IMG/VR virus record: IMGVR_UViG_3300013104_000037
Span: 1-42,642 of that record
Source of the DNA: a virus
Strand: one strand, 5' to 3'
DNA: 42,642 nt
The position numbers and the translations under genes were made by a program. Below, piece after piece: positions 1 to 42,642 of this stretch; position 1 is the first letter of the stretch, and every line of letters starts with the position of its first letter. The notes under the pieces are model-generated. The model was not told where the DNA came from and did not search any database. It worked only from the letters and a program-made list of their open reading frames with translations.

Positions 1-15
1 CCCTTCCGGGGTACA
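1..15. other. attL: Prophage attachment-site repeat, left copy (attL core)
   Basis: The 15 bases CCCTTCCGGGGTACA are repeated exactly as the last 15 bases of the window. An integrase gene starts about 140 bases inside this copy. A direct repeat at both ends of a phage gene set next to a tyrosine integrase is the expected footprint of site-specific integration. The repeat could continue outside the window. Its sequence could be the 3' end of a tRNA, but no tRNA body lies inside the window, so the host target is unknown. Confidence 0.8.
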
Positions 16-18
16 CAA

Positions 19-34
19 GCATACACATGTATGC
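19..34. repeat. Perfect inverted repeat beside attL
   Basis: GCATACA and TGTATGC form a 7-base inverted repeat separated by CA, four bases from the attL core. It could be an integrase arm- or core-type binding site, or part of host sequence carried by the attachment site. Only the symmetry is seen; the function is inferred. Confidence 0.4.
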
Positions 35-50
35 GAGGCACCGCAAAGAA

Positions 51-80
51 GCAGCTTCAGAGCAATCTGAAGCCGCTTTT
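51..80 (+). terminator. Rho-independent terminator near attL
   Basis: The arms GCAGCTTCAG and CTGAAGCCGC pair around AGCAAT and are followed by TTTT. The orientation would stop transcription entering from the host side of attL, or end a host RNA gene that carries the attachment site. It also insulates the integrase promoter region. Confidence 0.6.
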
Positions 81-117
81 ATCAAATACAAAAACCCCAG
101 AACAGGTTTATTTCAGA

Positions 118-134
118 TGTACAATTCTTGTACA
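118..134. promoter_or_regulatory. Operator-like dyad upstream of integrase
   Basis: TGTACAA and TTGTACA form a perfect 7-base inverted repeat around TTC, 21 bases before the integrase ATG. The TTGTACA half-site recurs in the right-end switch region at about 42113-42119. A phage regulator could therefore act at both places; this link is an inference from short sequence similarity. Confidence 0.4.
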
Positions 135-154
135 AAAAAATTGGGGGGATTCCA

Positions 155-1387
155 ATGGTTAATAAAGTTAATCTTAGCTGCAGTGTTGAGCTATGGGTAA
201 ATAAGCGTCGCATCCATAAGGATGGGCAAGTAAGGCTATATTTAAGAATCAGTGTTGAGGGACATTTGCCACGGGACATGAAACTGAGGTTCTACTGGCC
301 ATTCGAATATTTTGACTATTCAAAAAAACAAATTTTGCGTAGATCAAAGGACGATATCGACTTCGTGACAGTAAGCGCTTACATTGAAAGTGAAAGGGCA
401 AAATACTGGTCTGTTGTAAAGAAATTCACTTTGAACGATCAATATTTTACTCCAGATGATATTGTAAAGGCCGTCTGGTACACCAAACTTGGCTCATCTT
501 TAACGGATTTTATACGGATCAGATCTCGTGAGAGGGTTAAGGAAAAAGAAATTAAAGCACATACAAGGGATAATCATGTATCTACGGCCAACATTTTGGA
601 TGAAAAAAAGGGCAATAATATTTCTGTGAGCAGCATTAGTAAAAAATGGCTGGAGCAATATTTAACCTTTTTAATGGGGTCGATGAGTTATTCTGGTGCC
701 TGGTCACACCTAAAAAACATAAGGACGTATGTCAATGAAGCAAAGAAAAAAGGCATAGCCACGCATCCTTCGTATGATGAGTTTAAGTTGGAAAAGCCAG
801 ATTCAGACCCCGTGTGGTTGGAGCGGCATGAACTCGAAAGTATAATCAATGTCTACCAGAGCCCATTAACCTCAACAGTAAACAAAGAATATATCAAGGC
901 ATTTCTCTTTGCATGTTTTACTGGCCTCCGCGTATCGGATTTAAAGCGATTTGACCTCAGCTGGATCGTTGGCAATGAAATTGTTTTTGAGCCAGTCAAA
1001 CAACGTATCACGCAGAGAAAACCTCAAGTAGTTAAAATTCCTATAATTAGCGTAGCCAGGCAATTCCTTTTGACACTTAAGGATGGTGATAAATTAATGG
1101 AACGCAGTGATGTAAAGTTTAATAAACACTTGAAAATTATTGCCACTCTTGCAGGTATATCAAAAAATCTTACAACTCATGTTGCGCGACATACATTCGG
1201 AACTTTACTAGCGATACAAAATACTCCGATCGCCGTTATCGCAAATTTAATGGGACATAAAACTTTAAAATCTACAATGATATATATTCATATCGCAGAA
1301 AAGATCAGGCAAATTGAAATGATGAGGCTTCAAGACAATTTCTCAGGTTTCATCGTGCATTCAAATCTTGCAAGAGAGGCCGGATAA
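155..1387 (+). CDS. int: Tyrosine site-specific integrase
   Basis: A 410-residue tyrosine recombinase that would integrate and excise the prophage at the flanking 15-base repeat. The N-terminal ~110 residues look like an arm-type DNA-binding domain, followed by a helical SAM-like core-binding domain (about 155-210) and the catalytic domain. Catalytic residues can be read: Arg259 in TGLRVSD, a lysine near 294, His342 and Arg345 in HVAR, His368 in MGHKT and the nucleophile Tyr377 in MIYIH. This matches the Bacteroidota phage/transposon integrase layout. I chose ATG 155 over the longer TTG start at 128, because the TTG lies inside the upstream dyad. It is the only large plus-strand gene at this end and sits next to attL, as expected. 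Confidence 0.93.
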   Translation: MVNKVNLSCSVELWVNKRRIHKDGQVRLYLRISVEGHLPRDMKLRFYWPFEYFDYSKKQILRRSKDDIDFVTVSAYIESERAKYWSVVKKFTLNDQYFTPDDIVKAVWYTKLGSSLTDFIRIRSRERVKEKEIKAHTRDNHVSTANILDEKKGNNISVSSISKKWLEQYLTFLMGSMSYSGAWSHLKNIRTYVNEAKKKGIATHPSYDEFKLEKPDSDPVWLERHELESIINVYQSPLTSTVNKEYIKAFLFACFTGLRVSDLKRFDLSWIVGNEIVFEPVKQRITQRKPQVVKIPIISVARQFLLTLKDGDKLMERSDVKFNKHLKIIATLAGISKNLTTHVARHTFGTLLAIQNTPIAVIANLMGHKTLKSTMIYIHIAEKIRQIEMMRLQDNFSGFIVHSNLAREAG

Positions 1388-1408
1388 CCGGCACTCTTTT
1401 TAATTTAG

Positions 1409-1849
1409 CTATTTTTTAATAGCCATTCCTGTGGCCTCATAGCCAGAATAAGTAGTTGGAGTGGCTGGAACGAAATTAATTTTCAGATTAATTATTCCAT
1501 TACCGCCAGCTAAATGGGCTTTTTTGCATAATTCAGCTAATACTGATGTCCTTGTAGCAGAGCTGAAAACACCAGAGGTGACTACACTTGTACCACTTAA
1601 GTTGCCGAGTACGTCATCTTTAAATTTTTTATCGCCTTTGTCCGATAATTCATATCCTGATAGGTGAATAGCGGAAACCGAACCTACCGGTTCGTAGCTA
1701 AAACTCACTGAATTTGATTCTGTCAAAAATATGCCTTGTTTAGCATACTCCGAATAGTCAATGGCTGATGAGGTCCGCACGACTGGCAATCTAACTGCGC
1801 AGCTTGTTAAGCCAGCTGCAAGCATGGTAAGAAGCATTAATTTTTTCAT
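1409..1849 (-). CDS. Small lipoprotein, YbjQ-like C-terminal half
   Basis: A 146-residue protein with a lipoprotein signal: MKKLMLLTMLAAGLTSC has a lipobox ending at Cys17. The C-terminal half (GGNGIINLKI... YEATGMAIKK) resembles YbjQ/DUF74-like proteins, which have a similar G-A-N/D-x-I-x-x-L/V strand and a final G-x-A-x-x-I; this is a weak family guess. It lies after the tape-measure terminator at the distal end of the late region, facing the integrase tail to tail. A longer ORF starts at 1909, but the extra 20 residues precede a perfect signal peptide and overlap the terminator, so 1849 is preferred. It could be a lysogenic-conversion gene changing the host envelope. Confidence 0.75.
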   Translation of the reverse strand: MKKLMLLTMLAAGLTSCAVRLPVVRTSSAIDYSEYAKQGIFLTESNSVSFSYEPVGSVSAIHLSGYELSDKGDKKFKDDVLGNLSGTSVVTSGVFSSATRTSVLAELCKKAHLAGGNGIINLKINFVPATPTTYSGYEATGMAIKK

Positions 1850-1873
1850 ATAGTTTTTCGTTTTTGATGAGCC

Positions 1874-1906
1874 GAAAATAAGAAAACCCTTGCGTAAAGC
1901 AAGGGT
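1874..1906 (-). terminator. Terminator after tape-measure gene
   Basis: ACCCTTGC and GCAAGGGT pair around a 5-base loop. On the minus strand the hairpin is followed by TTTTCTTATTTT. It lies 7 bases after the tape-measure stop codon and would end the tail operon. Confidence 0.8.
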
Positions 1907-1912
1907 CAAATT

Positions 1913-4900
1913 TTAGCCTATCTGTGACGATCGATCATTATTAAGTTTTCTGCTATAGTCTTCCATTTCGCTCCAAACGTTTGTAATCGGCAATAGATTG
2001 AAGCGGCGTTGCTCAGTCACAAAATCTCCAACCAGAACTTCTAATCGATCGAGTCTTGACGTATTAGGCTCAACAAAGCTTGGGGATGGCGTCGAGCTAG
2101 TGGTGCTGGCGTTGTATCCGCCAGAGGCAAAAGCCCGTTTGTCTTGCCTTGCAGCTTCCAACATTCCGATTACATTAGCATATCTTGGACTCTGTACCAT
2201 CCAATTAGGGGCGATCCATTCCTTTCCTGCTTCTCCTGCAATAAAACTTCTGCCAGATGCGGATTTTTTGAAAACCGTTGGCTGACCAACATACCCAGCT
2301 GGATCATTATCACTATAACCTCCTTGCGCAAACTGTGGCATTGGTTGCGCTAAAATAATAGCAGATTGAAGTGCGGTACCTGCAATAATTGCAGGGATTG
2401 CAAATGGAGAAAGAATACCTGTTTGTGCCAACACTTTTGACACTGCAATAGCTCCATTCACGACTACCTGAGCAAGAGCAGCAGCCTGATCAGCTTTCCA
2501 AGCTTTTTCTTTTGCTTCCCTAACTTTTGCGTCGAAACGCTCGTTTATTTTGGTCTTTTGTTCCTCAGTGAGGTTTGTCTTACTTAATTCAGCTTCTCTC
2601 TCTCTGTCCAGGGCTTTAATTTTCCGATCAGTTTCTGCCGAACGATTATTACCCATAATAGTGAATACCCCGTCTGAAGCTTTCTGAGCTGTATCAAGGA
2701 TGTAGTTCTTTTTATCTTCTTCAGTAGCTTTTGTCTCTACTTCGATCTCTTTCCTTCTGTTTTTTTCAATCAGTTTAAGCGCATCCTGAAACTCCTTCGT
2801 GACTTGAAGTTCTTTGCTGAATTTGGCTTTGAGAGCCGTTATCTCATCATCATACTTTTTGTTGATTTTTGCTAATCGAGCTGCAGGTTTGGAGCCGGAT
2901 AGCGAGTCATACTCAGATTCAATGGTCAGTTTTTCCTTTTCCAGCCGTTCTTTTTCCCGAATTTCAGCAGCGGATAACTCCTTTGAACGCTCAATCTTTA
3001 GTTTGTTAAGCGCAACCTGATTACCTGCGTTTTTTACTTCCTGATCATCATAAAACTTATTAATCTGATCCTGTTGTTTCTTAAGTTCGTTTTCATGGAC
3101 ATCGGCAAGCTTTGTGCGGAGCTCTTCAATTTGACGGCTCATCTCAATTTCCTGCCGAACTCTTAAATCTGAAACAGCCTTTTCCTGATCAACTTGTATC
3201 TGGAGAATTTTCGAATTCGTTTTCCGCTCCTGGTCCTTATTTTCTTTCTTCTGCTCTGCAGTGAGTCTCAGCTTCCGGTTAGCCTCCAGCTGTTTCAAGA
3301 AATCACGTTCTTTCTGAAGCAAGGCATCATATTTATCCGCCTCTTGCTTTACCTCTTTTTCATTTGCACTCAGCTGATCATTTAATCTCTGCAGCTTTAA
3401 TTTTTTATATTCATCATCAAGTCTTTCAAACTCAGAAAGGGCTTTATTCGTTGCGGCTTTTGCAGCATTCTCCGCCTTTTTGTCGGGCTTACCACCTGTG
3501 CTGGTTACGGTTCCACCGGTAGCAACTTCACCAATAGCATTCTTGGCGATATCACTTCCATAAGCAGCCTTAAGTTCTCTATTTTGAGCTTTCAACGATG
3601 CTACTTCATCTCTATCTTCAGTGTTCAGCTTTTTAGCAAGCCATTTCGTTCCGGACCTGTCCCTGCTGAACATGTTCATCGCACCTGCGGCCATATTTTC
3701 CATTAAGGAAATGTCACGGATCTCATCACCTTTTTCGAGTTCTATAATCCGTTGAGCATTTTTTAACATCAAAGATTGGGCAGCCTCAGCCATTGTTTTT
3801 TGCTCAAGCGCCCCAATGTACTTTTGAATAGCTCCAACGGCTTTTCCTGCCAATATTTCCTCGTCAGAATACTGCTTTAGATATGCAGGCATGATATCCC
3901 GAAGTTTGTTGACAGCGATCAATTTATTTGCCCGGGATTCATTCTCGTTTTTAAGCACACCAATCAGGGTAGTTATATACTCCTTTTCCTGAAGGGAATT
4001 TTTGGCGGCTTCAACCTTAACATTATTTAAATCCTGTTGAATTTTCGCTGCAGTTGTAATCTTATCGCTAAACAAAACATAAGCAGTGGCCAATGCAGAA
4101 ACCAGCGCCAGGACTATTCCCAATGGGTTCGCTTCCATTGTAAGGTTCAATAACTTTTGGGCTGCAGCAGCTCTTAGAGTATCGCCGGTTAACTTCGCTT
4201 TTGCCAAGGCAAGTAATAGTGAGGCGGTCCTCAAGACAGCGAAGGTTCCTGACACCGTTGCAGTCCAGATATTAACCAGGATTAAAGCTGTCCGATATCC
4301 GAGCCATCCAGCCGTTCCCACAACAACCACTTTAAGGACGTGGGAAATCTGCTCACTATTTTCTTTTAACCATTTTACAGATGCAGAGGCAAAATAAACC
4401 AGGTTGGTAAAGAAATTTACCAGTGTTCTATTTGTACCAAGGCTATTGAAATCCTTGCTCAACTTATCCAATTGAGCACCTAATGTTTGATTTTTTAAGT
4501 TGAAGGCTTCATTGATTTCATCATATCCGCCCATTGCAAAGGTGGCATCTGTAATCTTTCCGGTAAAGAATTCGAAATTTTGACCGAGTTTAGTAATTGT
4601 CTCAATAGTTCTTGCGCCTTCTTCCCCGGCATCATCGAGTGATTTTGTCACATCGGAGAAAGCGTTTTTATTTGCTACCAATCCCCTGGTATATCTTAAG
4701 AGGGCCTCCTCAGGCGCCTTGCCCAAGAGGGTAGTAAATTCCTTTACCGATACTCCGGCAATTTTTGCAGCCTTAGGCGTATCACTTGATATGCTTAAAA
4801 GCAATTTCTGCATAGCAGTGGCAGCACTCTCCGAGCGTCCTCCAAGTTCTTCAATACCTGCACCAAATGCCAGTGTTGCGGGCAAGCTTAAACCTGCAGT

Positions 4901-5632
4901 CTTAGCAATACCGGAAACACGCTGGGTAAAATCTGAAATAAACCCGGCACTGGCCACACCATCATTTGCCAGTTTAACCATGGCGTTACCGAGGCGGGTA
5001 ATATTATCACCGGTTACCTCACCTTCGAAAACATTAAGGATCTTACCGAGCGTTGTGGTTATCTGATCAGCATTACCCAGCTCATCGCCCAGGGCAACAA
5101 CAAGTTTATCCGTTGCTTCTACAAATCCTAAAATCTGGCCTTTTGCAACACCGAGCTTTCCAGCGATCACGGCAATTTCCCTTAATCCGGATTTACTGGT
5201 CCTTGTATCGATCTTTCCGAGACTTGCATCCAAATTGAGAACACCAGCCTCAGTCAATCCAGTAACACGCCGTAGATCGGCGAGGCTATCACTTAATTTG
5301 GCATTGCTCGAAATGATATTCTGAAACTGACTGGTAATAAACTGGAAGCCCAAGTAACCCGCGGCCAGAGTTCCGACCTTGCCAAGTTCCTGGCGTATCT
5401 GTGCAAATGCTCCACCGACCTGGTTAACCTCGTCCCGGATATTCCGCAAATGCTGCCTGCTTGCCTGCAGCTGCTCCATTTTGCGCTGCCACTCTGCAGT
5501 ACCAACCGTGAGGCCATTCAGTTCGCGTTCGAGCTGTTTGGTTACCTGAGTAAGGTTTTTAATTGAATTTTCGGCCGGTTTACCATCGATGTATAAACTG
5601 GCTTTAATGGACTTTGGAACTGATGTTGCCAT
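1913..5632 (-). CDS. Phage tail tape measure protein
   Basis: A 1239-residue tape measure, which sets tail length and helps DNA cross the envelope. Residues about 105-300 carry the TP901-type core, with runs such as GLTEAGVLNLD, FVEATDKLVVALG and ATAMQKLLLSIS. Hydrophobic segments fill about 430-530 (VVVVGTAGWLGYRTALILV, NPLGIVLALVSALATAYVLF). A long charged coiled coil spans about 720-1030, and an alanine-rich hydrophobic stretch follows at about 1070-1130. The length implies a long tail, so a siphovirus-like particle is likely. It is the last gene of the late transcript, followed by a terminator. Two copies of AACGCTCTCA stand directly upstream of its ATG (5632-5660). Confidence 0.93.
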   Translation of the reverse strand: MATSVPKSIKASLYIDGKPAENSIKNLTQVTKQLERELNGLTVGTAEWQRKMEQLQASRQHLRNIRDEVNQVGGAFAQIRQELGKVGTLAAGYLGFQFITSQFQNIISSNAKLSDSLADLRRVTGLTEAGVLNLDASLGKIDTRTSKSGLREIAVIAGKLGVAKGQILGFVEATDKLVVALGDELGNADQITTTLGKILNVFEGEVTGDNITRLGNAMVKLANDGVASAGFISDFTQRVSGIAKTAGLSLPATLAFGAGIEELGGRSESAATAMQKLLLSISSDTPKAAKIAGVSVKEFTTLLGKAPEEALLRYTRGLVANKNAFSDVTKSLDDAGEEGARTIETITKLGQNFEFFTGKITDATFAMGGYDEINEAFNLKNQTLGAQLDKLSKDFNSLGTNRTLVNFFTNLVYFASASVKWLKENSEQISHVLKVVVVGTAGWLGYRTALILVNIWTATVSGTFAVLRTASLLLALAKAKLTGDTLRAAAAQKLLNLTMEANPLGIVLALVSALATAYVLFSDKITTAAKIQQDLNNVKVEAAKNSLQEKEYITTLIGVLKNENESRANKLIAVNKLRDIMPAYLKQYSDEEILAGKAVGAIQKYIGALEQKTMAEAAQSLMLKNAQRIIELEKGDEIRDISLMENMAAGAMNMFSRDRSGTKWLAKKLNTEDRDEVASLKAQNRELKAAYGSDIAKNAIGEVATGGTVTSTGGKPDKKAENAAKAATNKALSEFERLDDEYKKLKLQRLNDQLSANEKEVKQEADKYDALLQKERDFLKQLEANRKLRLTAEQKKENKDQERKTNSKILQIQVDQEKAVSDLRVRQEIEMSRQIEELRTKLADVHENELKKQQDQINKFYDDQEVKNAGNQVALNKLKIERSKELSAAEIREKERLEKEKLTIESEYDSLSGSKPAARLAKINKKYDDEITALKAKFSKELQVTKEFQDALKLIEKNRRKEIEVETKATEEDKKNYILDTAQKASDGVFTIMGNNRSAETDRKIKALDREREAELSKTNLTEEQKTKINERFDAKVREAKEKAWKADQAAALAQVVVNGAIAVSKVLAQTGILSPFAIPAIIAGTALQSAIILAQPMPQFAQGGYSDNDPAGYVGQPTVFKKSASGRSFIAGEAGKEWIAPNWMVQSPRYANVIGMLEAARQDKRAFASGGYNASTTSSTPSPSFVEPNTSRLDRLEVLVGDFVTEQRRFNLLPITNVWSEMEDYSRKLNNDRSSQIG

Positions 5633-5661
5633 GAGAGCGTTGAGATTTGAGAGCGTTAAGA

Positions 5662-6093
5662 TTAGCGTACTAGAATTTTTTCAATTTTTGCGAATACCTT
5701 GTCACCATGATATTGGGCGATGATCTGAGCGAGTTCCGGAAAAAGCTCTTCAATTACAGGGTTGAAGAATGGTTTGGCCTTTCGTTTTCCTGTGCCCATT
5801 TTCCCCATGCTGAGCGGATTTGTTTTTCCTTTTCCTCCGCCTTTTAAAGAAAATTCGCCAGTCTTATTGCCACCATAACCTCTTCCTGCACCTTTGTGCA
5901 CGAAAACCATGTAGTAGGGCATGCTAAAGTCAATTCGGGACGCTTCGCCCGCGTACTTCTTCACAGAAGACTTTTGCTGATTGTGGCCGGGACCAATATT
6001 GAGCACCAGGCGTAAAACTTCAAGCTTGACTTTGCGCTTCGCCTTATTGGTCCATTGGGTGACATCGGAATTGTATTGGGTAAGTAGAGACAT
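5662..6093 (-). CDS. Putative head-tail/tail completion protein (HK97 gp10-like)
   Basis: A 143-residue basic protein just upstream of the tape measure. It contains YMVFVHKGAGRGYGG, a glycine/lysine-rich middle, and KAKPFFNPVIEELFPELAQII. The pattern of a 'V.KGAG' loop followed by a 'FFNPVIEE' helix is like gp10/tail-completion proteins, but that is only a shape-level resemblance. It starts directly after a hairpin with a U-tract (6094-6125), downstream of a putative late promoter at 6124-6161, so its translation could depend on read-through of that hairpin. Confidence 0.7.
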   Translation of the reverse strand: MSLLTQYNSDVTQWTNKAKRKVKLEVLRLVLNIGPGHNQQKSSVKKYAGEASRIDFSMPYYMVFVHKGAGRGYGGNKTGEFSLKGGGKGKTNPLSMGKMGTGKRKAKPFFNPVIEELFPELAQIIAQYHGDKVFAKIEKILVR

Positions 6094-6125
6094 AAAAAAA
6101 GCGTTCAGAGGTTATTCTGAACGCT
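6094..6125 (-). terminator. Hairpin with U-tract abutting a start codon
   Basis: AGCGTTCAGA and TCTGAACGCT form a perfect 10-base-pair stem with a 6-base loop. On the minus strand it is followed by seven T and then immediately by the ATG at 6093. It has all parts of an intrinsic terminator, but it lies downstream of a putative late promoter and at the start of a gene, so it could be an attenuator or a processing site. Confidence 0.7.
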
Positions 6126-6161
6126 AAAGAGGGGTAATTTTAAAAGCTGGTAAACGACAGG
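6124..6161 (-). promoter_or_regulatory. Putative phage late promoter (copy 6)
   Basis: CCTGTCGTTTA is read on the minus strand from 6161, two bases after the stop codon of the 621-residue gene. TTTA is followed after 19 bases by CTCTTTAG, a weak -7-like box. The 10-mer CTGTCGTTTA is identical to five other late-region sites. Transcription would start at about the hairpin before 6093. Confidence 0.6.
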
Positions 6162-6162
6162 G

Positions 6163-8028
6163 CTAGAATACGATCAATAGGCCTCGGCCCCGTTGATCAT
6201 CAAAGCCAAATACGTCAAAATCGTGATCACTTACATAATAATAGTTATCGCGTTGTTTAAAAAAATATTTTTTTCCGAAAACTACAATATACTTTGGAAC
6301 AGCGTTTTTTATCCTCAATTCGATCGGTGCGATATTATAGGATTCTACGAACTCAGTAATGGCGACAATTCCACCTACACCATAACTGTCTGTTGAACTT
6401 GTAATGGTCCCACTGACCGTGCGGGGACCCTGTGATTTTTGCGGCATATTTTCTTCAGGCCCTGATTGGCCGGGTGGCCACTCTCTGGTTGCCCAGTCTT
6501 CATAATACAGATCGTATTCGATCTGGCTTACCGCAAGCTCAGAATAATACGCCCTAAAGGCAGCAAAGCCAACAATTTCATTAAAGGCAGGAATAACCGG
6601 CTGAATCTTTACGCTAGTCCGGGAATCGAGAGTAATGGTTCTGCAATCTACTTCTACTTCGATCAAATCCTCTTTTATATTTCTGATAGGATAGGAAACC
6701 TTTTCTGTTATTGCCAACGTATAAAACCCCTCTCGGCTCTTAAAGGCAATTTTTTTGAAAGAGGTCAGCTGTGCAGTAAGCGAACTGTTCATCAGGGCTT
6801 TCAATCTTACCTTTTTGCTATCGTTCAAAAATTTATAATAAAAGATTTCATCATCTCCAATTTCCATTGCCCTGGCTTCAGGGAAAAACTTCCCATCACC
6901 GACATCTTTCATGCCTTTAAACCGTATCAATCGCATATCATTGTGCGGATAGATAGGCTGATTTGTTGCCGGCATTACATAATTATCGACTTTCCTTTCT
7001 TTAAGAGTACTGATATCCATCTCGATTTCTTTCTCGCCATCACCAATGATTACCTGGTTAGTCGGGGCAGACTGCTTTTCATCATTAATTTTGATTTTGA
7101 ACAGTTCATCAGTATCGTCCGGCTTTAAGGTTAAGGTATAGCCAACAATCTCTGGAGGTGCAATTTCTGTAATATCGGATATACAGGTAGTTAAGTCGAT
7201 AGGTTCCCGTGCGGCAATTAATGTTTTTGCGGAATCTATATATGCTTTGCCCTCAAGGAGGTTGAAAGATATCGAAATATTCAGCCGCTGCTTGTACATC
7301 TTAAAAAAATCGGATATCGTGATACCTGGAGGAATTGACGCTAAGGAGGAGTAAATAAACAGACCGTCAATACCACCATAAATATAGATTTCCCTGTTAT
7401 TAGCATCTTCGAAAAAACTTCCGGCCATTTCGAAGCCGAGATATTCAAGTATCCTTTCAAAAATATACGCCAGTTTATAAAAAGCAATAATAGGACTGTT
7501 AAGAGAGAAGCTTTGGCTGGAATGATCCCAATTGTTTACAAACGAATTGTTTGCAGATGGATTGTGAACAGGGAAAAATGCAAATGGATAGTTCTGCGGA
7601 TTAAGGCACGTATCTTTCATTAACGCCGGTGAAGTCTGATCAGCATTTAGTCGGCCCCGACCGTCAAGAGTTGTAATGTTGGTGACGATCGAGTTTTTTG
7701 CCTTGCTGACCAGTGCACCATAATTGATTTTAAGGAGCGCCTTAAAGTCATTTTCTTCAAGACTATAAGTGAGCAGTCCCGCAAAGAAACTTGTTCCGGA
7801 CACAAATGTTTGCACCTCAAGCTCGTAAACATCATTTGAGGATTCAATGAGGTGCCCGCTTTTAAAAAACTCTTTGTTCCAGGCGTTACCCGGCATACTG
7901 AAGGAATAGGTTATATCTTCAAAATAATTTTCATTATCCAAAAAGAGCGGATTGTTCCGCTCTATTGAAATTGATGTGTTAGCAAAAAGGTGCGCTGTCA
8001 AACCAGCTTCGTTTATGATTTGGATCAT
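6163..8028 (-). CDS. Tail/baseplate structural protein (large, unnamed family)
   Basis: A 621-residue protein between the fibre genes and the tail-completion gene. It begins MIQIINEAGLTAHLF, and the segment ITYSFSMPGNAWNKEFF followed by alternating strand-rich stretches suggests a beta-rich baseplate or tail-hub protein. A patch near 490-530 contains charged loops (EDWATREWPPGQSGPEEN). No enzymatic motif was found. In Bacteroidota siphophage-like prophages a gene of this size beside the tape measure is usually the tail-tip/hub protein. The assignment rests on position and composition, not on a recognised domain. Confidence 0.6.
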   Translation of the reverse strand: MIQIINEAGLTAHLFANTSISIERNNPLFLDNENYFEDITYSFSMPGNAWNKEFFKSGHLIESSNDVYELEVQTFVSGTSFFAGLLTYSLEENDFKALLKINYGALVSKAKNSIVTNITTLDGRGRLNADQTSPALMKDTCLNPQNYPFAFFPVHNPSANNSFVNNWDHSSQSFSLNSPIIAFYKLAYIFERILEYLGFEMAGSFFEDANNREIYIYGGIDGLFIYSSLASIPPGITISDFFKMYKQRLNISISFNLLEGKAYIDSAKTLIAAREPIDLTTCISDITEIAPPEIVGYTLTLKPDDTDELFKIKINDEKQSAPTNQVIIGDGEKEIEMDISTLKERKVDNYVMPATNQPIYPHNDMRLIRFKGMKDVGDGKFFPEARAMEIGDDEIFYYKFLNDSKKVRLKALMNSSLTAQLTSFKKIAFKSREGFYTLAITEKVSYPIRNIKEDLIEVEVDCRTITLDSRTSVKIQPVIPAFNEIVGFAAFRAYYSELAVSQIEYDLYYEDWATREWPPGQSGPEENMPQKSQGPRTVSGTITSSTDSYGVGGIVAITEFVESYNIAPIELRIKNAVPKYIVVFGKKYFFKQRDNYYYVSDHDFDVFGFDDQRGRGLLIVF

Positions 8029-8041
8029 AAAATCAAAAAGG

Positions 8042-8944
8042 TTAAATAAAGTTTACTGTGTATCCTTTTGCAATTAGCGAATTGAAGGCGACATCTGAAG
8101 CAGCGGTGCGAGACCCTTTAATGGTAATAGCTCCAATGTTATTTCCAAACGCTCTATTTAACGCAATCAGAACTTTATCGACAACTGCGGAGGCAACAGG
8201 GTTAGCTGGAGACAAAGTGAATGACGCGACATTATCTGTTTCATCATAGATAGGATTAGCATTTGAACCGGAATGTATTACGGACAAAGTACCGCCCTCA
8301 ATATCTATGTTTCTAGCTTTTTTAGGGGAATAGTTCATATCAAATGATACGGCCCCATTAAGTAACAGGGACACCATAGAATTAGTATTTTGAAAAGTAT
8401 TGGCATCTAAAGTAATTTGTCCAGGTAATTCCGAAGAAAGTGCTGCATAAATCAGACTCGTATGGGTTTTCAAAAATGAGATGTCGCCATGCCCAAAGTG
8501 ATTGTTGAAATTGATTCTATCTGCAAAAGATGACACAGCCAATTGCCCAAAATCAAAATTAGTAAATCTGATCGCATTGACATTAGGGGCAAAACCATTT
8601 TGTGGCGACCAATCGGAGCCCGAACCATAGGAACTTATTTCATCAGCATTCAGAATCTGGATAGTTCCATTTATCAAACCCTTGAAATAAATAGTATAAG
8701 CCCCAAATACATTTTGGCTATAGGAGTTATTGGCGATGGGAACAGTTCCCGCACCGTCACTATAAAAAATTCCTTCCCCCTGATTTAAAACTTTAATTGT
8801 TACGGTTTTACCTCCACCCCTTACGACGAAGTTCAACGGCGTAATTTCGTCGCTGTTTTTTTGATATGGTAAACGTACTTCGTTTAACTTTCTTAAATTT
8901 TGATTGTTTGCGCTCGTTGGCAAAACCTGAAAAATTCCTAACAT
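8042..8944 (-). CDS. Putative tail fibre / receptor-binding protein
   Basis: A 300-residue, Ser/Asn/Gly-rich beta-type protein without charge clusters. It contains repeats of strand-turn segments and ends with NSLIAKGYTVNFI, a tail also seen in Bacteroidota BspA-like/LRR surface proteins, where a helix plus 'L..KG.TV' closes each unit. It lies directly downstream of the SGNH-hydrolase fibre gene (11-base gap). A role in host binding fits both the composition and the location. No close family was recognised. Confidence 0.55.
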   Translation of the reverse strand: MLGIFQVLPTSANNQNLRKLNEVRLPYQKNSDEITPLNFVVRGGGKTVTIKVLNQGEGIFYSDGAGTVPIANNSYSQNVFGAYTIYFKGLINGTIQILNADEISSYGSGSDWSPQNGFAPNVNAIRFTNFDFGQLAVSSFADRINFNNHFGHGDISFLKTHTSLIYAALSSELPGQITLDANTFQNTNSMVSLLLNGAVSFDMNYSPKKARNIDIEGGTLSVIHSGSNANPIYDETDNVASFTLSPANPVASAVVDKVLIALNRAFGNNIGAITIKGSRTAASDVAFNSLIAKGYTVNFI

Positions 8945-8955
8945 GTTTTATATTG

Positions 8956-10665
8956 TTAAAATGTGCCTAATTGTTTGAAAATATTGTAAACCTTATTTGC
9001 TATAGCGGTATTACCCAAGGTATTTGCGTGAACAGAATCTGTGGGGCTTAACCATAGTGATGGTGGAAATGTTCCTGCGGCCATCGCTACACTATCTTCA
9101 TAGGTAGGCGTCAGCCCTAAATCCTCTAGTGCTTCGGTGGAAAAATACCTGCGAAGATTAAAATATCTTAATCCAAATTCAGATAACATCAACCTTTCCA
9201 AATCTGCTCTTTCTGCTGGGGTACCGGTGTGTAACCCGATTATGATATAATCCTTAGTGCCATTAAATTCAATTAGAGCTTTATAATATTCCACGAGTTC
9301 CGCGATAGAAGTATAACCTCCATTTTGTCCCATAAAATAAACAGCAGCCTTGCTTTTTCTATAATTTCTGGATGCTTTAGTGTAGATTACTGATCCAGCG
9401 GGGACTGCTTTCGGTGCAGTTGCAGGAACATTTCTCTGCAGGTAGTATTTATTAGAATCAAAGGTTAAAGTACATTCAACCCCATCGACAATACATGGAT
9501 TAATGCTCTGCCCATCACCCTGAAGTAACGGACGTAAAACGTCATCCCCTGGCTTGGCTTTGGCACTTACTATATTGTTACCGATAGCAAGTAAATTTGC
9601 GACCTCGACTTTAGCTGTATTAGCAGGAAGATCAAACCCACCCGTTAAAATACCAGGAACTCCACCCTGTCTGAAGGATATAGTGGGAACAGTTTCCCCA
9701 CCAACACCACAATTGATAATTTTATATTGTGGGCCGACGAGCCCTTGCAAAATCTTAGGCCATGGCGTGACCCCCATAAATTCGTGCCCCTGAGTGAGGC
9801 TATCTCCGAAACATGGGACCAGAATACTATAATTGGAATCTAATACGGATCGCAGGTTTTCAAGTTCCAATTCAGTTTTCTTAAAAGTTCCTTCCAATGT
9901 GCCATCTTCGAGGATAGCAAAAAGAATCTTTTGTTCGCTATCCAGAATTGCATATAAATATCGAGAATTATCCAAGATAGGCGCGCTTGCAGATTCAAAT
10001 ACAACCCGTCCTCTATCATCGACACCTAGAACAATGCGACCATCAATGTCTAATATGCCATAAATGTATTTGGTGTTTTCTGTATTCGGAAACATCAGAT
10101 CGTATATCGGCGACTTGATTTTTGATATCAGTTCTTTCGATAATCCGGCCGCATCCAATTCATCATTCGCGTTAATTGTTAATAGAGGTGTCAAATCCTT
10201 ATCTACGACGCCCCATTTCGCATTAACATTATTTATAAATTTTAAATCTTGAGCTGCTTTCGTTGCATCATCAACTGCATCAATTTTCCCGAGGACTTCA
10301 GTTTGATCAATATTGAAATTTGCAACACCATAATGTAGCCCATTATCCAGGACTATACCTAATGCTCCAGTCACCTCCAAACCTAAAATAGGGAGAAGGC
10401 CTTTTTCTGCAAACCAGAACCTTGGCTCGCTTGCCGGACCAGGATTATCGGTAGGCTTTAAGATTCCAACAGGTTGTGCAGGCTTTTCTAAATTATATTC
10501 CAATTGACTGAATTTTTTTGATCCATTTCCAGCTTTCGTATTAACAAAATTGCCGAACCGAACATAAGCGATCTCGCCATCTAGTATAATAGGATCTTCC
10601 AGAAGCCACTCAGCTTCGGTTTGGATTAAATTTTTTACTCGAGCTTCTAATACAATAGGTGCCAT
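8956..10665 (-). CDS. Tail fibre with C-terminal SGNH/GDSL hydrolase domain
   Basis: A 569-residue protein. The N-terminal ~60 residues (TEAEWLLEDPIILDGEIAYV, then KAGNGSKKFSQLEY) match the small beta domain that opens many phage fibres and tropism proteins. A middle region repeats a strand motif twice (TKYIYGILDIDGRIVLGV and SRYLYAILDSEQKILFAI). The C-terminal domain from about residue 280 is an SGNH hydrolase: FGDSLTQG (Ser block), GVGGET (Gly block), GQNGG (Asn block) and DSVH near 543 (Asp/His block). The expected job is removal of acyl groups from a surface polysaccharide during adsorption. It overlaps nothing and is 2 bases from the next gene upstream. Confidence 0.85.
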   Translation of the reverse strand: MAPIVLEARVKNLIQTEAEWLLEDPIILDGEIAYVRFGNFVNTKAGNGSKKFSQLEYNLEKPAQPVGILKPTDNPGPASEPRFWFAEKGLLPILGLEVTGALGIVLDNGLHYGVANFNIDQTEVLGKIDAVDDATKAAQDLKFINNVNAKWGVVDKDLTPLLTINANDELDAAGLSKELISKIKSPIYDLMFPNTENTKYIYGILDIDGRIVLGVDDRGRVVFESASAPILDNSRYLYAILDSEQKILFAILEDGTLEGTFKKTELELENLRSVLDSNYSILVPCFGDSLTQGHEFMGVTPWPKILQGLVGPQYKIINCGVGGETVPTISFRQGGVPGILTGGFDLPANTAKVEVANLLAIGNNIVSAKAKPGDDVLRPLLQGDGQSINPCIVDGVECTLTFDSNKYYLQRNVPATAPKAVPAGSVIYTKASRNYRKSKAAVYFMGQNGGYTSIAELVEYYKALIEFNGTKDYIIIGLHTGTPAERADLERLMLSEFGLRYFNLRRYFSTEALEDLGLTPTYEDSVAMAAGTFPPSLWLSPTDSVHANTLGNTAIANKVYNIFKQLGTF

Positions 10666-10667
10666 AT

Positions 10668-12305
10668 TTATGAGATTGTTTGTTGAACTATATTTTTTGA
10701 TGGATTTGCAGGCGTTCCTGCAATTATTAAAATTGGTCCTGTATGAGGGGGTTCGAATGGAGATCCTGAAAAAGAGAAATCATCTTCAGCATCAGTCTCC
10801 AGATAATTTTGATTGTTAAATAAATATTGATATTCGAAAGATTGGGCGAATAAAAATTCCCTATCTGCCGGATTTGTCACTGAATCACTAGTGACTTCAA
10901 TTGGTAGAATTGTGTTTTTGATATACCTAAACTGGAGGTTAGATAAAAAGAAATCTTTATTAAACTTTATGAAAGCAGGATCATTAAAGCCCGTTGAGGC
11001 CTTGAACTTATCAGTTCCACTCTTACCGTAAACCTTGAATTCGCCATTTGTAACGCTATAACCCGACTGAAGGACGCGAGAGGCTTTACTTGAAGTTATT
11101 TCCAAAGAAGTTTGGCTTAGGCCAGTAAAACACCTAGAATCAAGCGAACCCCAGCTGCTCCAGTTTAAAAAATATCTCAGGTAACGCTGACCATCACGCC
11201 TGATGAAGTATTCCTGTTTTTCTGATATCCTGCTGCCAGAACTATCGATAATATAAACCTCGTAGCGTTCAAGTTGCTTGGTGCCATTGTAAACATTCCC
11301 CGCACTAACATTAAAGGCGAACTTCCGGTACTGTTCTAAATTAAAGGTAAGATAGCTTACTGAATCGCTGCTACCATCTGAAAAAGTGCGCTTAACCATA
11401 AGTTTTGCACCTGCTTTTGTAGACCTGGTATTAAAAAAATAAAGGAACTGCGGCTGTTCAATCCGGCTATATTGTGACTTTGGACCTTGTTTTAAGAAAC
11501 GATCTACAGACGAAGATCCCGCACTGATAAGGTTTACCAGGCTAACTGATGATTTAGCCTGAAAACTCAAGCCTCCATGTATGACATTAAACACGTTTGA
11601 TCTAGTGAGTTTTCTGACTGAAATCGCATCGCCAAAGCTTTCCGCATATTCAAAATAATATCTACGGGCTGTATTTTTGCACTCCAGTGCCGTGAGACCA
11701 GGTATCTCCAGGCCGTAAATATCAATCTCTGCAGTAATTTTCTGGTGGATCTTATCACCCAGTTCAGCAATGGCCAAGCCACCTGATCCGTTTTGGATAT
11801 CGAGATAGGTTTTGTATATTTCATCATAGCCGGTATGTTTACCGTTCTCGAGAAACAAGCGAAAAAATATACGGTAATTTGGTTTTACAATCTCAGGTTT
11901 TCCAGGAGTGGTATTATCCCCTCCGGAAACAAAATCAAACCCGATCGCCTTTTGTTTTGCAGTAAAAATTATTTTGTAGCCAGAAAAGGTAATGTCAAAA
12001 TCAGTGCTCAGTTGATGGTTTGATTGAAATGATCCAACTACATCGATCCCCGGCAAGGCAGCTCCATTGCCACAGATAAATTGGAAGCCGCTGTCGTCCG
12101 GCACTAAAGCGCTCACCATAGTAATGGTGTTATTTCCATACTTGATGACTATAGAAGTACCTGGAGCAGTAACGGTCCCAACATTAATGGAGTTAACCGC
12201 GTAAACCCCAACCTGCTGAAAGTAGTCTGCACACTGAAATTTTGCGGTGATGAAATCATTGCTGAAGGAGTGAAGCTGAGGCGCTGAGGCAAGGGTTACA
12301 CTCAT
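10668..12305 (-). CDS. Large tail/baseplate protein, unrecognised family
   Basis: A 545-residue protein starting MSVTLASAPQLHSF. The ATG at 12305 overlaps the preceding stop as ATGA, so I prefer it to an ORF start 5 codons earlier. The sequence is rich in aromatic residues and predicted strands (YFEYAESFGDAISVRKL, YLRYFLNWSSWGSLD) with no catalytic motif. It lies between a small tail gene and the SGNH fibre. A baseplate or fibre-base role is likely by position. I do not recognise a named family. Confidence 0.6.
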   Translation of the reverse strand: MSVTLASAPQLHSFSNDFITAKFQCADYFQQVGVYAVNSINVGTVTAPGTSIVIKYGNNTITMVSALVPDDSGFQFICGNGAALPGIDVVGSFQSNHQLSTDFDITFSGYKIIFTAKQKAIGFDFVSGGDNTTPGKPEIVKPNYRIFFRLFLENGKHTGYDEIYKTYLDIQNGSGGLAIAELGDKIHQKITAEIDIYGLEIPGLTALECKNTARRYYFEYAESFGDAISVRKLTRSNVFNVIHGGLSFQAKSSVSLVNLISAGSSSVDRFLKQGPKSQYSRIEQPQFLYFFNTRSTKAGAKLMVKRTFSDGSSDSVSYLTFNLEQYRKFAFNVSAGNVYNGTKQLERYEVYIIDSSGSRISEKQEYFIRRDGQRYLRYFLNWSSWGSLDSRCFTGLSQTSLEITSSKASRVLQSGYSVTNGEFKVYGKSGTDKFKASTGFNDPAFIKFNKDFFLSNLQFRYIKNTILPIEVTSDSVTNPADREFLFAQSFEYQYLFNNQNYLETDAEDDFSFSGSPFEPPHTGPILIIAGTPANPSKNIVQQTIS

Positions 12306-12778
12306 ATTCCGTCCTCCCAATCAGTTGGATTAACTTCGCCATCGTATGCCTTTGAGAAACCAAATTGCACAACCCAACCATAAAGCTGGTCGCCGGTAGG
12401 ACCAATGGCGCCACCACCTGCTTCCAAGCTGTCGCATCCAAAGAAACCTTCAGCATCTGCCAGCATCTTGTTGTAAATCTTATCAGCGATTTTTTTGCAT
12501 AGGCTTACACAAGCGGCTTTTGTTGAAACTTTTTTATCCAGGATAATATATGATCCCTCCCAAGATTCGGAGATATTATCAATTCCTCCAGCCTTATCGA
12601 TATCAGGTGTTAAAAACAGCATCAAAGGAAATTTGCATCCCTCTTTGAGTGCGGTCTGAAGGTCTTCGAAATCCAATTGAAAAAAAGCCCTTTCACGGAA
12701 ATCATCAGGATTGTGGTTAAGTTCCTTTAATTTCTCCGCATAAAGCTCGAAGCGATCGACAATAGCCTGTATTTCCAT
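12302..12778 (-). CDS. Small tail-region protein, function unknown
   Basis: A 158-residue acidic protein. It starts with a helical segment (MEIQAIVDRFELYAEKLKEL) and contains CKFPLMLFLTPDIDKAGGI and a glycine-rich loop (EAGGGAIGPTGDQLYGW). It is the first gene of a transcription unit: a putative late promoter at 12783-12820 places the transcript start at about this ATG, so the mRNA would be leaderless. It overlaps the next gene by ATGA. A tail-terminator or completion role is possible by size and position only. Confidence 0.6.
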   Translation of the reverse strand: MEIQAIVDRFELYAEKLKELNHNPDDFRERAFFQLDFEDLQTALKEGCKFPLMLFLTPDIDKAGGIDNISESWEGSYIILDKKVSTKAACVSLCKKIADKIYNKMLADAEGFFGCDSLEAGGGAIGPTGDQLYGWVVQFGFSKAYDGEVNPTDWEDGI

Positions 12779-12782
12779 AACA

Positions 12783-12820
12783 CGAATTACGGAATAAGAC
12801 TACGCCCAATAAACGACAGG
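12783..12820 (-). promoter_or_regulatory. Putative phage late promoter (copy 5)
   Basis: Minus strand: CCTGTCGTTTA, 17 bases, then CCGTAATTCGTGTTATG, where the last three bases are the start codon at 12778. The spacing from box 1 to ATG (42 bases) equals that of the copies at 17808 and 29535. TTTA-N19-GTAATTCG fits a Bacteroidota promoter geometry. Confidence 0.7.
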
Positions 12821-12824
12821 TAAA

Positions 12825-13652
12825 TTAGGCGATTGCGCTTTTTTGTGACTCCTTATAGGAGATACGCATTTCCTCCAGACCGTCTAAAACGAAATCAGCG
12901 TTTTCTAACCTGAGCACTCCAGTGGTTCCCCATTTCGGTCCGAGAAGTTCGCGGAACAAAGTAAATATAGTAGCCGGAGCAGTACCTTCTTTGGGTTCTT
13001 CAACATCAGCAGCCCCAACAGGAAAGGCCGTTGGGCGATAACTCATTTGCTGCGTCAGCGCGGAAGTAAACCAGGCGTATACCGCAAGTTTGATCCTGCT
13101 CTGTAAATTGGCTACGCTTTTAGCATGTTTTGAGATTATATTTTCATTGAAAGCTTCACGGATATCGCCTACTTTCTCAAGTGCCATGGGATCAGTTGAC
13201 TTTTGGCGGTACAGAATTGCTATCAATTCATTCAAAAATTGTTCATCCTTAAACTTTGTGTAATAATCCCATGCCTGATAGGCAAAGCACCACTCCCCAA
13301 AGTTCAATTCACTCAAGTGATCGGAAGGAGCGAAATATTCTTTTTTTCTAAGGTTTAGCTTAGGGAAAAAGTTTTTTACCGGAACAGAGACGTTCATAAT
13401 GAAATCGGTCAGGGTTACCAGACTGTGTTTGTCTTCATCTGGAAGATAATATAGGATATGATAATTTTCGGTCCCCATTAAAATGGTAAGCAGACTCATG
13501 GCCATAGTAAAGGGATCAGCTTTGCTGAAACCTCTTATCTCTACAATAGTCGCATACTGGTGTGCATCCAGTTCTTCCCATCGTGAGGGAATTTCTGCTG
13601 AGAAAGGAACTTCTTTATTGTCTTTTATGTAAGCGCCGGCTATAGGGATCAT
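12825..13652 (-). CDS. Late structural/assembly protein, function unknown
   Basis: A 275-residue mostly helical protein starting MIPIAGAYIKDNKEVPF, with SRWEELDAHQYATIVEI near the front and a proline-rich linker (RPTAFPVGAADVEEP) before a C-terminal domain. The ATG overlaps the upstream spanin stop as ATGA, showing translational coupling to the lysis cassette. Its length and its place before the tail genes would suit a tail assembly chaperone, but I saw no slippery site or known motif, so this is only a suggestion. Confidence 0.6.
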   Translation of the reverse strand: MIPIAGAYIKDNKEVPFSAEIPSRWEELDAHQYATIVEIRGFSKADPFTMAMSLLTILMGTENYHILYYLPDEDKHSLVTLTDFIMNVSVPVKNFFPKLNLRKKEYFAPSDHLSELNFGEWCFAYQAWDYYTKFKDEQFLNELIAILYRQKSTDPMALEKVGDIREAFNENIISKHAKSVANLQSRIKLAVYAWFTSALTQQMSYRPTAFPVGAADVEEPKEGTAPATIFTLFRELLGPKWGTTGVLRLENADFVLDGLEEMRISYKESQKSAIA

Positions 13653-14152
13653 GAATGGGATTTATAACGTAAAAATAGATAAATAGCCCCAATGATCAGG
13701 GCAAAAACTGACACTACGGTCAATACACCCATGAAGTTATATTTCTGGGTGATTGAAGATTTATTTTTTAAACTGCCTTCTGATTTATTGGAAGTTGTTT
13801 TCTTTAGATTAGTCTTTCCGGTTGAATCAGCAATTTTTTCGGACTTCAATACCGTATTAGCCTTTTTCTTCTGATGTCCCCGGATACTAATCTTTCTCGC
13901 CTTTCCCATGAACCCACTCAATGGATTGAACTCAACTTTGCCTGTATCCGGAGTAATATCAACCCAGTACTGGTTTTCTGAATCCTCAAAAGAAAACTGA
14001 TAAATAGTTTCTTTTTTATTCAGTTGAACCAAGGTTGAGCTGTCAAGCTTGCTGTCGATCCGCGTTTTAGTTTTTACAGCTTGAAGATCAACTGTTCTTT
14101 TACTGCAGGAAAGCAGTAAAAGAAAACTAATTAATATATGTATTGACCGCAT
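13649..14152 (-). CDS. Putative unimolecular spanin (u-spanin) lipoprotein
   Basis: A 167-residue protein with an N-terminal lipoprotein signal (HILISFLLLLSCSKR, Cys16) and a C-terminal transmembrane helix (MGVLTVVSVFALIIGAIYLF, about 141-160). The region between is charged and periplasmic. This two-anchor design, outer-membrane lipid at one end and inner-membrane helix at the other, is the hallmark of unimolecular spanins such as T1 gp11, which fuse the two membranes in the last step of lysis. The gene overlaps the 3' end of the CHAP endolysin by 26 bases and is coupled to the next gene by ATGA. There is no surface-export signal after the lipobox, which fits an inward-facing lipoprotein. Confidence 0.7.
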   Translation of the reverse strand: MRSIHILISFLLLLSCSKRTVDLQAVKTKTRIDSKLDSSTLVQLNKKETIYQFSFEDSENQYWVDITPDTGKVEFNPLSGFMGKARKISIRGHQKKKANTVLKSEKIADSTGKTNLKKTTSNKSEGSLKNKSSITQKYNFMGVLTVVSVFALIIGAIYLFLRYKSHS

Positions 14153-14657
14153 AGATTTGAGATTTTAAACGCCTTTTACGGTAAACTCCGTCGCCTTCGC
14201 GACTGCCAGCTTCATTGGTATTGCCTTCAACGGTGATGAGATAAGTCGATTTCCACTGATCAACAAAGCCGGTATGAGCGACTCTTTTTTTTGCGGGATA
14301 ATAGATGAAAAAAACATCTCCTGGGTTTGGATTTCTAATTGTTTTATTTGATAGAAATATGGTTGTTCCCTGTTCCATGAGCTGCACGCATCCACCAGAT
14401 CGCGCTTTTTTGACTCCATTCTGTCCAAGTGTCCAAGACACGAATGCAGCACACCAGGGATTACCAGGCTTAAGCCATACATATGTGAGATACTTTTCGA
14501 CATCAACGCCATCGTTCCGGCCAGTCCGCTCCCGCACACCAATAGCGGAGGTGTATGTCTTTTGAACGCCATCTCTTACGCTGATGCCAGATTGAGCAGA
14601 ACTATTGAGCCCACATAAAACAATAAAAGCGAGCAGGAAACTAAGGTTTTTTGCCAT
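14127..14657 (-). CDS. CHAP-domain endolysin with signal peptide
   Basis: A 176-residue cell-wall hydrolase. MAKNLSFLLAFIVLCGLNSS followed by AQSG is a Sec signal peptide, so export may not need a large holin hole. The CHAP domain shows Cys69 in NPWCAAFVSW, His128 in VAHTGFV and the EGNTN motif at 144-148, the usual Cys/His/Glu-Asn set of amidase/endopeptidases. It follows two small membrane-protein genes and precedes the spanin, forming a lysis cassette. Its start lies inside the 3' end of the 116-residue gene (82-base overlap in another frame), which is unusual but supported by the clear signal peptide. Confidence 0.85.
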   Translation of the reverse strand: MAKNLSFLLAFIVLCGLNSSAQSGISVRDGVQKTYTSAIGVRERTGRNDGVDVEKYLTYVWLKPGNPWCAAFVSWTLGQNGVKKARSGGCVQLMEQGTTIFLSNKTIRNPNPGDVFFIYYPAKKRVAHTGFVDQWKSTYLITVEGNTNEAGSREGDGVYRKRRLKSQIYAVNTYIN

Positions 14658-14926
14658 GGTGATAAGGATTTAAATTCGTTACTGAAGAAGTGTTTTAAGT
14701 AGGTTTTTTGGTCTGGCCAGAATACTCCAAATGCAAGCCATCCACAGGTGAAGCAAACTGCAGCTTTTACAAGGGAAAGGTTTATTGACTGAAGAACCCC
14801 GGCATCATAAGTACCGGCTGTGGGATCAATCCATCTCAGTACATACTGGGCGGCGAAGAAGAGCAACAGGTTAACAATAATCGCACTATACTCTTTTACT
14901 TTCTTGATAAGGTTTTTAGGTGTCAT
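14576..14926 (-). CDS. Three-helix membrane protein, holin candidate
   Basis: A 116-residue protein with three hydrophobic helices: about 13-30 (YSAIIVNLLLFFAAQYVL), 50-68 (SLVKAAVCFTCGWLAFGVF) and 94-112 (TLVSCSLLLFYVGSIVLL). Small size, several membrane helices and position immediately before an endolysin fit a class I-like holin or a holin partner. The ATG overlaps the preceding stop as ATGA. Sequence alone cannot tell holin from antiholin. Confidence 0.65.
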   Translation of the reverse strand: MTPKNLIKKVKEYSAIIVNLLLFFAAQYVLRWIDPTAGTYDAGVLQSINLSLVKAAVCFTCGWLAFGVFWPDQKTYLKHFFSNEFKSLSPWQKTLVSCSLLLFYVGSIVLLNLASA

Positions 14927-15162
14927 GATTTGCGTTTTATTTTAGAATGAACTTTTTCTACCAGCTCAATACACTTGAGGATAAGGGTAAGTGCGGCGAC
15001 CAGCATCCCGAAAACCACGCCAAGACTGGCGGCAATCTTCAAAGCATGTTCGTCAGTTACAAAGGACTGGACCGACAAGAGCAGGCCGCTGCCGAAACCA
15101 CCAGCCATCCCGATGGATGGCCGATCGGTTAAAAAAGTGAGAGCGTTTTTTAAATCTATCAT
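14923..15162 (-). CDS. Two-helix holin-like membrane protein
   Basis: A 79-residue protein with two hydrophobic segments (about 17-35, GMAGGFGSGLLLSVQSF, and 42-66, KIAASLGVVFGMLVAALTLILK) and a basic C-terminal tail (KVHSKIKRKS). This fits a class II holin topology. It is coupled to the connector gene upstream by ATGA. Its first residues (MIDLKNALTFL) resemble those of the 91-residue gene at 17491-17766 (MIALKNALTLI), which may reflect a shared translation-start sequence rather than common function. Confidence 0.65.
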   Translation of the reverse strand: MIDLKNALTFLTDRPSIGMAGGFGSGLLLSVQSFVTDEHALKIAASLGVVFGMLVAALTLILKCIELVEKVHSKIKRKS

Positions 15163-16142
15163 AGCGTGTAAATCCCTTTTTCGGGATCATTTGTTCTTTT
15201 GAATCTTCCTCTTTTCAATGGCTGAGGTTCGTAGCCTTCTATCGAATCAATATTGGCCAACAGAAATTGTAGACCATCCTGGATAAATTCATTACCATCT
15301 TTGGTGAGTTGTTCGGCAGCAGCCTGGATAGCGGTATTGTAAATAGCACTGTTATCCTTAATTGTTTCATAATTTGAGCTTAGGTTAACAGAGGCCATAC
15401 CATTATCGATTGTAATGATGCGTTCAACTGAAGCTTTTGCTATGGTAAGGAGGGCAATGCCGGGCTTCAAGTAAGATTCAACCAATTCGAGTGTTTTTCC
15501 GTCCAGGTTATCCATTCTGAGTATTTCCATAAAGGATTTCCCAAACAACGGGATAAGTATCTGATTCTCGATCCGGTACATGATCGGCACCATTACCTGG
15601 AATGCATAGCGGCTCCGGCGGATATTATACTGATCATCGAAATCAGCTGCAGTCTCGATCAAACATCTTTCAACCTTCGAAAATTCTTTAGAATTGATGT
15701 ATTCGGGGAAAATATCAGCGTTATTTTGCAAAAACTCGAGCAATTCTTCAATTGCGTCAAAACCTAACTCCAAAAGTGATTTCTCGACTTTATCTACCTG
15801 CCATTGAAAAGCGTTTTTAGTATTATCATTGCTTAGGATCTGGATTCCCGAGGCCCCAATTGTAACGCTCAGAACTGGCAATCCAATTAAATAACCAAGA
15901 TTAGATTCTATTTTCTGGCATAGTTCTATCGCTTCGCGAATTATGGGATCACTAATTGCAGCAGTATCTTTATTTGCAGCTTCATAAGCAGATGCAAAAG
16001 CATCGAATTGCTCCTTTCCGATCATAAATCTGATAAACTGGCGTTCCGCCGTGGAAAGGTAAGGTTTAAGCAACTCGATGTTTTGCGTCATACTTACAGG
16101 AACCTGGTCCTGTATCTCTTTAATTTTACTCACCAATTTCAT
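15159..16142 (-). CDS. Head-tail connector/adaptor, DUF6712-like
   Basis: A 327-residue protein. The opening MKLVSKIKEIQDQVPVS followed by a helical IELLKPYLSTAERQFIRFMIG is like the DUF6712 family of Bacteroidota phages, found beside portal genes. It starts one base inside the portal stop (TAATG) and ends coupled to the first holin-like gene. The likely job is joining head and tail below the portal. The family assignment is from memory of the pattern, not from a search. Confidence 0.65.
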   Translation of the reverse strand: MKLVSKIKEIQDQVPVSMTQNIELLKPYLSTAERQFIRFMIGKEQFDAFASAYEAANKDTAAISDPIIREAIELCQKIESNLGYLIGLPVLSVTIGASGIQILSNDNTKNAFQWQVDKVEKSLLELGFDAIEELLEFLQNNADIFPEYINSKEFSKVERCLIETAADFDDQYNIRRSRYAFQVMVPIMYRIENQILIPLFGKSFMEILRMDNLDGKTLELVESYLKPGIALLTIAKASVERIITIDNGMASVNLSSNYETIKDNSAIYNTAIQAAAEQLTKDGNEFIQDGLQFLLANIDSIEGYEPQPLKRGRFKRTNDPEKGIYTL

Positions 16143-17494
16143 TAGCTTACTACTTTTTTAGTGCCGGCACCTGTGTCAAGTGTTGTGAGGACCTGATCTT
16201 GCACCCCGATCTGAATTTCTGGATCGAAACCATTGTAAGCCTGGGCAAATTTGAAAATACCCATATTGATATCTCTATCAGCTTTCAATAAACTTCGCAT
16301 AAATAGACCGCTTTCGCGGATATTTGAGCCGCCATTGTTTGCGCCGCCGGTATAATCCCCACCGGTATTGCCCTGGCCAACAGTCGCCGGATTGATCAGC
16401 ATTGAGAAAAGTATTTCAGCATTACCCGCTGCAGCATCCGGGAGATACGCATCACTTCTCATTTTATCATCGATGGTTTTGATCACCCAACCACCTACTG
16501 GCTTACCGGTCTGTTTATCGGTTCTGAAAAATGATACAATGGCTTTTTGGGCATTTGTTGCACCGGTTAAATTATCAGTAATCTCATCGATCAGATCATC
16601 TACGATCTCATCCTGTTTTACCTGCTCAAGTGTCTTAAAGTTTGGATACAATTCTTCCAGGTATTCCATTGGAATCTGTACATCATATTTCAAACTCATC
16701 TGGTTTTTGAAAAGTGCCTTTTTATAAGTTGGAATTGATGTAACGATATCCAGCCATCCGCTTTCGCGTGAACTATCCCAGTAGGCGACGGGATAATAAT
16801 CATTTAAGACATCCGGCCAATATTGGGGCATGATGTACTTAAAATTGCTAGTATTTTTCTTGATCGCTTCTATCTGATCATAAAAGCGTATGCTATCAAT
16901 ATGTGGGTAAGTGGCTAATTCTTCATTTTTTGCATCCGGAAAATTACCACTTACAAATACATTGGGGATTTTACCATTTACGTAAGGCGCCAGTCGGCAA
17001 TGTGAAGCTTTGTGGTAATCAATGCCCCAAACTGCGGTTTTATTGCCATTCATCCTGATTTCTGGGAAATTGATCCCGAAATAAGCATAATCCTGCATTA
17101 AGCCAAGGCGAACCATATCAAAATTAGATCGGCGGGTAATTTCATCCCATTCAGGACATTTAACGAGCTGTACAACTTCTTGGCCGTTGTTTTCCATGTC
17201 GACAACTTTATAAGTCATCAATCTTTGTCCGTAGATATACTTTGTGAGCAATTGCAGTCCTGCACGGCCAACTGTACTTTTGCGCATGAGCTTTGCGACA
17301 ATTTTTGGGAAATCATTATTTGTGCCCCAGGGCACATACAGTTTTTTACCAGTTTCTTCTTCAGTGGATAAGGCTCCCTGTTGGTGAAGTGTTTTCGGGG
17401 ATTGTTCCCCAATACTTAGAAGTACTGGCCCGCCCGATCTGTAAGCATACATTGCAGAGCCAGTGCTGCTTCGTTTAATAATCGACTTACTCAT
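16142..17494 (-). CDS. Probable portal protein
   Basis: A 450-residue protein of the size and place of a portal, the dodecameric ring through which DNA is packaged. Features: a Gly/Ser-rich start, a long mixed alpha/beta body, and a C-terminal stretch of LINPATVGQGNTGG with a Gly/Asn-rich loop followed by a long helix (GLFMRSLLKADRDINMGIFK), which resembles the wing/stem region of Bacteroidota portal-like proteins. It overlaps the small Cys-rich gene by ATGA and the connector by one base. It is separated from the terminase genes by a cargo block. Confidence 0.65.
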   Translation of the reverse strand: MSKSIIKRSSTGSAMYAYRSGGPVLLSIGEQSPKTLHQQGALSTEEETGKKLYVPWGTNNDFPKIVAKLMRKSTVGRAGLQLLTKYIYGQRLMTYKVVDMENNGQEVVQLVKCPEWDEITRRSNFDMVRLGLMQDYAYFGINFPEIRMNGNKTAVWGIDYHKASHCRLAPYVNGKIPNVFVSGNFPDAKNEELATYPHIDSIRFYDQIEAIKKNTSNFKYIMPQYWPDVLNDYYPVAYWDSSRESGWLDIVTSIPTYKKALFKNQMSLKYDVQIPMEYLEELYPNFKTLEQVKQDEIVDDLIDEITDNLTGATNAQKAIVSFFRTDKQTGKPVGGWVIKTIDDKMRSDAYLPDAAAGNAEILFSMLINPATVGQGNTGGDYTGGANNGGSNIRESGLFMRSLLKADRDINMGIFKFAQAYNGFDPEIQIGVQDQVLTTLDTGAGTKKVVS

Positions 17495-17766
17495 ACCCAG
17501 TAAATTGGTTGTCCGTTAACTGTAAACATTAGCCTATTGTGGACCGCGTATTTTTTCCCAGTCTCCATATCCTTTATTCCGCACATTTCATGTACATTTT
17601 TACAGGTTGGAGGTAATCCGCAAGAACATGCTTTATCCAGGGAAATCAATTCACCTCCAGTTCCTTTGTCACGGTTACATTTCATAAAATCTATGGAGAA
17701 TGAACCGTAACCGTCCCTGAAATCGTGTTTTCTAATAAGCGTCAAAGCGTTTTTGAGAGCGATCAT
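17491..17766 (-). CDS. Small cysteine-rich phage protein
   Basis: A 91-residue protein starting MIALKNALTLIRKHDF. It has FMKCNRDKGTGGELI and six cysteines in all, most in ACSCGLPPTCKNVHEMCG, so it may bind a metal. The ORF can be extended to 17817, but ATG 17766 is preferred: a late promoter box at 17808 stands exactly 42 bases upstream, the same distance as at the starts at 29493 and 12778. It is coupled to the portal gene by ATGA. Genes with the 'C..KGTGGE' pattern occur in Bacteroidota phages; the function is not known to me. Confidence 0.7.
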   Translation of the reverse strand: MIALKNALTLIRKHDFRDGYGSFSIDFMKCNRDKGTGGELISLDKACSCGLPPTCKNVHEMCGIKDMETGKKYAVHNRLMFTVNGQPIYWV

Positions 17767-17770
17767 ACTA

Positions 17771-17808
17771 CGAATGTCGGAAGCTGTTGATCCTTGGTAA
17801 ACGACAGG
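17771..17808 (-). promoter_or_regulatory. Putative phage late promoter (copy 4)
   Basis: Minus strand: CCTGTCGTTTA, 17 bases, then CCGACATTCGTAGTATG ending in the start codon at 17766. The second block differs by a single base from the copy at 29498-29535. TTTA-N19-GACATTCG fits promoter spacing. It opens the portal-connector-lysis operon. Confidence 0.72.
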
Positions 17809-17826
17809 AAAAATCACACATTAAAT

Positions 17827-17842
17827 CTTTAATGTATTAAAT
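17827..17842. promoter_or_regulatory. Operator-like near-palindrome
   Basis: CTTTAATGTATTAAAT, upstream of the plus-strand gene at 17860, differs in two bases from the perfect palindrome CTTTAATATATTAAAG at 19727-19742, upstream of the minus-strand gene at 19707. The two sites bracket the cargo block and may bind the same regulator, perhaps the adjacent small protein. Confidence 0.45.
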
Positions 17843-17859
17843 AATTCATAAATTTGAAT

Positions 17860-18054
17860 ATGACGATAAAAGAAGCATTTGAGGACCTGATCAGCCAAAG
17901 AGGTTGGTACGTTAAGTTAGGGATACCGGAAGGAACAGCCAATGTAACTAAAAAGAGATTCCGGGAGGGGAAAGTAGTTACTGAGGATAAGATGAAAGAA
18001 ATTTTAACTATGGCCGGCTATAGAATTAAGCAAGTTGAATTATGGGAGAAATAA
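17860..18054 (+). CDS. Small putative DNA-binding protein
   Basis: A 64-residue basic protein starting MTIKEAFEDLISQRGWYVKLG, followed by a helix-turn-helix-like segment (TANVTKKRFREGKVVTEDKMKEILTMAGY, here described in pieces). Small proteins of this pattern are common in Bacteroidota mobile elements and look like short regulators. A TTG start at 17854 is possible, but ATG 17860 is more natural. It is transcribed opposite to the surrounding late genes, with its own near-palindromic site upstream and its own terminator downstream, so it is likely expressed in the lysogen. Confidence 0.65.
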   Translation: MTIKEAFEDLISQRGWYVKLGIPEGTANVTKKRFREGKVVTEDKMKEILTMAGYRIKQVELWEK

Positions 18055-18064
18055 ATCAGCTAAG

Positions 18065-18085
18065 TACGGGAAACCGTAATTTTTT
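18065..18085 (+). terminator. Terminator after the 64-residue gene
   Basis: TACGG, a GAAA tetraloop and CCGTA form a short hairpin followed by ATTTTTT. It lies 10 bases after the stop codon. Confidence 0.6.
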
Positions 18086-18112
18086 AAATTAAATACTTGT
18101 CACATTTGGTAC

Positions 18113-18463
18113 ATGGAAAAACAAATAACAATTACAATGTCTGAACGCAAGGCAAGAGCGCTTTATGACATCACTTTGGTCACAATTGAGGAACTAGATG
18201 AACTTTATAAGAAAAATCATCAACCTAGAACAAAGCAATCTAGAGATGACCTTAAAGAGATTATTGAGGATTTAAGGAAGCAGACTAATAAAGTAACTAT
18301 TACAATGACTGAACGGAAGGCTAGAACGCTTTTTGATAATACTTTGGTCAAAATTTGGGCTCTGGACAAACTGCATGAGGAAGATCGGAGTCCAGCTACA
18401 AAGCAGTCTGCAAATGACCTAGAAGAGATTATTGAGGATTTAAGGAAGCGGATTTATAGTTGA
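18113..18463 (+). CDS. Internally duplicated small protein, function unknown
   Basis: A 116-residue protein made of two tandem copies of a 56-codon unit. The copies share TITMSERKARALYD / TITMTERKARTLFD, then a helical middle, and end EIIEDLRKQ / EIIEDLRKR. The DNA repeat is also visible with a 168-base period, so the duplication is recent. The unit looks helical and highly charged (a coiled-coil or DNA/RNA-associated mini-domain). A CACATTTG box five bases before the ATG resembles a -7 element and would give a nearly leaderless mRNA. Probable cargo gene. No function can be assigned. Confidence 0.65.
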   Translation: MEKQITITMSERKARALYDITLVTIEELDELYKKNHQPRTKQSRDDLKEIIEDLRKQTNKVTITMTERKARTLFDNTLVKIWALDKLHEEDRSPATKQSANDLEEIIEDLRKRIYS

Positions 18464-18526
18464 CGAAAAGCCAGGCCTGCACTTTGCCTCATGCGAGTTG
18501 CTATTAATAGCCCCTTTTGTTTTTTG

Positions 18527-18568
18527 CTACTTTTTTATTCAGGGCGACTGAAGAAAATAAAAAAGTAG
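18527..18568. repeat. 13-base inverted repeat, AT-rich
   Basis: CTACTTTTTTATT and AATAAAAAAGTAG are perfect inverted arms around a 16-base loop. Similar T/A-rich dyads are common between genes in Bacteroidota chromosomes, which hints that this segment was picked up from a chromosome or plasmid. It could also act as a weak terminator after the plus-strand gene. Confidence 0.5.
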
Positions 18569-18580
18569 AACAGCCAAAAA

Positions 18581-18605
18581 AAAAGCACCATTTAGGTGCT
18601 TTTTA
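18581..18605. terminator. Bidirectional terminator between convergent genes
   Basis: AAAAGCACC and GGTGCTTTT pair around a short AT loop, with A-runs on the left and T-runs on the right. It lies between the plus-strand duplicated gene and the minus-strand RadC gene and can stop both. Confidence 0.75.
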
Positions 18606-18608
18606 GCT

Positions 18609-19061
18609 TTATAGAAGCCCTTCATCTGCGAAGCTGAAATAACTGTCTTCCGTTAGGATTAAATGATCTAATAGCCTTATATTTATCATTTTTGCCCCTA
18701 AGAATATCTTTTCTGTCAGGGTAATATCCGCGGGGCTAGGCCGGAGCGTTCCCCCTGGGTGATTATGGGCAAGTATTATGCCCGTTGCATTACACTTCAA
18801 AGCGATCTGCAATATTTTATAGATGTCCATCGGGCAGCAGTCAACCCCGCCCATGCCAATTTTCACCAATCCCAAAACATTATTTCCATTGTTAAGAAGC
18901 AGCAGCAACGAACTTTCGTAAAGATTTAAATCATTAAACCAGTGTTTTCTAAAAATGGCCTCCGAGTTTTTGCTAGTTGAAATTTTCGGACGGCTTGATA
19001 TTTTGAAATCGGGTTTATAAGAAACTGAAATTTCCGAAACGTTAAAAATATCATCAAGCAT
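18609..19061 (-). CDS. radC: RadC-like JAB-domain protein
   Basis: A 150-residue protein with a RadC/JAB metal-binding core: LAHNHPGG at 98-104 followed by Asp112 in SPADITLTEKI, and ending HLILTEDSYFSFADEG. The family is linked by tradition to DNA repair, but its true role is unclear; in Bacteroidota it is very common on plasmids and conjugative elements. It lacks the N-terminal HhH part of chromosomal RadC, as usual for mobile copies. The start overlaps the end of the 51-residue gene by 8 bases. It belongs to the cargo block between terminase and portal. Confidence 0.88.
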   Translation of the reverse strand: MLDDIFNVSEISVSYKPDFKISSRPKISTSKNSEAIFRKHWFNDLNLYESSLLLLLNNGNNVLGLVKIGMGGVDCCPMDIYKILQIALKCNATGIILAHNHPGGTLRPSPADITLTEKIFLGAKMINIRLLDHLILTEDSYFSFADEGLL

Positions 19062-19209
19062 AATAGTTAAAGAATTGATTGTATTCGAAATTGTAAAGCT
19101 CTGGGTTATCGTTTGCTAATTGTTCTGCATACCCGAGCCAAAAAATACCATCAAGATGGATAATAAATGCATCATATAAATCTGTACTTGCTATATTTGG
19201 GTTCTTCAT
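19054..19209 (-). CDS. Small 51-residue protein, RadC partner
   Basis: A short reading frame: MKNPNIASTDLYDAF, a hydrophobic turn IIHLDGIFWLGYAEQLA, and an acidic/aromatic end (NPELYNFEYNQFFNYYA). It ends eight bases inside radC (TATGCTTGATG), so the two are probably co-translated. The amphipathic helix with acidic and aromatic residues could be a protein-binding peptide. No family recognised. Support comes from the intact frame, the overlap and the ATG after an AT-rich leader. Confidence 0.55.
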   Translation of the reverse strand: MKNPNIASTDLYDAFIIHLDGIFWLGYAEQLANDNPELYNFEYNQFFNYYA

Positions 19210-19236
19210 ATTATAAATCTAATTAAGTGGATTTAG

Positions 19237-19272
19237 AGCCGTTTACCTCTGCAAAGGCAAACGGCTTTTTTT
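19237..19272 (+). terminator. Hairpin with T-run on the plus strand
   Basis: AGCCGTTT and AAACGGCT pair around a 14-base loop and are followed by seven T on the plus strand. No plus-strand gene directly precedes it. It may block transcription running against the cargo genes, or act on the minus-strand transcript as an RNA-stabilising hairpin between two genes. Confidence 0.6.
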
Positions 19273-19275
19273 AAG

Positions 19276-19707
19276 TTAAGGGAGTACAATCTCCGCTTCA
19301 ATTTCTGAACGTTTGTTAACCAATCTATCATTTAGAAAATTTACTACTTCACCTATAAGTACCGGATTTCTCAATTCAAATTTGTTCCTGTTATCGTCGT
19401 TTATGACCAGTGCGCAACCTTGGTAATGATAATCTGTTTTTGTTAAGTCTTCATTTTCCTGTTCGATCGTAAAACCTTCTAAATTTTCAATGTAGTGGGT
19501 TAGCCTTGCTACATGTTTAATTTTGTTGTGGAGTGAGCTAATGATATTGGTTGTCATTTCCAAATTCGGCTTTGGCTTTTGCGGTTCTATTACCTCGGCT
19601 TCTTCGATTTTGTCAGCATTTAACACTTTTAATTTTATTGGTTCTGCATTTTCGGTTGGGTTGCTTACTTCTAAAGTCGCAACACTTGGTTTTGCTTTTG
19701 TTTTCAT
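19276..19707 (-). CDS. Mobile-element hypothetical protein
   Basis: A 143-residue protein with a Lys/Ala/Glu-rich disordered start (MKTKAKPSVATLEV) and a folded second half with ISSLHNKIKHVARLTHYIENL and FELRNPVLIGEVVNFLNDRL. Similar short proteins, with a basic N-terminus followed by a helix and 'NP..I.EV..FL', are frequent on Bacteroidota plasmids and integrated elements, usually of unknown role. A perfect palindrome (19727-19742) lies 20 bases before the start and is probably its operator. Part of the cargo block. Confidence 0.7.
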   Translation of the reverse strand: MKTKAKPSVATLEVSNPTENAEPIKLKVLNADKIEEAEVIEPQKPKPNLEMTTNIISSLHNKIKHVARLTHYIENLEGFTIEQENEDLTKTDYHYQGCALVINDDNRNKFELRNPVLIGEVVNFLNDRLVNKRSEIEAEIVLP

Positions 19708-19726
19708 ACATAAATATACGAAAAGT

Positions 19727-19742
19727 CTTTAATATATTAAAG
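19727..19742. promoter_or_regulatory. Perfect 16-base palindrome, operator candidate
   Basis: CTTTAATATATTAAAG lies 20 bases upstream of the ATG at 19707. A close relative lies at 17827-17842 at the other end of the cargo block. Confidence 0.5.
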
Positions 19743-19746
19743 TATT

Positions 19747-19995
19747 TTACATTTTTATTTTTACTTTTTTGCACTTTTTTTCCATCTCAAATTTTTTCTT
19801 ATCTTTTTGTTTAAAATTTTGATTTATAGACGCTTTGCTTTTTGAGATTCCCTTTCGAATCTCAAAAATCTCCACGAAGTGCACCGCCTGCCCTATCCAA
19901 AAAGGCAATTTCCCTTTCTTCCTTTTATACGGTATATGACAGGCGGGCGGGCCGAGTCCGCATAAAAAAGGCCTGCGGGACGGGTAGGAGGGCAT
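19747..19995 (-). other. Doubtful 82-codon frame in GC-rich, plasmid-like stretch
   Basis: This stretch separates the cargo block from the terminase unit. It holds a minus-strand frame beginning MPSYPSRRPFLCGLG and ending in a very lysine-rich tail, and a 12-base inverted repeat (TTTTTGAGATTC / GAATCTCAAAAA, 19839-19868). The part at 19880-20010 is much richer in GC than its surroundings (for example GGCGGGCGGGCCGAG). The odd composition suggests non-coding DNA from a plasmid or conjugative element. The frame has no clear domain, so I do not call it a gene. Confidence 0.3.
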
Positions 19996-20015
19996 GAGGC
20001 CGCCCCCTTACGCAG

Positions 20016-20050
20016 AAAAACCTCATTGATTATAATCAAATGAGGTTTTT
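20016..20050. terminator. Bidirectional terminator after large terminase gene
   Basis: AAAAACCTCATT and AAATGAGGTTTTT pair around a 10-base loop, with T-runs in both directions. It lies 18 bases after the terminase stop codon and ends the packaging operon. Confidence 0.85.
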
Positions 20051-20068
20051 GCCTATTAATAATTGAAG

Positions 20069-21616
20069 TTATCGCGTTCTGGTTCTTACTACGCTCGTAC
20101 GCTCTTCGGTTCGGGCACCATACTTACCAAGTGCAATGGTATCATGCGCATCAGAGAAGTGGGTTGTTGTTCGCTGATCTATGTTTCGGTTCTTTTCATC
20201 TGCTTTATCCTTTTCAAAGCCATTGCGGCCCTGTTTGATATTGGCATTGTTAATTGATATAATCAGATACTTGCAATGATGACGGTTGTATATAAACTTA
20301 GGGATGTTCGGATGATCCCCCTTGTGTGCATATCCCCAGAACTTATAACGATCATCATGCCCTGGCTGCTGCCCGATATAGAAGTGTATTGGGTTAAACC
20401 CGTGACTGATAAGAGTCTTAGTTACTATCTCCGCATAGGTAGCACCGATACCATTCTTCCCGATAGCCGTGTGGTCATACCAGAAATGCACGTTGCGGTT
20501 ACGATGGAAACGGTAATAGGTACACCACTTGGTAACAAGATCTTCAATCCGCTCACTCTCATCAATGCTCATTGCTGATAGATATCTGAATACATTGTTA
20601 TACTCCTGACAGGTAACAACACCATTGAACCAGGCACCCCAGTCAAAGGAGATCTCCAATGGTTGATCCATCTGCACATCATTGTCCTGAAGGGAATTCA
20701 ATTGTTCAAATGCCTGGGCATTATATCCGTTGTTGTTATCAATAATGCCGTCCAAGTGATCGTTATTGAAATCGATATAAGTATGCACGCGATCATTGAA
20801 TAGGGGGTAGAAACCACCAATTACTTTCTTAGGTCGTATGTTTCTAATCTCGATATCGTATTCTGACGGCAAAAGAATTCTTTGCTGATCCTTGAACCAA
20901 TCGGGTGGAAGGTTATGCGCATTAATTGCAGATGGTCCTTCAATCCATAAGTAATCAAGAGGGAACTGTTTGGCCAATTCCTGGTACTGAAATATCCATT
21001 CTGCCCTGCGCATGCGGGGCATAGAGCAATACATTGACAAACGGCGATAAGTCCGGCGGTTTTTAAAACGCTCGTATTCTCCACGCATTGTAGGAATCAC
21101 CTGGCTTTCTAATTTGCCCTGGTCAATATCCTGTGCCTCATCAACCATTCCCGAACTGTAGTTACCACCACGGCTATTGGTATCCTGAGATAACAGGTCA
21201 TAACAGCTACCATTGAAAAACGTAATGGTATGCATAGCATCCAATGGTGGCTCGTATGGTGAATTCCATTTCCAGTTTTTAGGCGGTAGCCTTCCGACAA
21301 AATAATGTAGATCTTTATAGAAACCTAACATTTCTAAGGCCTTAATGGTACTCGGTAAAGTCCTGGTTAGAATCTGCTGATAAGTTTCACCCAAAATGAA
21401 ATTTTTCGAGCGTGGCATATCATACACCACATTTTTAATATCTATCGCTGCTCCTGTTGACTTACCACCCCCACGGCCTACCTGAGTAACACGGATACGT
21501 TGAGGCGCGAGCTCGAGTATTAGCTGCATGGGGTTGAGCAGCAATTTTGCTCCAGGAAGCACGCCTGCAGCTTCGGTATCAATCAGTAATGATCCATCGG
21601 GTTTAATCAGGTTCAT
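20069..21616 (-). CDS. terL: Terminase large subunit (packaging ATPase/nuclease)
   Basis: A 515-residue motor protein that pumps DNA into the prohead and cuts it. The ATPase half has a Walker A at 47-54 (GRGGGKST) and a Walker B at 155-161 (GMVDEAQ). The nuclease half shows the acidic residues expected of an RNase H-like fold: Asp in EISFDWGAW, Asp in FWYDHTAIG and Asp in FSDAHDTIAL. It overlaps the small-subunit gene by 14 bases. An arginine-rich C-terminus (RTEERTSVVRTRTR) may contact DNA or the portal. It is followed by a terminator and then cargo, not by the portal. Confidence 0.93.
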   Translation of the reverse strand: MNLIKPDGSLLIDTEAAGVLPGAKLLLNPMQLILELAPQRIRVTQVGRGGGKSTGAAIDIKNVVYDMPRSKNFILGETYQQILTRTLPSTIKALEMLGFYKDLHYFVGRLPPKNWKWNSPYEPPLDAMHTITFFNGSCYDLLSQDTNSRGGNYSSGMVDEAQDIDQGKLESQVIPTMRGEYERFKNRRTYRRLSMYCSMPRMRRAEWIFQYQELAKQFPLDYLWIEGPSAINAHNLPPDWFKDQQRILLPSEYDIEIRNIRPKKVIGGFYPLFNDRVHTYIDFNNDHLDGIIDNNNGYNAQAFEQLNSLQDNDVQMDQPLEISFDWGAWFNGVVTCQEYNNVFRYLSAMSIDESERIEDLVTKWCTYYRFHRNRNVHFWYDHTAIGKNGIGATYAEIVTKTLISHGFNPIHFYIGQQPGHDDRYKFWGYAHKGDHPNIPKFIYNRHHCKYLIISINNANIKQGRNGFEKDKADEKNRNIDQRTTTHFSDAHDTIALGKYGARTEERTSVVRTRTR

Positions 21617-22181
21617 CTTCTTTGATTATTTCCGCTTCTTCGGCGTGTTTCGACATTTCATTTACTAACCCGCCTAAATTGATGTGCCCCCCAGTAATCA
21701 TAGATTGCAATGCAGAGATTACATTCTGCGGTAAGCTGATATTGTAAGTGTTTGGTTCCAGTTTAGAGAAGTCCGGAAGATCAGGATCTACTGTATTTAC
21801 GCCATTGATGCTTGCCATTTCTTTTGCACCCTGGATCATGGCCACCTCATTGTTTTTTATCCGGGCAATACCGATAGCATCCTTTACAATTTCAGTGGCC
21901 AAATGCTTAATTCCCTGTTTAGTAGACTGTGCGATATCCCCAAACAAACTTAATGCATTAGCACAGTCACGATATGCGGTCGCCCGGCTTAGTCCAGGGA
22001 AGCGCTTCATTAAGAGCGCTGCCGAATCTGCAGTACTGTGTCCATTACGCTGAAGCGTAAACGCCTCTTGCCATCTGGCTAAAAGGGTTTGCTGGTGCAA
22101 AGTCAGGTTTGAAGCATCGCCGTCAGGATTTTTCAATTCAGCGATGATCTGATCGTAATTAGATAATTTTAATAGACTCAT
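21603..22181 (-). CDS. terS: Probable terminase small subunit
   Basis: A 192-residue protein directly before terL. The N-terminal part has a helix-turn-helix-like region (HSTADSAALLMKRFPGLSRATAYRDC, described in pieces of the same helix pair), the middle is helical, and the acidic C-terminus (EEAEIIKEDEPD) could bind the large subunit. Position, size and HTH fit DNA recognition at packaging. It is coupled to the 89-residue gene by ATGA. Confidence 0.75.
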   Translation of the reverse strand: MSLLKLSNYDQIIAELKNPDGDASNLTLHQQTLLARWQEAFTLQRNGHSTADSAALLMKRFPGLSRATAYRDCANALSLFGDIAQSTKQGIKHLATEIVKDAIGIARIKNNEVAMIQGAKEMASINGVNTVDPDLPDFSKLEPNTYNISLPQNVISALQSMITGGHINLGGLVNEMSKHAEEAEIIKEDEPD

Positions 22182-22447
22182 CGTATTTTCCTGTCGTTAA
22201 TGGTTATTGCATCTGCGATCTTCAGTTCGATGGCCATGGCTGGCGAGCTCAGCTGATCAGTAAGTTTTATAATACTTTCATTGAATTTTGCTTTACGGAG
22301 TAGTCGGCCTTTCAAAAAGGCAATTCCCTCGAGAGAACTTTCGTCATCGATCTTCACCAATGGAACCCCCGTCACCAGGGCGATTTCAGACTTCTCTAAA
22401 TACCTATATGCGAAATCTTCAATTTCTTTTAAAGCGTCCTCAGCCAT
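22178..22447 (-). CDS. Small helical protein in the packaging operon
   Basis: An 89-residue helical, charged protein (MAEDALKEIEDFAYRYLEKS, then VPLVKIDDESSLEGIAFLKG). The segment EIALVTGVPLVKI looks like the turn of a small HTH. It overlaps the PLD-like gene by 8 bases and the terS gene by 4. It may be an accessory DNA-recognition subunit, but this is inferred only from its location. Confidence 0.6.
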   Translation of the reverse strand: MAEDALKEIEDFAYRYLEKSEIALVTGVPLVKIDDESSLEGIAFLKGRLLRKAKFNESIIKLTDQLSSPAMAIELKIADAITINDRKIR

Positions 22448-23012
22448 TGGCGACTCCTTCCATTATCCAATTGATGTTGCGTTGTGCCAGATCATCGTTC
22501 ACTATGATCACCCCAACCTCAGTACGGGGATTACGAGTAAGGTTGGCGGAACCCATTAACGTGAGGGAAAGATTTTCACCTTTTATTATGGTAACTTTTG
22601 CATGGCTTTTTGAAAATTTTAGTGAAGAAAAAGTATTGATTGCCTGATGATAGAGATCGGGTTTACGATTGCGAAAACCCTCATCAATTATGCCTACAGC
22701 TGATTTAACTAAACCAGAGGTTAACCAATGGCTGTAAAATCTCAATGCTTCCGGACCAATTGACCAGGTTGAAAAATAAATATCTGCAGCACCTGTTTGT
22801 TGTAGCAAATATTCAATCAGATCAATAGCACTCCAAGCCCCATCAGTTTTAAAAAAAATGGAGATATTGGGTTCTAATTTTCCTATCTTTTGAGAAATCT
22901 GGTTTAGCTTTTTACCCTCCAGAAACTTAAAACCAGTTTCCAGTTTTATGCTGTCCGCTGACTCTTTTGGATCAGAAGCAGTGATGTCCATTGATTTAAA
23001 CAGCATATCCAT
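22440..23012 (-). CDS. Phospholipase D-like protein with a single partial HKD motif
   Basis: A 190-residue protein with a PLD-superfamily C-terminal half: HAKV (His137, Lys139) followed by GSANLTRNPRTEVGV (154-168). The family motif HxKx4D normally has Asp at position 144; here that position is Lys, so activity may be altered. One motif means it would act as a dimer. It sits between a late operon opener and the terminase genes, so it may act on DNA ends or be a nuclease; PLD-type nucleases exist. A TTG start at 23030 is possible; I chose ATG 23012 (23006 is also possible). Confidence 0.75.
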   Translation of the reverse strand: MDMLFKSMDITASDPKESADSIKLETGFKFLEGKKLNQISQKIGKLEPNISIFFKTDGAWSAIDLIEYLLQQTGAADIYFSTWSIGPEALRFYSHWLTSGLVKSAVGIIDEGFRNRKPDLYHQAINTFSSLKFSKSHAKVTIIKGENLSLTLMGSANLTRNPRTEVGVIIVNDDLAQRNINWIMEGVANG

Positions 23013-23679
23013 CGATCCTTTCCAAAACAAGTTTATACCTGGCTTCCCGGGCTTCGATCCGTTGTGTTATTTTTAAACGGGATTTATCGGAGACAGCTGC
23101 TGCTTTAAGTTTCTTTCGGTCCTTAGAAATATTTGGCCCTAGATTAGCTTTTTCCTTAAGCAACTGTTGTAAACTCATGTGCTGCACATCAACAACAACT
23201 TGTTTTTGTTCCTGCTCCCGCAATTGGCCAGTATCGTTCCACTCATCAATTATGGCCCAAGCTTCATTAACTTCATCCATCAGATCGAGTATTTCAATAG
23301 CCGCGTCCAAGCGGTGCTGTTGGCTGTCCATTACCCGTACTGCCTCAAATAATCGCCGTGCTTTGGCGTAATTGAAACGTTTTTTCTCGAGAATCTGTAG
23401 AATTTGGTCAGGAGCAGAATCGTAAGTGATTCGCATTTTTTCTGACGATGGCTCCGGTTCTGGAGCTTCTGAAACAATAATGGGTTTAGGTTCTAAATTC
23501 GCTTTTGAATTTAAACTGGTTAGTGCCGCAGTAAGTTTTGACAGATGAAAAGATGTGCTGCCCGATTTAAATAGGGCCGAAAGGCTATTATTGTCCCCGT
23601 ACTGATCATAAAGCAATTTGCCATGTTCATAGGTACGGTTCGGGTCATTAAGCCAAGAAGTGAGAGACGCAATTGCCAT
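22996..23679 (-). CDS. Helical late protein, function unknown
   Basis: A 227-residue protein, first gene of the packaging operon. It has a Pro/Glu-rich linker (EAPEPEPSSEK) after ~70 residues, then long charged helices (APDQILQILEKKRFNYAKAR, KRFNYAKARRLFEAVRVMDS) likely to be coiled coil. The last ~50 residues are basic (LKAAAVSDKSRLKITQRIEA). The transcript from the late promoter at 23685-23722 would start within a few bases of the ATG. It could be a scaffold-type or DNA-binding packaging factor; nothing in the sequence decides. Confidence 0.6.
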   Translation of the reverse strand: MAIASLTSWLNDPNRTYEHGKLLYDQYGDNNSLSALFKSGSTSFHLSKLTAALTSLNSKANLEPKPIIVSEAPEPEPSSEKMRITYDSAPDQILQILEKKRFNYAKARRLFEAVRVMDSQQHRLDAAIEILDLMDEVNEAWAIIDEWNDTGQLREQEQKQVVVDVQHMSLQQLLKEKANLGPNISKDRKKLKAAAVSDKSRLKITQRIEAREARYKLVLERIDGYAV

Positions 23680-23684
23680 ATTGT

Positions 23685-23722
23685 AAAAATGGCAATTGCA
23701 CTACTGCAGGTAAACGACAGCA
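23685..23722 (-). promoter_or_regulatory. Putative phage late promoter (copy 3)
   Basis: Minus strand: GCTGTCGTTTA, then 17 bases, then a T-rich box (CCATTTTT). The ATG at 23679 lies 43 bases from the start of box 1, one base more than in copies 1, 4 and 5. The second block is weaker than in those copies. Confidence 0.6.
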
Positions 23723-23725
23723 GAA

Positions 23726-24625
23726 TTATCGAGCTTTTCTCAATTTAATTAAGAGTTCCGAATCAGCAATACTATCCCAAGAGGTTTTGCTCGTTAACAG
23801 CTGGTCAATTTCGATTTTTGTAAGTTTGGAGATAAGCGCATCTTGCAAAGAATCGTAACCATGCCCTATAATTATTTCTTTAAGATATGTCCTTAAATGT
23901 GGATATTTATTAGAATCAGATTCAGAAATTAAAAAATTTGCAATAATACCCCAAGTACTTTTAGATAAGTTCCTAGGTTGAAAATAGCTATCACCAGTGA
24001 TCATTTCAATCGGAAACTTTTTAAATAGCAGTCCCGGCAACAGTACATCAACATTGTAGAATCCATCTTTGTTAAATGTTAATTTTAGCACATCATAGAG
24101 CCTGTTAAAGTCGATTATTGACAATCCTAATGGGTACAGTCTGTCGCTGAAATGAATTATTGAACTTGGATCTCCCTGAATTTTAGAGATCATTTCCTCA
24201 ATTTCCTCTCTTTGAAGTTGAAGGTAAAGACTTTTAGTATTGGTTTTGATGTCACGTTGTATTTCAACAATTCTCTTTTCAATTCCCTCAATGGTGACGA
24301 GCCTCTCACCAGTTCGCTTTTCTAAAGCAGCTGTTCTTGTTTCGATTCTTGTAATGTAAAAACCAGCTGAGAATAACAAAATCGTTAATAAAAAGCCAAA
24401 TACGGTGATTTGTACACTGGAACTGGAGAGTTGATTAGCTATGGTTGACGAACCAATTGATGTTAAATTGTTAGATTGCTCGATGCTATTCTGCAAAATT
24501 TTAACCTGTTGTTTTAAACTTGATATCTCTGCGCTATCCGCTGAAATTCGGGAATTCAATGATTGTTTTTGTGCTGAACATAATAATGTACAGCTGATGA
24601 GTATGAGAGTTAATATTAATTTCAT
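23726..24625 (-). CDS. Exported membrane-anchored protein, probable cargo
   Basis: A 299-residue protein with a signal peptide (MKLILTLILISCTLLCSAQ), a short coiled-coil segment, a transmembrane helix (ITVFGFLLTILLFSAGFYI, about 73-91), another coiled coil (RTAALEKRTGERLVTIEGIE) and a ~170-residue soluble C-terminal domain. If the signal peptide is cut, the C-terminal domain would lie in the cytoplasm. It has no resemblance to a virion protein and lies alone between a structured leader and a late promoter. An envelope-located exclusion or sensing role is possible, but this is inference. Confidence 0.65.
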   Translation of the reverse strand: MKLILTLILISCTLLCSAQKQSLNSRISADSAEISSLKQQVKILQNSIEQSNNLTSIGSSTIANQLSSSSVQITVFGFLLTILLFSAGFYITRIETRTAALEKRTGERLVTIEGIEKRIVEIQRDIKTNTKSLYLQLQREEIEEMISKIQGDPSSIIHFSDRLYPLGLSIIDFNRLYDVLKLTFNKDGFYNVDVLLPGLLFKKFPIEMITGDSYFQPRNLSKSTWGIIANFLISESDSNKYPHLRTYLKEIIIGHGYDSLQDALISKLTKIEIDQLLTSKTSWDSIADSELLIKLRKAR

Positions 24626-24641
24626 GCCCTAAAGTATATAA

Positions 24642-24890
24642 TTAAGCAGGATTTACCAACCAGTAATATTTTTTATTGTTTTCATTGAACGCATATTGAT
24701 AATGTGCACCCTCAAGAATTTCCCTGATCCTATCGGAATCTTCAAAGTAACCAGGTAATACCTCATGTATTTTTTCAAAGAATTCAGGCGTGCTCATTGG
24801 CATCTCGCAAGATTCCCAATCTGCAGCTGGAGAGAAAAACCGTTCCAATTGTTGGAACAAAACACTATTCGGATATTTTGGTTCAGACAT
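24642..24890 (-). CDS. Small acidic protein, function unknown
   Basis: An 82-residue protein starting MSEPKYPNSVLFQQLERFF, with acidic helices and ending NENNKKYYWLVNPA. The frame is open back to 25034, but the upstream part overlaps a terminator and a large hairpin and has a non-protein-like composition, so ATG 24890 is chosen. That ATG follows the hairpin's T-run almost directly. It is 16 bases from the membrane-protein gene and probably forms a two-gene cargo unit with it. Confidence 0.55.
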   Translation of the reverse strand: MSEPKYPNSVLFQQLERFFSPAADWESCEMPMSTPEFFEKIHEVLPGYFEDSDRIREILEGAHYQYAFNENNKKYYWLVNPA

Positions 24891-24986
24891 ATAAAAACGG
24901 TAAGGCCTGCTACTAAGCGTATGAATACCCCTATTGGCTGCTTTTTTCCGACACGTCGAAATTATGGCAGGCCCACGCCTTACCGT
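24891..24986 (-). ncRNA. Large structured leader hairpin before a cargo gene
   Basis: On the minus strand, ACGGTAA and TTACCGT (7 pairs) plus GGCCTGC and GCAGGCC (7 pairs) enclose ~56 bases, with a 6-base bulge on one side. A small inner hairpin includes CGACGTGTCG. The structure is followed by TTTTTAT and then the ATG at 24890. A perfect TAnnTTTG box (TATGTTTG, 25035-25028) lies ~40 bases upstream and may start this RNA. It could be an attenuator or a small RNA ending at its own terminator. Confidence 0.5.
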
Positions 24987-25027
24987 ATACCGGTAGTGCG
25001 AGATATTCAAGAAACTTAGTAGCGGTA

Positions 25028-25035
25028 CAAACATA
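25028..25035 (-). promoter_or_regulatory. Consensus Bacteroidota -7 box
   Basis: TATGTTTG on the minus strand matches TAnnTTTG. It overlaps the T-run of the terminator before it; no clear -33 element was found. It may drive the structured leader and the 82- and 299-residue genes separately from the late operons. Confidence 0.4.
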
Positions 25036-25036
25036 A

Positions 25037-25062
25037 AAAAAACCGCTCAATCCTGAGCGGTT
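25037..25062 (-). terminator. Terminator after the capsid/tail-tube operon
   Basis: AACCGCTCA and TGAGCGGTT pair around ATCC. On the minus strand the hairpin is followed by eight T. It lies 34 bases after the stop of the 60-residue gene. Confidence 0.85.
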
Positions 25063-25095
25063 CTTTAACTAACTAAAACTAAAAAATGAAAATGA

Positions 25096-25278
25096 TTATT
25101 TTTCTTCAGCGATATCGCTTTTATTTTTCTTTACCAGAAAAGGAACGCCGGCTTTATAAAGCTGATTTGCGAGTCCTAAATCAATTTTTGAAAAATCGAT
25201 TATCCCAAACTCAGCAACCTGGTGTTTCCCTTCAGTAATTCCAACTAATTTATATTTCTCTGATACTGCCCTTACCAT
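25096..25278 (-). CDS. Small late protein, function unknown
   Basis: A 60-residue protein starting MVRAVSEKYKLVGITEGKHQ, with FGIIDFSKIDLGLANQLYKA and a lysine/glutamate-rich end. It follows the tail-tube candidate by 12 bases and is the last gene before a terminator. Its size and placement resemble small structural accessory proteins; no family recognised. Confidence 0.6.
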   Translation of the reverse strand: MVRAVSEKYKLVGITEGKHQVAEFGIIDFSKIDLGLANQLYKAGVPFLVKKNKSDIAEEK

Positions 25279-25290
25279 GATCTGTCCCCC

Positions 25291-25836
25291 TTACGCTGCT
25301 GGAGCCAATAAACTTGCCAATGGTACTGTGTAGATCGGTGCTGGGGTACCTGCAGAAGCTTTCACTGTGATAACAGTTTTACGTCCATCAGCTACCTTTT
25401 TACCAGAGCTATAATCTGCAGAGATTAAAAGAGCCGGATCTTCCAATGAACCAACAACGCGGTTTACATTGTTTTTCTCGGTCACAATCCAAACAATCTG
25501 TCTGTTAGCTGTTGCAGCTAAGTGGCCTAATGCAATAGGATCATTACCGGGATAAGAAAATTCATAGCTGTTTTCAAAGCCTTTACCATCATTTGGACCA
25601 ACAATCGTACATTTTAATTCACCCTCTTCTAAAGTACCGTAGTACTCGAAAAATTGTTTACCCGGCTTCATTACGATAGCTGTGTCAATTTCAACCAGGC
25701 TGGCCAGTGTTGTTGCTGTTTCCGGATCATCAAGTACTGGAAAACTTAAGATGTCCTCTACGAAAGCGTAAATCGCTTTCTTTACACCTGCAGGATTTAA
25801 TCGACCTGGAGGATAAGATATTTTTTGAGCATTCAT
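25291..25836 (-). CDS. Candidate major tail tube protein
   Basis: A 181-residue beta-rich protein: PPGRLNPAGVKKAIYAFVED, then YYGTLEEGELKCTIVGPNDG, and a repeating strand pattern ending TVPLASLLAPAA. One copy-rich, moderately sized beta protein shortly after the capsid genes is often the tail tube subunit. The upstream leader has the AATTAACCTCTCA motif seen before other highly expressed genes. A head-decoration protein is the main alternative. Confidence 0.5.
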   Translation of the reverse strand: MNAQKISYPPGRLNPAGVKKAIYAFVEDILSFPVLDDPETATTLASLVEIDTAIVMKPGKQFFEYYGTLEEGELKCTIVGPNDGKGFENSYEFSYPGNDPIALGHLAATANRQIVWIVTEKNNVNRVVGSLEDPALLISADYSSGKKVADGRKTVITVKASAGTPAPIYTVPLASLLAPAA

Positions 25837-25862
25837 TTATAAAAAATTTGAGAGGTTAATTA

Positions 25863-26360
25863 TTAAGATACGGGCGTAAGAATGCTTGATCCCTTAGCTA
25901 AAAGTTTTTCAAGCAATTTCTCATCAGCTGCCAGCTCATCCAATTTTTTCGGACCAACACCAGGAATGAGAAAATCTGTTCCAGTAAGTACATACTGGTC
26001 ACCTTTGATTGAAACAACTTTTTTATCTGGAGCACTGATTTCAGATAAGGCAGCCAATTGAGCTCCTAAATCTGCAATGATAGCGTTAGCGCCATTAAGT
26101 TCATCTTTCAATGAATCGATATCGCCATTATCTAAAACAGATATACGATCGTTCAAACCTTGGATTTCTAAGATATGGCCCTCCTTCAATGCTGTTAAGG
26201 AAGTAATATTAGAATTGGCTTCAGTTAAAGCTTTCTCTAATAATTTAGCGCGATCTGCCTCTGCCTTCTTTTCTGCTACAAGCGTCGTGTATTCAGCGTT
26301 AATTTCTGTGATGTAAGCTAGTGCTTTATCCAGATCAGTAAATTTTTCTACAATTTTCAT
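25863..26360 (-). CDS. Coiled-coil protein following the major capsid gene
   Basis: A 165-residue protein with a ~100-residue coiled coil (DRAKLLEKALTEANSNITSL, DSLKDELNGANAIIADLGAQ) and a small folded C-terminal part. The latter includes FLIPGVGPKKLDELAADEKL, a helix-hairpin-helix-like 'PGVGPKKLDEL' sequence. It may be a capsid-associated or DNA-contacting structural protein. It is separated from the capsid gene by a hairpin (26377-26400). Confidence 0.6.
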   Translation of the reverse strand: MKIVEKFTDLDKALAYITEINAEYTTLVAEKKAEADRAKLLEKALTEANSNITSLTALKEGHILEIQGLNDRISVLDNGDIDSLKDELNGANAIIADLGAQLAALSEISAPDKKVVSIKGDQYVLTGTDFLIPGVGPKKLDELAADEKLLEKLLAKGSSILTPVS

Positions 26361-26372
26361 TTGTGTATTTGA

Positions 26373-26400
26373 AAAAGCCCGGGCTATAAAGGCCCGAGCT
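26373..26400 (-). terminator. Hairpin after the major capsid gene
   Basis: On the minus strand AGCTCGGGC and GCCCGGGCT pair around CTTTATA, followed by TTTTTC. It lies 14 bases after the capsid stop and 13 before the next ATG. It probably lowers, rather than stops, expression of the genes downstream, so the capsid protein is made in excess. Confidence 0.7.
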
Positions 26401-26414
26401 GAGGTTAATATTGA

Positions 26415-27548
26415 TTAAGCTACTAATGAGATATCAGAGCGGAAAACTAAAGCTGGATTCCAGAAACCAACACCTTTATGGAAATCGGTTAATGCCTGAA
26501 TTTCACGGCCTTGTTTCTGAAGATCAAAAATTCCTTGATTTTCAGGGTTCTTGTTCGCAATGATTTTGTTGTCTTCCGGAGTAGTCCAGATAACACCATG
26601 ACCAGTTTGCGATGGTAAACCCACAACCTGGCAATCCGTATCGATAATTGTTTTCTTATCAGATACCTGAGCATAATTTACATTATACTTTTCACGCATA
26701 CCCTGTGCAAAGCGTTGTTCCAATACTGGAGACATTGCGATTCGCTTACATACCCGTTTAGCCAATTCTGGCAAAGTGCCCCTGAAATCTTCAACATATT
26801 CCACGAACTCTGTAGCAACAGTTGGAACGGCACCCATTGTGATCACCTGTACACCAGTCTCCTTTAACTTTTCACGAACACCGTTCATTGAAGCACCAGG
26901 AGCTGTCGCGGTTCCCGCTGTAACGACACCTGTTTTTCCATAGAAAAACTCGTTCATCTCTAAATCTTCATTGTATTTAGGAATTACCAGATTTTCCAAC
27001 CAGTATTTTACAATCGGACAATCTTCAGGTTTCAATGAATTTAAAGCCAAGAAACCTAACCAAGATTCCATTAAATCGTGAGGTACGATCGAAACATCGA
27101 TTTTCAAGTTATCCAATTTAATTACCTGAGGTGTAAAACTCGTGTCGCTGATAGGAGTGAAAGCCTTTTGATAAGCCTGCAAAACGCGAGTAATTTGGGC
27201 GTTAGCCAATTCAATTCTTGTTGCTGTAGTTAAACGAGGTGTGAAAAAGCCTTCAGAAACCGATTGCTGCATTAAAGCGACCCGCAAATCTTTTAAAGAC
27301 TGGGAACCAGCACGATAATAAGCACCATATTCCGTAATAAGATCGGTAATGGTGATGGTACTAATCGCAAGCGATCCCTTCAAATGGAATAGACCAGGGG
27401 CAACAGCAAATGATACCGCCGAGAAAGCGACACCGACAACTAAGGCCTGATCAGGAGCACCAGCTGCTTGAGAAGCAAAGGCACCAAACAAGAACGTTAA
27501 TGCAAATGCAAAAAAAGTTCTAATAGAGAGCGAAAAAATAGATTTCAT
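26415..27548 (-). CDS. Probable major capsid protein with a hydrophobic N-terminus
   Basis: A 377-residue protein directly downstream of the S49 protease/scaffold gene, the standard capsid position. The body has regions typical of HK97-fold capsids: a long helix (NLVIPKYNEDLEMNEFF), VEYVEDFRGTLPELAKRVCK and a C-terminal YFW-rich strand region. The first ~50 residues are unusual: MKSIFSLSIRTFFAFALTFL then GAFASQAAG reads like a signal peptide and is followed by a second hydrophobic stretch (ALVVGVAFSAVSFAVAPG). This part may be removed by the protease as a delta-domain. The leader contains AATTAACCCTCTCA and an A/C-rich run before the ATG. Confidence 0.75.
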   Translation of the reverse strand: MKSIFSLSIRTFFAFALTFLFGAFASQAAGAPDQALVVGVAFSAVSFAVAPGLFHLKGSLAISTITITDLITEYGAYYRAGSQSLKDLRVALMQQSVSEGFFTPRLTTATRIELANAQITRVLQAYQKAFTPISDTSFTPQVIKLDNLKIDVSIVPHDLMESWLGFLALNSLKPEDCPIVKYWLENLVIPKYNEDLEMNEFFYGKTGVVTAGTATAPGASMNGVREKLKETGVQVITMGAVPTVATEFVEYVEDFRGTLPELAKRVCKRIAMSPVLEQRFAQGMREKYNVNYAQVSDKKTIIDTDCQVVGLPSQTGHGVIWTTPEDNKIIANKNPENQGIFDLQKQGREIQALTDFHKGVGFWNPALVFRSDISLVA

Positions 27549-27586
27549 TGTGTGTTTGTTTGTTTTATGAGAGGGTTAATTATTAA

Positions 27587-28021
27587 TTAATTTCCTAAAG
27601 CTTCGTTAGCAGCTTTGTTGTGTGATAAGTTTGAGATCACGGCGGCTGAATCTTTGTTATCAGCGTCAGGCTGAACATCGTCACCAGTTTTACCATCATG
27701 AACAGCGCCGGCATTTTTACCAAAAGCAGCAACCTGACCTTCAAGCTCAGTGATACGGGCGGTAGCAGTAGCAGCATCTGTAGTCATGGTCTGGATAGTA
27801 GTGTTTGCAGTACCAAGATCAGTTGTTAATTGTGTGTTTGCAGTTTGTAAAGCGTCACGTTCAGTGGTTACAGCTGCAGCTTCAGTCATAAAGCTTTCTT
27901 CAACCAGGGCAATATGAGTAATGCCGGCTAAAGTAAGTTCAGCATTTGCTAAACTCATTTGAGACTCAGTCGGAGTTGGTATTCCAGCTAAAGCCAATAC
28001 ATTTTTAAAAGAATGTTCCAT
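27587..28021 (-). CDS. Probable nested scaffold protein (internal start)
   Basis: Within the protease gene the codon ATG at 28021 starts MEHSFKNVLALAGIPTPTES and gives a 144-residue, mostly coiled-coil protein. The bases just before it (AACACAACCCACAAATAAC) form an A/C-rich leader like those of other genes here. This is the lambda C/Nu3 arrangement, where one gene makes both the protease-scaffold fusion and free scaffold. It is an inference; no direct evidence of internal initiation exists. Confidence 0.45.
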   Translation of the reverse strand: MEHSFKNVLALAGIPTPTESQMSLANAELTLAGITHIALVEESFMTEAAAVTTERDALQTANTQLTTDLGTANTTIQTMTTDAATATARITELEGQVAAFGKNAGAVHDGKTGDDVQPDADNKDSAAVISNLSHNKAANEALGN

Positions 28022-28939
28022 GTTATTTGTGGGTTGTGTTTTACTGTTGTTTTTCTTAGGCTGTTTTGCCAATTCACGTACTCTCGAGAGTGCAAAATCA
28101 CGATCTCCCAAATGATCAATCATGCCGAGCTCGAGAGCAACTGTTGCCATGAATGTTTCTCCCTGAAGGATAGTTTTGTTGGTGGACAATCCAGGGCGTT
28201 GTGCCTTCACATCTTCCTGAAAATCCTTGTTTAAAGGATCAAGGGAATTTTTTCTGATCGGAGAGTAATTGCCTTTCAGAGCCTGATTGAAGGTGTTGTT
28301 TTTTAGAACCGATTCGGTAGCATAGATTTCATGAAACTCAACGCCCATTTTTTCAAGGGCTGGTTGAATATTCTGAATGAAATTCATAGTACCAATACTG
28401 CCTATTACTGCTCTAGGATGATCAATAACAATTTCATCAGCGTGCACCGCAATGGCATAAGCGGCACTGGCGACAACATTGCCGCCTAATACTACCAATG
28501 GCTTGGTCCGCTTATCCATCTGGTCAGTTAAGACTTTAATGGCAAAAGCTTGACCACCTCCACTTTCCACAATCATCATTGTACCGATAAAATTGCTGTC
28601 AGCATCAATCTTTTTTAATTCTGCGGCCAGATCCATTGTACCTATAGGCCCGCAAAACTGTGAGTATTTCATGATCGGGCCGCGAAGATTTAAAATAGCA
28701 ACTGATCCTTCCGGAGCAGATGTAAGATCATGGTTCAAATCTTCATCATCGAAACCATCAGCATCCGCGGAAACAAAAAATGATTTATTTCTCAAACGCT
28801 CTGCAGAGTTATCGGTTTGAATGGCGCTTGCCTCACCTTTGAGCAGAGCGGATAGAATAGGTAAATAACCCTGGGCATATTCCGGATGAATAGCCCAAGG
28901 TTCGTTTAAGCCGAGAGTCGCATAATAACCGATGTTCAT
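27587..28939 (-). CDS. S49-family head maturation protease with C-terminal scaffold
   Basis: A 450-residue protein. Residues about 80-290 are a SppA/S49 (ClpP-like) protease: VESGGGQAFA, the nucleophile Ser158 in VVASAAYAIA, and a likely base Lys213 in ESVLKNNTF. It matches lambda gpC-type capsid proteases. The C-terminal ~144 residues after a Lys/Pro linker (QPKKNNSKTQPTNN) are coiled coil, rich in Ala/Thr (LQTANTQLTTDLGTANTTIQ), as in scaffolds. Met307 probably starts a separate scaffold product (see 27587-28021). A late promoter lies at 28976-29013. Confidence 0.85.
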   Translation of the reverse strand: MNIGYYATLGLNEPWAIHPEYAQGYLPILSALLKGEASAIQTDNSAERLRNKSFFVSADADGFDDEDLNHDLTSAPEGSVAILNLRGPIMKYSQFCGPIGTMDLAAELKKIDADSNFIGTMMIVESGGGQAFAIKVLTDQMDKRTKPLVVLGGNVVASAAYAIAVHADEIVIDHPRAVIGSIGTMNFIQNIQPALEKMGVEFHEIYATESVLKNNTFNQALKGNYSPIRKNSLDPLNKDFQEDVKAQRPGLSTNKTILQGETFMATVALELGMIDHLGDRDFALSRVRELAKQPKKNNSKTQPTNNMEHSFKNVLALAGIPTPTESQMSLANAELTLAGITHIALVEESFMTEAAAVTTERDALQTANTQLTTDLGTANTTIQTMTTDAATATARITELEGQVAAFGKNAGAVHDGKTGDDVQPDADNKDSAAVISNLSHNKAANEALGN

Positions 28940-28975
28940 TAATAACTTAATTACAGTTCGTGTGTGTTGTTGTTA

Positions 28976-29013
28976 CAAAGGTGTTTTAAAGTGGATGGCT
29001 GATAAACGACAGA
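28976..29013 (-). promoter_or_regulatory. Putative phage late promoter (copy 2)
   Basis: Minus strand: CTGTCGTTTA, 17 bases, then AACACCTTTGTA. Here the -7-like box is CACCTTTG, the closest of the six to the Bacteroidota TAnnTTTG consensus. The ATG at 28939 is farther away than in copies 1, 4 and 5, so this transcript would have a leader of about 35 bases. It drives the protease-capsid-tube operon. Confidence 0.7.
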
Positions 29014-29016
29014 TTT

Positions 29017-29493
29017 TTAAAAGGGATAAATAGGGGCGATATCATGCGTATTTGCCGCAAACTGGAAAGTATATCCTTTGGCGCCGGATCTTGTGAGTGA
29101 TCCATCAAACTTTGAGGTAAATATAAGCGGATTTGAAGGGGTACCGATCAGGCGTCTAAAGCCTTTTGCATCGGTTAGAAGCACCAAAAAAGGTTGTTGC
29201 TCCATAATCTGCATCAAACTGATATGTTCTGCAGAATCTCCAGGAAGAAAACCGGTAAGAAGTGGTTTGTAAAAGGTTCCGTGTTCATTCGTTTCCGGTT
29301 CCTCAGTATATTGGAGCGTTTCATAAGTGGCATATCCATTGTACCATGCACCAAATTGCTGCAGGCCTAATGGCAGAATACTGCTTCCATTGTTCACTAG
29401 TGGATACGTAGCCACATCATTTCGAGGAATAAAGAGAAAAGAGCGATAACCCCCAGGGTTATACAACGGTTTATTTGGAAAATTGCCGATCAT
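29017..29493 (-). CDS. Late structural protein, function unknown
   Basis: A 158-residue beta-rich protein starting MIGNFPNKPLYNPGGYRSFL. It has FLVLLTDAKGFRRLIGTPSNPLIF and ends in AANTHDIAPIYPF. The 'G..R.IG....PL.F' pattern occurs in small structural proteins of Bacteroidota phages. It may be a tail-tube-like or head-tail joining protein. The putative late promoter at 29498-29535 starts its mRNA at about the ATG. It is the only gene of its unit before the next late promoter. Confidence 0.6.
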   Translation of the reverse strand: MIGNFPNKPLYNPGGYRSFLFIPRNDVATYPLVNNGSSILPLGLQQFGAWYNGYATYETLQYTEEPETNEHGTFYKPLLTGFLPGDSAEHISLMQIMEQQPFLVLLTDAKGFRRLIGTPSNPLIFTSKFDGSLTRSGAKGYTFQFAANTHDIAPIYPF

Positions 29494-29497
29494 AATA

Positions 29498-29535
29498 CGA
29501 ATGTCGGTACATGATTTAGGCTGATAAACGACAGG
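29498..29535 (-). promoter_or_regulatory. Putative phage late promoter (copy 1)
   Basis: Minus strand: CCTGTCGTTTA, 17 bases, then CCGACATTCGTATTATG ending in the start codon at 29493. TTTA-N19-GACATTCG. Box 1 is also followed by TCAGCC, as in copy 2. It is the first promoter of the late region in reading direction. Confidence 0.72.
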
Positions 29536-29591
29536 TAATTTTGCTTTTTAAATCACGTGCAAGATAACCGACCACTTTATCATAAATTATT

Positions 29592-30185
29592 TTACGCTGA
29601 TAATGAGGCGGTTGAACGGGCGTATTTGCGCTCCCATTGCTTTTCAAGGGTTTTATAGGGCAAATCGTCTTCGTAAATCCCGTAAATGCTCCGAAATTCT
29701 AAAAGTGCCTTGCGGATATCACCCTTATTGCCATTTATTCTTGGTAAAACAAAGTCCATCATCCGATCATTAAATTCGTCCAGGAGAAAACTATTAAACC
29801 GGAACTGATTTTTCTTCGGGATAAAGATACCGTAATGTGTTTCCAGATATGGAGGAATCACAACATTCAGGCTTTCACCTTCAATTTTACAATGAAGGTC
29901 AGACTGGATGATTTCTTTTTTTTGCTTCAGGCTGTTAATTAGAAAGGTGCCAAACCGATTTTTTTCCGACAGCACAAAGTGAGGATCAATCGCAACATAT
30001 CGGGCCATGTACTTTTTCAGGTACGGCTTTATCGCCACTGGGTGGATAAAGATCATGAGAGCAAGAAAGTTTGTGTGTTTGTTTGGTTTGTTTTGGGACT
30101 CAAATTTACTGAAAATATCCATCATTTCCACATAATTGCACAACTGTGCAGCGAAATTTACAACATCGCGGGCGTCTGAACTCAC
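29592..30185 (-). CDS. Gene preceding the late promoters, possible late regulator
   Basis: A 197-residue protein with a GTG start (an in-frame ATG exists at 30125). N-terminal residues are helical (DVVNFAAQLCNYVEMMDIFS), the middle is basic and aromatic, and the end reads ALLEFRSIYGIYEDDLPYKT then LEKQWERKYARS, a 'YGI.EDDL...TL' motif common in small Bacteroidota phage proteins next to head genes. It lies upstream of the first late promoter and downstream of a dense TTCTTAAC site array, so it may be expressed before the other late genes and could regulate them. That role is only inferred from position. Confidence 0.6.
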   Translation of the reverse strand: MSSDARDVVNFAAQLCNYVEMMDIFSKFESQNKPNKHTNFLALMIFIHPVAIKPYLKKYMARYVAIDPHFVLSEKNRFGTFLINSLKQKKEIIQSDLHCKIEGESLNVVIPPYLETHYGIFIPKKNQFRFNSFLLDEFNDRMMDFVLPRINGNKGDIRKALLEFRSIYGIYEDDLPYKTLEKQWERKYARSTASLSA

Positions 30186-30199
30186 TACATTTTTATAAC

Positions 30200-30416
30200 T
30201 TCTTAACCGTATCGTAACATATTGTATTTCAGATACTTAAATCTTAACTTTTGTTAAAATAATTTCTTAACCGTCGCTATCAAAGTTTTTAACCGGAAAA
30301 ACCGTTAAGAATATTTCTTAACTTCTTTCTTTAGTTAAGAAAAAATTCTTAACTCTTTAACTCCTATAAGCTTTTTGCTCAGTCTGTTAAAGTCGGAAAT
30401 TTAAAACTGTTAAGAA
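30200..30416. promoter_or_regulatory. Array of TTCTTAAC/GTTAAGAA sites
   Basis: Seven exact copies of TTCTTAAC or its complement lie at 30200, 30264, 30304, 30315, 30334, 30346 and 30409, plus near-copies at 30241 and 30286. Two pairs form perfect dyads: GTTAAGAATATTTCTTAAC (30304-30322) and GTTAAGAA-AAAA-TTCTTAAC (30334-30353), about 30 bases apart centre to centre. The array lies upstream of the first late gene. It is likely a cooperative operator or a replication-initiator binding region. Confidence 0.6.
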
Positions 30417-30464
30417 GTTAAAAAAATTATTGGATTATAAAAAATAAGGGATTGCAAAGGGAAA

Positions 30465-30481
30465 AGCCGCCCCCGGCGGCT
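30465..30481 (-). terminator. GC-rich terminator-like hairpin
   Basis: AGCCGCC and GGCGGCT pair around CCC. On the minus strand the hairpin is followed by TTTTCCC. No gene precedes it on that strand within 250 bases. It may end a small RNA (see the finding on 30482-30660). The rest of 30417-30688 has no convincing gene. Confidence 0.55.
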
Positions 30482-30688
30482 GCGATTTATAAGGTGTTCG
30501 CTTCGTGCCTCGCTCACTTGTTTATAGTACAGATGACAAAAGATATTCTCGGATCAGGAGGGGAATGAAGGCGCTGAGAATCGCGTAAAAAAAAACGAAT
30601 GGCCATTGGCCAGGAATATTAAATTCTCAGGGAGTTGTGTTAGATTTTTTTTGCAAATACAAAACCCCAAATTTGTAGGTAAAGACAA

Positions 30689-30721
30689 AAAAGGTTCAAG
30701 TATTAAAAACTTGAACCTTTT
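30689..30721. terminator. Bidirectional terminator upstream of a small plus-strand gene
   Basis: AAAAGGTTCAAGT and ACTTGAACCTTTTT pair with a short AT loop and have A- and T-runs on both sides. It separates the late control region from the accessory segment. Confidence 0.75.
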
Positions 30722-30738
30722 TAAATTGTCATTAGAAA

Positions 30739-30972
30739 ATGAAAGATGTAAGCTTCGCTAGCTATCACGGCAACGAGATAAAAAGGGCCAGAATTGAATT
30801 GTATTGGACTGATACGTACTATCTTTTTGAAAACGATTACTTGATATCTATTATAACCCTTCGCAACGGCGTTTGGGCAATGACAGATCAATCAATAAAT
30901 GGAGACAAGCTGTTGACATCCGCCGACCTAGATGTGCTGTCACAACTCATAATAATGAATTTTGAACATTAG
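30739..30972 (+). CDS. Small accessory protein, function unknown
   Basis: A 77-residue protein (MKDVSFASYHGNEIKRARIE, then LYWTDTYYLFENDYLISIIT). It is one of few plus-strand genes, bracketed by two strong terminators, so it is an isolated unit that may be expressed in the lysogen. No family recognised. The ATG follows the first terminator by 17 bases, so the promoter must lie close to or within that hairpin. Confidence 0.55.
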   Translation: MKDVSFASYHGNEIKRARIELYWTDTYYLFENDYLISIITLRNGVWAMTDQSINGDKLLTSADLDVLSQLIIMNFEH

Positions 30973-31054
30973 AACTAATGAGTCTGATTCTGGAGCAAAG
31001 TAAATACCATTACATGGAGTAAAATTTATATTTTTGCGCCTGAGCGTTAATACC

Positions 31055-31095
31055 AAAAAACGGGCTCGTACTATCTGTGGTACGGCCCGTTTTTA
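31055..31095. terminator. Bidirectional terminator between convergent accessory genes
   Basis: AAAAAACGGGC-TCGTAC and GTAC-GGCCCGTTTTT form a strong hairpin with A- and T-runs. It serves the plus-strand gene at 30739 and the minus-strand gene ending at 31111. Confidence 0.85.
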
Positions 31096-31110
31096 TTTGG
31101 TGAAGAGTGA

Positions 31111-32124
31111 TTATAGCTCCTCTTTAAAGAACCTCACTGTTTCATCAATACTCTGCTTTTCTTTGAAAAACTCGTTTTCCTCCAAAGTCTCGATAGAACA
31201 TTTAATTGAAGATAAGTTCGAAGAATCTATTTTTATTTGATAACGAGAGTTTTTAGCCGGACTATGTTTACCTCCAAAAGATAACAATACTTCAAGGTTC
31301 TTTTCAGGGTCAATTACTACAGCGCTGAAGTCTCGTGTGTAGGGCATGCCGAAGTAGAGGGGTGTAGAATTCGGATTGTTGAACCTTAGAAGGGCGCCAT
31401 TCATTGAGTAATTTAAATATTTTGAAGTGTTTAATTGCGAATCCATAAACTGGCCGTTAACTAAAAGAATACTATAATTAATGTCATACTCATTTTGTAA
31501 GCGAGAAAAATTGAAGATACCTAACTTTAAAGTAAAATAAATTGCGTCCAGTCTTCTTTGATAAACACCATTTTTATTTACGCTTAGATAACCTCTTACA
31601 TCTGGAAATGTGATCTCCCGCATTAAGGCCTGAACAATGAAATGAGGAGCCGGTTTACTTTGCCCGTCTAACCTAATATAGTAAACATGATTCCATTGAT
31701 GCGGTTTGTATGTGCTTTCCTGAATCTGGAAGATATAAAGACGCTTTTTTTCATATTCAATTATGTGGATATTGATGTCTTTAGGCATTGGAGAAATTTC
31801 GGTGCTTAACTTATTTATAATCCAATCTACCTCTTTTCCGTTGGATAGGGGAGTCAGATCTCCTTGAAATACCTTTTCTTTTTTCCCTTCTGGAATAACT
31901 CCTCTTGGTGCTCCATATATTAAAATACCTCCGTTGCCATTCAAAAAGCCACAGCATGCTTTACATATAGTTTGGATTATTGTGTTCCAATCTTGATTTT
32001 CAGCAAACGATTTATATTCTATTAGATCAGTTTCGGATCGTTCTTCAGCAAAGTAACTTGCGATATCATCAAAGGTTAAATCTCTCAAAGACTTACCAAA
32101 GAAATTTTGAGCATAATTTGTCAT
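31111..32124 (-). CDS. Schlafen/AlbA_2-domain protein, candidate defence factor
   Basis: A 337-residue protein whose N-terminal ~150 residues match the Schlafen AlbA_2 domain: ERSETDLIEYKSF, then ICKACCGFLNGNGGILIYGA, followed by a strand/helix pair and VYYIRLDGQSKPA. The AlbA_2 fold binds nucleic acid, and in eukaryotic Schlafens it has RNase activity. The C-terminal ~170 residues are an unrecognised beta-rich domain. Stand-alone position between a terminator and the HNH operon suggests a cargo gene; exclusion of other phages is a reasonable hypothesis, not shown by the sequence. Confidence 0.75.
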   Translation of the reverse strand: MTNYAQNFFGKSLRDLTFDDIASYFAEERSETDLIEYKSFAENQDWNTIIQTICKACCGFLNGNGGILIYGAPRGVIPEGKKEKVFQGDLTPLSNGKEVDWIINKLSTEISPMPKDINIHIIEYEKKRLYIFQIQESTYKPHQWNHVYYIRLDGQSKPAPHFIVQALMREITFPDVRGYLSVNKNGVYQRRLDAIYFTLKLGIFNFSRLQNEYDINYSILLVNGQFMDSQLNTSKYLNYSMNGALLRFNNPNSTPLYFGMPYTRDFSAVVIDPEKNLEVLLSFGGKHSPAKNSRYQIKIDSSNLSSIKCSIETLEENEFFKEKQSIDETVRFFKEEL

Positions 32125-32150
32125 GCTTAAATATAGAAAATTAACCTATA

Positions 32151-32324
32151 CTAAAACAGTTCATATTGGACTTTAAATTTAAGTTTGATCAATTGGCCAA
32201 CATAGTATTTAGCCGGCACTGGTATTTTTTCAAAGCAGCTGGCGGGAGCATGGATTAAATTATTCCTGCCGTCAGCCTTGATCCCAAGCTGCCTCAGTCT
32301 TTTTAATGTGTGTTTTTTTGTCAT
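32151..32324 (-). CDS. Small basic protein coupled to the HNH gene
   Basis: A 57-residue frame starting MTKKHTLKRLRQLGIKADGR and ending KLKFKVQYELF. The first ~20 residues are strongly basic. Its ATG overlaps the stop codon of the HNH gene as ATGA, the same coupling used across this phage, which supports it as a real gene. It is the last gene of the early operon. Possibly a nucleic-acid-binding peptide. Confidence 0.6.
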   Translation of the reverse strand: MTKKHTLKRLRQLGIKADGRNNLIHAPASCFEKIPVPAKYYVGQLIKLKFKVQYELF

Positions 32325-33808
32325 TGTGATCGGGAGCTTTGGCTGGAGAGAAATTTATTTCTAACGGCTTCCGGATCAACACCAGGTTTAACGAATACAA
32401 CTGTTTTTGCGTCAAGGCGTACAGCTACAAGCTTAGACTCGTCAATTTTCCTAGTCGGCATGACACTTTTGGTTTCTCGCTCAATTCGTTCCCTTTCTTT
32501 ATCCCGTTTCGCCTGAAGCTTCTCCAGTTCACGCTTAACCTTAAATAGGCGTTCCCTTTCGGTCCGCTTCTGTTCGTTTTCTATACTTGGTTTTGCTTTC
32601 CGGATTTTAGTGGCTTTTTCGGTAGAGATTCTGGTAACGGCGTTTTGTTTCTGTAACCTCCGCAGGTTGCGTTTTGCTGAATCTTCAAACTTTTTAATAA
32701 TTAAATCTTCCCAGTTGGGTTTTATTACAGATTTCATTAGTGCCCTGGCTTCCGCCCGGGCCTTTTGTTTAGCAAATTTAACTGCGGACCGGTTGAATTT
32801 CAAAATAAGCGCTGATTCCCATTTTTCAATTTTTAGGTTGTTCCGGATAATCTGCCTATTATTTGCAGCGATTAACTTTTTGTGGTCCCGCTCCAGCTGG
32901 TTGAATGTCTTTATAAGGTTAGCATTAACTTTCGCATTTTCTTTAGCTTTCTGCAGAGCCATTATTTTTGCCTCTTTTTCAAAATGCCTGATCAGCCCTT
33001 CTTCCCACAACTGCTTTTTCCGTTCCTTCACTGCTACCGATTTGCGTTTGCTTGGCCTTTTTATTCTCGGCTCGGATGACAAACCTTTTCCTGCAAGAGA
33101 ATTTTGACGATAGCTGTCTTTCTTGCTTATCAACGCAAGATTATCAATTTCGCAGTTAAGCGGGTTTCCGTCCTTAAACCTCACACAGTGCTTGGCGGGT
33201 ACTTTTCCATTGGCGTTTTCCCATATATGGATGTGCAATGGTACCCAAATATTAGTACCGATCGAGATCCATTTTTTCTGTGTGCCATTTTTATAATTTG
33301 TCCGGGTGGTGATGGTTCCGGTTGGTAGTGTGTTTTTTGGTTTGGAGCCCCTCTTAAATCTACTTGCTTTAGTTCTTTCTATGGCTTCAGGCGTCATGTA
33401 ATCGGTTTGTTTCTTGCCCTTGGTGACAGGAACGCTACCGGTTTTGAAGCGATTATCTAGCGAGCGCACCCTTTTCACTTCTTCCGGAACAACCAAGCCT
33501 AATTGCCTCATCCTGGTCAAAACTTTCGTCGTACTAAAATTTAATTCTCTGGCCATTTTCTTTGACCCTTTCAGAAGGTAGTTTTCTGTGATGTATTGAT
33601 CATCGTCAATACTGCAGGTAGTTTTGGTCGCGTTTTTTTCTCCGGTCCATTTTTTTGAAAGGGCCAACGGAACCTTTAAACCAAGTTTACCCCGGATTGA
33701 TTTGATTGTTGTTGCTGAGCAGTTAAAATGAGCGGCCATATCAGGCGCACTCATTTTAAGGTAATTTTGCGCAACGTACTTTTCTATTATTTGGCGTCTG
33801 TTTTCCAT
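32321..33808 (-). CDS. HTH-HNH endonuclease with long basic coiled coil
   Basis: A 495-residue protein in three parts. Residues 1-115 contain two helix-turn-helix-like repeats (SAPDMAAHFNCSATTIKSIR; KKMARELNFSTTKVLTRMRQ). Residues about 170-225 are an HNH_3-type nuclease: VPLHIHIWENANGKVP, then HCVRFKDGNPLNCEIDNLAL. The remaining 250 residues are a very basic coiled coil. It may be a homing endonuclease, a replication-linked nuclease or a DNA-protecting structural factor. It lies within the operon (TGATG overlap upstream, ATGA downstream), so it does not look like an independent inserted homing gene. Confidence 0.8.
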   Translation of the reverse strand: MENRRQIIEKYVAQNYLKMSAPDMAAHFNCSATTIKSIRGKLGLKVPLALSKKWTGEKNATKTTCSIDDDQYITENYLLKGSKKMARELNFSTTKVLTRMRQLGLVVPEEVKRVRSLDNRFKTGSVPVTKGKKQTDYMTPEAIERTKASRFKRGSKPKNTLPTGTITTRTNYKNGTQKKWISIGTNIWVPLHIHIWENANGKVPAKHCVRFKDGNPLNCEIDNLALISKKDSYRQNSLAGKGLSSEPRIKRPSKRKSVAVKERKKQLWEEGLIRHFEKEAKIMALQKAKENAKVNANLIKTFNQLERDHKKLIAANNRQIIRNNLKIEKWESALILKFNRSAVKFAKQKARAEARALMKSVIKPNWEDLIIKKFEDSAKRNLRRLQKQNAVTRISTEKATKIRKAKPSIENEQKRTERERLFKVKRELEKLQAKRDKERERIERETKSVMPTRKIDESKLVAVRLDAKTVVFVKPGVDPEAVRNKFLSSQSSRSQ

Positions 33809-34239
33809 CAGGAAAGAAGTTTGAAGTCAGATTTTTTTAGTTTGTCATAAAGGCTTTCAGTTCCATCGTGCAGATATGGCATAAATACTTGAAGTAGGTC
33901 AGCTTGATCTAATGTGATCATCGTTATTTGAATTTCCACCCAATCAGAAATTATCTTCCAGGCTGTTCGTCCGGCTTGCTCTGCTGCAAGTTCAAAGCTT
34001 CTAGGGGTTGGTCTGGTATATTCTTTTATTAAGCGATTATAAATTTTGTCAACCCTGGATGGTAATTGAAACCCCAATGATTTGCCATCAACAAAGAGCG
34101 TGAATGAAATTGAAGCACAAACTCCGTTAGCATCATAAGACTTCATTATCTTATCCGCTCCAGCGCTGACCAGATTTTTTTCAATTTTGCCCATCGATCT
34201 ATCGATGGGCACTTCTGAAGTATAGTTTTTAATTTTCAT
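33808..34239 (-). CDS. Conserved phage protein, function unknown
   Basis: A 143-residue protein: MKIKNYTSEVPIDRSMGKIE, a helix with VSAGADKIMKSYDANGVCAS, then SFTLFVDGKSLGFQLPSRVD and AWKIISDWVEIQITMITLDQ, ending in a charged helix. I recognise this layout ('I...L...GA..I.K.Y...G...AI.F......F.LP' then 'AW..IKDW...Q...I') from many small early genes of phages in Bacteroidota and Firmicutes, always without assigned function. It is coupled to the HNH gene. Confidence 0.7.
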   Translation of the reverse strand: MKIKNYTSEVPIDRSMGKIEKNLVSAGADKIMKSYDANGVCASISFTLFVDGKSLGFQLPSRVDKIYNRLIKEYTRPTPRSFELAAEQAGRTAWKIISDWVEIQITMITLDQADLLQVFMPYLHDGTESLYDKLKKSDFKLLS

Positions 34240-34244
34240 AAGCC

Positions 34245-34520
34245 TTAATGATATGGTTCCATGAGCTGCTCGTCATGTACCTGTGTCCGGTTTAATTCTT
34301 TCAATTCATCTTTTAGTGCCTGTTCTGAAAAAATGTATTGTTGAGTTGATTTATGAGTACTTGGAATCAAAACCGTGAAAAGGCATTTGGCTTGAGTATC
34401 TTCACCTTTGTAAGCAATTTTTCTAGCTTCATCCTCAGATACGAAAGATTGTGTCCTCTCCAGGTACTGAACTGCATCTGGGTATTTCGTTTTGTAGTAA
34501 TCTAATTTATATGTTGACAT
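34245..34520 (-). CDS. Small early protein, function unknown
   Basis: A 91-residue hydrophilic protein (MSTYKLDYYKTKYPDAVQYL, ending VHDEQLMEPYH). It lies five bases before the next gene. No motif recognised. Composition is acidic/basic balanced with a central hydrophobic strand (CLFTVLIP). Confidence 0.55.
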   Translation of the reverse strand: MSTYKLDYYKTKYPDAVQYLERTQSFVSEDEARKIAYKGEDTQAKCLFTVLIPSTHKSTQQYIFSEQALKDELKELNRTQVHDEQLMEPYH

Positions 34521-34590
34521 TGTTTAATTAACCATTATTGGGGTTTGACCATCTGTTATTATTATTATTATGTACTTATTAATTCAGCTA

Positions 34591-35241
34591 TCAGTGTAAG
34601 TCGTGTGTACCGTCAGGCCTAAGGGGATAAAATGTAATAAGCGGGCCTATTAGAACTAACGTTCTAGAACCATCACTGATCTTCATCGCCTCGTAGCCTA
34701 TAGGTCTATTTCCATTAAGACGATCATTTAGACTTTCATCATAGGAAAGCGGCTCAAGTTTTCCTTTATATTTTTCTATTGGAACAACTCTGTGGGCGGT
34801 TACCCAGACGTATCCATTTAAATTGTTGCTACACGTCGAAGTAATGATATACTCATTACCATTGAACAGAATGACTTTTTTAATTATTTTTTCTCCAGCA
34901 ATTTCATGCAGTGCACAGGCCTGTGTCATCTGTTCGAATAATTCGGGGTCTATTAGCATTTTGTCGGGCATATAATTCAGTTTAAACTGATTTTTATACA
35001 AGTTTTTTTTAAAATCTGGAATTTGTTTAGCAATGCTGATCCAGGCTAATGCATTTATATAGGGTGGTGGATAATAATTTGTGACTTCGATCATTTTTGC
35101 TGAACTAATGAATGAATCCACTGCATGAGCGTCCAAGGTCATGGTATGGTTGTTAGTGCTTATATCGAACAAACCTTTACCAACTGGAGCAATGGTGACC
35201 ATTTGATCACCACGCTTAAAAGTTCTAATGAGCGTTTTCAT
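34591..35241 (-). CDS. Early protein, function unknown
   Basis: A 216-residue protein starting MKTLIRTFKRGDQMVTIAPV, with a short beta domain, helices in the middle (ALAWISIAKQIPDFKKNLYK) and a Gly/Pro-containing end (ITFYPLRPDGTHDLH). It overlaps the upstream gene by 17 bases. No motif recognised. The 70 bases after it (34521-34590) hold only an (AAT)n tract of five units and no gene. Confidence 0.55.
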   Translation of the reverse strand: MKTLIRTFKRGDQMVTIAPVGKGLFDISTNNHTMTLDAHAVDSFISSAKMIEVTNYYPPPYINALAWISIAKQIPDFKKNLYKNQFKLNYMPDKMLIDPELFEQMTQACALHEIAGEKIIKKVILFNGNEYIITSTCSNNLNGYVWVTAHRVVPIEKYKGKLEPLSYDESLNDRLNGNRPIGYEAMKISDGSRTLVLIGPLITFYPLRPDGTHDLH

Positions 35242-35506
35242 TCGGTTTGATATTTTTTCTTTCCAGTCTTTCAGATAATGTGATCACGAGTTGCAATCTA
35301 AACGGAATGATATCAATGTCCCTATTATAGATCGTAGCTATCGAAGCAAGATTGCTAAATTGAACCGGATCGATTTTTTTTGTGGTTATTTTAACCATAA
35401 AACCAATGCCGTATTCGTTTATTTTCGCTTCAGGTATGGCAATTGCCAGCGATTTCAACAAGGCTGATTCGTTTATACCTTCAGCATTTTCTGTTTTATT
35501 TTCCAT
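35225..35506 (-). CDS. Small early protein, function unknown
   Basis: A 93-residue protein (ESALLKSLAIAIPEAKINEY, then LQLVITLSERLERKNIKPNE). It is preceded by a strong hairpin leader (35535-35569). Helical and charged. No family recognised. Confidence 0.5.
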   Translation of the reverse strand: MENKTENAEGINESALLKSLAIAIPEAKINEYGIGFMVKITTKKIDPVQFSNLASIATIYNRDIDIIPFRLQLVITLSERLERKNIKPNENAH

Positions 35507-35534
35507 CTTTGTTTTAGTTATAAATATTTATGAT

Positions 35535-35569
35535 TAGCCGCTCCGACCTCCTACAGTCGGGGCGGTTTT
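35535..35569 (-). other. Stable hairpin between small early genes
   Basis: Minus strand: CCGCCCCGAC and GGTCGGAGCGG pair across a short loop; the plus strand has TTTT after it. It lies after the 19-codon frame and before the 93-residue gene. On the minus strand there is no T-run, so it may stabilise or process the transcript rather than end it. Confidence 0.5.
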
Positions 35570-35570
35570 G

Positions 35571-35630
35571 CTAACTGGCAATTGCCAGGATCAAAGCAAG
35601 AATGATTAAAAGAATGATCCCGTCCTTCAT
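35571..35630 (-). CDS. Nineteen-residue hydrophobic peptide
   Basis: The frame MKDGIILLIILALILAIAS is one transmembrane helix with a short charged head. Its ATG overlaps the stop codon of the 95-residue gene as TAATG, so ribosomes could continue into it. Similar single-helix phage peptides can act on membranes or as regulatory leaders. The DNA also holds the palindrome CTGGCAATTGCCAG. The call rests on coupling and on the clean hydrophobic composition. Confidence 0.4.
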   Translation of the reverse strand: MKDGIILLIILALILAIAS

Positions 35631-35917
35631 TATGCTGATTTCGATAACTCCTTTAGTAGCTTATTAATTTCAAGTTCAGTTTCCTCGATGTACTTTTTTG
35701 TAACGAATTCCTTTGCTTCTTGCAATTCCTTCATGTATTTGCTGTTGATCCGCATAAAGGGATCGTCTGCAGATTGTTTTTCGAGGCTCGAAAACATTGT
35801 CTCAAGCATTCCACGCAGAGGGGAAGGTTTTAAGCTATCCTTTAATTCTGCTTTTAGCCTCATCAGATCTTGAATTTGCACTTCAAGCGATTTCGTTTGT
35901 TTTTTGGTTTCTGTCAT
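35630..35917 (-). CDS. Small coiled-coil protein
   Basis: A 95-residue, highly charged helical protein (TKSLEVQIQDLMRLKAELKD, then YIEETELEINKLLKELSKSA). Likely a coiled coil that makes dimers. Lies between a 70-residue gene (5-base gap) and the 19-codon frame in the replication operon. No function assigned. Confidence 0.55.
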   Translation of the reverse strand: MTETKKQTKSLEVQIQDLMRLKAELKDSLKPSPLRGMLETMFSSLEKQSADDPFMRINSKYMKELQEAKEFVTKKYIEETELEINKLLKELSKSA

Positions 35918-35922
35918 AATTT

Positions 35923-36135
35923 CTAATTATTTATTAATTCAATTTTACTATCGGTTATCAGCTCGTGTAGTCGATTGGCTTCGAGGTACTGTATTTTAGT
36001 GGTGTGTTCATATTTGAGCTCATACATTGTCCGCCTATAATTGTCGCCGGAACCGGTACTCCAGATATCAACTATCTGAAACCTAAAGGCGGTTCCGGTT
36101 ACATTCCATTTCGTATTTACACCGGGTACTTCCAT
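35923..36135 (-). CDS. Small early protein downstream of primase-helicase
   Basis: A 70-residue protein (MEVPGVNTKWNVTGTAFRFQ, then RRTMYELKYEHTTKIQYLEA). Strand-rich start and helical end. It starts two bases after the primase-helicase stop, so it is co-transcribed. No family recognised. Confidence 0.5.
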   Translation of the reverse strand: MEVPGVNTKWNVTGTAFRFQIVDIWSTGSGDNYRRTMYELKYEHTTKIQYLEANRLHELITDSKIELINN

Positions 36136-36137
36136 CG

Positions 36138-39100
36138 TTATTTTATTGGAAAATCGTCATCCTGATCATTAGGATCTATCGAGCTGTTACTTTTAGATTG
36201 ATTGTCATTTTCATTAAAAGGAATATCAGTTTGGGCCGTGTTCTGGATCTCACTGATTCTCCTCTTTACAAGTTCGTCAGCTGACAGATTCAATTCTTCC
36301 CCAATTCCATCAGGCAGATCATGTGTAGCCTGGATATAAAACATTTCGGTGGCGACTTTTGGCATTTCCGGAAGTGGAGTCCATGTGTTTGATCGAGCGT
36401 CGTAATGCTTTCTTTCAACTTTCTGGATGATATTACCCTGCTTGCCAAGGAATTTTTTAGGATTGAACAGATAACCTTCCAATCTGCAGAATGCTGCCAA
36501 CTTAGTTTTGAATGTCTGGGCCGTGAACTTTTGCGGATTGTTCATGAAAACAAAATCCTTATATGCCTCATCCCGGGCAAAGAAGATATCAAGCTTACCA
36601 CTTTCTTCAGAGAAATATGTTTTTGCCCAATCGTAGAACACAGGGCCCATTGCAGCCATTAAATTCCTTCGATTCACATTGCCCATTGCTGGAGTAATCT
36701 TTTCAGTAGAGCTCAGGTAAAAGCGCAGCGCATAAACAGCGGTGTTGTAAAAGTTATTCCAGTCTGCTTCATTAAATTCCGCAAAAAGCTGCTTGCCAAA
36801 TTCAGTACTTGGATCACGGCTTTCTTTATAGTCGGTCGTTTCGCCCATATTGTGGTAGTAATCACTGAAAACGTTGTAGATCATACGGCGCTCAGTTGAT
36901 GGTCCCAAATTCTTTGGCGTGTAGTTACTTGAAAACGAAAATTTACCTGACCTATCAAATGTGATCGTATAAGGCTTTTTCCCTTTCGGGTTGACCTTAG
37001 TGTCGCCGGTGATGTCAGGATAGAACACGTCAAGCTTCAGGTACTCGTGGGCATCATCAATAAATATGTATCGATGGTGTTCGGTGAGGCCGTCATATTT
37101 GTGTGGATCATCCGTAATTTTTGGGTTACGGCCATTAAGCATAAAGTGCTTGCGCAACAACGTTTTCATGGCCACGTCATATAATATGGATTTACCAGAT
37201 CCTCCATGGCTCTGGCCATCTTCATTTACTTTGCCATCCATTGCAAAAATGAACCAGGGCTTTGACCGGTCTTTATACCGGTGCATCAAATAACCGATGG
37301 AAAAGAGTTTATTTACCAAATGGCGCTTTTGATCGATGATCTCATCCTCAGATAATAATTCGCCATCAATAGCGAATTTATTCCTGGCCAGGTATTCCTC
37401 CTGCTCAATACCGGTTAGTTTGGATTTTGGAAGAAGCTCCTCGAGTTCTTTGCGCCAGTGAGCACGGCTCGTTTGCACCAGGTATTTTAAGAAAAGGCAA
37501 TCTTTGTTCTTGATTTCGATATCATATTCGCCAAGTTCATTCCTGGTGATCACAAACGGCTCCTCTTTTGGCGCCTGCCACCGATGGGGATAAACTTCGT
37601 CCTCCCAAACGAACCGTTTAACAGCACCCGGTTTATGCTCAATAATACCTACGGCCGTGACTTCGATAGTTTTATTTTTAAAGAATAAAAACTGTTTTCC
37701 CTTTTCGTTATCAATAAAATCGATATCAATCTCATCCAGGCTATTCAAGCTGCTATCGTTTAACTGAGCGGTCCTGTGCATTTCGTCGCGGAGATCAATA
37801 TCCATGTGGCGACTGCGGAGGAAATCTTTTACAAACGCTTTTATTTTTATGGCCGAGGTGACACGAACAGTGTTTCCTTCAATTTGGATGTACTCAAAAT
37901 CCGTTTCCTTATCGCCAACCGGCAGACGATAAAATCCATTTCTCTGAAGAAAGTTATAAGCATACTCGTTCCGGAATTTGTAATCATAGCCGGTAAAATC
38001 TCCGGACTTATTAAACTGGGCTTTCTTTTCCCAGAACCGGTAGGGCATAGCGCTATACTCAACCAGGAGTTTAAAATCTTTCTTTTTGTAATAATTAAAG
38101 TAATCGCGAACATCCTTGCACGGATTTCCACGCTTATCATGATGCTTTTGTAACTCCTGAGGCAATTCGATATCGTAGATATCCAAATACTGCATACAGA
38201 GTTTATGGCGTTGCCTAGCACCGGTTTCATCTAAATCACCCAGGTTATAAAACTTTTTTACTTTCTGGGCGATACGGTCGTACTGATGCTGCTGAAGAAC
38301 CGCAGATTCACTGTTTAACCAAATAACACGATACCCGCATAAAGCAACATTAACGGCATCAGAACCACCGGTACATAAGATTACTTCCTCAAGCTTGTAA
38401 TCATCATCCTTGCGTTTTTTCTTTTCACTGTCATCGCTTTTATCTTCCTGCTCAATCCTTTCACGGTGCTCGTCATAGGCAAGGTTCAGCTGCTGCAGCC
38501 CATGGATGAAATCCTTTGGCTTTTTGCCTGGGATATACATAAAACGCATTGCTTTATCAGGATGCAATGGCTGGTAAATCTTTTGAAAGCGGTCCGTTTC
38601 TTTCGATCCTTCATCTTTCGTTCCTTCATCGATTAAAAACATTGGGTATTTATCAGATGCGGAAAAGGTCATCACCTTTCTGTTTTTTATGATGGAATAG
38701 GAATTCATTGGATGAAAATGGTATTCCTTCAATTTGTCTGAGATGTGGCCATGGGCAAACTTTGCCTTTTTCTCATCTTCACTTTTCCAGTTAAAGCTTT
38801 CCCTGATCTTTGTGCTAACTATCGTTTCGATTTCGATATCATTAAATGAGCCACGGGTTTCGTACGACCAGGTACCGTCTGCCTCCGCTGATTCCGCGGG
38901 CCTTTCAGAATAAATAGCTTTAATGTCTGATTTAGATGGATCGGCTCCCTGAACATTATAGCGGCTGGCCAGTTCATTCCGGGCGGTGTTCCAATCGCAG
39001 GCATGTTCAATAACATAGCAATGTATGGCGTTACGGCTTTTGGCATCGTCGCCAAAATCTACTACAAGGTAGGTTCCATCAGGTAACCGGTTTAATTTTG

Positions 39101-39242
39101 CTGATGCTGTTTTTTCTTCTCTGGTTTTAAATTTTCGGTTAGGTTGATCTACACTTTTTGCGGCATCCGGATATAAGCTGAGTATGATATCCAGTCCGCC
39201 ATTAGTGGCTTGTAAAATGTCTGCATCTTCAATGTAAGGCAT
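36138..39242 (-). CDS. TOPRIM-like primase / SF3-type replicative helicase
   Basis: A 1034-residue replication protein. The middle third (about 285-350) has a TOPRIM-like primase region: EVILCTGGSDAVNVALCGYR then FYNLGDLDETG, giving the E...DxD pattern. The C-terminal half is an SF3/D5-like helicase with Walker A near 679 (GGSGKS), Walker B near 731 (IFIDDAH), and FSSNYTPKNLGPSTERR, which matches a sensor followed by an arginine finger. It would prime and unwind phage DNA at the origin. The acidic C-terminus (DQDDDFPIK) is typical of single-strand-binding partners. The upstream leader has AAACACTCTCA, related to the late-gene leader motif. Confidence 0.88.
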   Translation of the reverse strand: MPYIEDADILQATNGGLDIILSLYPDAAKSVDQPNRKFKTREEKTASAKLNRLPDGTYLVVDFGDDAKSRNAIHCYVIEHACDWNTARNELASRYNVQGADPSKSDIKAIYSERPAESAEADGTWSYETRGSFNDIEIETIVSTKIRESFNWKSEDEKKAKFAHGHISDKLKEYHFHPMNSYSIIKNRKVMTFSASDKYPMFLIDEGTKDEGSKETDRFQKIYQPLHPDKAMRFMYIPGKKPKDFIHGLQQLNLAYDEHRERIEQEDKSDDSEKKKRKDDDYKLEEVILCTGGSDAVNVALCGYRVIWLNSESAVLQQHQYDRIAQKVKKFYNLGDLDETGARQRHKLCMQYLDIYDIELPQELQKHHDKRGNPCKDVRDYFNYYKKKDFKLLVEYSAMPYRFWEKKAQFNKSGDFTGYDYKFRNEYAYNFLQRNGFYRLPVGDKETDFEYIQIEGNTVRVTSAIKIKAFVKDFLRSRHMDIDLRDEMHRTAQLNDSSLNSLDEIDIDFIDNEKGKQFLFFKNKTIEVTAVGIIEHKPGAVKRFVWEDEVYPHRWQAPKEEPFVITRNELGEYDIEIKNKDCLFLKYLVQTSRAHWRKELEELLPKSKLTGIEQEEYLARNKFAIDGELLSEDEIIDQKRHLVNKLFSIGYLMHRYKDRSKPWFIFAMDGKVNEDGQSHGGSGKSILYDVAMKTLLRKHFMLNGRNPKITDDPHKYDGLTEHHRYIFIDDAHEYLKLDVFYPDITGDTKVNPKGKKPYTITFDRSGKFSFSSNYTPKNLGPSTERRMIYNVFSDYYHNMGETTDYKESRDPSTEFGKQLFAEFNEADWNNFYNTAVYALRFYLSSTEKITPAMGNVNRRNLMAAMGPVFYDWAKTYFSEESGKLDIFFARDEAYKDFVFMNNPQKFTAQTFKTKLAAFCRLEGYLFNPKKFLGKQGNIIQKVERKHYDARSNTWTPLPEMPKVATEMFYIQATHDLPDGIGEELNLSADELVKRRISEIQNTAQTDIPFNENDNQSKSNSSIDPNDQDDDFPIK

Positions 39243-39275
39243 GGTTTGTTTGTGTGTTTGGAGTGTTGAGAGTGT

Positions 39276-39503
39276 TTATTGTTCTTTTTCGCCTAAAAGA
39301 AAAGATGAATTGAAACCAAGAGCTTCGATCTCATCTTTCTCATCAGGGGTACTGGTAAGCTTTTTTGTTTTTGCAGTCATTTTGTTGCGATACCGATTTG
39401 ATTGGATCAAAAGGTCCACTTCCCGTAGTTCTGCTGGAGAACACGCATCCAGGAAGTTTTCTACAGAAAAATCGAAGTCTGCAAGTCTGGTGATTTTAGG
39501 CAT
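39276..39503 (-). CDS. Small early protein, function unknown
   Basis: A 75-residue protein (MPKITRLADFDFSVENFLDA, then EVDLLIQSNRYRNKMTAKTK) with a basic centre. It lies 33 bases before the primase-helicase gene. 'LADFDFS' near the N-terminus may be a protein-docking segment. No family recognised. Confidence 0.5.
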   Translation of the reverse strand: MPKITRLADFDFSVENFLDACSPAELREVDLLIQSNRYRNKMTAKTKKLTSTPDEKDEIEALGFNSSFLLGEKEQ

Positions 39504-39509
39504 GGCAAA

Positions 39510-39677
39510 TTATTTGGTTAGATGCTGTTTCACCTCATTTCTATAGGCTTCAGCTAAAATTGTAGCCAGACCATAGCGCAAGGCGATCAGCAATAAAATG
39601 ATTAATGCTACTTGAGAGAAAAAGCTGATCCATCCCATGATTGGTCTGACATCTTCCGCGTTAAGATTTCGTTTCAT
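39510..39677 (-). CDS. Single-pass membrane microprotein, 55 residues
   Basis: A short gene reading MKRNLNAEDVRPIMGWISFF then SQVALIILLLIALRYGLATI and a charged tail ending KQHLTK. One transmembrane helix (about 17-37) with basic residues on both sides. The ATG overlaps the preceding stop as ATGA, and the stop lies 7 bases before the next gene, so it fits the operon perfectly. It may anchor an early complex to the membrane or block superinfection. No family recognised. Confidence 0.6.
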   Translation of the reverse strand: MKRNLNAEDVRPIMGWISFFSQVALIILLLIALRYGLATILAEAYRNEVKQHLTK

Positions 39678-39919
39678 AATATTTGGTCAATTTTTATGTG
39701 TGATAATAAGTCCCAGATTGTTTCATCTAATTTTGATTTTTCAAGCTGAAGCTGATCGTCGCTCAACATATATGTATTACTGATCATCCTTCTTATGCAA
39801 CACGGACAACCACCAGACATGAGTCGAAACTTCTCAATTCTTTTTGCCTTTCGAAGTTTTATCGCCAACAGAATGTCAGAACGCTGTTGATCCATAAGAA
39901 GTAGGATTATCTCAATCAT
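39674..39919 (-). CDS. Small early protein with Cys cluster
   Basis: An 81-residue protein: MIEIILLLMDQQRSDILLAI, a basic helix (KLRKAKRIEKFRLM), then SGGCPCCIRRMIS with three cysteines, and an acidic helical end. The C-P-C-C cluster may bind metal. It is coupled by ATGA on both sides. No family recognised. Confidence 0.55.
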   Translation of the reverse strand: MIEIILLLMDQQRSDILLAIKLRKAKRIEKFRLMSGGCPCCIRRMISNTYMLSDDQLQLEKSKLDETIWDLLSHIKIDQIL

Positions 39920-40095
39920 AATTTTATAAATACGTGCCTAACGTTTACCGGTGCTAAAAAGAAGTTCTGTAGAAGCTCGAGGTTAGCCTGAGCATAATTC
40001 GCGGCCTGAACAGGATTAACCTTCGAAAGCTTATCAATATTCATTTTTTCATTGGCCAACCAGTGGGCAAGTTTTTTAGTGGTTTCTTCATTCAT
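39916..40095 (-). CDS. Small early protein behind two-hairpin leader A
   Basis: A 59-residue helical protein: MNEETTKKLAHWLANEKMNI then LLQNFFLAPVNVRHVFIKL. An upstream GTG frame (40125) would run into the leader hairpin, so ATG 40095 is used. It follows leader element A by 27 bases, so its expression may be controlled by that RNA. It is coupled by ATGA to the next gene. Confidence 0.55.
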   Translation of the reverse strand: MNEETTKKLAHWLANEKMNIDKLSKVNPVQAANYAQANLELLQNFFLAPVNVRHVFIKL

Positions 40096-40122
40096 AACAG
40101 TGCGGTTTATTTGAGGTATTAG

Positions 40123-40202
40123 CACCGGTGGACCAAATGTTCCTACCGGCGACTAATTAACGCTCTCACCACCCCAAGCCCGAACCTTGGTAGGTGTCGG
40201 GC
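40123..40202 (-). ncRNA. Two-hairpin leader RNA element, copy A
   Basis: Minus strand, in order: hairpin 1 GCCCGA-C-ACCT, loop ACCA, AGGT-TCGGGC; a linker containing TGAGAGCGTTAATT; and hairpin 2 CCGGT...ACCGG. Copy B (40619-40702) keeps hairpin 1 and the linker nearly unchanged, but the loop is GTAT and hairpin 2 has an unrelated sequence with the same role. Paired bases are kept while loops change, which points to RNA structure. It ends 27 bases before the start codon at 40095. Confidence 0.55.
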
Positions 40203-40254
40203 CTTTGGGAAGGGGGTGGGTTTTTACCACTTACGCGCCATCAAACACGTTTCT

Positions 40255-40581
40255 TTAAAACCATCCGAATAACCAGTAATCGGATTCATTATATTTCTCT
40301 GGTTTATAAGCTGAATTGGGTACCTGATTTTTTAGCTCACCGAATAGCTTAATTAATTCGGGCGAAGGGTTTTTCGTGAAAAAGAATAGATTTTCCCATC
40401 CGTTATCAAATTTTCTATCAAAACCTAGAACCTGATCCATTGGCGGATTTTCTTTATCTGAATCAGGTAATTTCTGAAAATCTGTAGGCCATGAAGGGAT
40501 CTGGAGATTTGGTAAAACCTCGGTTTTTATTTTATTAAAAACCTTATATGCTTTTTGTACTGAATCGAAGCTAAGAGCCAT
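40255..40581 (-). CDS. Early protein behind two-hairpin leader B
   Basis: A 108-residue protein (MALSFDSVQKAYKVFNKIKT, then MDQVLGFDRKFDNGWENLFF, ending SDYWLFGWF). Rich in aromatic residues, with a Pro/Ser linker. It starts 37 bases after leader element B and ends just before leader element A. No family recognised. Confidence 0.6.
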   Translation of the reverse strand: MALSFDSVQKAYKVFNKIKTEVLPNLQIPSWPTDFQKLPDSDKENPPMDQVLGFDRKFDNGWENLFFFTKNPSPELIKLFGELKNQVPNSAYKPEKYNESDYWLFGWF

Positions 40582-40618
40582 AATATTGAGTTGTTAAGTT
40601 AATACTTGAGCATTTAGA

Positions 40619-40702
40619 CCTGGGGGAACTTTCGCTACAACCCCAGGAATCTAAATTAACGCTCTCAACGCCCTAAGCCCGAACCTATACAGGTGTCGGG
40701 CT
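40619..40702 (-). ncRNA. Two-hairpin leader RNA element, copy B
   Basis: Minus strand: hairpin 1 GCCCGA-C-ACCT, loop GTAT, AGGT-TCGGGC; the linker with TGAGAGCGTTAATT; and hairpin 2 CCTGGGG...CCCCAGG. See copy A for the comparison. It lies 37 bases before the start codon at 40581 and after a terminator (40722-40764), so it is probably the 5' end of a new transcript or a read-through control. Confidence 0.55.
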
Positions 40703-40721
40703 GGACATTGCCGGGCTTTAA

Positions 40722-40764
40722 TATTTTTAAAAATGGTTCGCCCCAGAACATTTCCGAACCATTT
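40722..40764 (-). terminator. Terminator in the early operon
   Basis: AAATGGTTCG and CGAACCATTT form a 10-base stem; on the minus strand it is followed by TTTTTAAAAATATT. Two more small hairpins (CCTGG/CCAGG and GGTAGC/GCTACC) lie between it and the stop of the preceding gene, so 40765-40818 is all RNA structure and no gene. Confidence 0.7.
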
Positions 40765-40818
40765 CCCCTGGCACCAGGCGTAGGCACTTCGGGAGGTAGC
40801 ACTTGCTACCCAAGAACT

Positions 40819-41244
40819 CTACCCGCCTTTTAATTCACTTCCGATACAGAATGATAGGATCGGTTCTATTTTTTCTTTAAAGTTGTTGTGGAATCGAGAT
40901 CCAACTTTGGGCATAACCTTTAAGAACTTTGGACACTGATATGCGATAATTTTCACCAGTTCATCAAAATGCTTAAGTCTACTCGAGTAAATAATTTCGT
41001 AAAGGTTCACAGCTACATCACCCATAGGATGGTTTTTAAGCGCTACTTTCCTTTGCTGTAGAAAACCGATTAAAGTTTTCGCAATAGTATTTCGGTTCTC
41101 AAAGAGCATTTGCTCTTTTACCGCCTTAAGAGGTGGCATAACCTTGTTTTTCTGTTCGGAACTTACCCGGAATCCGTTGTCGGTTTTGAAAACAGCATGC
41201 ACATAGCCACTGTCTTGCATCTGTGATAAATGAGCGTTTACCAT
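40819..41244 (-). CDS. Early protein, function unknown
   Basis: A 141-residue basic protein starting MVNAHLSQMQDSGYVHAVFK, with a long helical centre (LKAVKEQMLFENRNTIAKTL) and a strongly basic C-terminal half. It lies 20 bases after the LuxR-type gene. Its place directly after the switch genes suggests an early regulatory or host-takeover role. No family recognised. Confidence 0.6.
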   Translation of the reverse strand: MVNAHLSQMQDSGYVHAVFKTDNGFRVSSEQKNKVMPPLKAVKEQMLFENRNTIAKTLIGFLQQRKVALKNHPMGDVAVNLYEIIYSSRLKHFDELVKIIAYQCPKFLKVMPKVGSRFHNNFKEKIEPILSFCIGSELKGG

Positions 41245-41264
41245 TTTTGCTTTTATTTAAGGGT

Positions 41265-41801
41265 TTATATTAAATTGATTTTCTTTGCGTAAAGGGCTAA
41301 ATCGGCTTTTCTGTGACAACCGGTAAATTCCCTTAGATATTTATTATGAGTACGGACAGTTTTTTCGCTGATTTTGAGCTTAACAGCAATTTCTTTATCC
41401 AACATCCCTTTTCCAATGCATTTAAGGACCTGGAGGCGGCGATTTGTCAAGCCCGATGCCTGGGATGGGCTTAGGCATAAAATCCCATTCTGATCACATG
41501 ATGAGCGCTGGCCGCATTGCACAACCTCTCTCTCCAGCTTTGATTTATTCGGGGTATAGTCCGCCACAAAATCAAGGTTAGCCTGGTTACATGAAAGCCA
41601 TTTATTTCTACGGCTATCGATATCGCGGATATCCATTGTGTCCAGGGCTTTTTGGTGAGCAGGCTCAATAGAATTATCAATTACCTGCAACACCTCAATT
41701 GGAAACTCGGCATAAGGCACCCTTTGACCATCGAAAACTAGATGATTTTCGTGATCATGAGTAAAAAACTCGCCATTATTGCAAACTAAGCCAGCTATCA
41801 T
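41265..41801 (-). CDS. LuxR-type HTH transcription factor with Cys cluster
   Basis: A 178-residue protein. Residues about 113-178 form a LuxR/GerE helix-turn-helix: LTNRRLQVLKCIGKGMLDKE then IAVKLKISEKTVRTHNKYL. Just before it, VVQCGQRSSCDQNGILC places three cysteines in the spacing seen in the 'CPxRGxCxxEGxxC' motif of Bacteroidota mobile-element LuxR proteins, likely a metal site. There is no receiver domain. It overlaps the Cro-like gene by ATGA and would be expressed at induction. It is a good candidate for the activator of early or late promoters. Confidence 0.8.
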   Translation of the reverse strand: MIAGLVCNNGEFFTHDHENHLVFDGQRVPYAEFPIEVLQVIDNSIEPAHQKALDTMDIRDIDSRRNKWLSCNQANLDFVADYTPNKSKLEREVVQCGQRSSCDQNGILCLSPSQASGLTNRRLQVLKCIGKGMLDKEIAVKLKISEKTVRTHNKYLREFTGCHRKADLALYAKKINLI

Positions 41802-42031
41802 GCTTTCAGGTCTACTAGTTCGGTTTCAATTACATTGGCCTTCTGATCCTGTAAAGCCTTGTTTTCTTTCGCTACGAGAATAATTGCAACGAGTATTTCA
41901 TCATTATCGAGTTTTCCCCTCATTACCATCCTGATCGCAGTAGCACTGTATGGAACTTTTTCCATCACCTTTGCCACCCAATCCCTCGGGAGGTTTTTCT
42001 TTACCAGGTTTAAATCGTGTTTCGCTATCAT
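41798..42031 (-). CDS. Small Cro-like regulator
   Basis: A 77-residue protein: MIAKHDLNLVKKNLPRDWVA then KVMEKVPYSATAIRMVMRGK, which reads like a short HTH for phage regulators, and a helical acidic end. It is the first gene of the early operon, divergent from the repressor, as Cro is in lambda. It overlaps the LuxR-type gene by ATGA. DNA binding is inferred from the pattern and position. Confidence 0.65.
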   Translation of the reverse strand: MIAKHDLNLVKKNLPRDWVAKVMEKVPYSATAIRMVMRGKLDNDEILVAIILVAKENKALQDQKANVIETELVDLKA

Positions 42032-42165
42032 AGTACTTTTATAGTATTTACAGGCTGTTGTTTGACTGTTATCTTTGTGTCGTATTAGTGTTGCGTAAGT
42101 GTTGCATCACTGTTGTACAAAAGTGTAACATATTATACACTTATGCAACACTTAGTGTTGTATGA
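42032..42165. promoter_or_regulatory. Lysis-lysogeny switch region with operators and two promoters
   Basis: Between the Cro-like gene and the repressor lie AGTGTTG at 42087, 42098 and 42154, its complement CAACACT at 42146, and AGTGTA...TACACT at 42122-42141. CAACACT-T-AGTGTTG (42146-42160) is a perfect dyad six bases before the repressor ATG. AGTGTTGCAT (42098-42107) and ATGCAACACT (42143-42152) also form a perfect pair. A plus-strand promoter (TTTA 42047-42050, N19, TATCTTTG 42070-42077) reads to the repressor. A minus-strand CACTTTTG box (42125-42118) reads to the early operon. The promoters face each other. Confidence 0.65.
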
Positions 42166-42555
42166 ATGAAAAAATATATCGCTTTATTTTGTAACAAGTT
42201 GATAGACAGAGGAAAAATTTTAGAAAAAGTAGTGCAGGATATGGGGATATCTATTGCCGAAGTTGCACGTAAGACTAATTATGAGCGTACGACTGTGTAT
42301 CGACACTTTTCTAAATCCGATTTAGATTATGCCATAATACTAAAATATGGTAAGGCTCTGAAATACGATTTTTCGGTGCAATTTCCAGAATTGCTCGATT
42401 TCACATCACAATATGATGCTCCGCTTTCAGATTATAAGGTTATTACTGTGGCCGATGCGTTGAAAGAACGTGACCATTGGAAAGATAAGTACGTCGCGCT
42501 ACTTGAACGGCACAATGAACTACTATATCGTGAACTTGGAATGAAGAGCAAGTAA
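42166..42555 (+). CDS. Phage repressor, helix-turn-helix
   Basis: A 129-residue protein with an HTH in the first third: ILEKVVQDMGISIAEVARKT then NYERTTVYRHFSKSDLDYAI. The C-terminal ~45 residues (ALKERDHWKDKYVALLERHN, ELLYRELGMKSK) are a charged helix probably used for dimerisation, a layout common in Bacteroidota phage repressors. It is the only plus-strand gene at this end, next to attR and to a dense operator region, so it is the likely lysogeny repressor. It lacks a visible LexA-type protease domain, so induction may not follow RecA-driven self-cleavage. Confidence 0.8.
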   Translation: MKKYIALFCNKLIDRGKILEKVVQDMGISIAEVARKTNYERTTVYRHFSKSDLDYAIILKYGKALKYDFSVQFPELLDFTSQYDAPLSDYKVITVADALKERDHWKDKYVALLERHNELLYRELGMKSK

Positions 42556-42627
42556 AATACAAATCAAATGTTTCTTTTTATTATGTACAAAACTGATAAG
42601 CATCTGGTTTCCAATAATTATGCTACA
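42556..42627. other. Spacer between repressor and attR
   Basis: Seventy-two AT-rich bases with no gene, no strong hairpin and no repeat that I can see, apart from the attR core at the end. Confidence 0.5.
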
Positions 42628-42642
42628 CCCTTCCGGGGTACA
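42628..42642. other. attR: Prophage attachment-site repeat, right copy (attR core)
   Basis: CCCTTCCGGGGTACA, identical to positions 1-15. The preceding bases (GCTACA) differ from the sequence following the left copy, so the visible identity is limited to 15 bases. Together the repeats define the excised circle of about 42.6 kb. Confidence 0.8.

Follow-up and report, generated by a model that had tools for sequence, protein, structure and literature searches.

Putative phage-specific late promoters and a candidate activator in a Duneviridae-like temperate phage of Pedobacter-type hosts

Late boxes and the genes behind them

The window, that is, the whole stretch of 42,642 nucleotides that was analysed, belongs to a temperate siphophage that resembles the Duneviridae and infects hosts of the Pedobacter type. 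Across its length, CTGTCGTTTA occurs in six exact copies, all of them intergenic and on the minus (late) strand, with no exact copy on the plus strand. As Markov models of order 1 to 3 predict 0.02–0.04 copies per strand (about 0.03), a chance repeat can be ruled out as the origin of the six boxes. Matches with up to two mismatches stand at the chance level (35 observed in the window against 35.4 expected in total), and the signal is therefore confined to the exact copies. The recount bears out the six minus-strand copies listed in a preliminary description, whose coordinates were off by at most one base. An Rfam search of the window returned no match.

All features described below lie on the minus strand. 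Box 1 (29525..29534), which is conserved in relatives, precedes the first late gene, a 158-aa gene (29017..29493) present in 30/30 relatives and predicted to be leaderless, with a −7 element at 29498–29505 and a predicted start at 29493, the A of the ATG. A weaker second box, GGTCGGTTA (29564..29572), precedes box 1 by exactly 40 bp, and the two are set at helical-turn distances among relatives (39, 40, 50 or 60 bp). Box 2 (29003..29012; −7 element at 28976–28983) stands before the head maturation protease gene (27587..28939; PHROG 53); its predicted start is 28971, and the ATG follows 32 nt further on, making this a leadered unit. Box 3 (23711..23720; −7 element at 23684–23691) serves a 227-aa gene (22996..23679) that is predicted to be leaderless, with the predicted start at 23679 on the A of the ATG. 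Box 4 (17798..17807; −7 element at 17771–17778) precedes a 91-aa gene (17491..17766; true start ATG at 17766), also predicted to be leaderless, followed by a portal-like gene. A 158-aa tail-region gene (12302..12778) lies behind box 5 (12810..12819; −7 element at 12783–12790) and is likewise predicted to be leaderless, its predicted start at 12778 being the A of the ATG. Box 6 (6151..6160; −7 element at 6124–6131; predicted start 6119) precedes a 143-aa gene (5662..6093) and the tape-measure gene next to it.

Two further genes are candidates for the control of these units. Upstream of the first box lies the gene for a basic protein of 154 aa (29592..30056; pI 9.3), and a LuxR-like (GerE) early regulator is encoded at 41265..41801. 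The preliminary description had not recorded the exact ATG spacing, the two start-spanning hairpins or the true start of what it called a 197-residue protein, the 154-aa protein described here.

Promoter architecture and leaderless starts

The CTGTCGTTTA box spans −41 to −32, with TGTCGTTTA at −40 to −32, and thus occupies the place of the host −33 element. Nineteen bases past the box is a host-type −7 element with the consensus sGAnnTTyG (−13 to −5). The CCGACATTCGTATTATG block was found 17 bases past the box at 29525, 17798 and 12810, the three copies in which it had been noted before, and each of the six copies is followed by a −7-like element at this spacing. In a matrix of 67 sites, TGTC and TTT are invariant and the spacer is near random, and the −7 element lies at the register mapped in Flavobacterium johnsoniae (PMC6847099), with G absent at −9 and almost absent at −10. 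The −7 positions, the spacing and the no-G rule are all shared with sigma-ABfr housekeeping promoters of the TTTG / TAnnTTTG type (PMC6847099, PMC7366714). Compared with TAHHTTTG (−12 to −5), A−11, T−8, T−7, G−5 and the no-G rule fit in the 67 sites, whereas T−12 is mostly replaced by G or C and −6 is T or C. The phage promoters also differ in that the loose −33 motif has given way to an invariant box, an arrangement that the host chromosome lacks. The matrix agrees with the earlier observation that the box is more strongly conserved than the −7 element.

The ATG lies exactly 31 nt past the box in four of the six units (29525, 23711, 17798 and 12810), and, for four gene classes taken together, 30–31 nt past it at 48 of 50 sites; the other two units of the window are leadered. 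As the ATG sits at the expected transcription start in these four units, their mRNAs should be leaderless, a prediction from the register that is very likely to hold.

The predicted start lies within a hairpin in two units. At box 3, the inverted repeat GCAATTGCCAT...ATGGCAATTGC (23669..23699) would hide the ATG in read-through RNA, and it is paired in 14 relatives, with a mean cross-start energy of −13.5 kcal/mol. At box 6, a terminator-like hairpin, AGCGTTCAG...CTGAACGCT followed by a T run (6100..6125), spans the predicted start, and a cross-start hairpin is found in 13 relatives. Because of this position, read-through RNA should fold, and newly started RNA cannot. From pairing and position, the chances are about even that the hairpins insulate the two late units from read-through. 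At the 227-aa gene, the GCAATTGC pairs could also be read as two DNA operators, but this is less likely, since pairing is preserved although the spacing ranges from 22 to about 31 bp.

Distribution in relatives and host genomes

Nine divergent prophages carry the box at the same six syntenic positions, as do further relatives from host genomes, and boxes are retained at these places in relatives with only 35–60% protein identity. A search of the host genome and relatives had been proposed in the preliminary description, and it showed that the bipartite pattern is not equally common in host DNA: in Pedobacter terrae (5.8 Mb), the pattern is found in the prophage only, and in Leaf250 there is one match outside the prophage. 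In P. terrae DSM 17933, the boxed stretch lies at about 142398–164850 of NZ_FNCH01000009.1. Scattered single matches occur in genomes without the candidate gene. A phylum-wide search revealed only four genomes besides P. terrae, so that the system looks concentrated in, rather than confined to, the Sphingobacteriaceae. When the viral collection was scanned for the bipartite pattern, single chance matches in unrelated contigs (G002–G004, G009, G013, G014 and G017–G021) were excluded because these contigs have no protein in common with the window.

In an unbiased word scan, 32/35 loci showed this architecture with a different box. In related prophages and in the phages Ingeline_1, Leef_1, laban and 6H, the alternative boxes are TGTCCTTT, TGTCACAA, TGTCTTAA, TGTCCTAT, CGTCCTA and GGTCCTT; the signal is weaker in Leef_1 and 6H, and no box was found in G091. 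Bare TGTCCTTT is short enough for chance matches in host genomes, and only clustering within a prophage therefore counts for that box type. The Duneviridae / Helgolandviridae phages 6H, laban6-1, Ingeline_1 and Leef_1 share the promoter geometry of the window and have homologous virion genes, a LuxR-like gene and a homologue of the 154-aa protein, whereas their boxes (TGTCTTAA, TGTCACAA, TGTCCTTT) differ from those of the window. Their records label the homologues 'hypothetical protein' and contain no annotation of a promoter of this kind.

Given the synteny in divergent relatives, the absence from the host chromosome and the correct promoter register, all read directly from sequence, the six elements are very likely phage-specific late promoters, as first proposed. 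Their reading as housekeeping promoters is rejected, as the bipartite pattern is not common in the intergenic DNA of the host genomes searched.

The candidate activator

Alignment of relatives places the start of the 154-aa protein at the ATG at 30056. Its gene is present in the 30/30 relatives first compared and in five more. In 34/34 loci with a box, the first box follows closely downstream of this gene, which is itself mostly unboxed; in one member, G006, a box precedes the candidate gene itself. The predicted model of the protein is confident, and a Foldseek search returned no PDB match for the fold and one BFVD match, the Leef_1 homologue. Family and structure searches revealed no recognisable DNA-binding domain. 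Box type is congruent with the tree of the candidate and not with that of the LuxR-like protein, and where two prophages share one genome, each combines its own protein with its own box type. Box type agrees equally well with the portal tree, and the match to the candidate could therefore stem from linkage. The preliminary description had suggested that this protein recognises the box; its length is corrected to 154 residues, and the candidacy fits both tree congruence and gene position. On this evidence, the 154-aa protein is probably the activator that binds the late box, and the joint reading of late promoters with this protein as their activator is favoured to the same moderate degree.

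Weighing other readings

The LuxR-like protein, the other candidate named earlier, carries a GerE helix-turn-helix and is found in 25/30 relatives, the rest being mostly contigs that may end before the gene. Its tree, however, intermixes G and C box types and rejects one TGTCG clade (AU p = 4.9e-7; 7 changes against 3), and close LuxR-like proteins occur with different boxes (G360/G354 against G336/G402). Bacteroides phage Versailles has a LuxR-like homologue, yet no repeated box of this kind. LuxR/GerE-activated promoters have a palindromic site of about 20 bp near −42; no such palindrome is present at the late box, where the site is 9–10 bp and non-palindromic. The trees thus reject this protein as the specificity factor, and it is very improbable that it binds the box, although it could be an auxiliary factor. 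A different protein of the late module might instead activate real promoters, for example the 158-aa first late product by positive feedback, leaving the 154-aa protein another role. Linked genes such as portal match box type equally well, and several other late-module genes are kept in 30/30 relatives; these genes, however, sit behind boxes, and the activator would have to come first. Of the genes between the early region and the first box, that of the basic 154-aa protein alone is kept throughout, all of which makes activation from within the late module unlikely.

The preliminary description had left open a phage-made activator or an alternative sigma factor, and it is the first half of that proposal that is supported. 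Joint reading of box and −7 element by a phage-made sigma factor or a host ECF sigma would account for the strong upstream box, the weaker −7 element and the sigma-like spacing of 17–19 bp. Against it, the −7 element obeys the no-G rule and keeps to the positions of sigma-ABfr, box types vary within one host family and between the two prophages of one genome, and no sigma-like protein was recognised as common to all members. At low confidence, the N-terminus of the LuxR-like protein is modelled as strands, not as a helical sigma-2 domain. Flavobacterial ECF promoters have a CGT-type −10 box (PMC9723704), whereas the −7 element here is AnnTTyG, and no factor with regions 2 and 4 was recognised in family scans or in the LuxR-like model. 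An alternative sigma factor is thus improbable. More remote still is a role of the box in long late transcripts as an RNA signal, whether for antitermination, processing or translation, despite boxes that often lie a few bases past the stop codon of the previous gene and hairpins that follow the box at two sites: the spacing is fixed to a host-type −7 element and, at most sites, to the ATG, no structure is common to all box sites, the second box keeps helical-turn spacing, and the conserved hairpins would act against read-through instead of making use of it.

Proposed mechanism and known activator systems

In the favoured reading, with the 154-aa protein as activator, host RNA polymerase with sigma-ABfr would read the −7 element, and a phage-made activator on TGTCGTTTA would substitute for the host −33 contact. 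Most likely, this activator is the basic product of the gene that closely precedes the first late promoter; translated from the early transcript, it would then switch on the capsid, portal, tail and tape-measure units. Four of the six units would be transcribed from the A of the ATG into leaderless mRNAs, and in two units the start-spanning hairpin would terminate or silence read-through RNA, so that expression would come mainly from the unit's own promoter. The start sites, the identity of the activator, leaderless translation and insulation are the predicted parts of this scheme. Still broader, and put tentatively at somewhat below an even chance, is the proposal that the 154-aa proteins form a new fold class of activator that takes over sigma-ABfr polymerase, with a box that has diversified across Bacteroidota phages (TGTCGTTTA, TGTCCTTT, GGTCCTT, TGTCCTAT, CGTCCTA, TGTCACAA, TGTCTTAA), mainly leaderless late mRNAs and some hairpin-insulated units.

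T4-type sigma appropriation, in which the activator binds sigma region 4, takes place at middle promoters. There, a MotA box replaces the −35 region, the host −10 is kept and a small phage activator, MotA, acts with AsiA (PMC2988021). The present system resembles it in the short phage box in place of the host −35 region, the retained −10-type element and the need for a small phage-made activator, which here is only predicted. In contrast, the MotA box, (a/t)3TGCTTtA, is centred at −30 rather than lying at −40 to −32 as TGTCGTTTA does, and T4 uses sigma-70 for middle genes, whereas sigma-ABfr, late genes and mostly leaderless starts are involved here. Scans of the early proteins against Pfam and PHROG revealed no relative of MotA or AsiA, and the fold of the candidate has no PDB match. 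P2 Ogr, Mu C and Mor, and phi29 p4 are phage late activators that act on host polymerase. They are alike in that one small phage activator serves several late units, and a family search revealed no sequence relation between them and the candidate, which also lacks a fold match in the PDB.

Significance for Bacteroidota phages

No late promoter or activator of a Bacteroidota phage was found in text searches of the open-access literature, and late-gene control in these phages seems to have been undescribed so far. The present analysis offers a concrete promoter class and a candidate regulator family, spread over temperate phages of Pedobacter, related Sphingobacteriaceae, Flavobacterium, Cellulophaga and Polaribacter. 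The predicted leaderless late genes stand out, as leaderless mRNA is rare (about 5%) in these hosts, and the start-straddling hairpins would allow only freshly initiated RNA to be made or translated. Even phages of one host family have different box types, and such natural variants of the box and regulator pair provide material for a specificity code, which may give phage-controlled, mutually orthogonal promoters for bacteria without genetic tools.

Conserved box ahead of the late genes

The 10-mer CTGTCGTTTA occurs six times in the window, always on the minus strand (sites at 29525, 29003, 23711, 17798, 12810 and 6151), confirming to within one base the copies reported in the preliminary description. 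Markov models predict 0.02-0.04 occurrences per strand; the plus strand has none, and versions with two mismatches show no excess in the window. A -7-like element lies at constant spacing from the box in all six copies, and in four (29525, 23711, 17798 and 12810) the downstream gene's ATG begins exactly 31 nt past the box.

The 42.6-kb record, with an integrase gene at one end and a repressor-like gene at the opposite end, is a prophage. It is bounded by a 15-bp direct repeat, CCCTTCCGGGGTACA (1-15 and 42628-42642), which is probably the attachment-site core, and its late genes (head protease, portal, tail and tape-measure) are oriented leftwards. A Schlafen/AlbA_2-domain gene (31111-32124, minus strand; Pfam E 6e-13), a possible cargo or defence gene, was found only in this prophage among the relatives compared, and a gene for a 495-aa HNH endonuclease-like protein (32321-33808, minus strand) is common to few relatives only.

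The closest named relatives are phages 6H, laban6-1, Ingeline_1 and Leef_1 (Duneviridae and Helgolandviridae). Pedobacter terrae DSM 17933 carries a sister prophage, several of whose proteins are >90% identical, with the same six boxes. The box still precedes the same six genes in relatives whose proteins are only about 35-60% identical, and sites without the exact 10-mer mostly have a one-mismatch copy in its place. Searched for in 2.9 million viral contigs, the bipartite pattern yielded further members, with at most six copies per contig, all on a single strand.

The pattern is not equally common in host DNA. In the 5.8-Mb P. terrae genome all four occurrences of TGTCGTTTA-N24-TYG lie inside the prophage, as do six of the eight occurrences of the bare 10-mer; in Pedobacter sp. 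Leaf250, 4/5 matches to the bipartite form are inside the prophage. A stricter pattern gave five scattered single matches across 34 genomes that lack the candidate activator gene discussed below.

Promoter register and predicted leaderless starts

Across 67 sites, with the sister prophage left out, TGTC and the following TTT of the box never vary and 65 sites have G as the fifth base; the spacer to the -7 element carries almost no information. The downstream element has the consensus sGAnnTTyG. Numbered with the A of ATG as +1, it contains A-11 (60/67), T-8 (64/67), T-7 (67/67) and G-5 (59/67), with G practically absent at -10 and -9; mapped Flavobacterium johnsoniae promoters have the same positions and the same exclusion of G (PMC6847099). 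In four gene classes, 48 of 50 sites have an ATG 30-31 nt past the box. This register and spacing suggest a two-part promoter, with the box as its upstream half and the -7 half read by the host polymerase, and most late mRNAs should be leaderless. Leaderless mRNAs make up 5.5% in F. psychrophilum (PMC9723704), and 3.7% have 5' UTRs <10 nt in B. thetaiotaomicron (PMC7366714). Conservation, register and phage specificity thus strongly support the promoter reading originally proposed.

The closest known mechanism is sigma appropriation in phage T4, in which the MotA box takes the place of the -35 element and the host -10 is retained (PMC2988021). The late boxes would work in a similar way, but the system is not classed as T4-type, since neither MotA nor AsiA was found to have a relative here. 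Text searches of the open literature found no earlier description of such promoters; the main text of the Leef_1/Ingeline_1 paper mentions LuxR genes only, and the word 'promoter' is absent from it.

Box types in the wider family

The family was assembled from homologues of the 154-aa protein encoded just upstream of the first box (29592-30056, minus strand), which were found in 17/401 genomes for Sphingobacteriaceae, 17/401 for the order (largely those of the Sphingobacteriaceae set) and 5/396 for the phylum. In a word scan that assumed no box beforehand, the top late-strand word was TGTCGTTT or TTGTCGTT, TGTCCTTT, GGTCCTTT or TGTCACAA in 27/30 loci, and TGTCCTAT, CGTCCTA or TGTCCTTT in all five additional loci. 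Inspection revealed TGTCTTAA in 6H and TGTCCTTT in Leef_1; no box was found at one relative's locus, G091. In 6H, stretches around TTATTACGC (rc 31494-32152) also form a tandemly repeated pair that is unrelated to the box. One contig (C10 of genome G299) harbors two related prophages near each other (about 682-722 kb and 733-774 kb). Each combines a 154-aa protein of its own with a distinct box type, TGTCGTT in one and TGTCCTT in the other; the host therefore does not set the box type.

Candidate activator

Two proteins had been proposed to recognize the box, a LuxR-like protein with a GerE domain (41265-41801, minus strand) and a 197-residue protein, whose corrected length is 154 residues. 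On the tree of the latter, the 16 phages with TGTCG boxes form one clade (99/98) and fifth-base changes are at the minimum number. The LuxR-like tree mixes the box types in strongly supported groupings, and placing the TGTCG phages in a single clade is rejected there (AU p = 4.9e-7; log-likelihood lower by 113), which disfavors the LuxR-like protein. A caveat is that the portal tree agrees with the box types equally well, since the 154-aa gene and the late module are linked. Tree congruence and position support a role for the 154-aa protein, short of proof.

The 154-aa gene lies at most 1.4 kb upstream of the first box in 34/34 boxed loci, and in only two of these is the gene itself preceded by a box within 2 kb; ahead of the first box and mostly without one of its own, it is placed for expression before the late genes. 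In a relative's locus, G006, a box and -7 element precede it by about 82 nt (rc coordinates), as if autoregulated. The protein is basic (pI 9.3) and its predicted model is confident (pLDDT 88.8, pTM 0.83), with no match in the PDB and a Leef_1 homologue as the sole match in BFVD. We infer that this candidate activator binds DNA. Four cysteines are invariant across the LuxR-like proteins of these phages (C71, C96, C102 and C109 in the window protein), suggesting a metal-binding middle region adjoining the GerE domain.

Second box and start-spanning hairpins

The first promoter has an additional, weaker box 39 or 40 bp upstream of its main one, or 50 or 60 bp upstream in two of the relatives; the other five classes have no such box. 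These distances correspond to full turns of the helix, the spacing anticipated for protein molecules bound along the same DNA face.

Hairpins span the predicted start of the 227-aa gene in 14 relatives (mean cross-start pairing -13.5 kcal/mol, mean z -4.3) and of the 143-aa gene in 13 (-10.6 kcal/mol, mean z -3.4); mean z in the remaining four classes is -1.8 to +0.2. Several 143-aa gene sites end in a T run, resembling intrinsic terminators. Read-through RNA from upstream would fold into the start-spanning hairpin, and RNA initiated at the promoter would be without the 5' arm; from this predicted folding, we infer that the 227-aa and 143-aa late units may be insulated.
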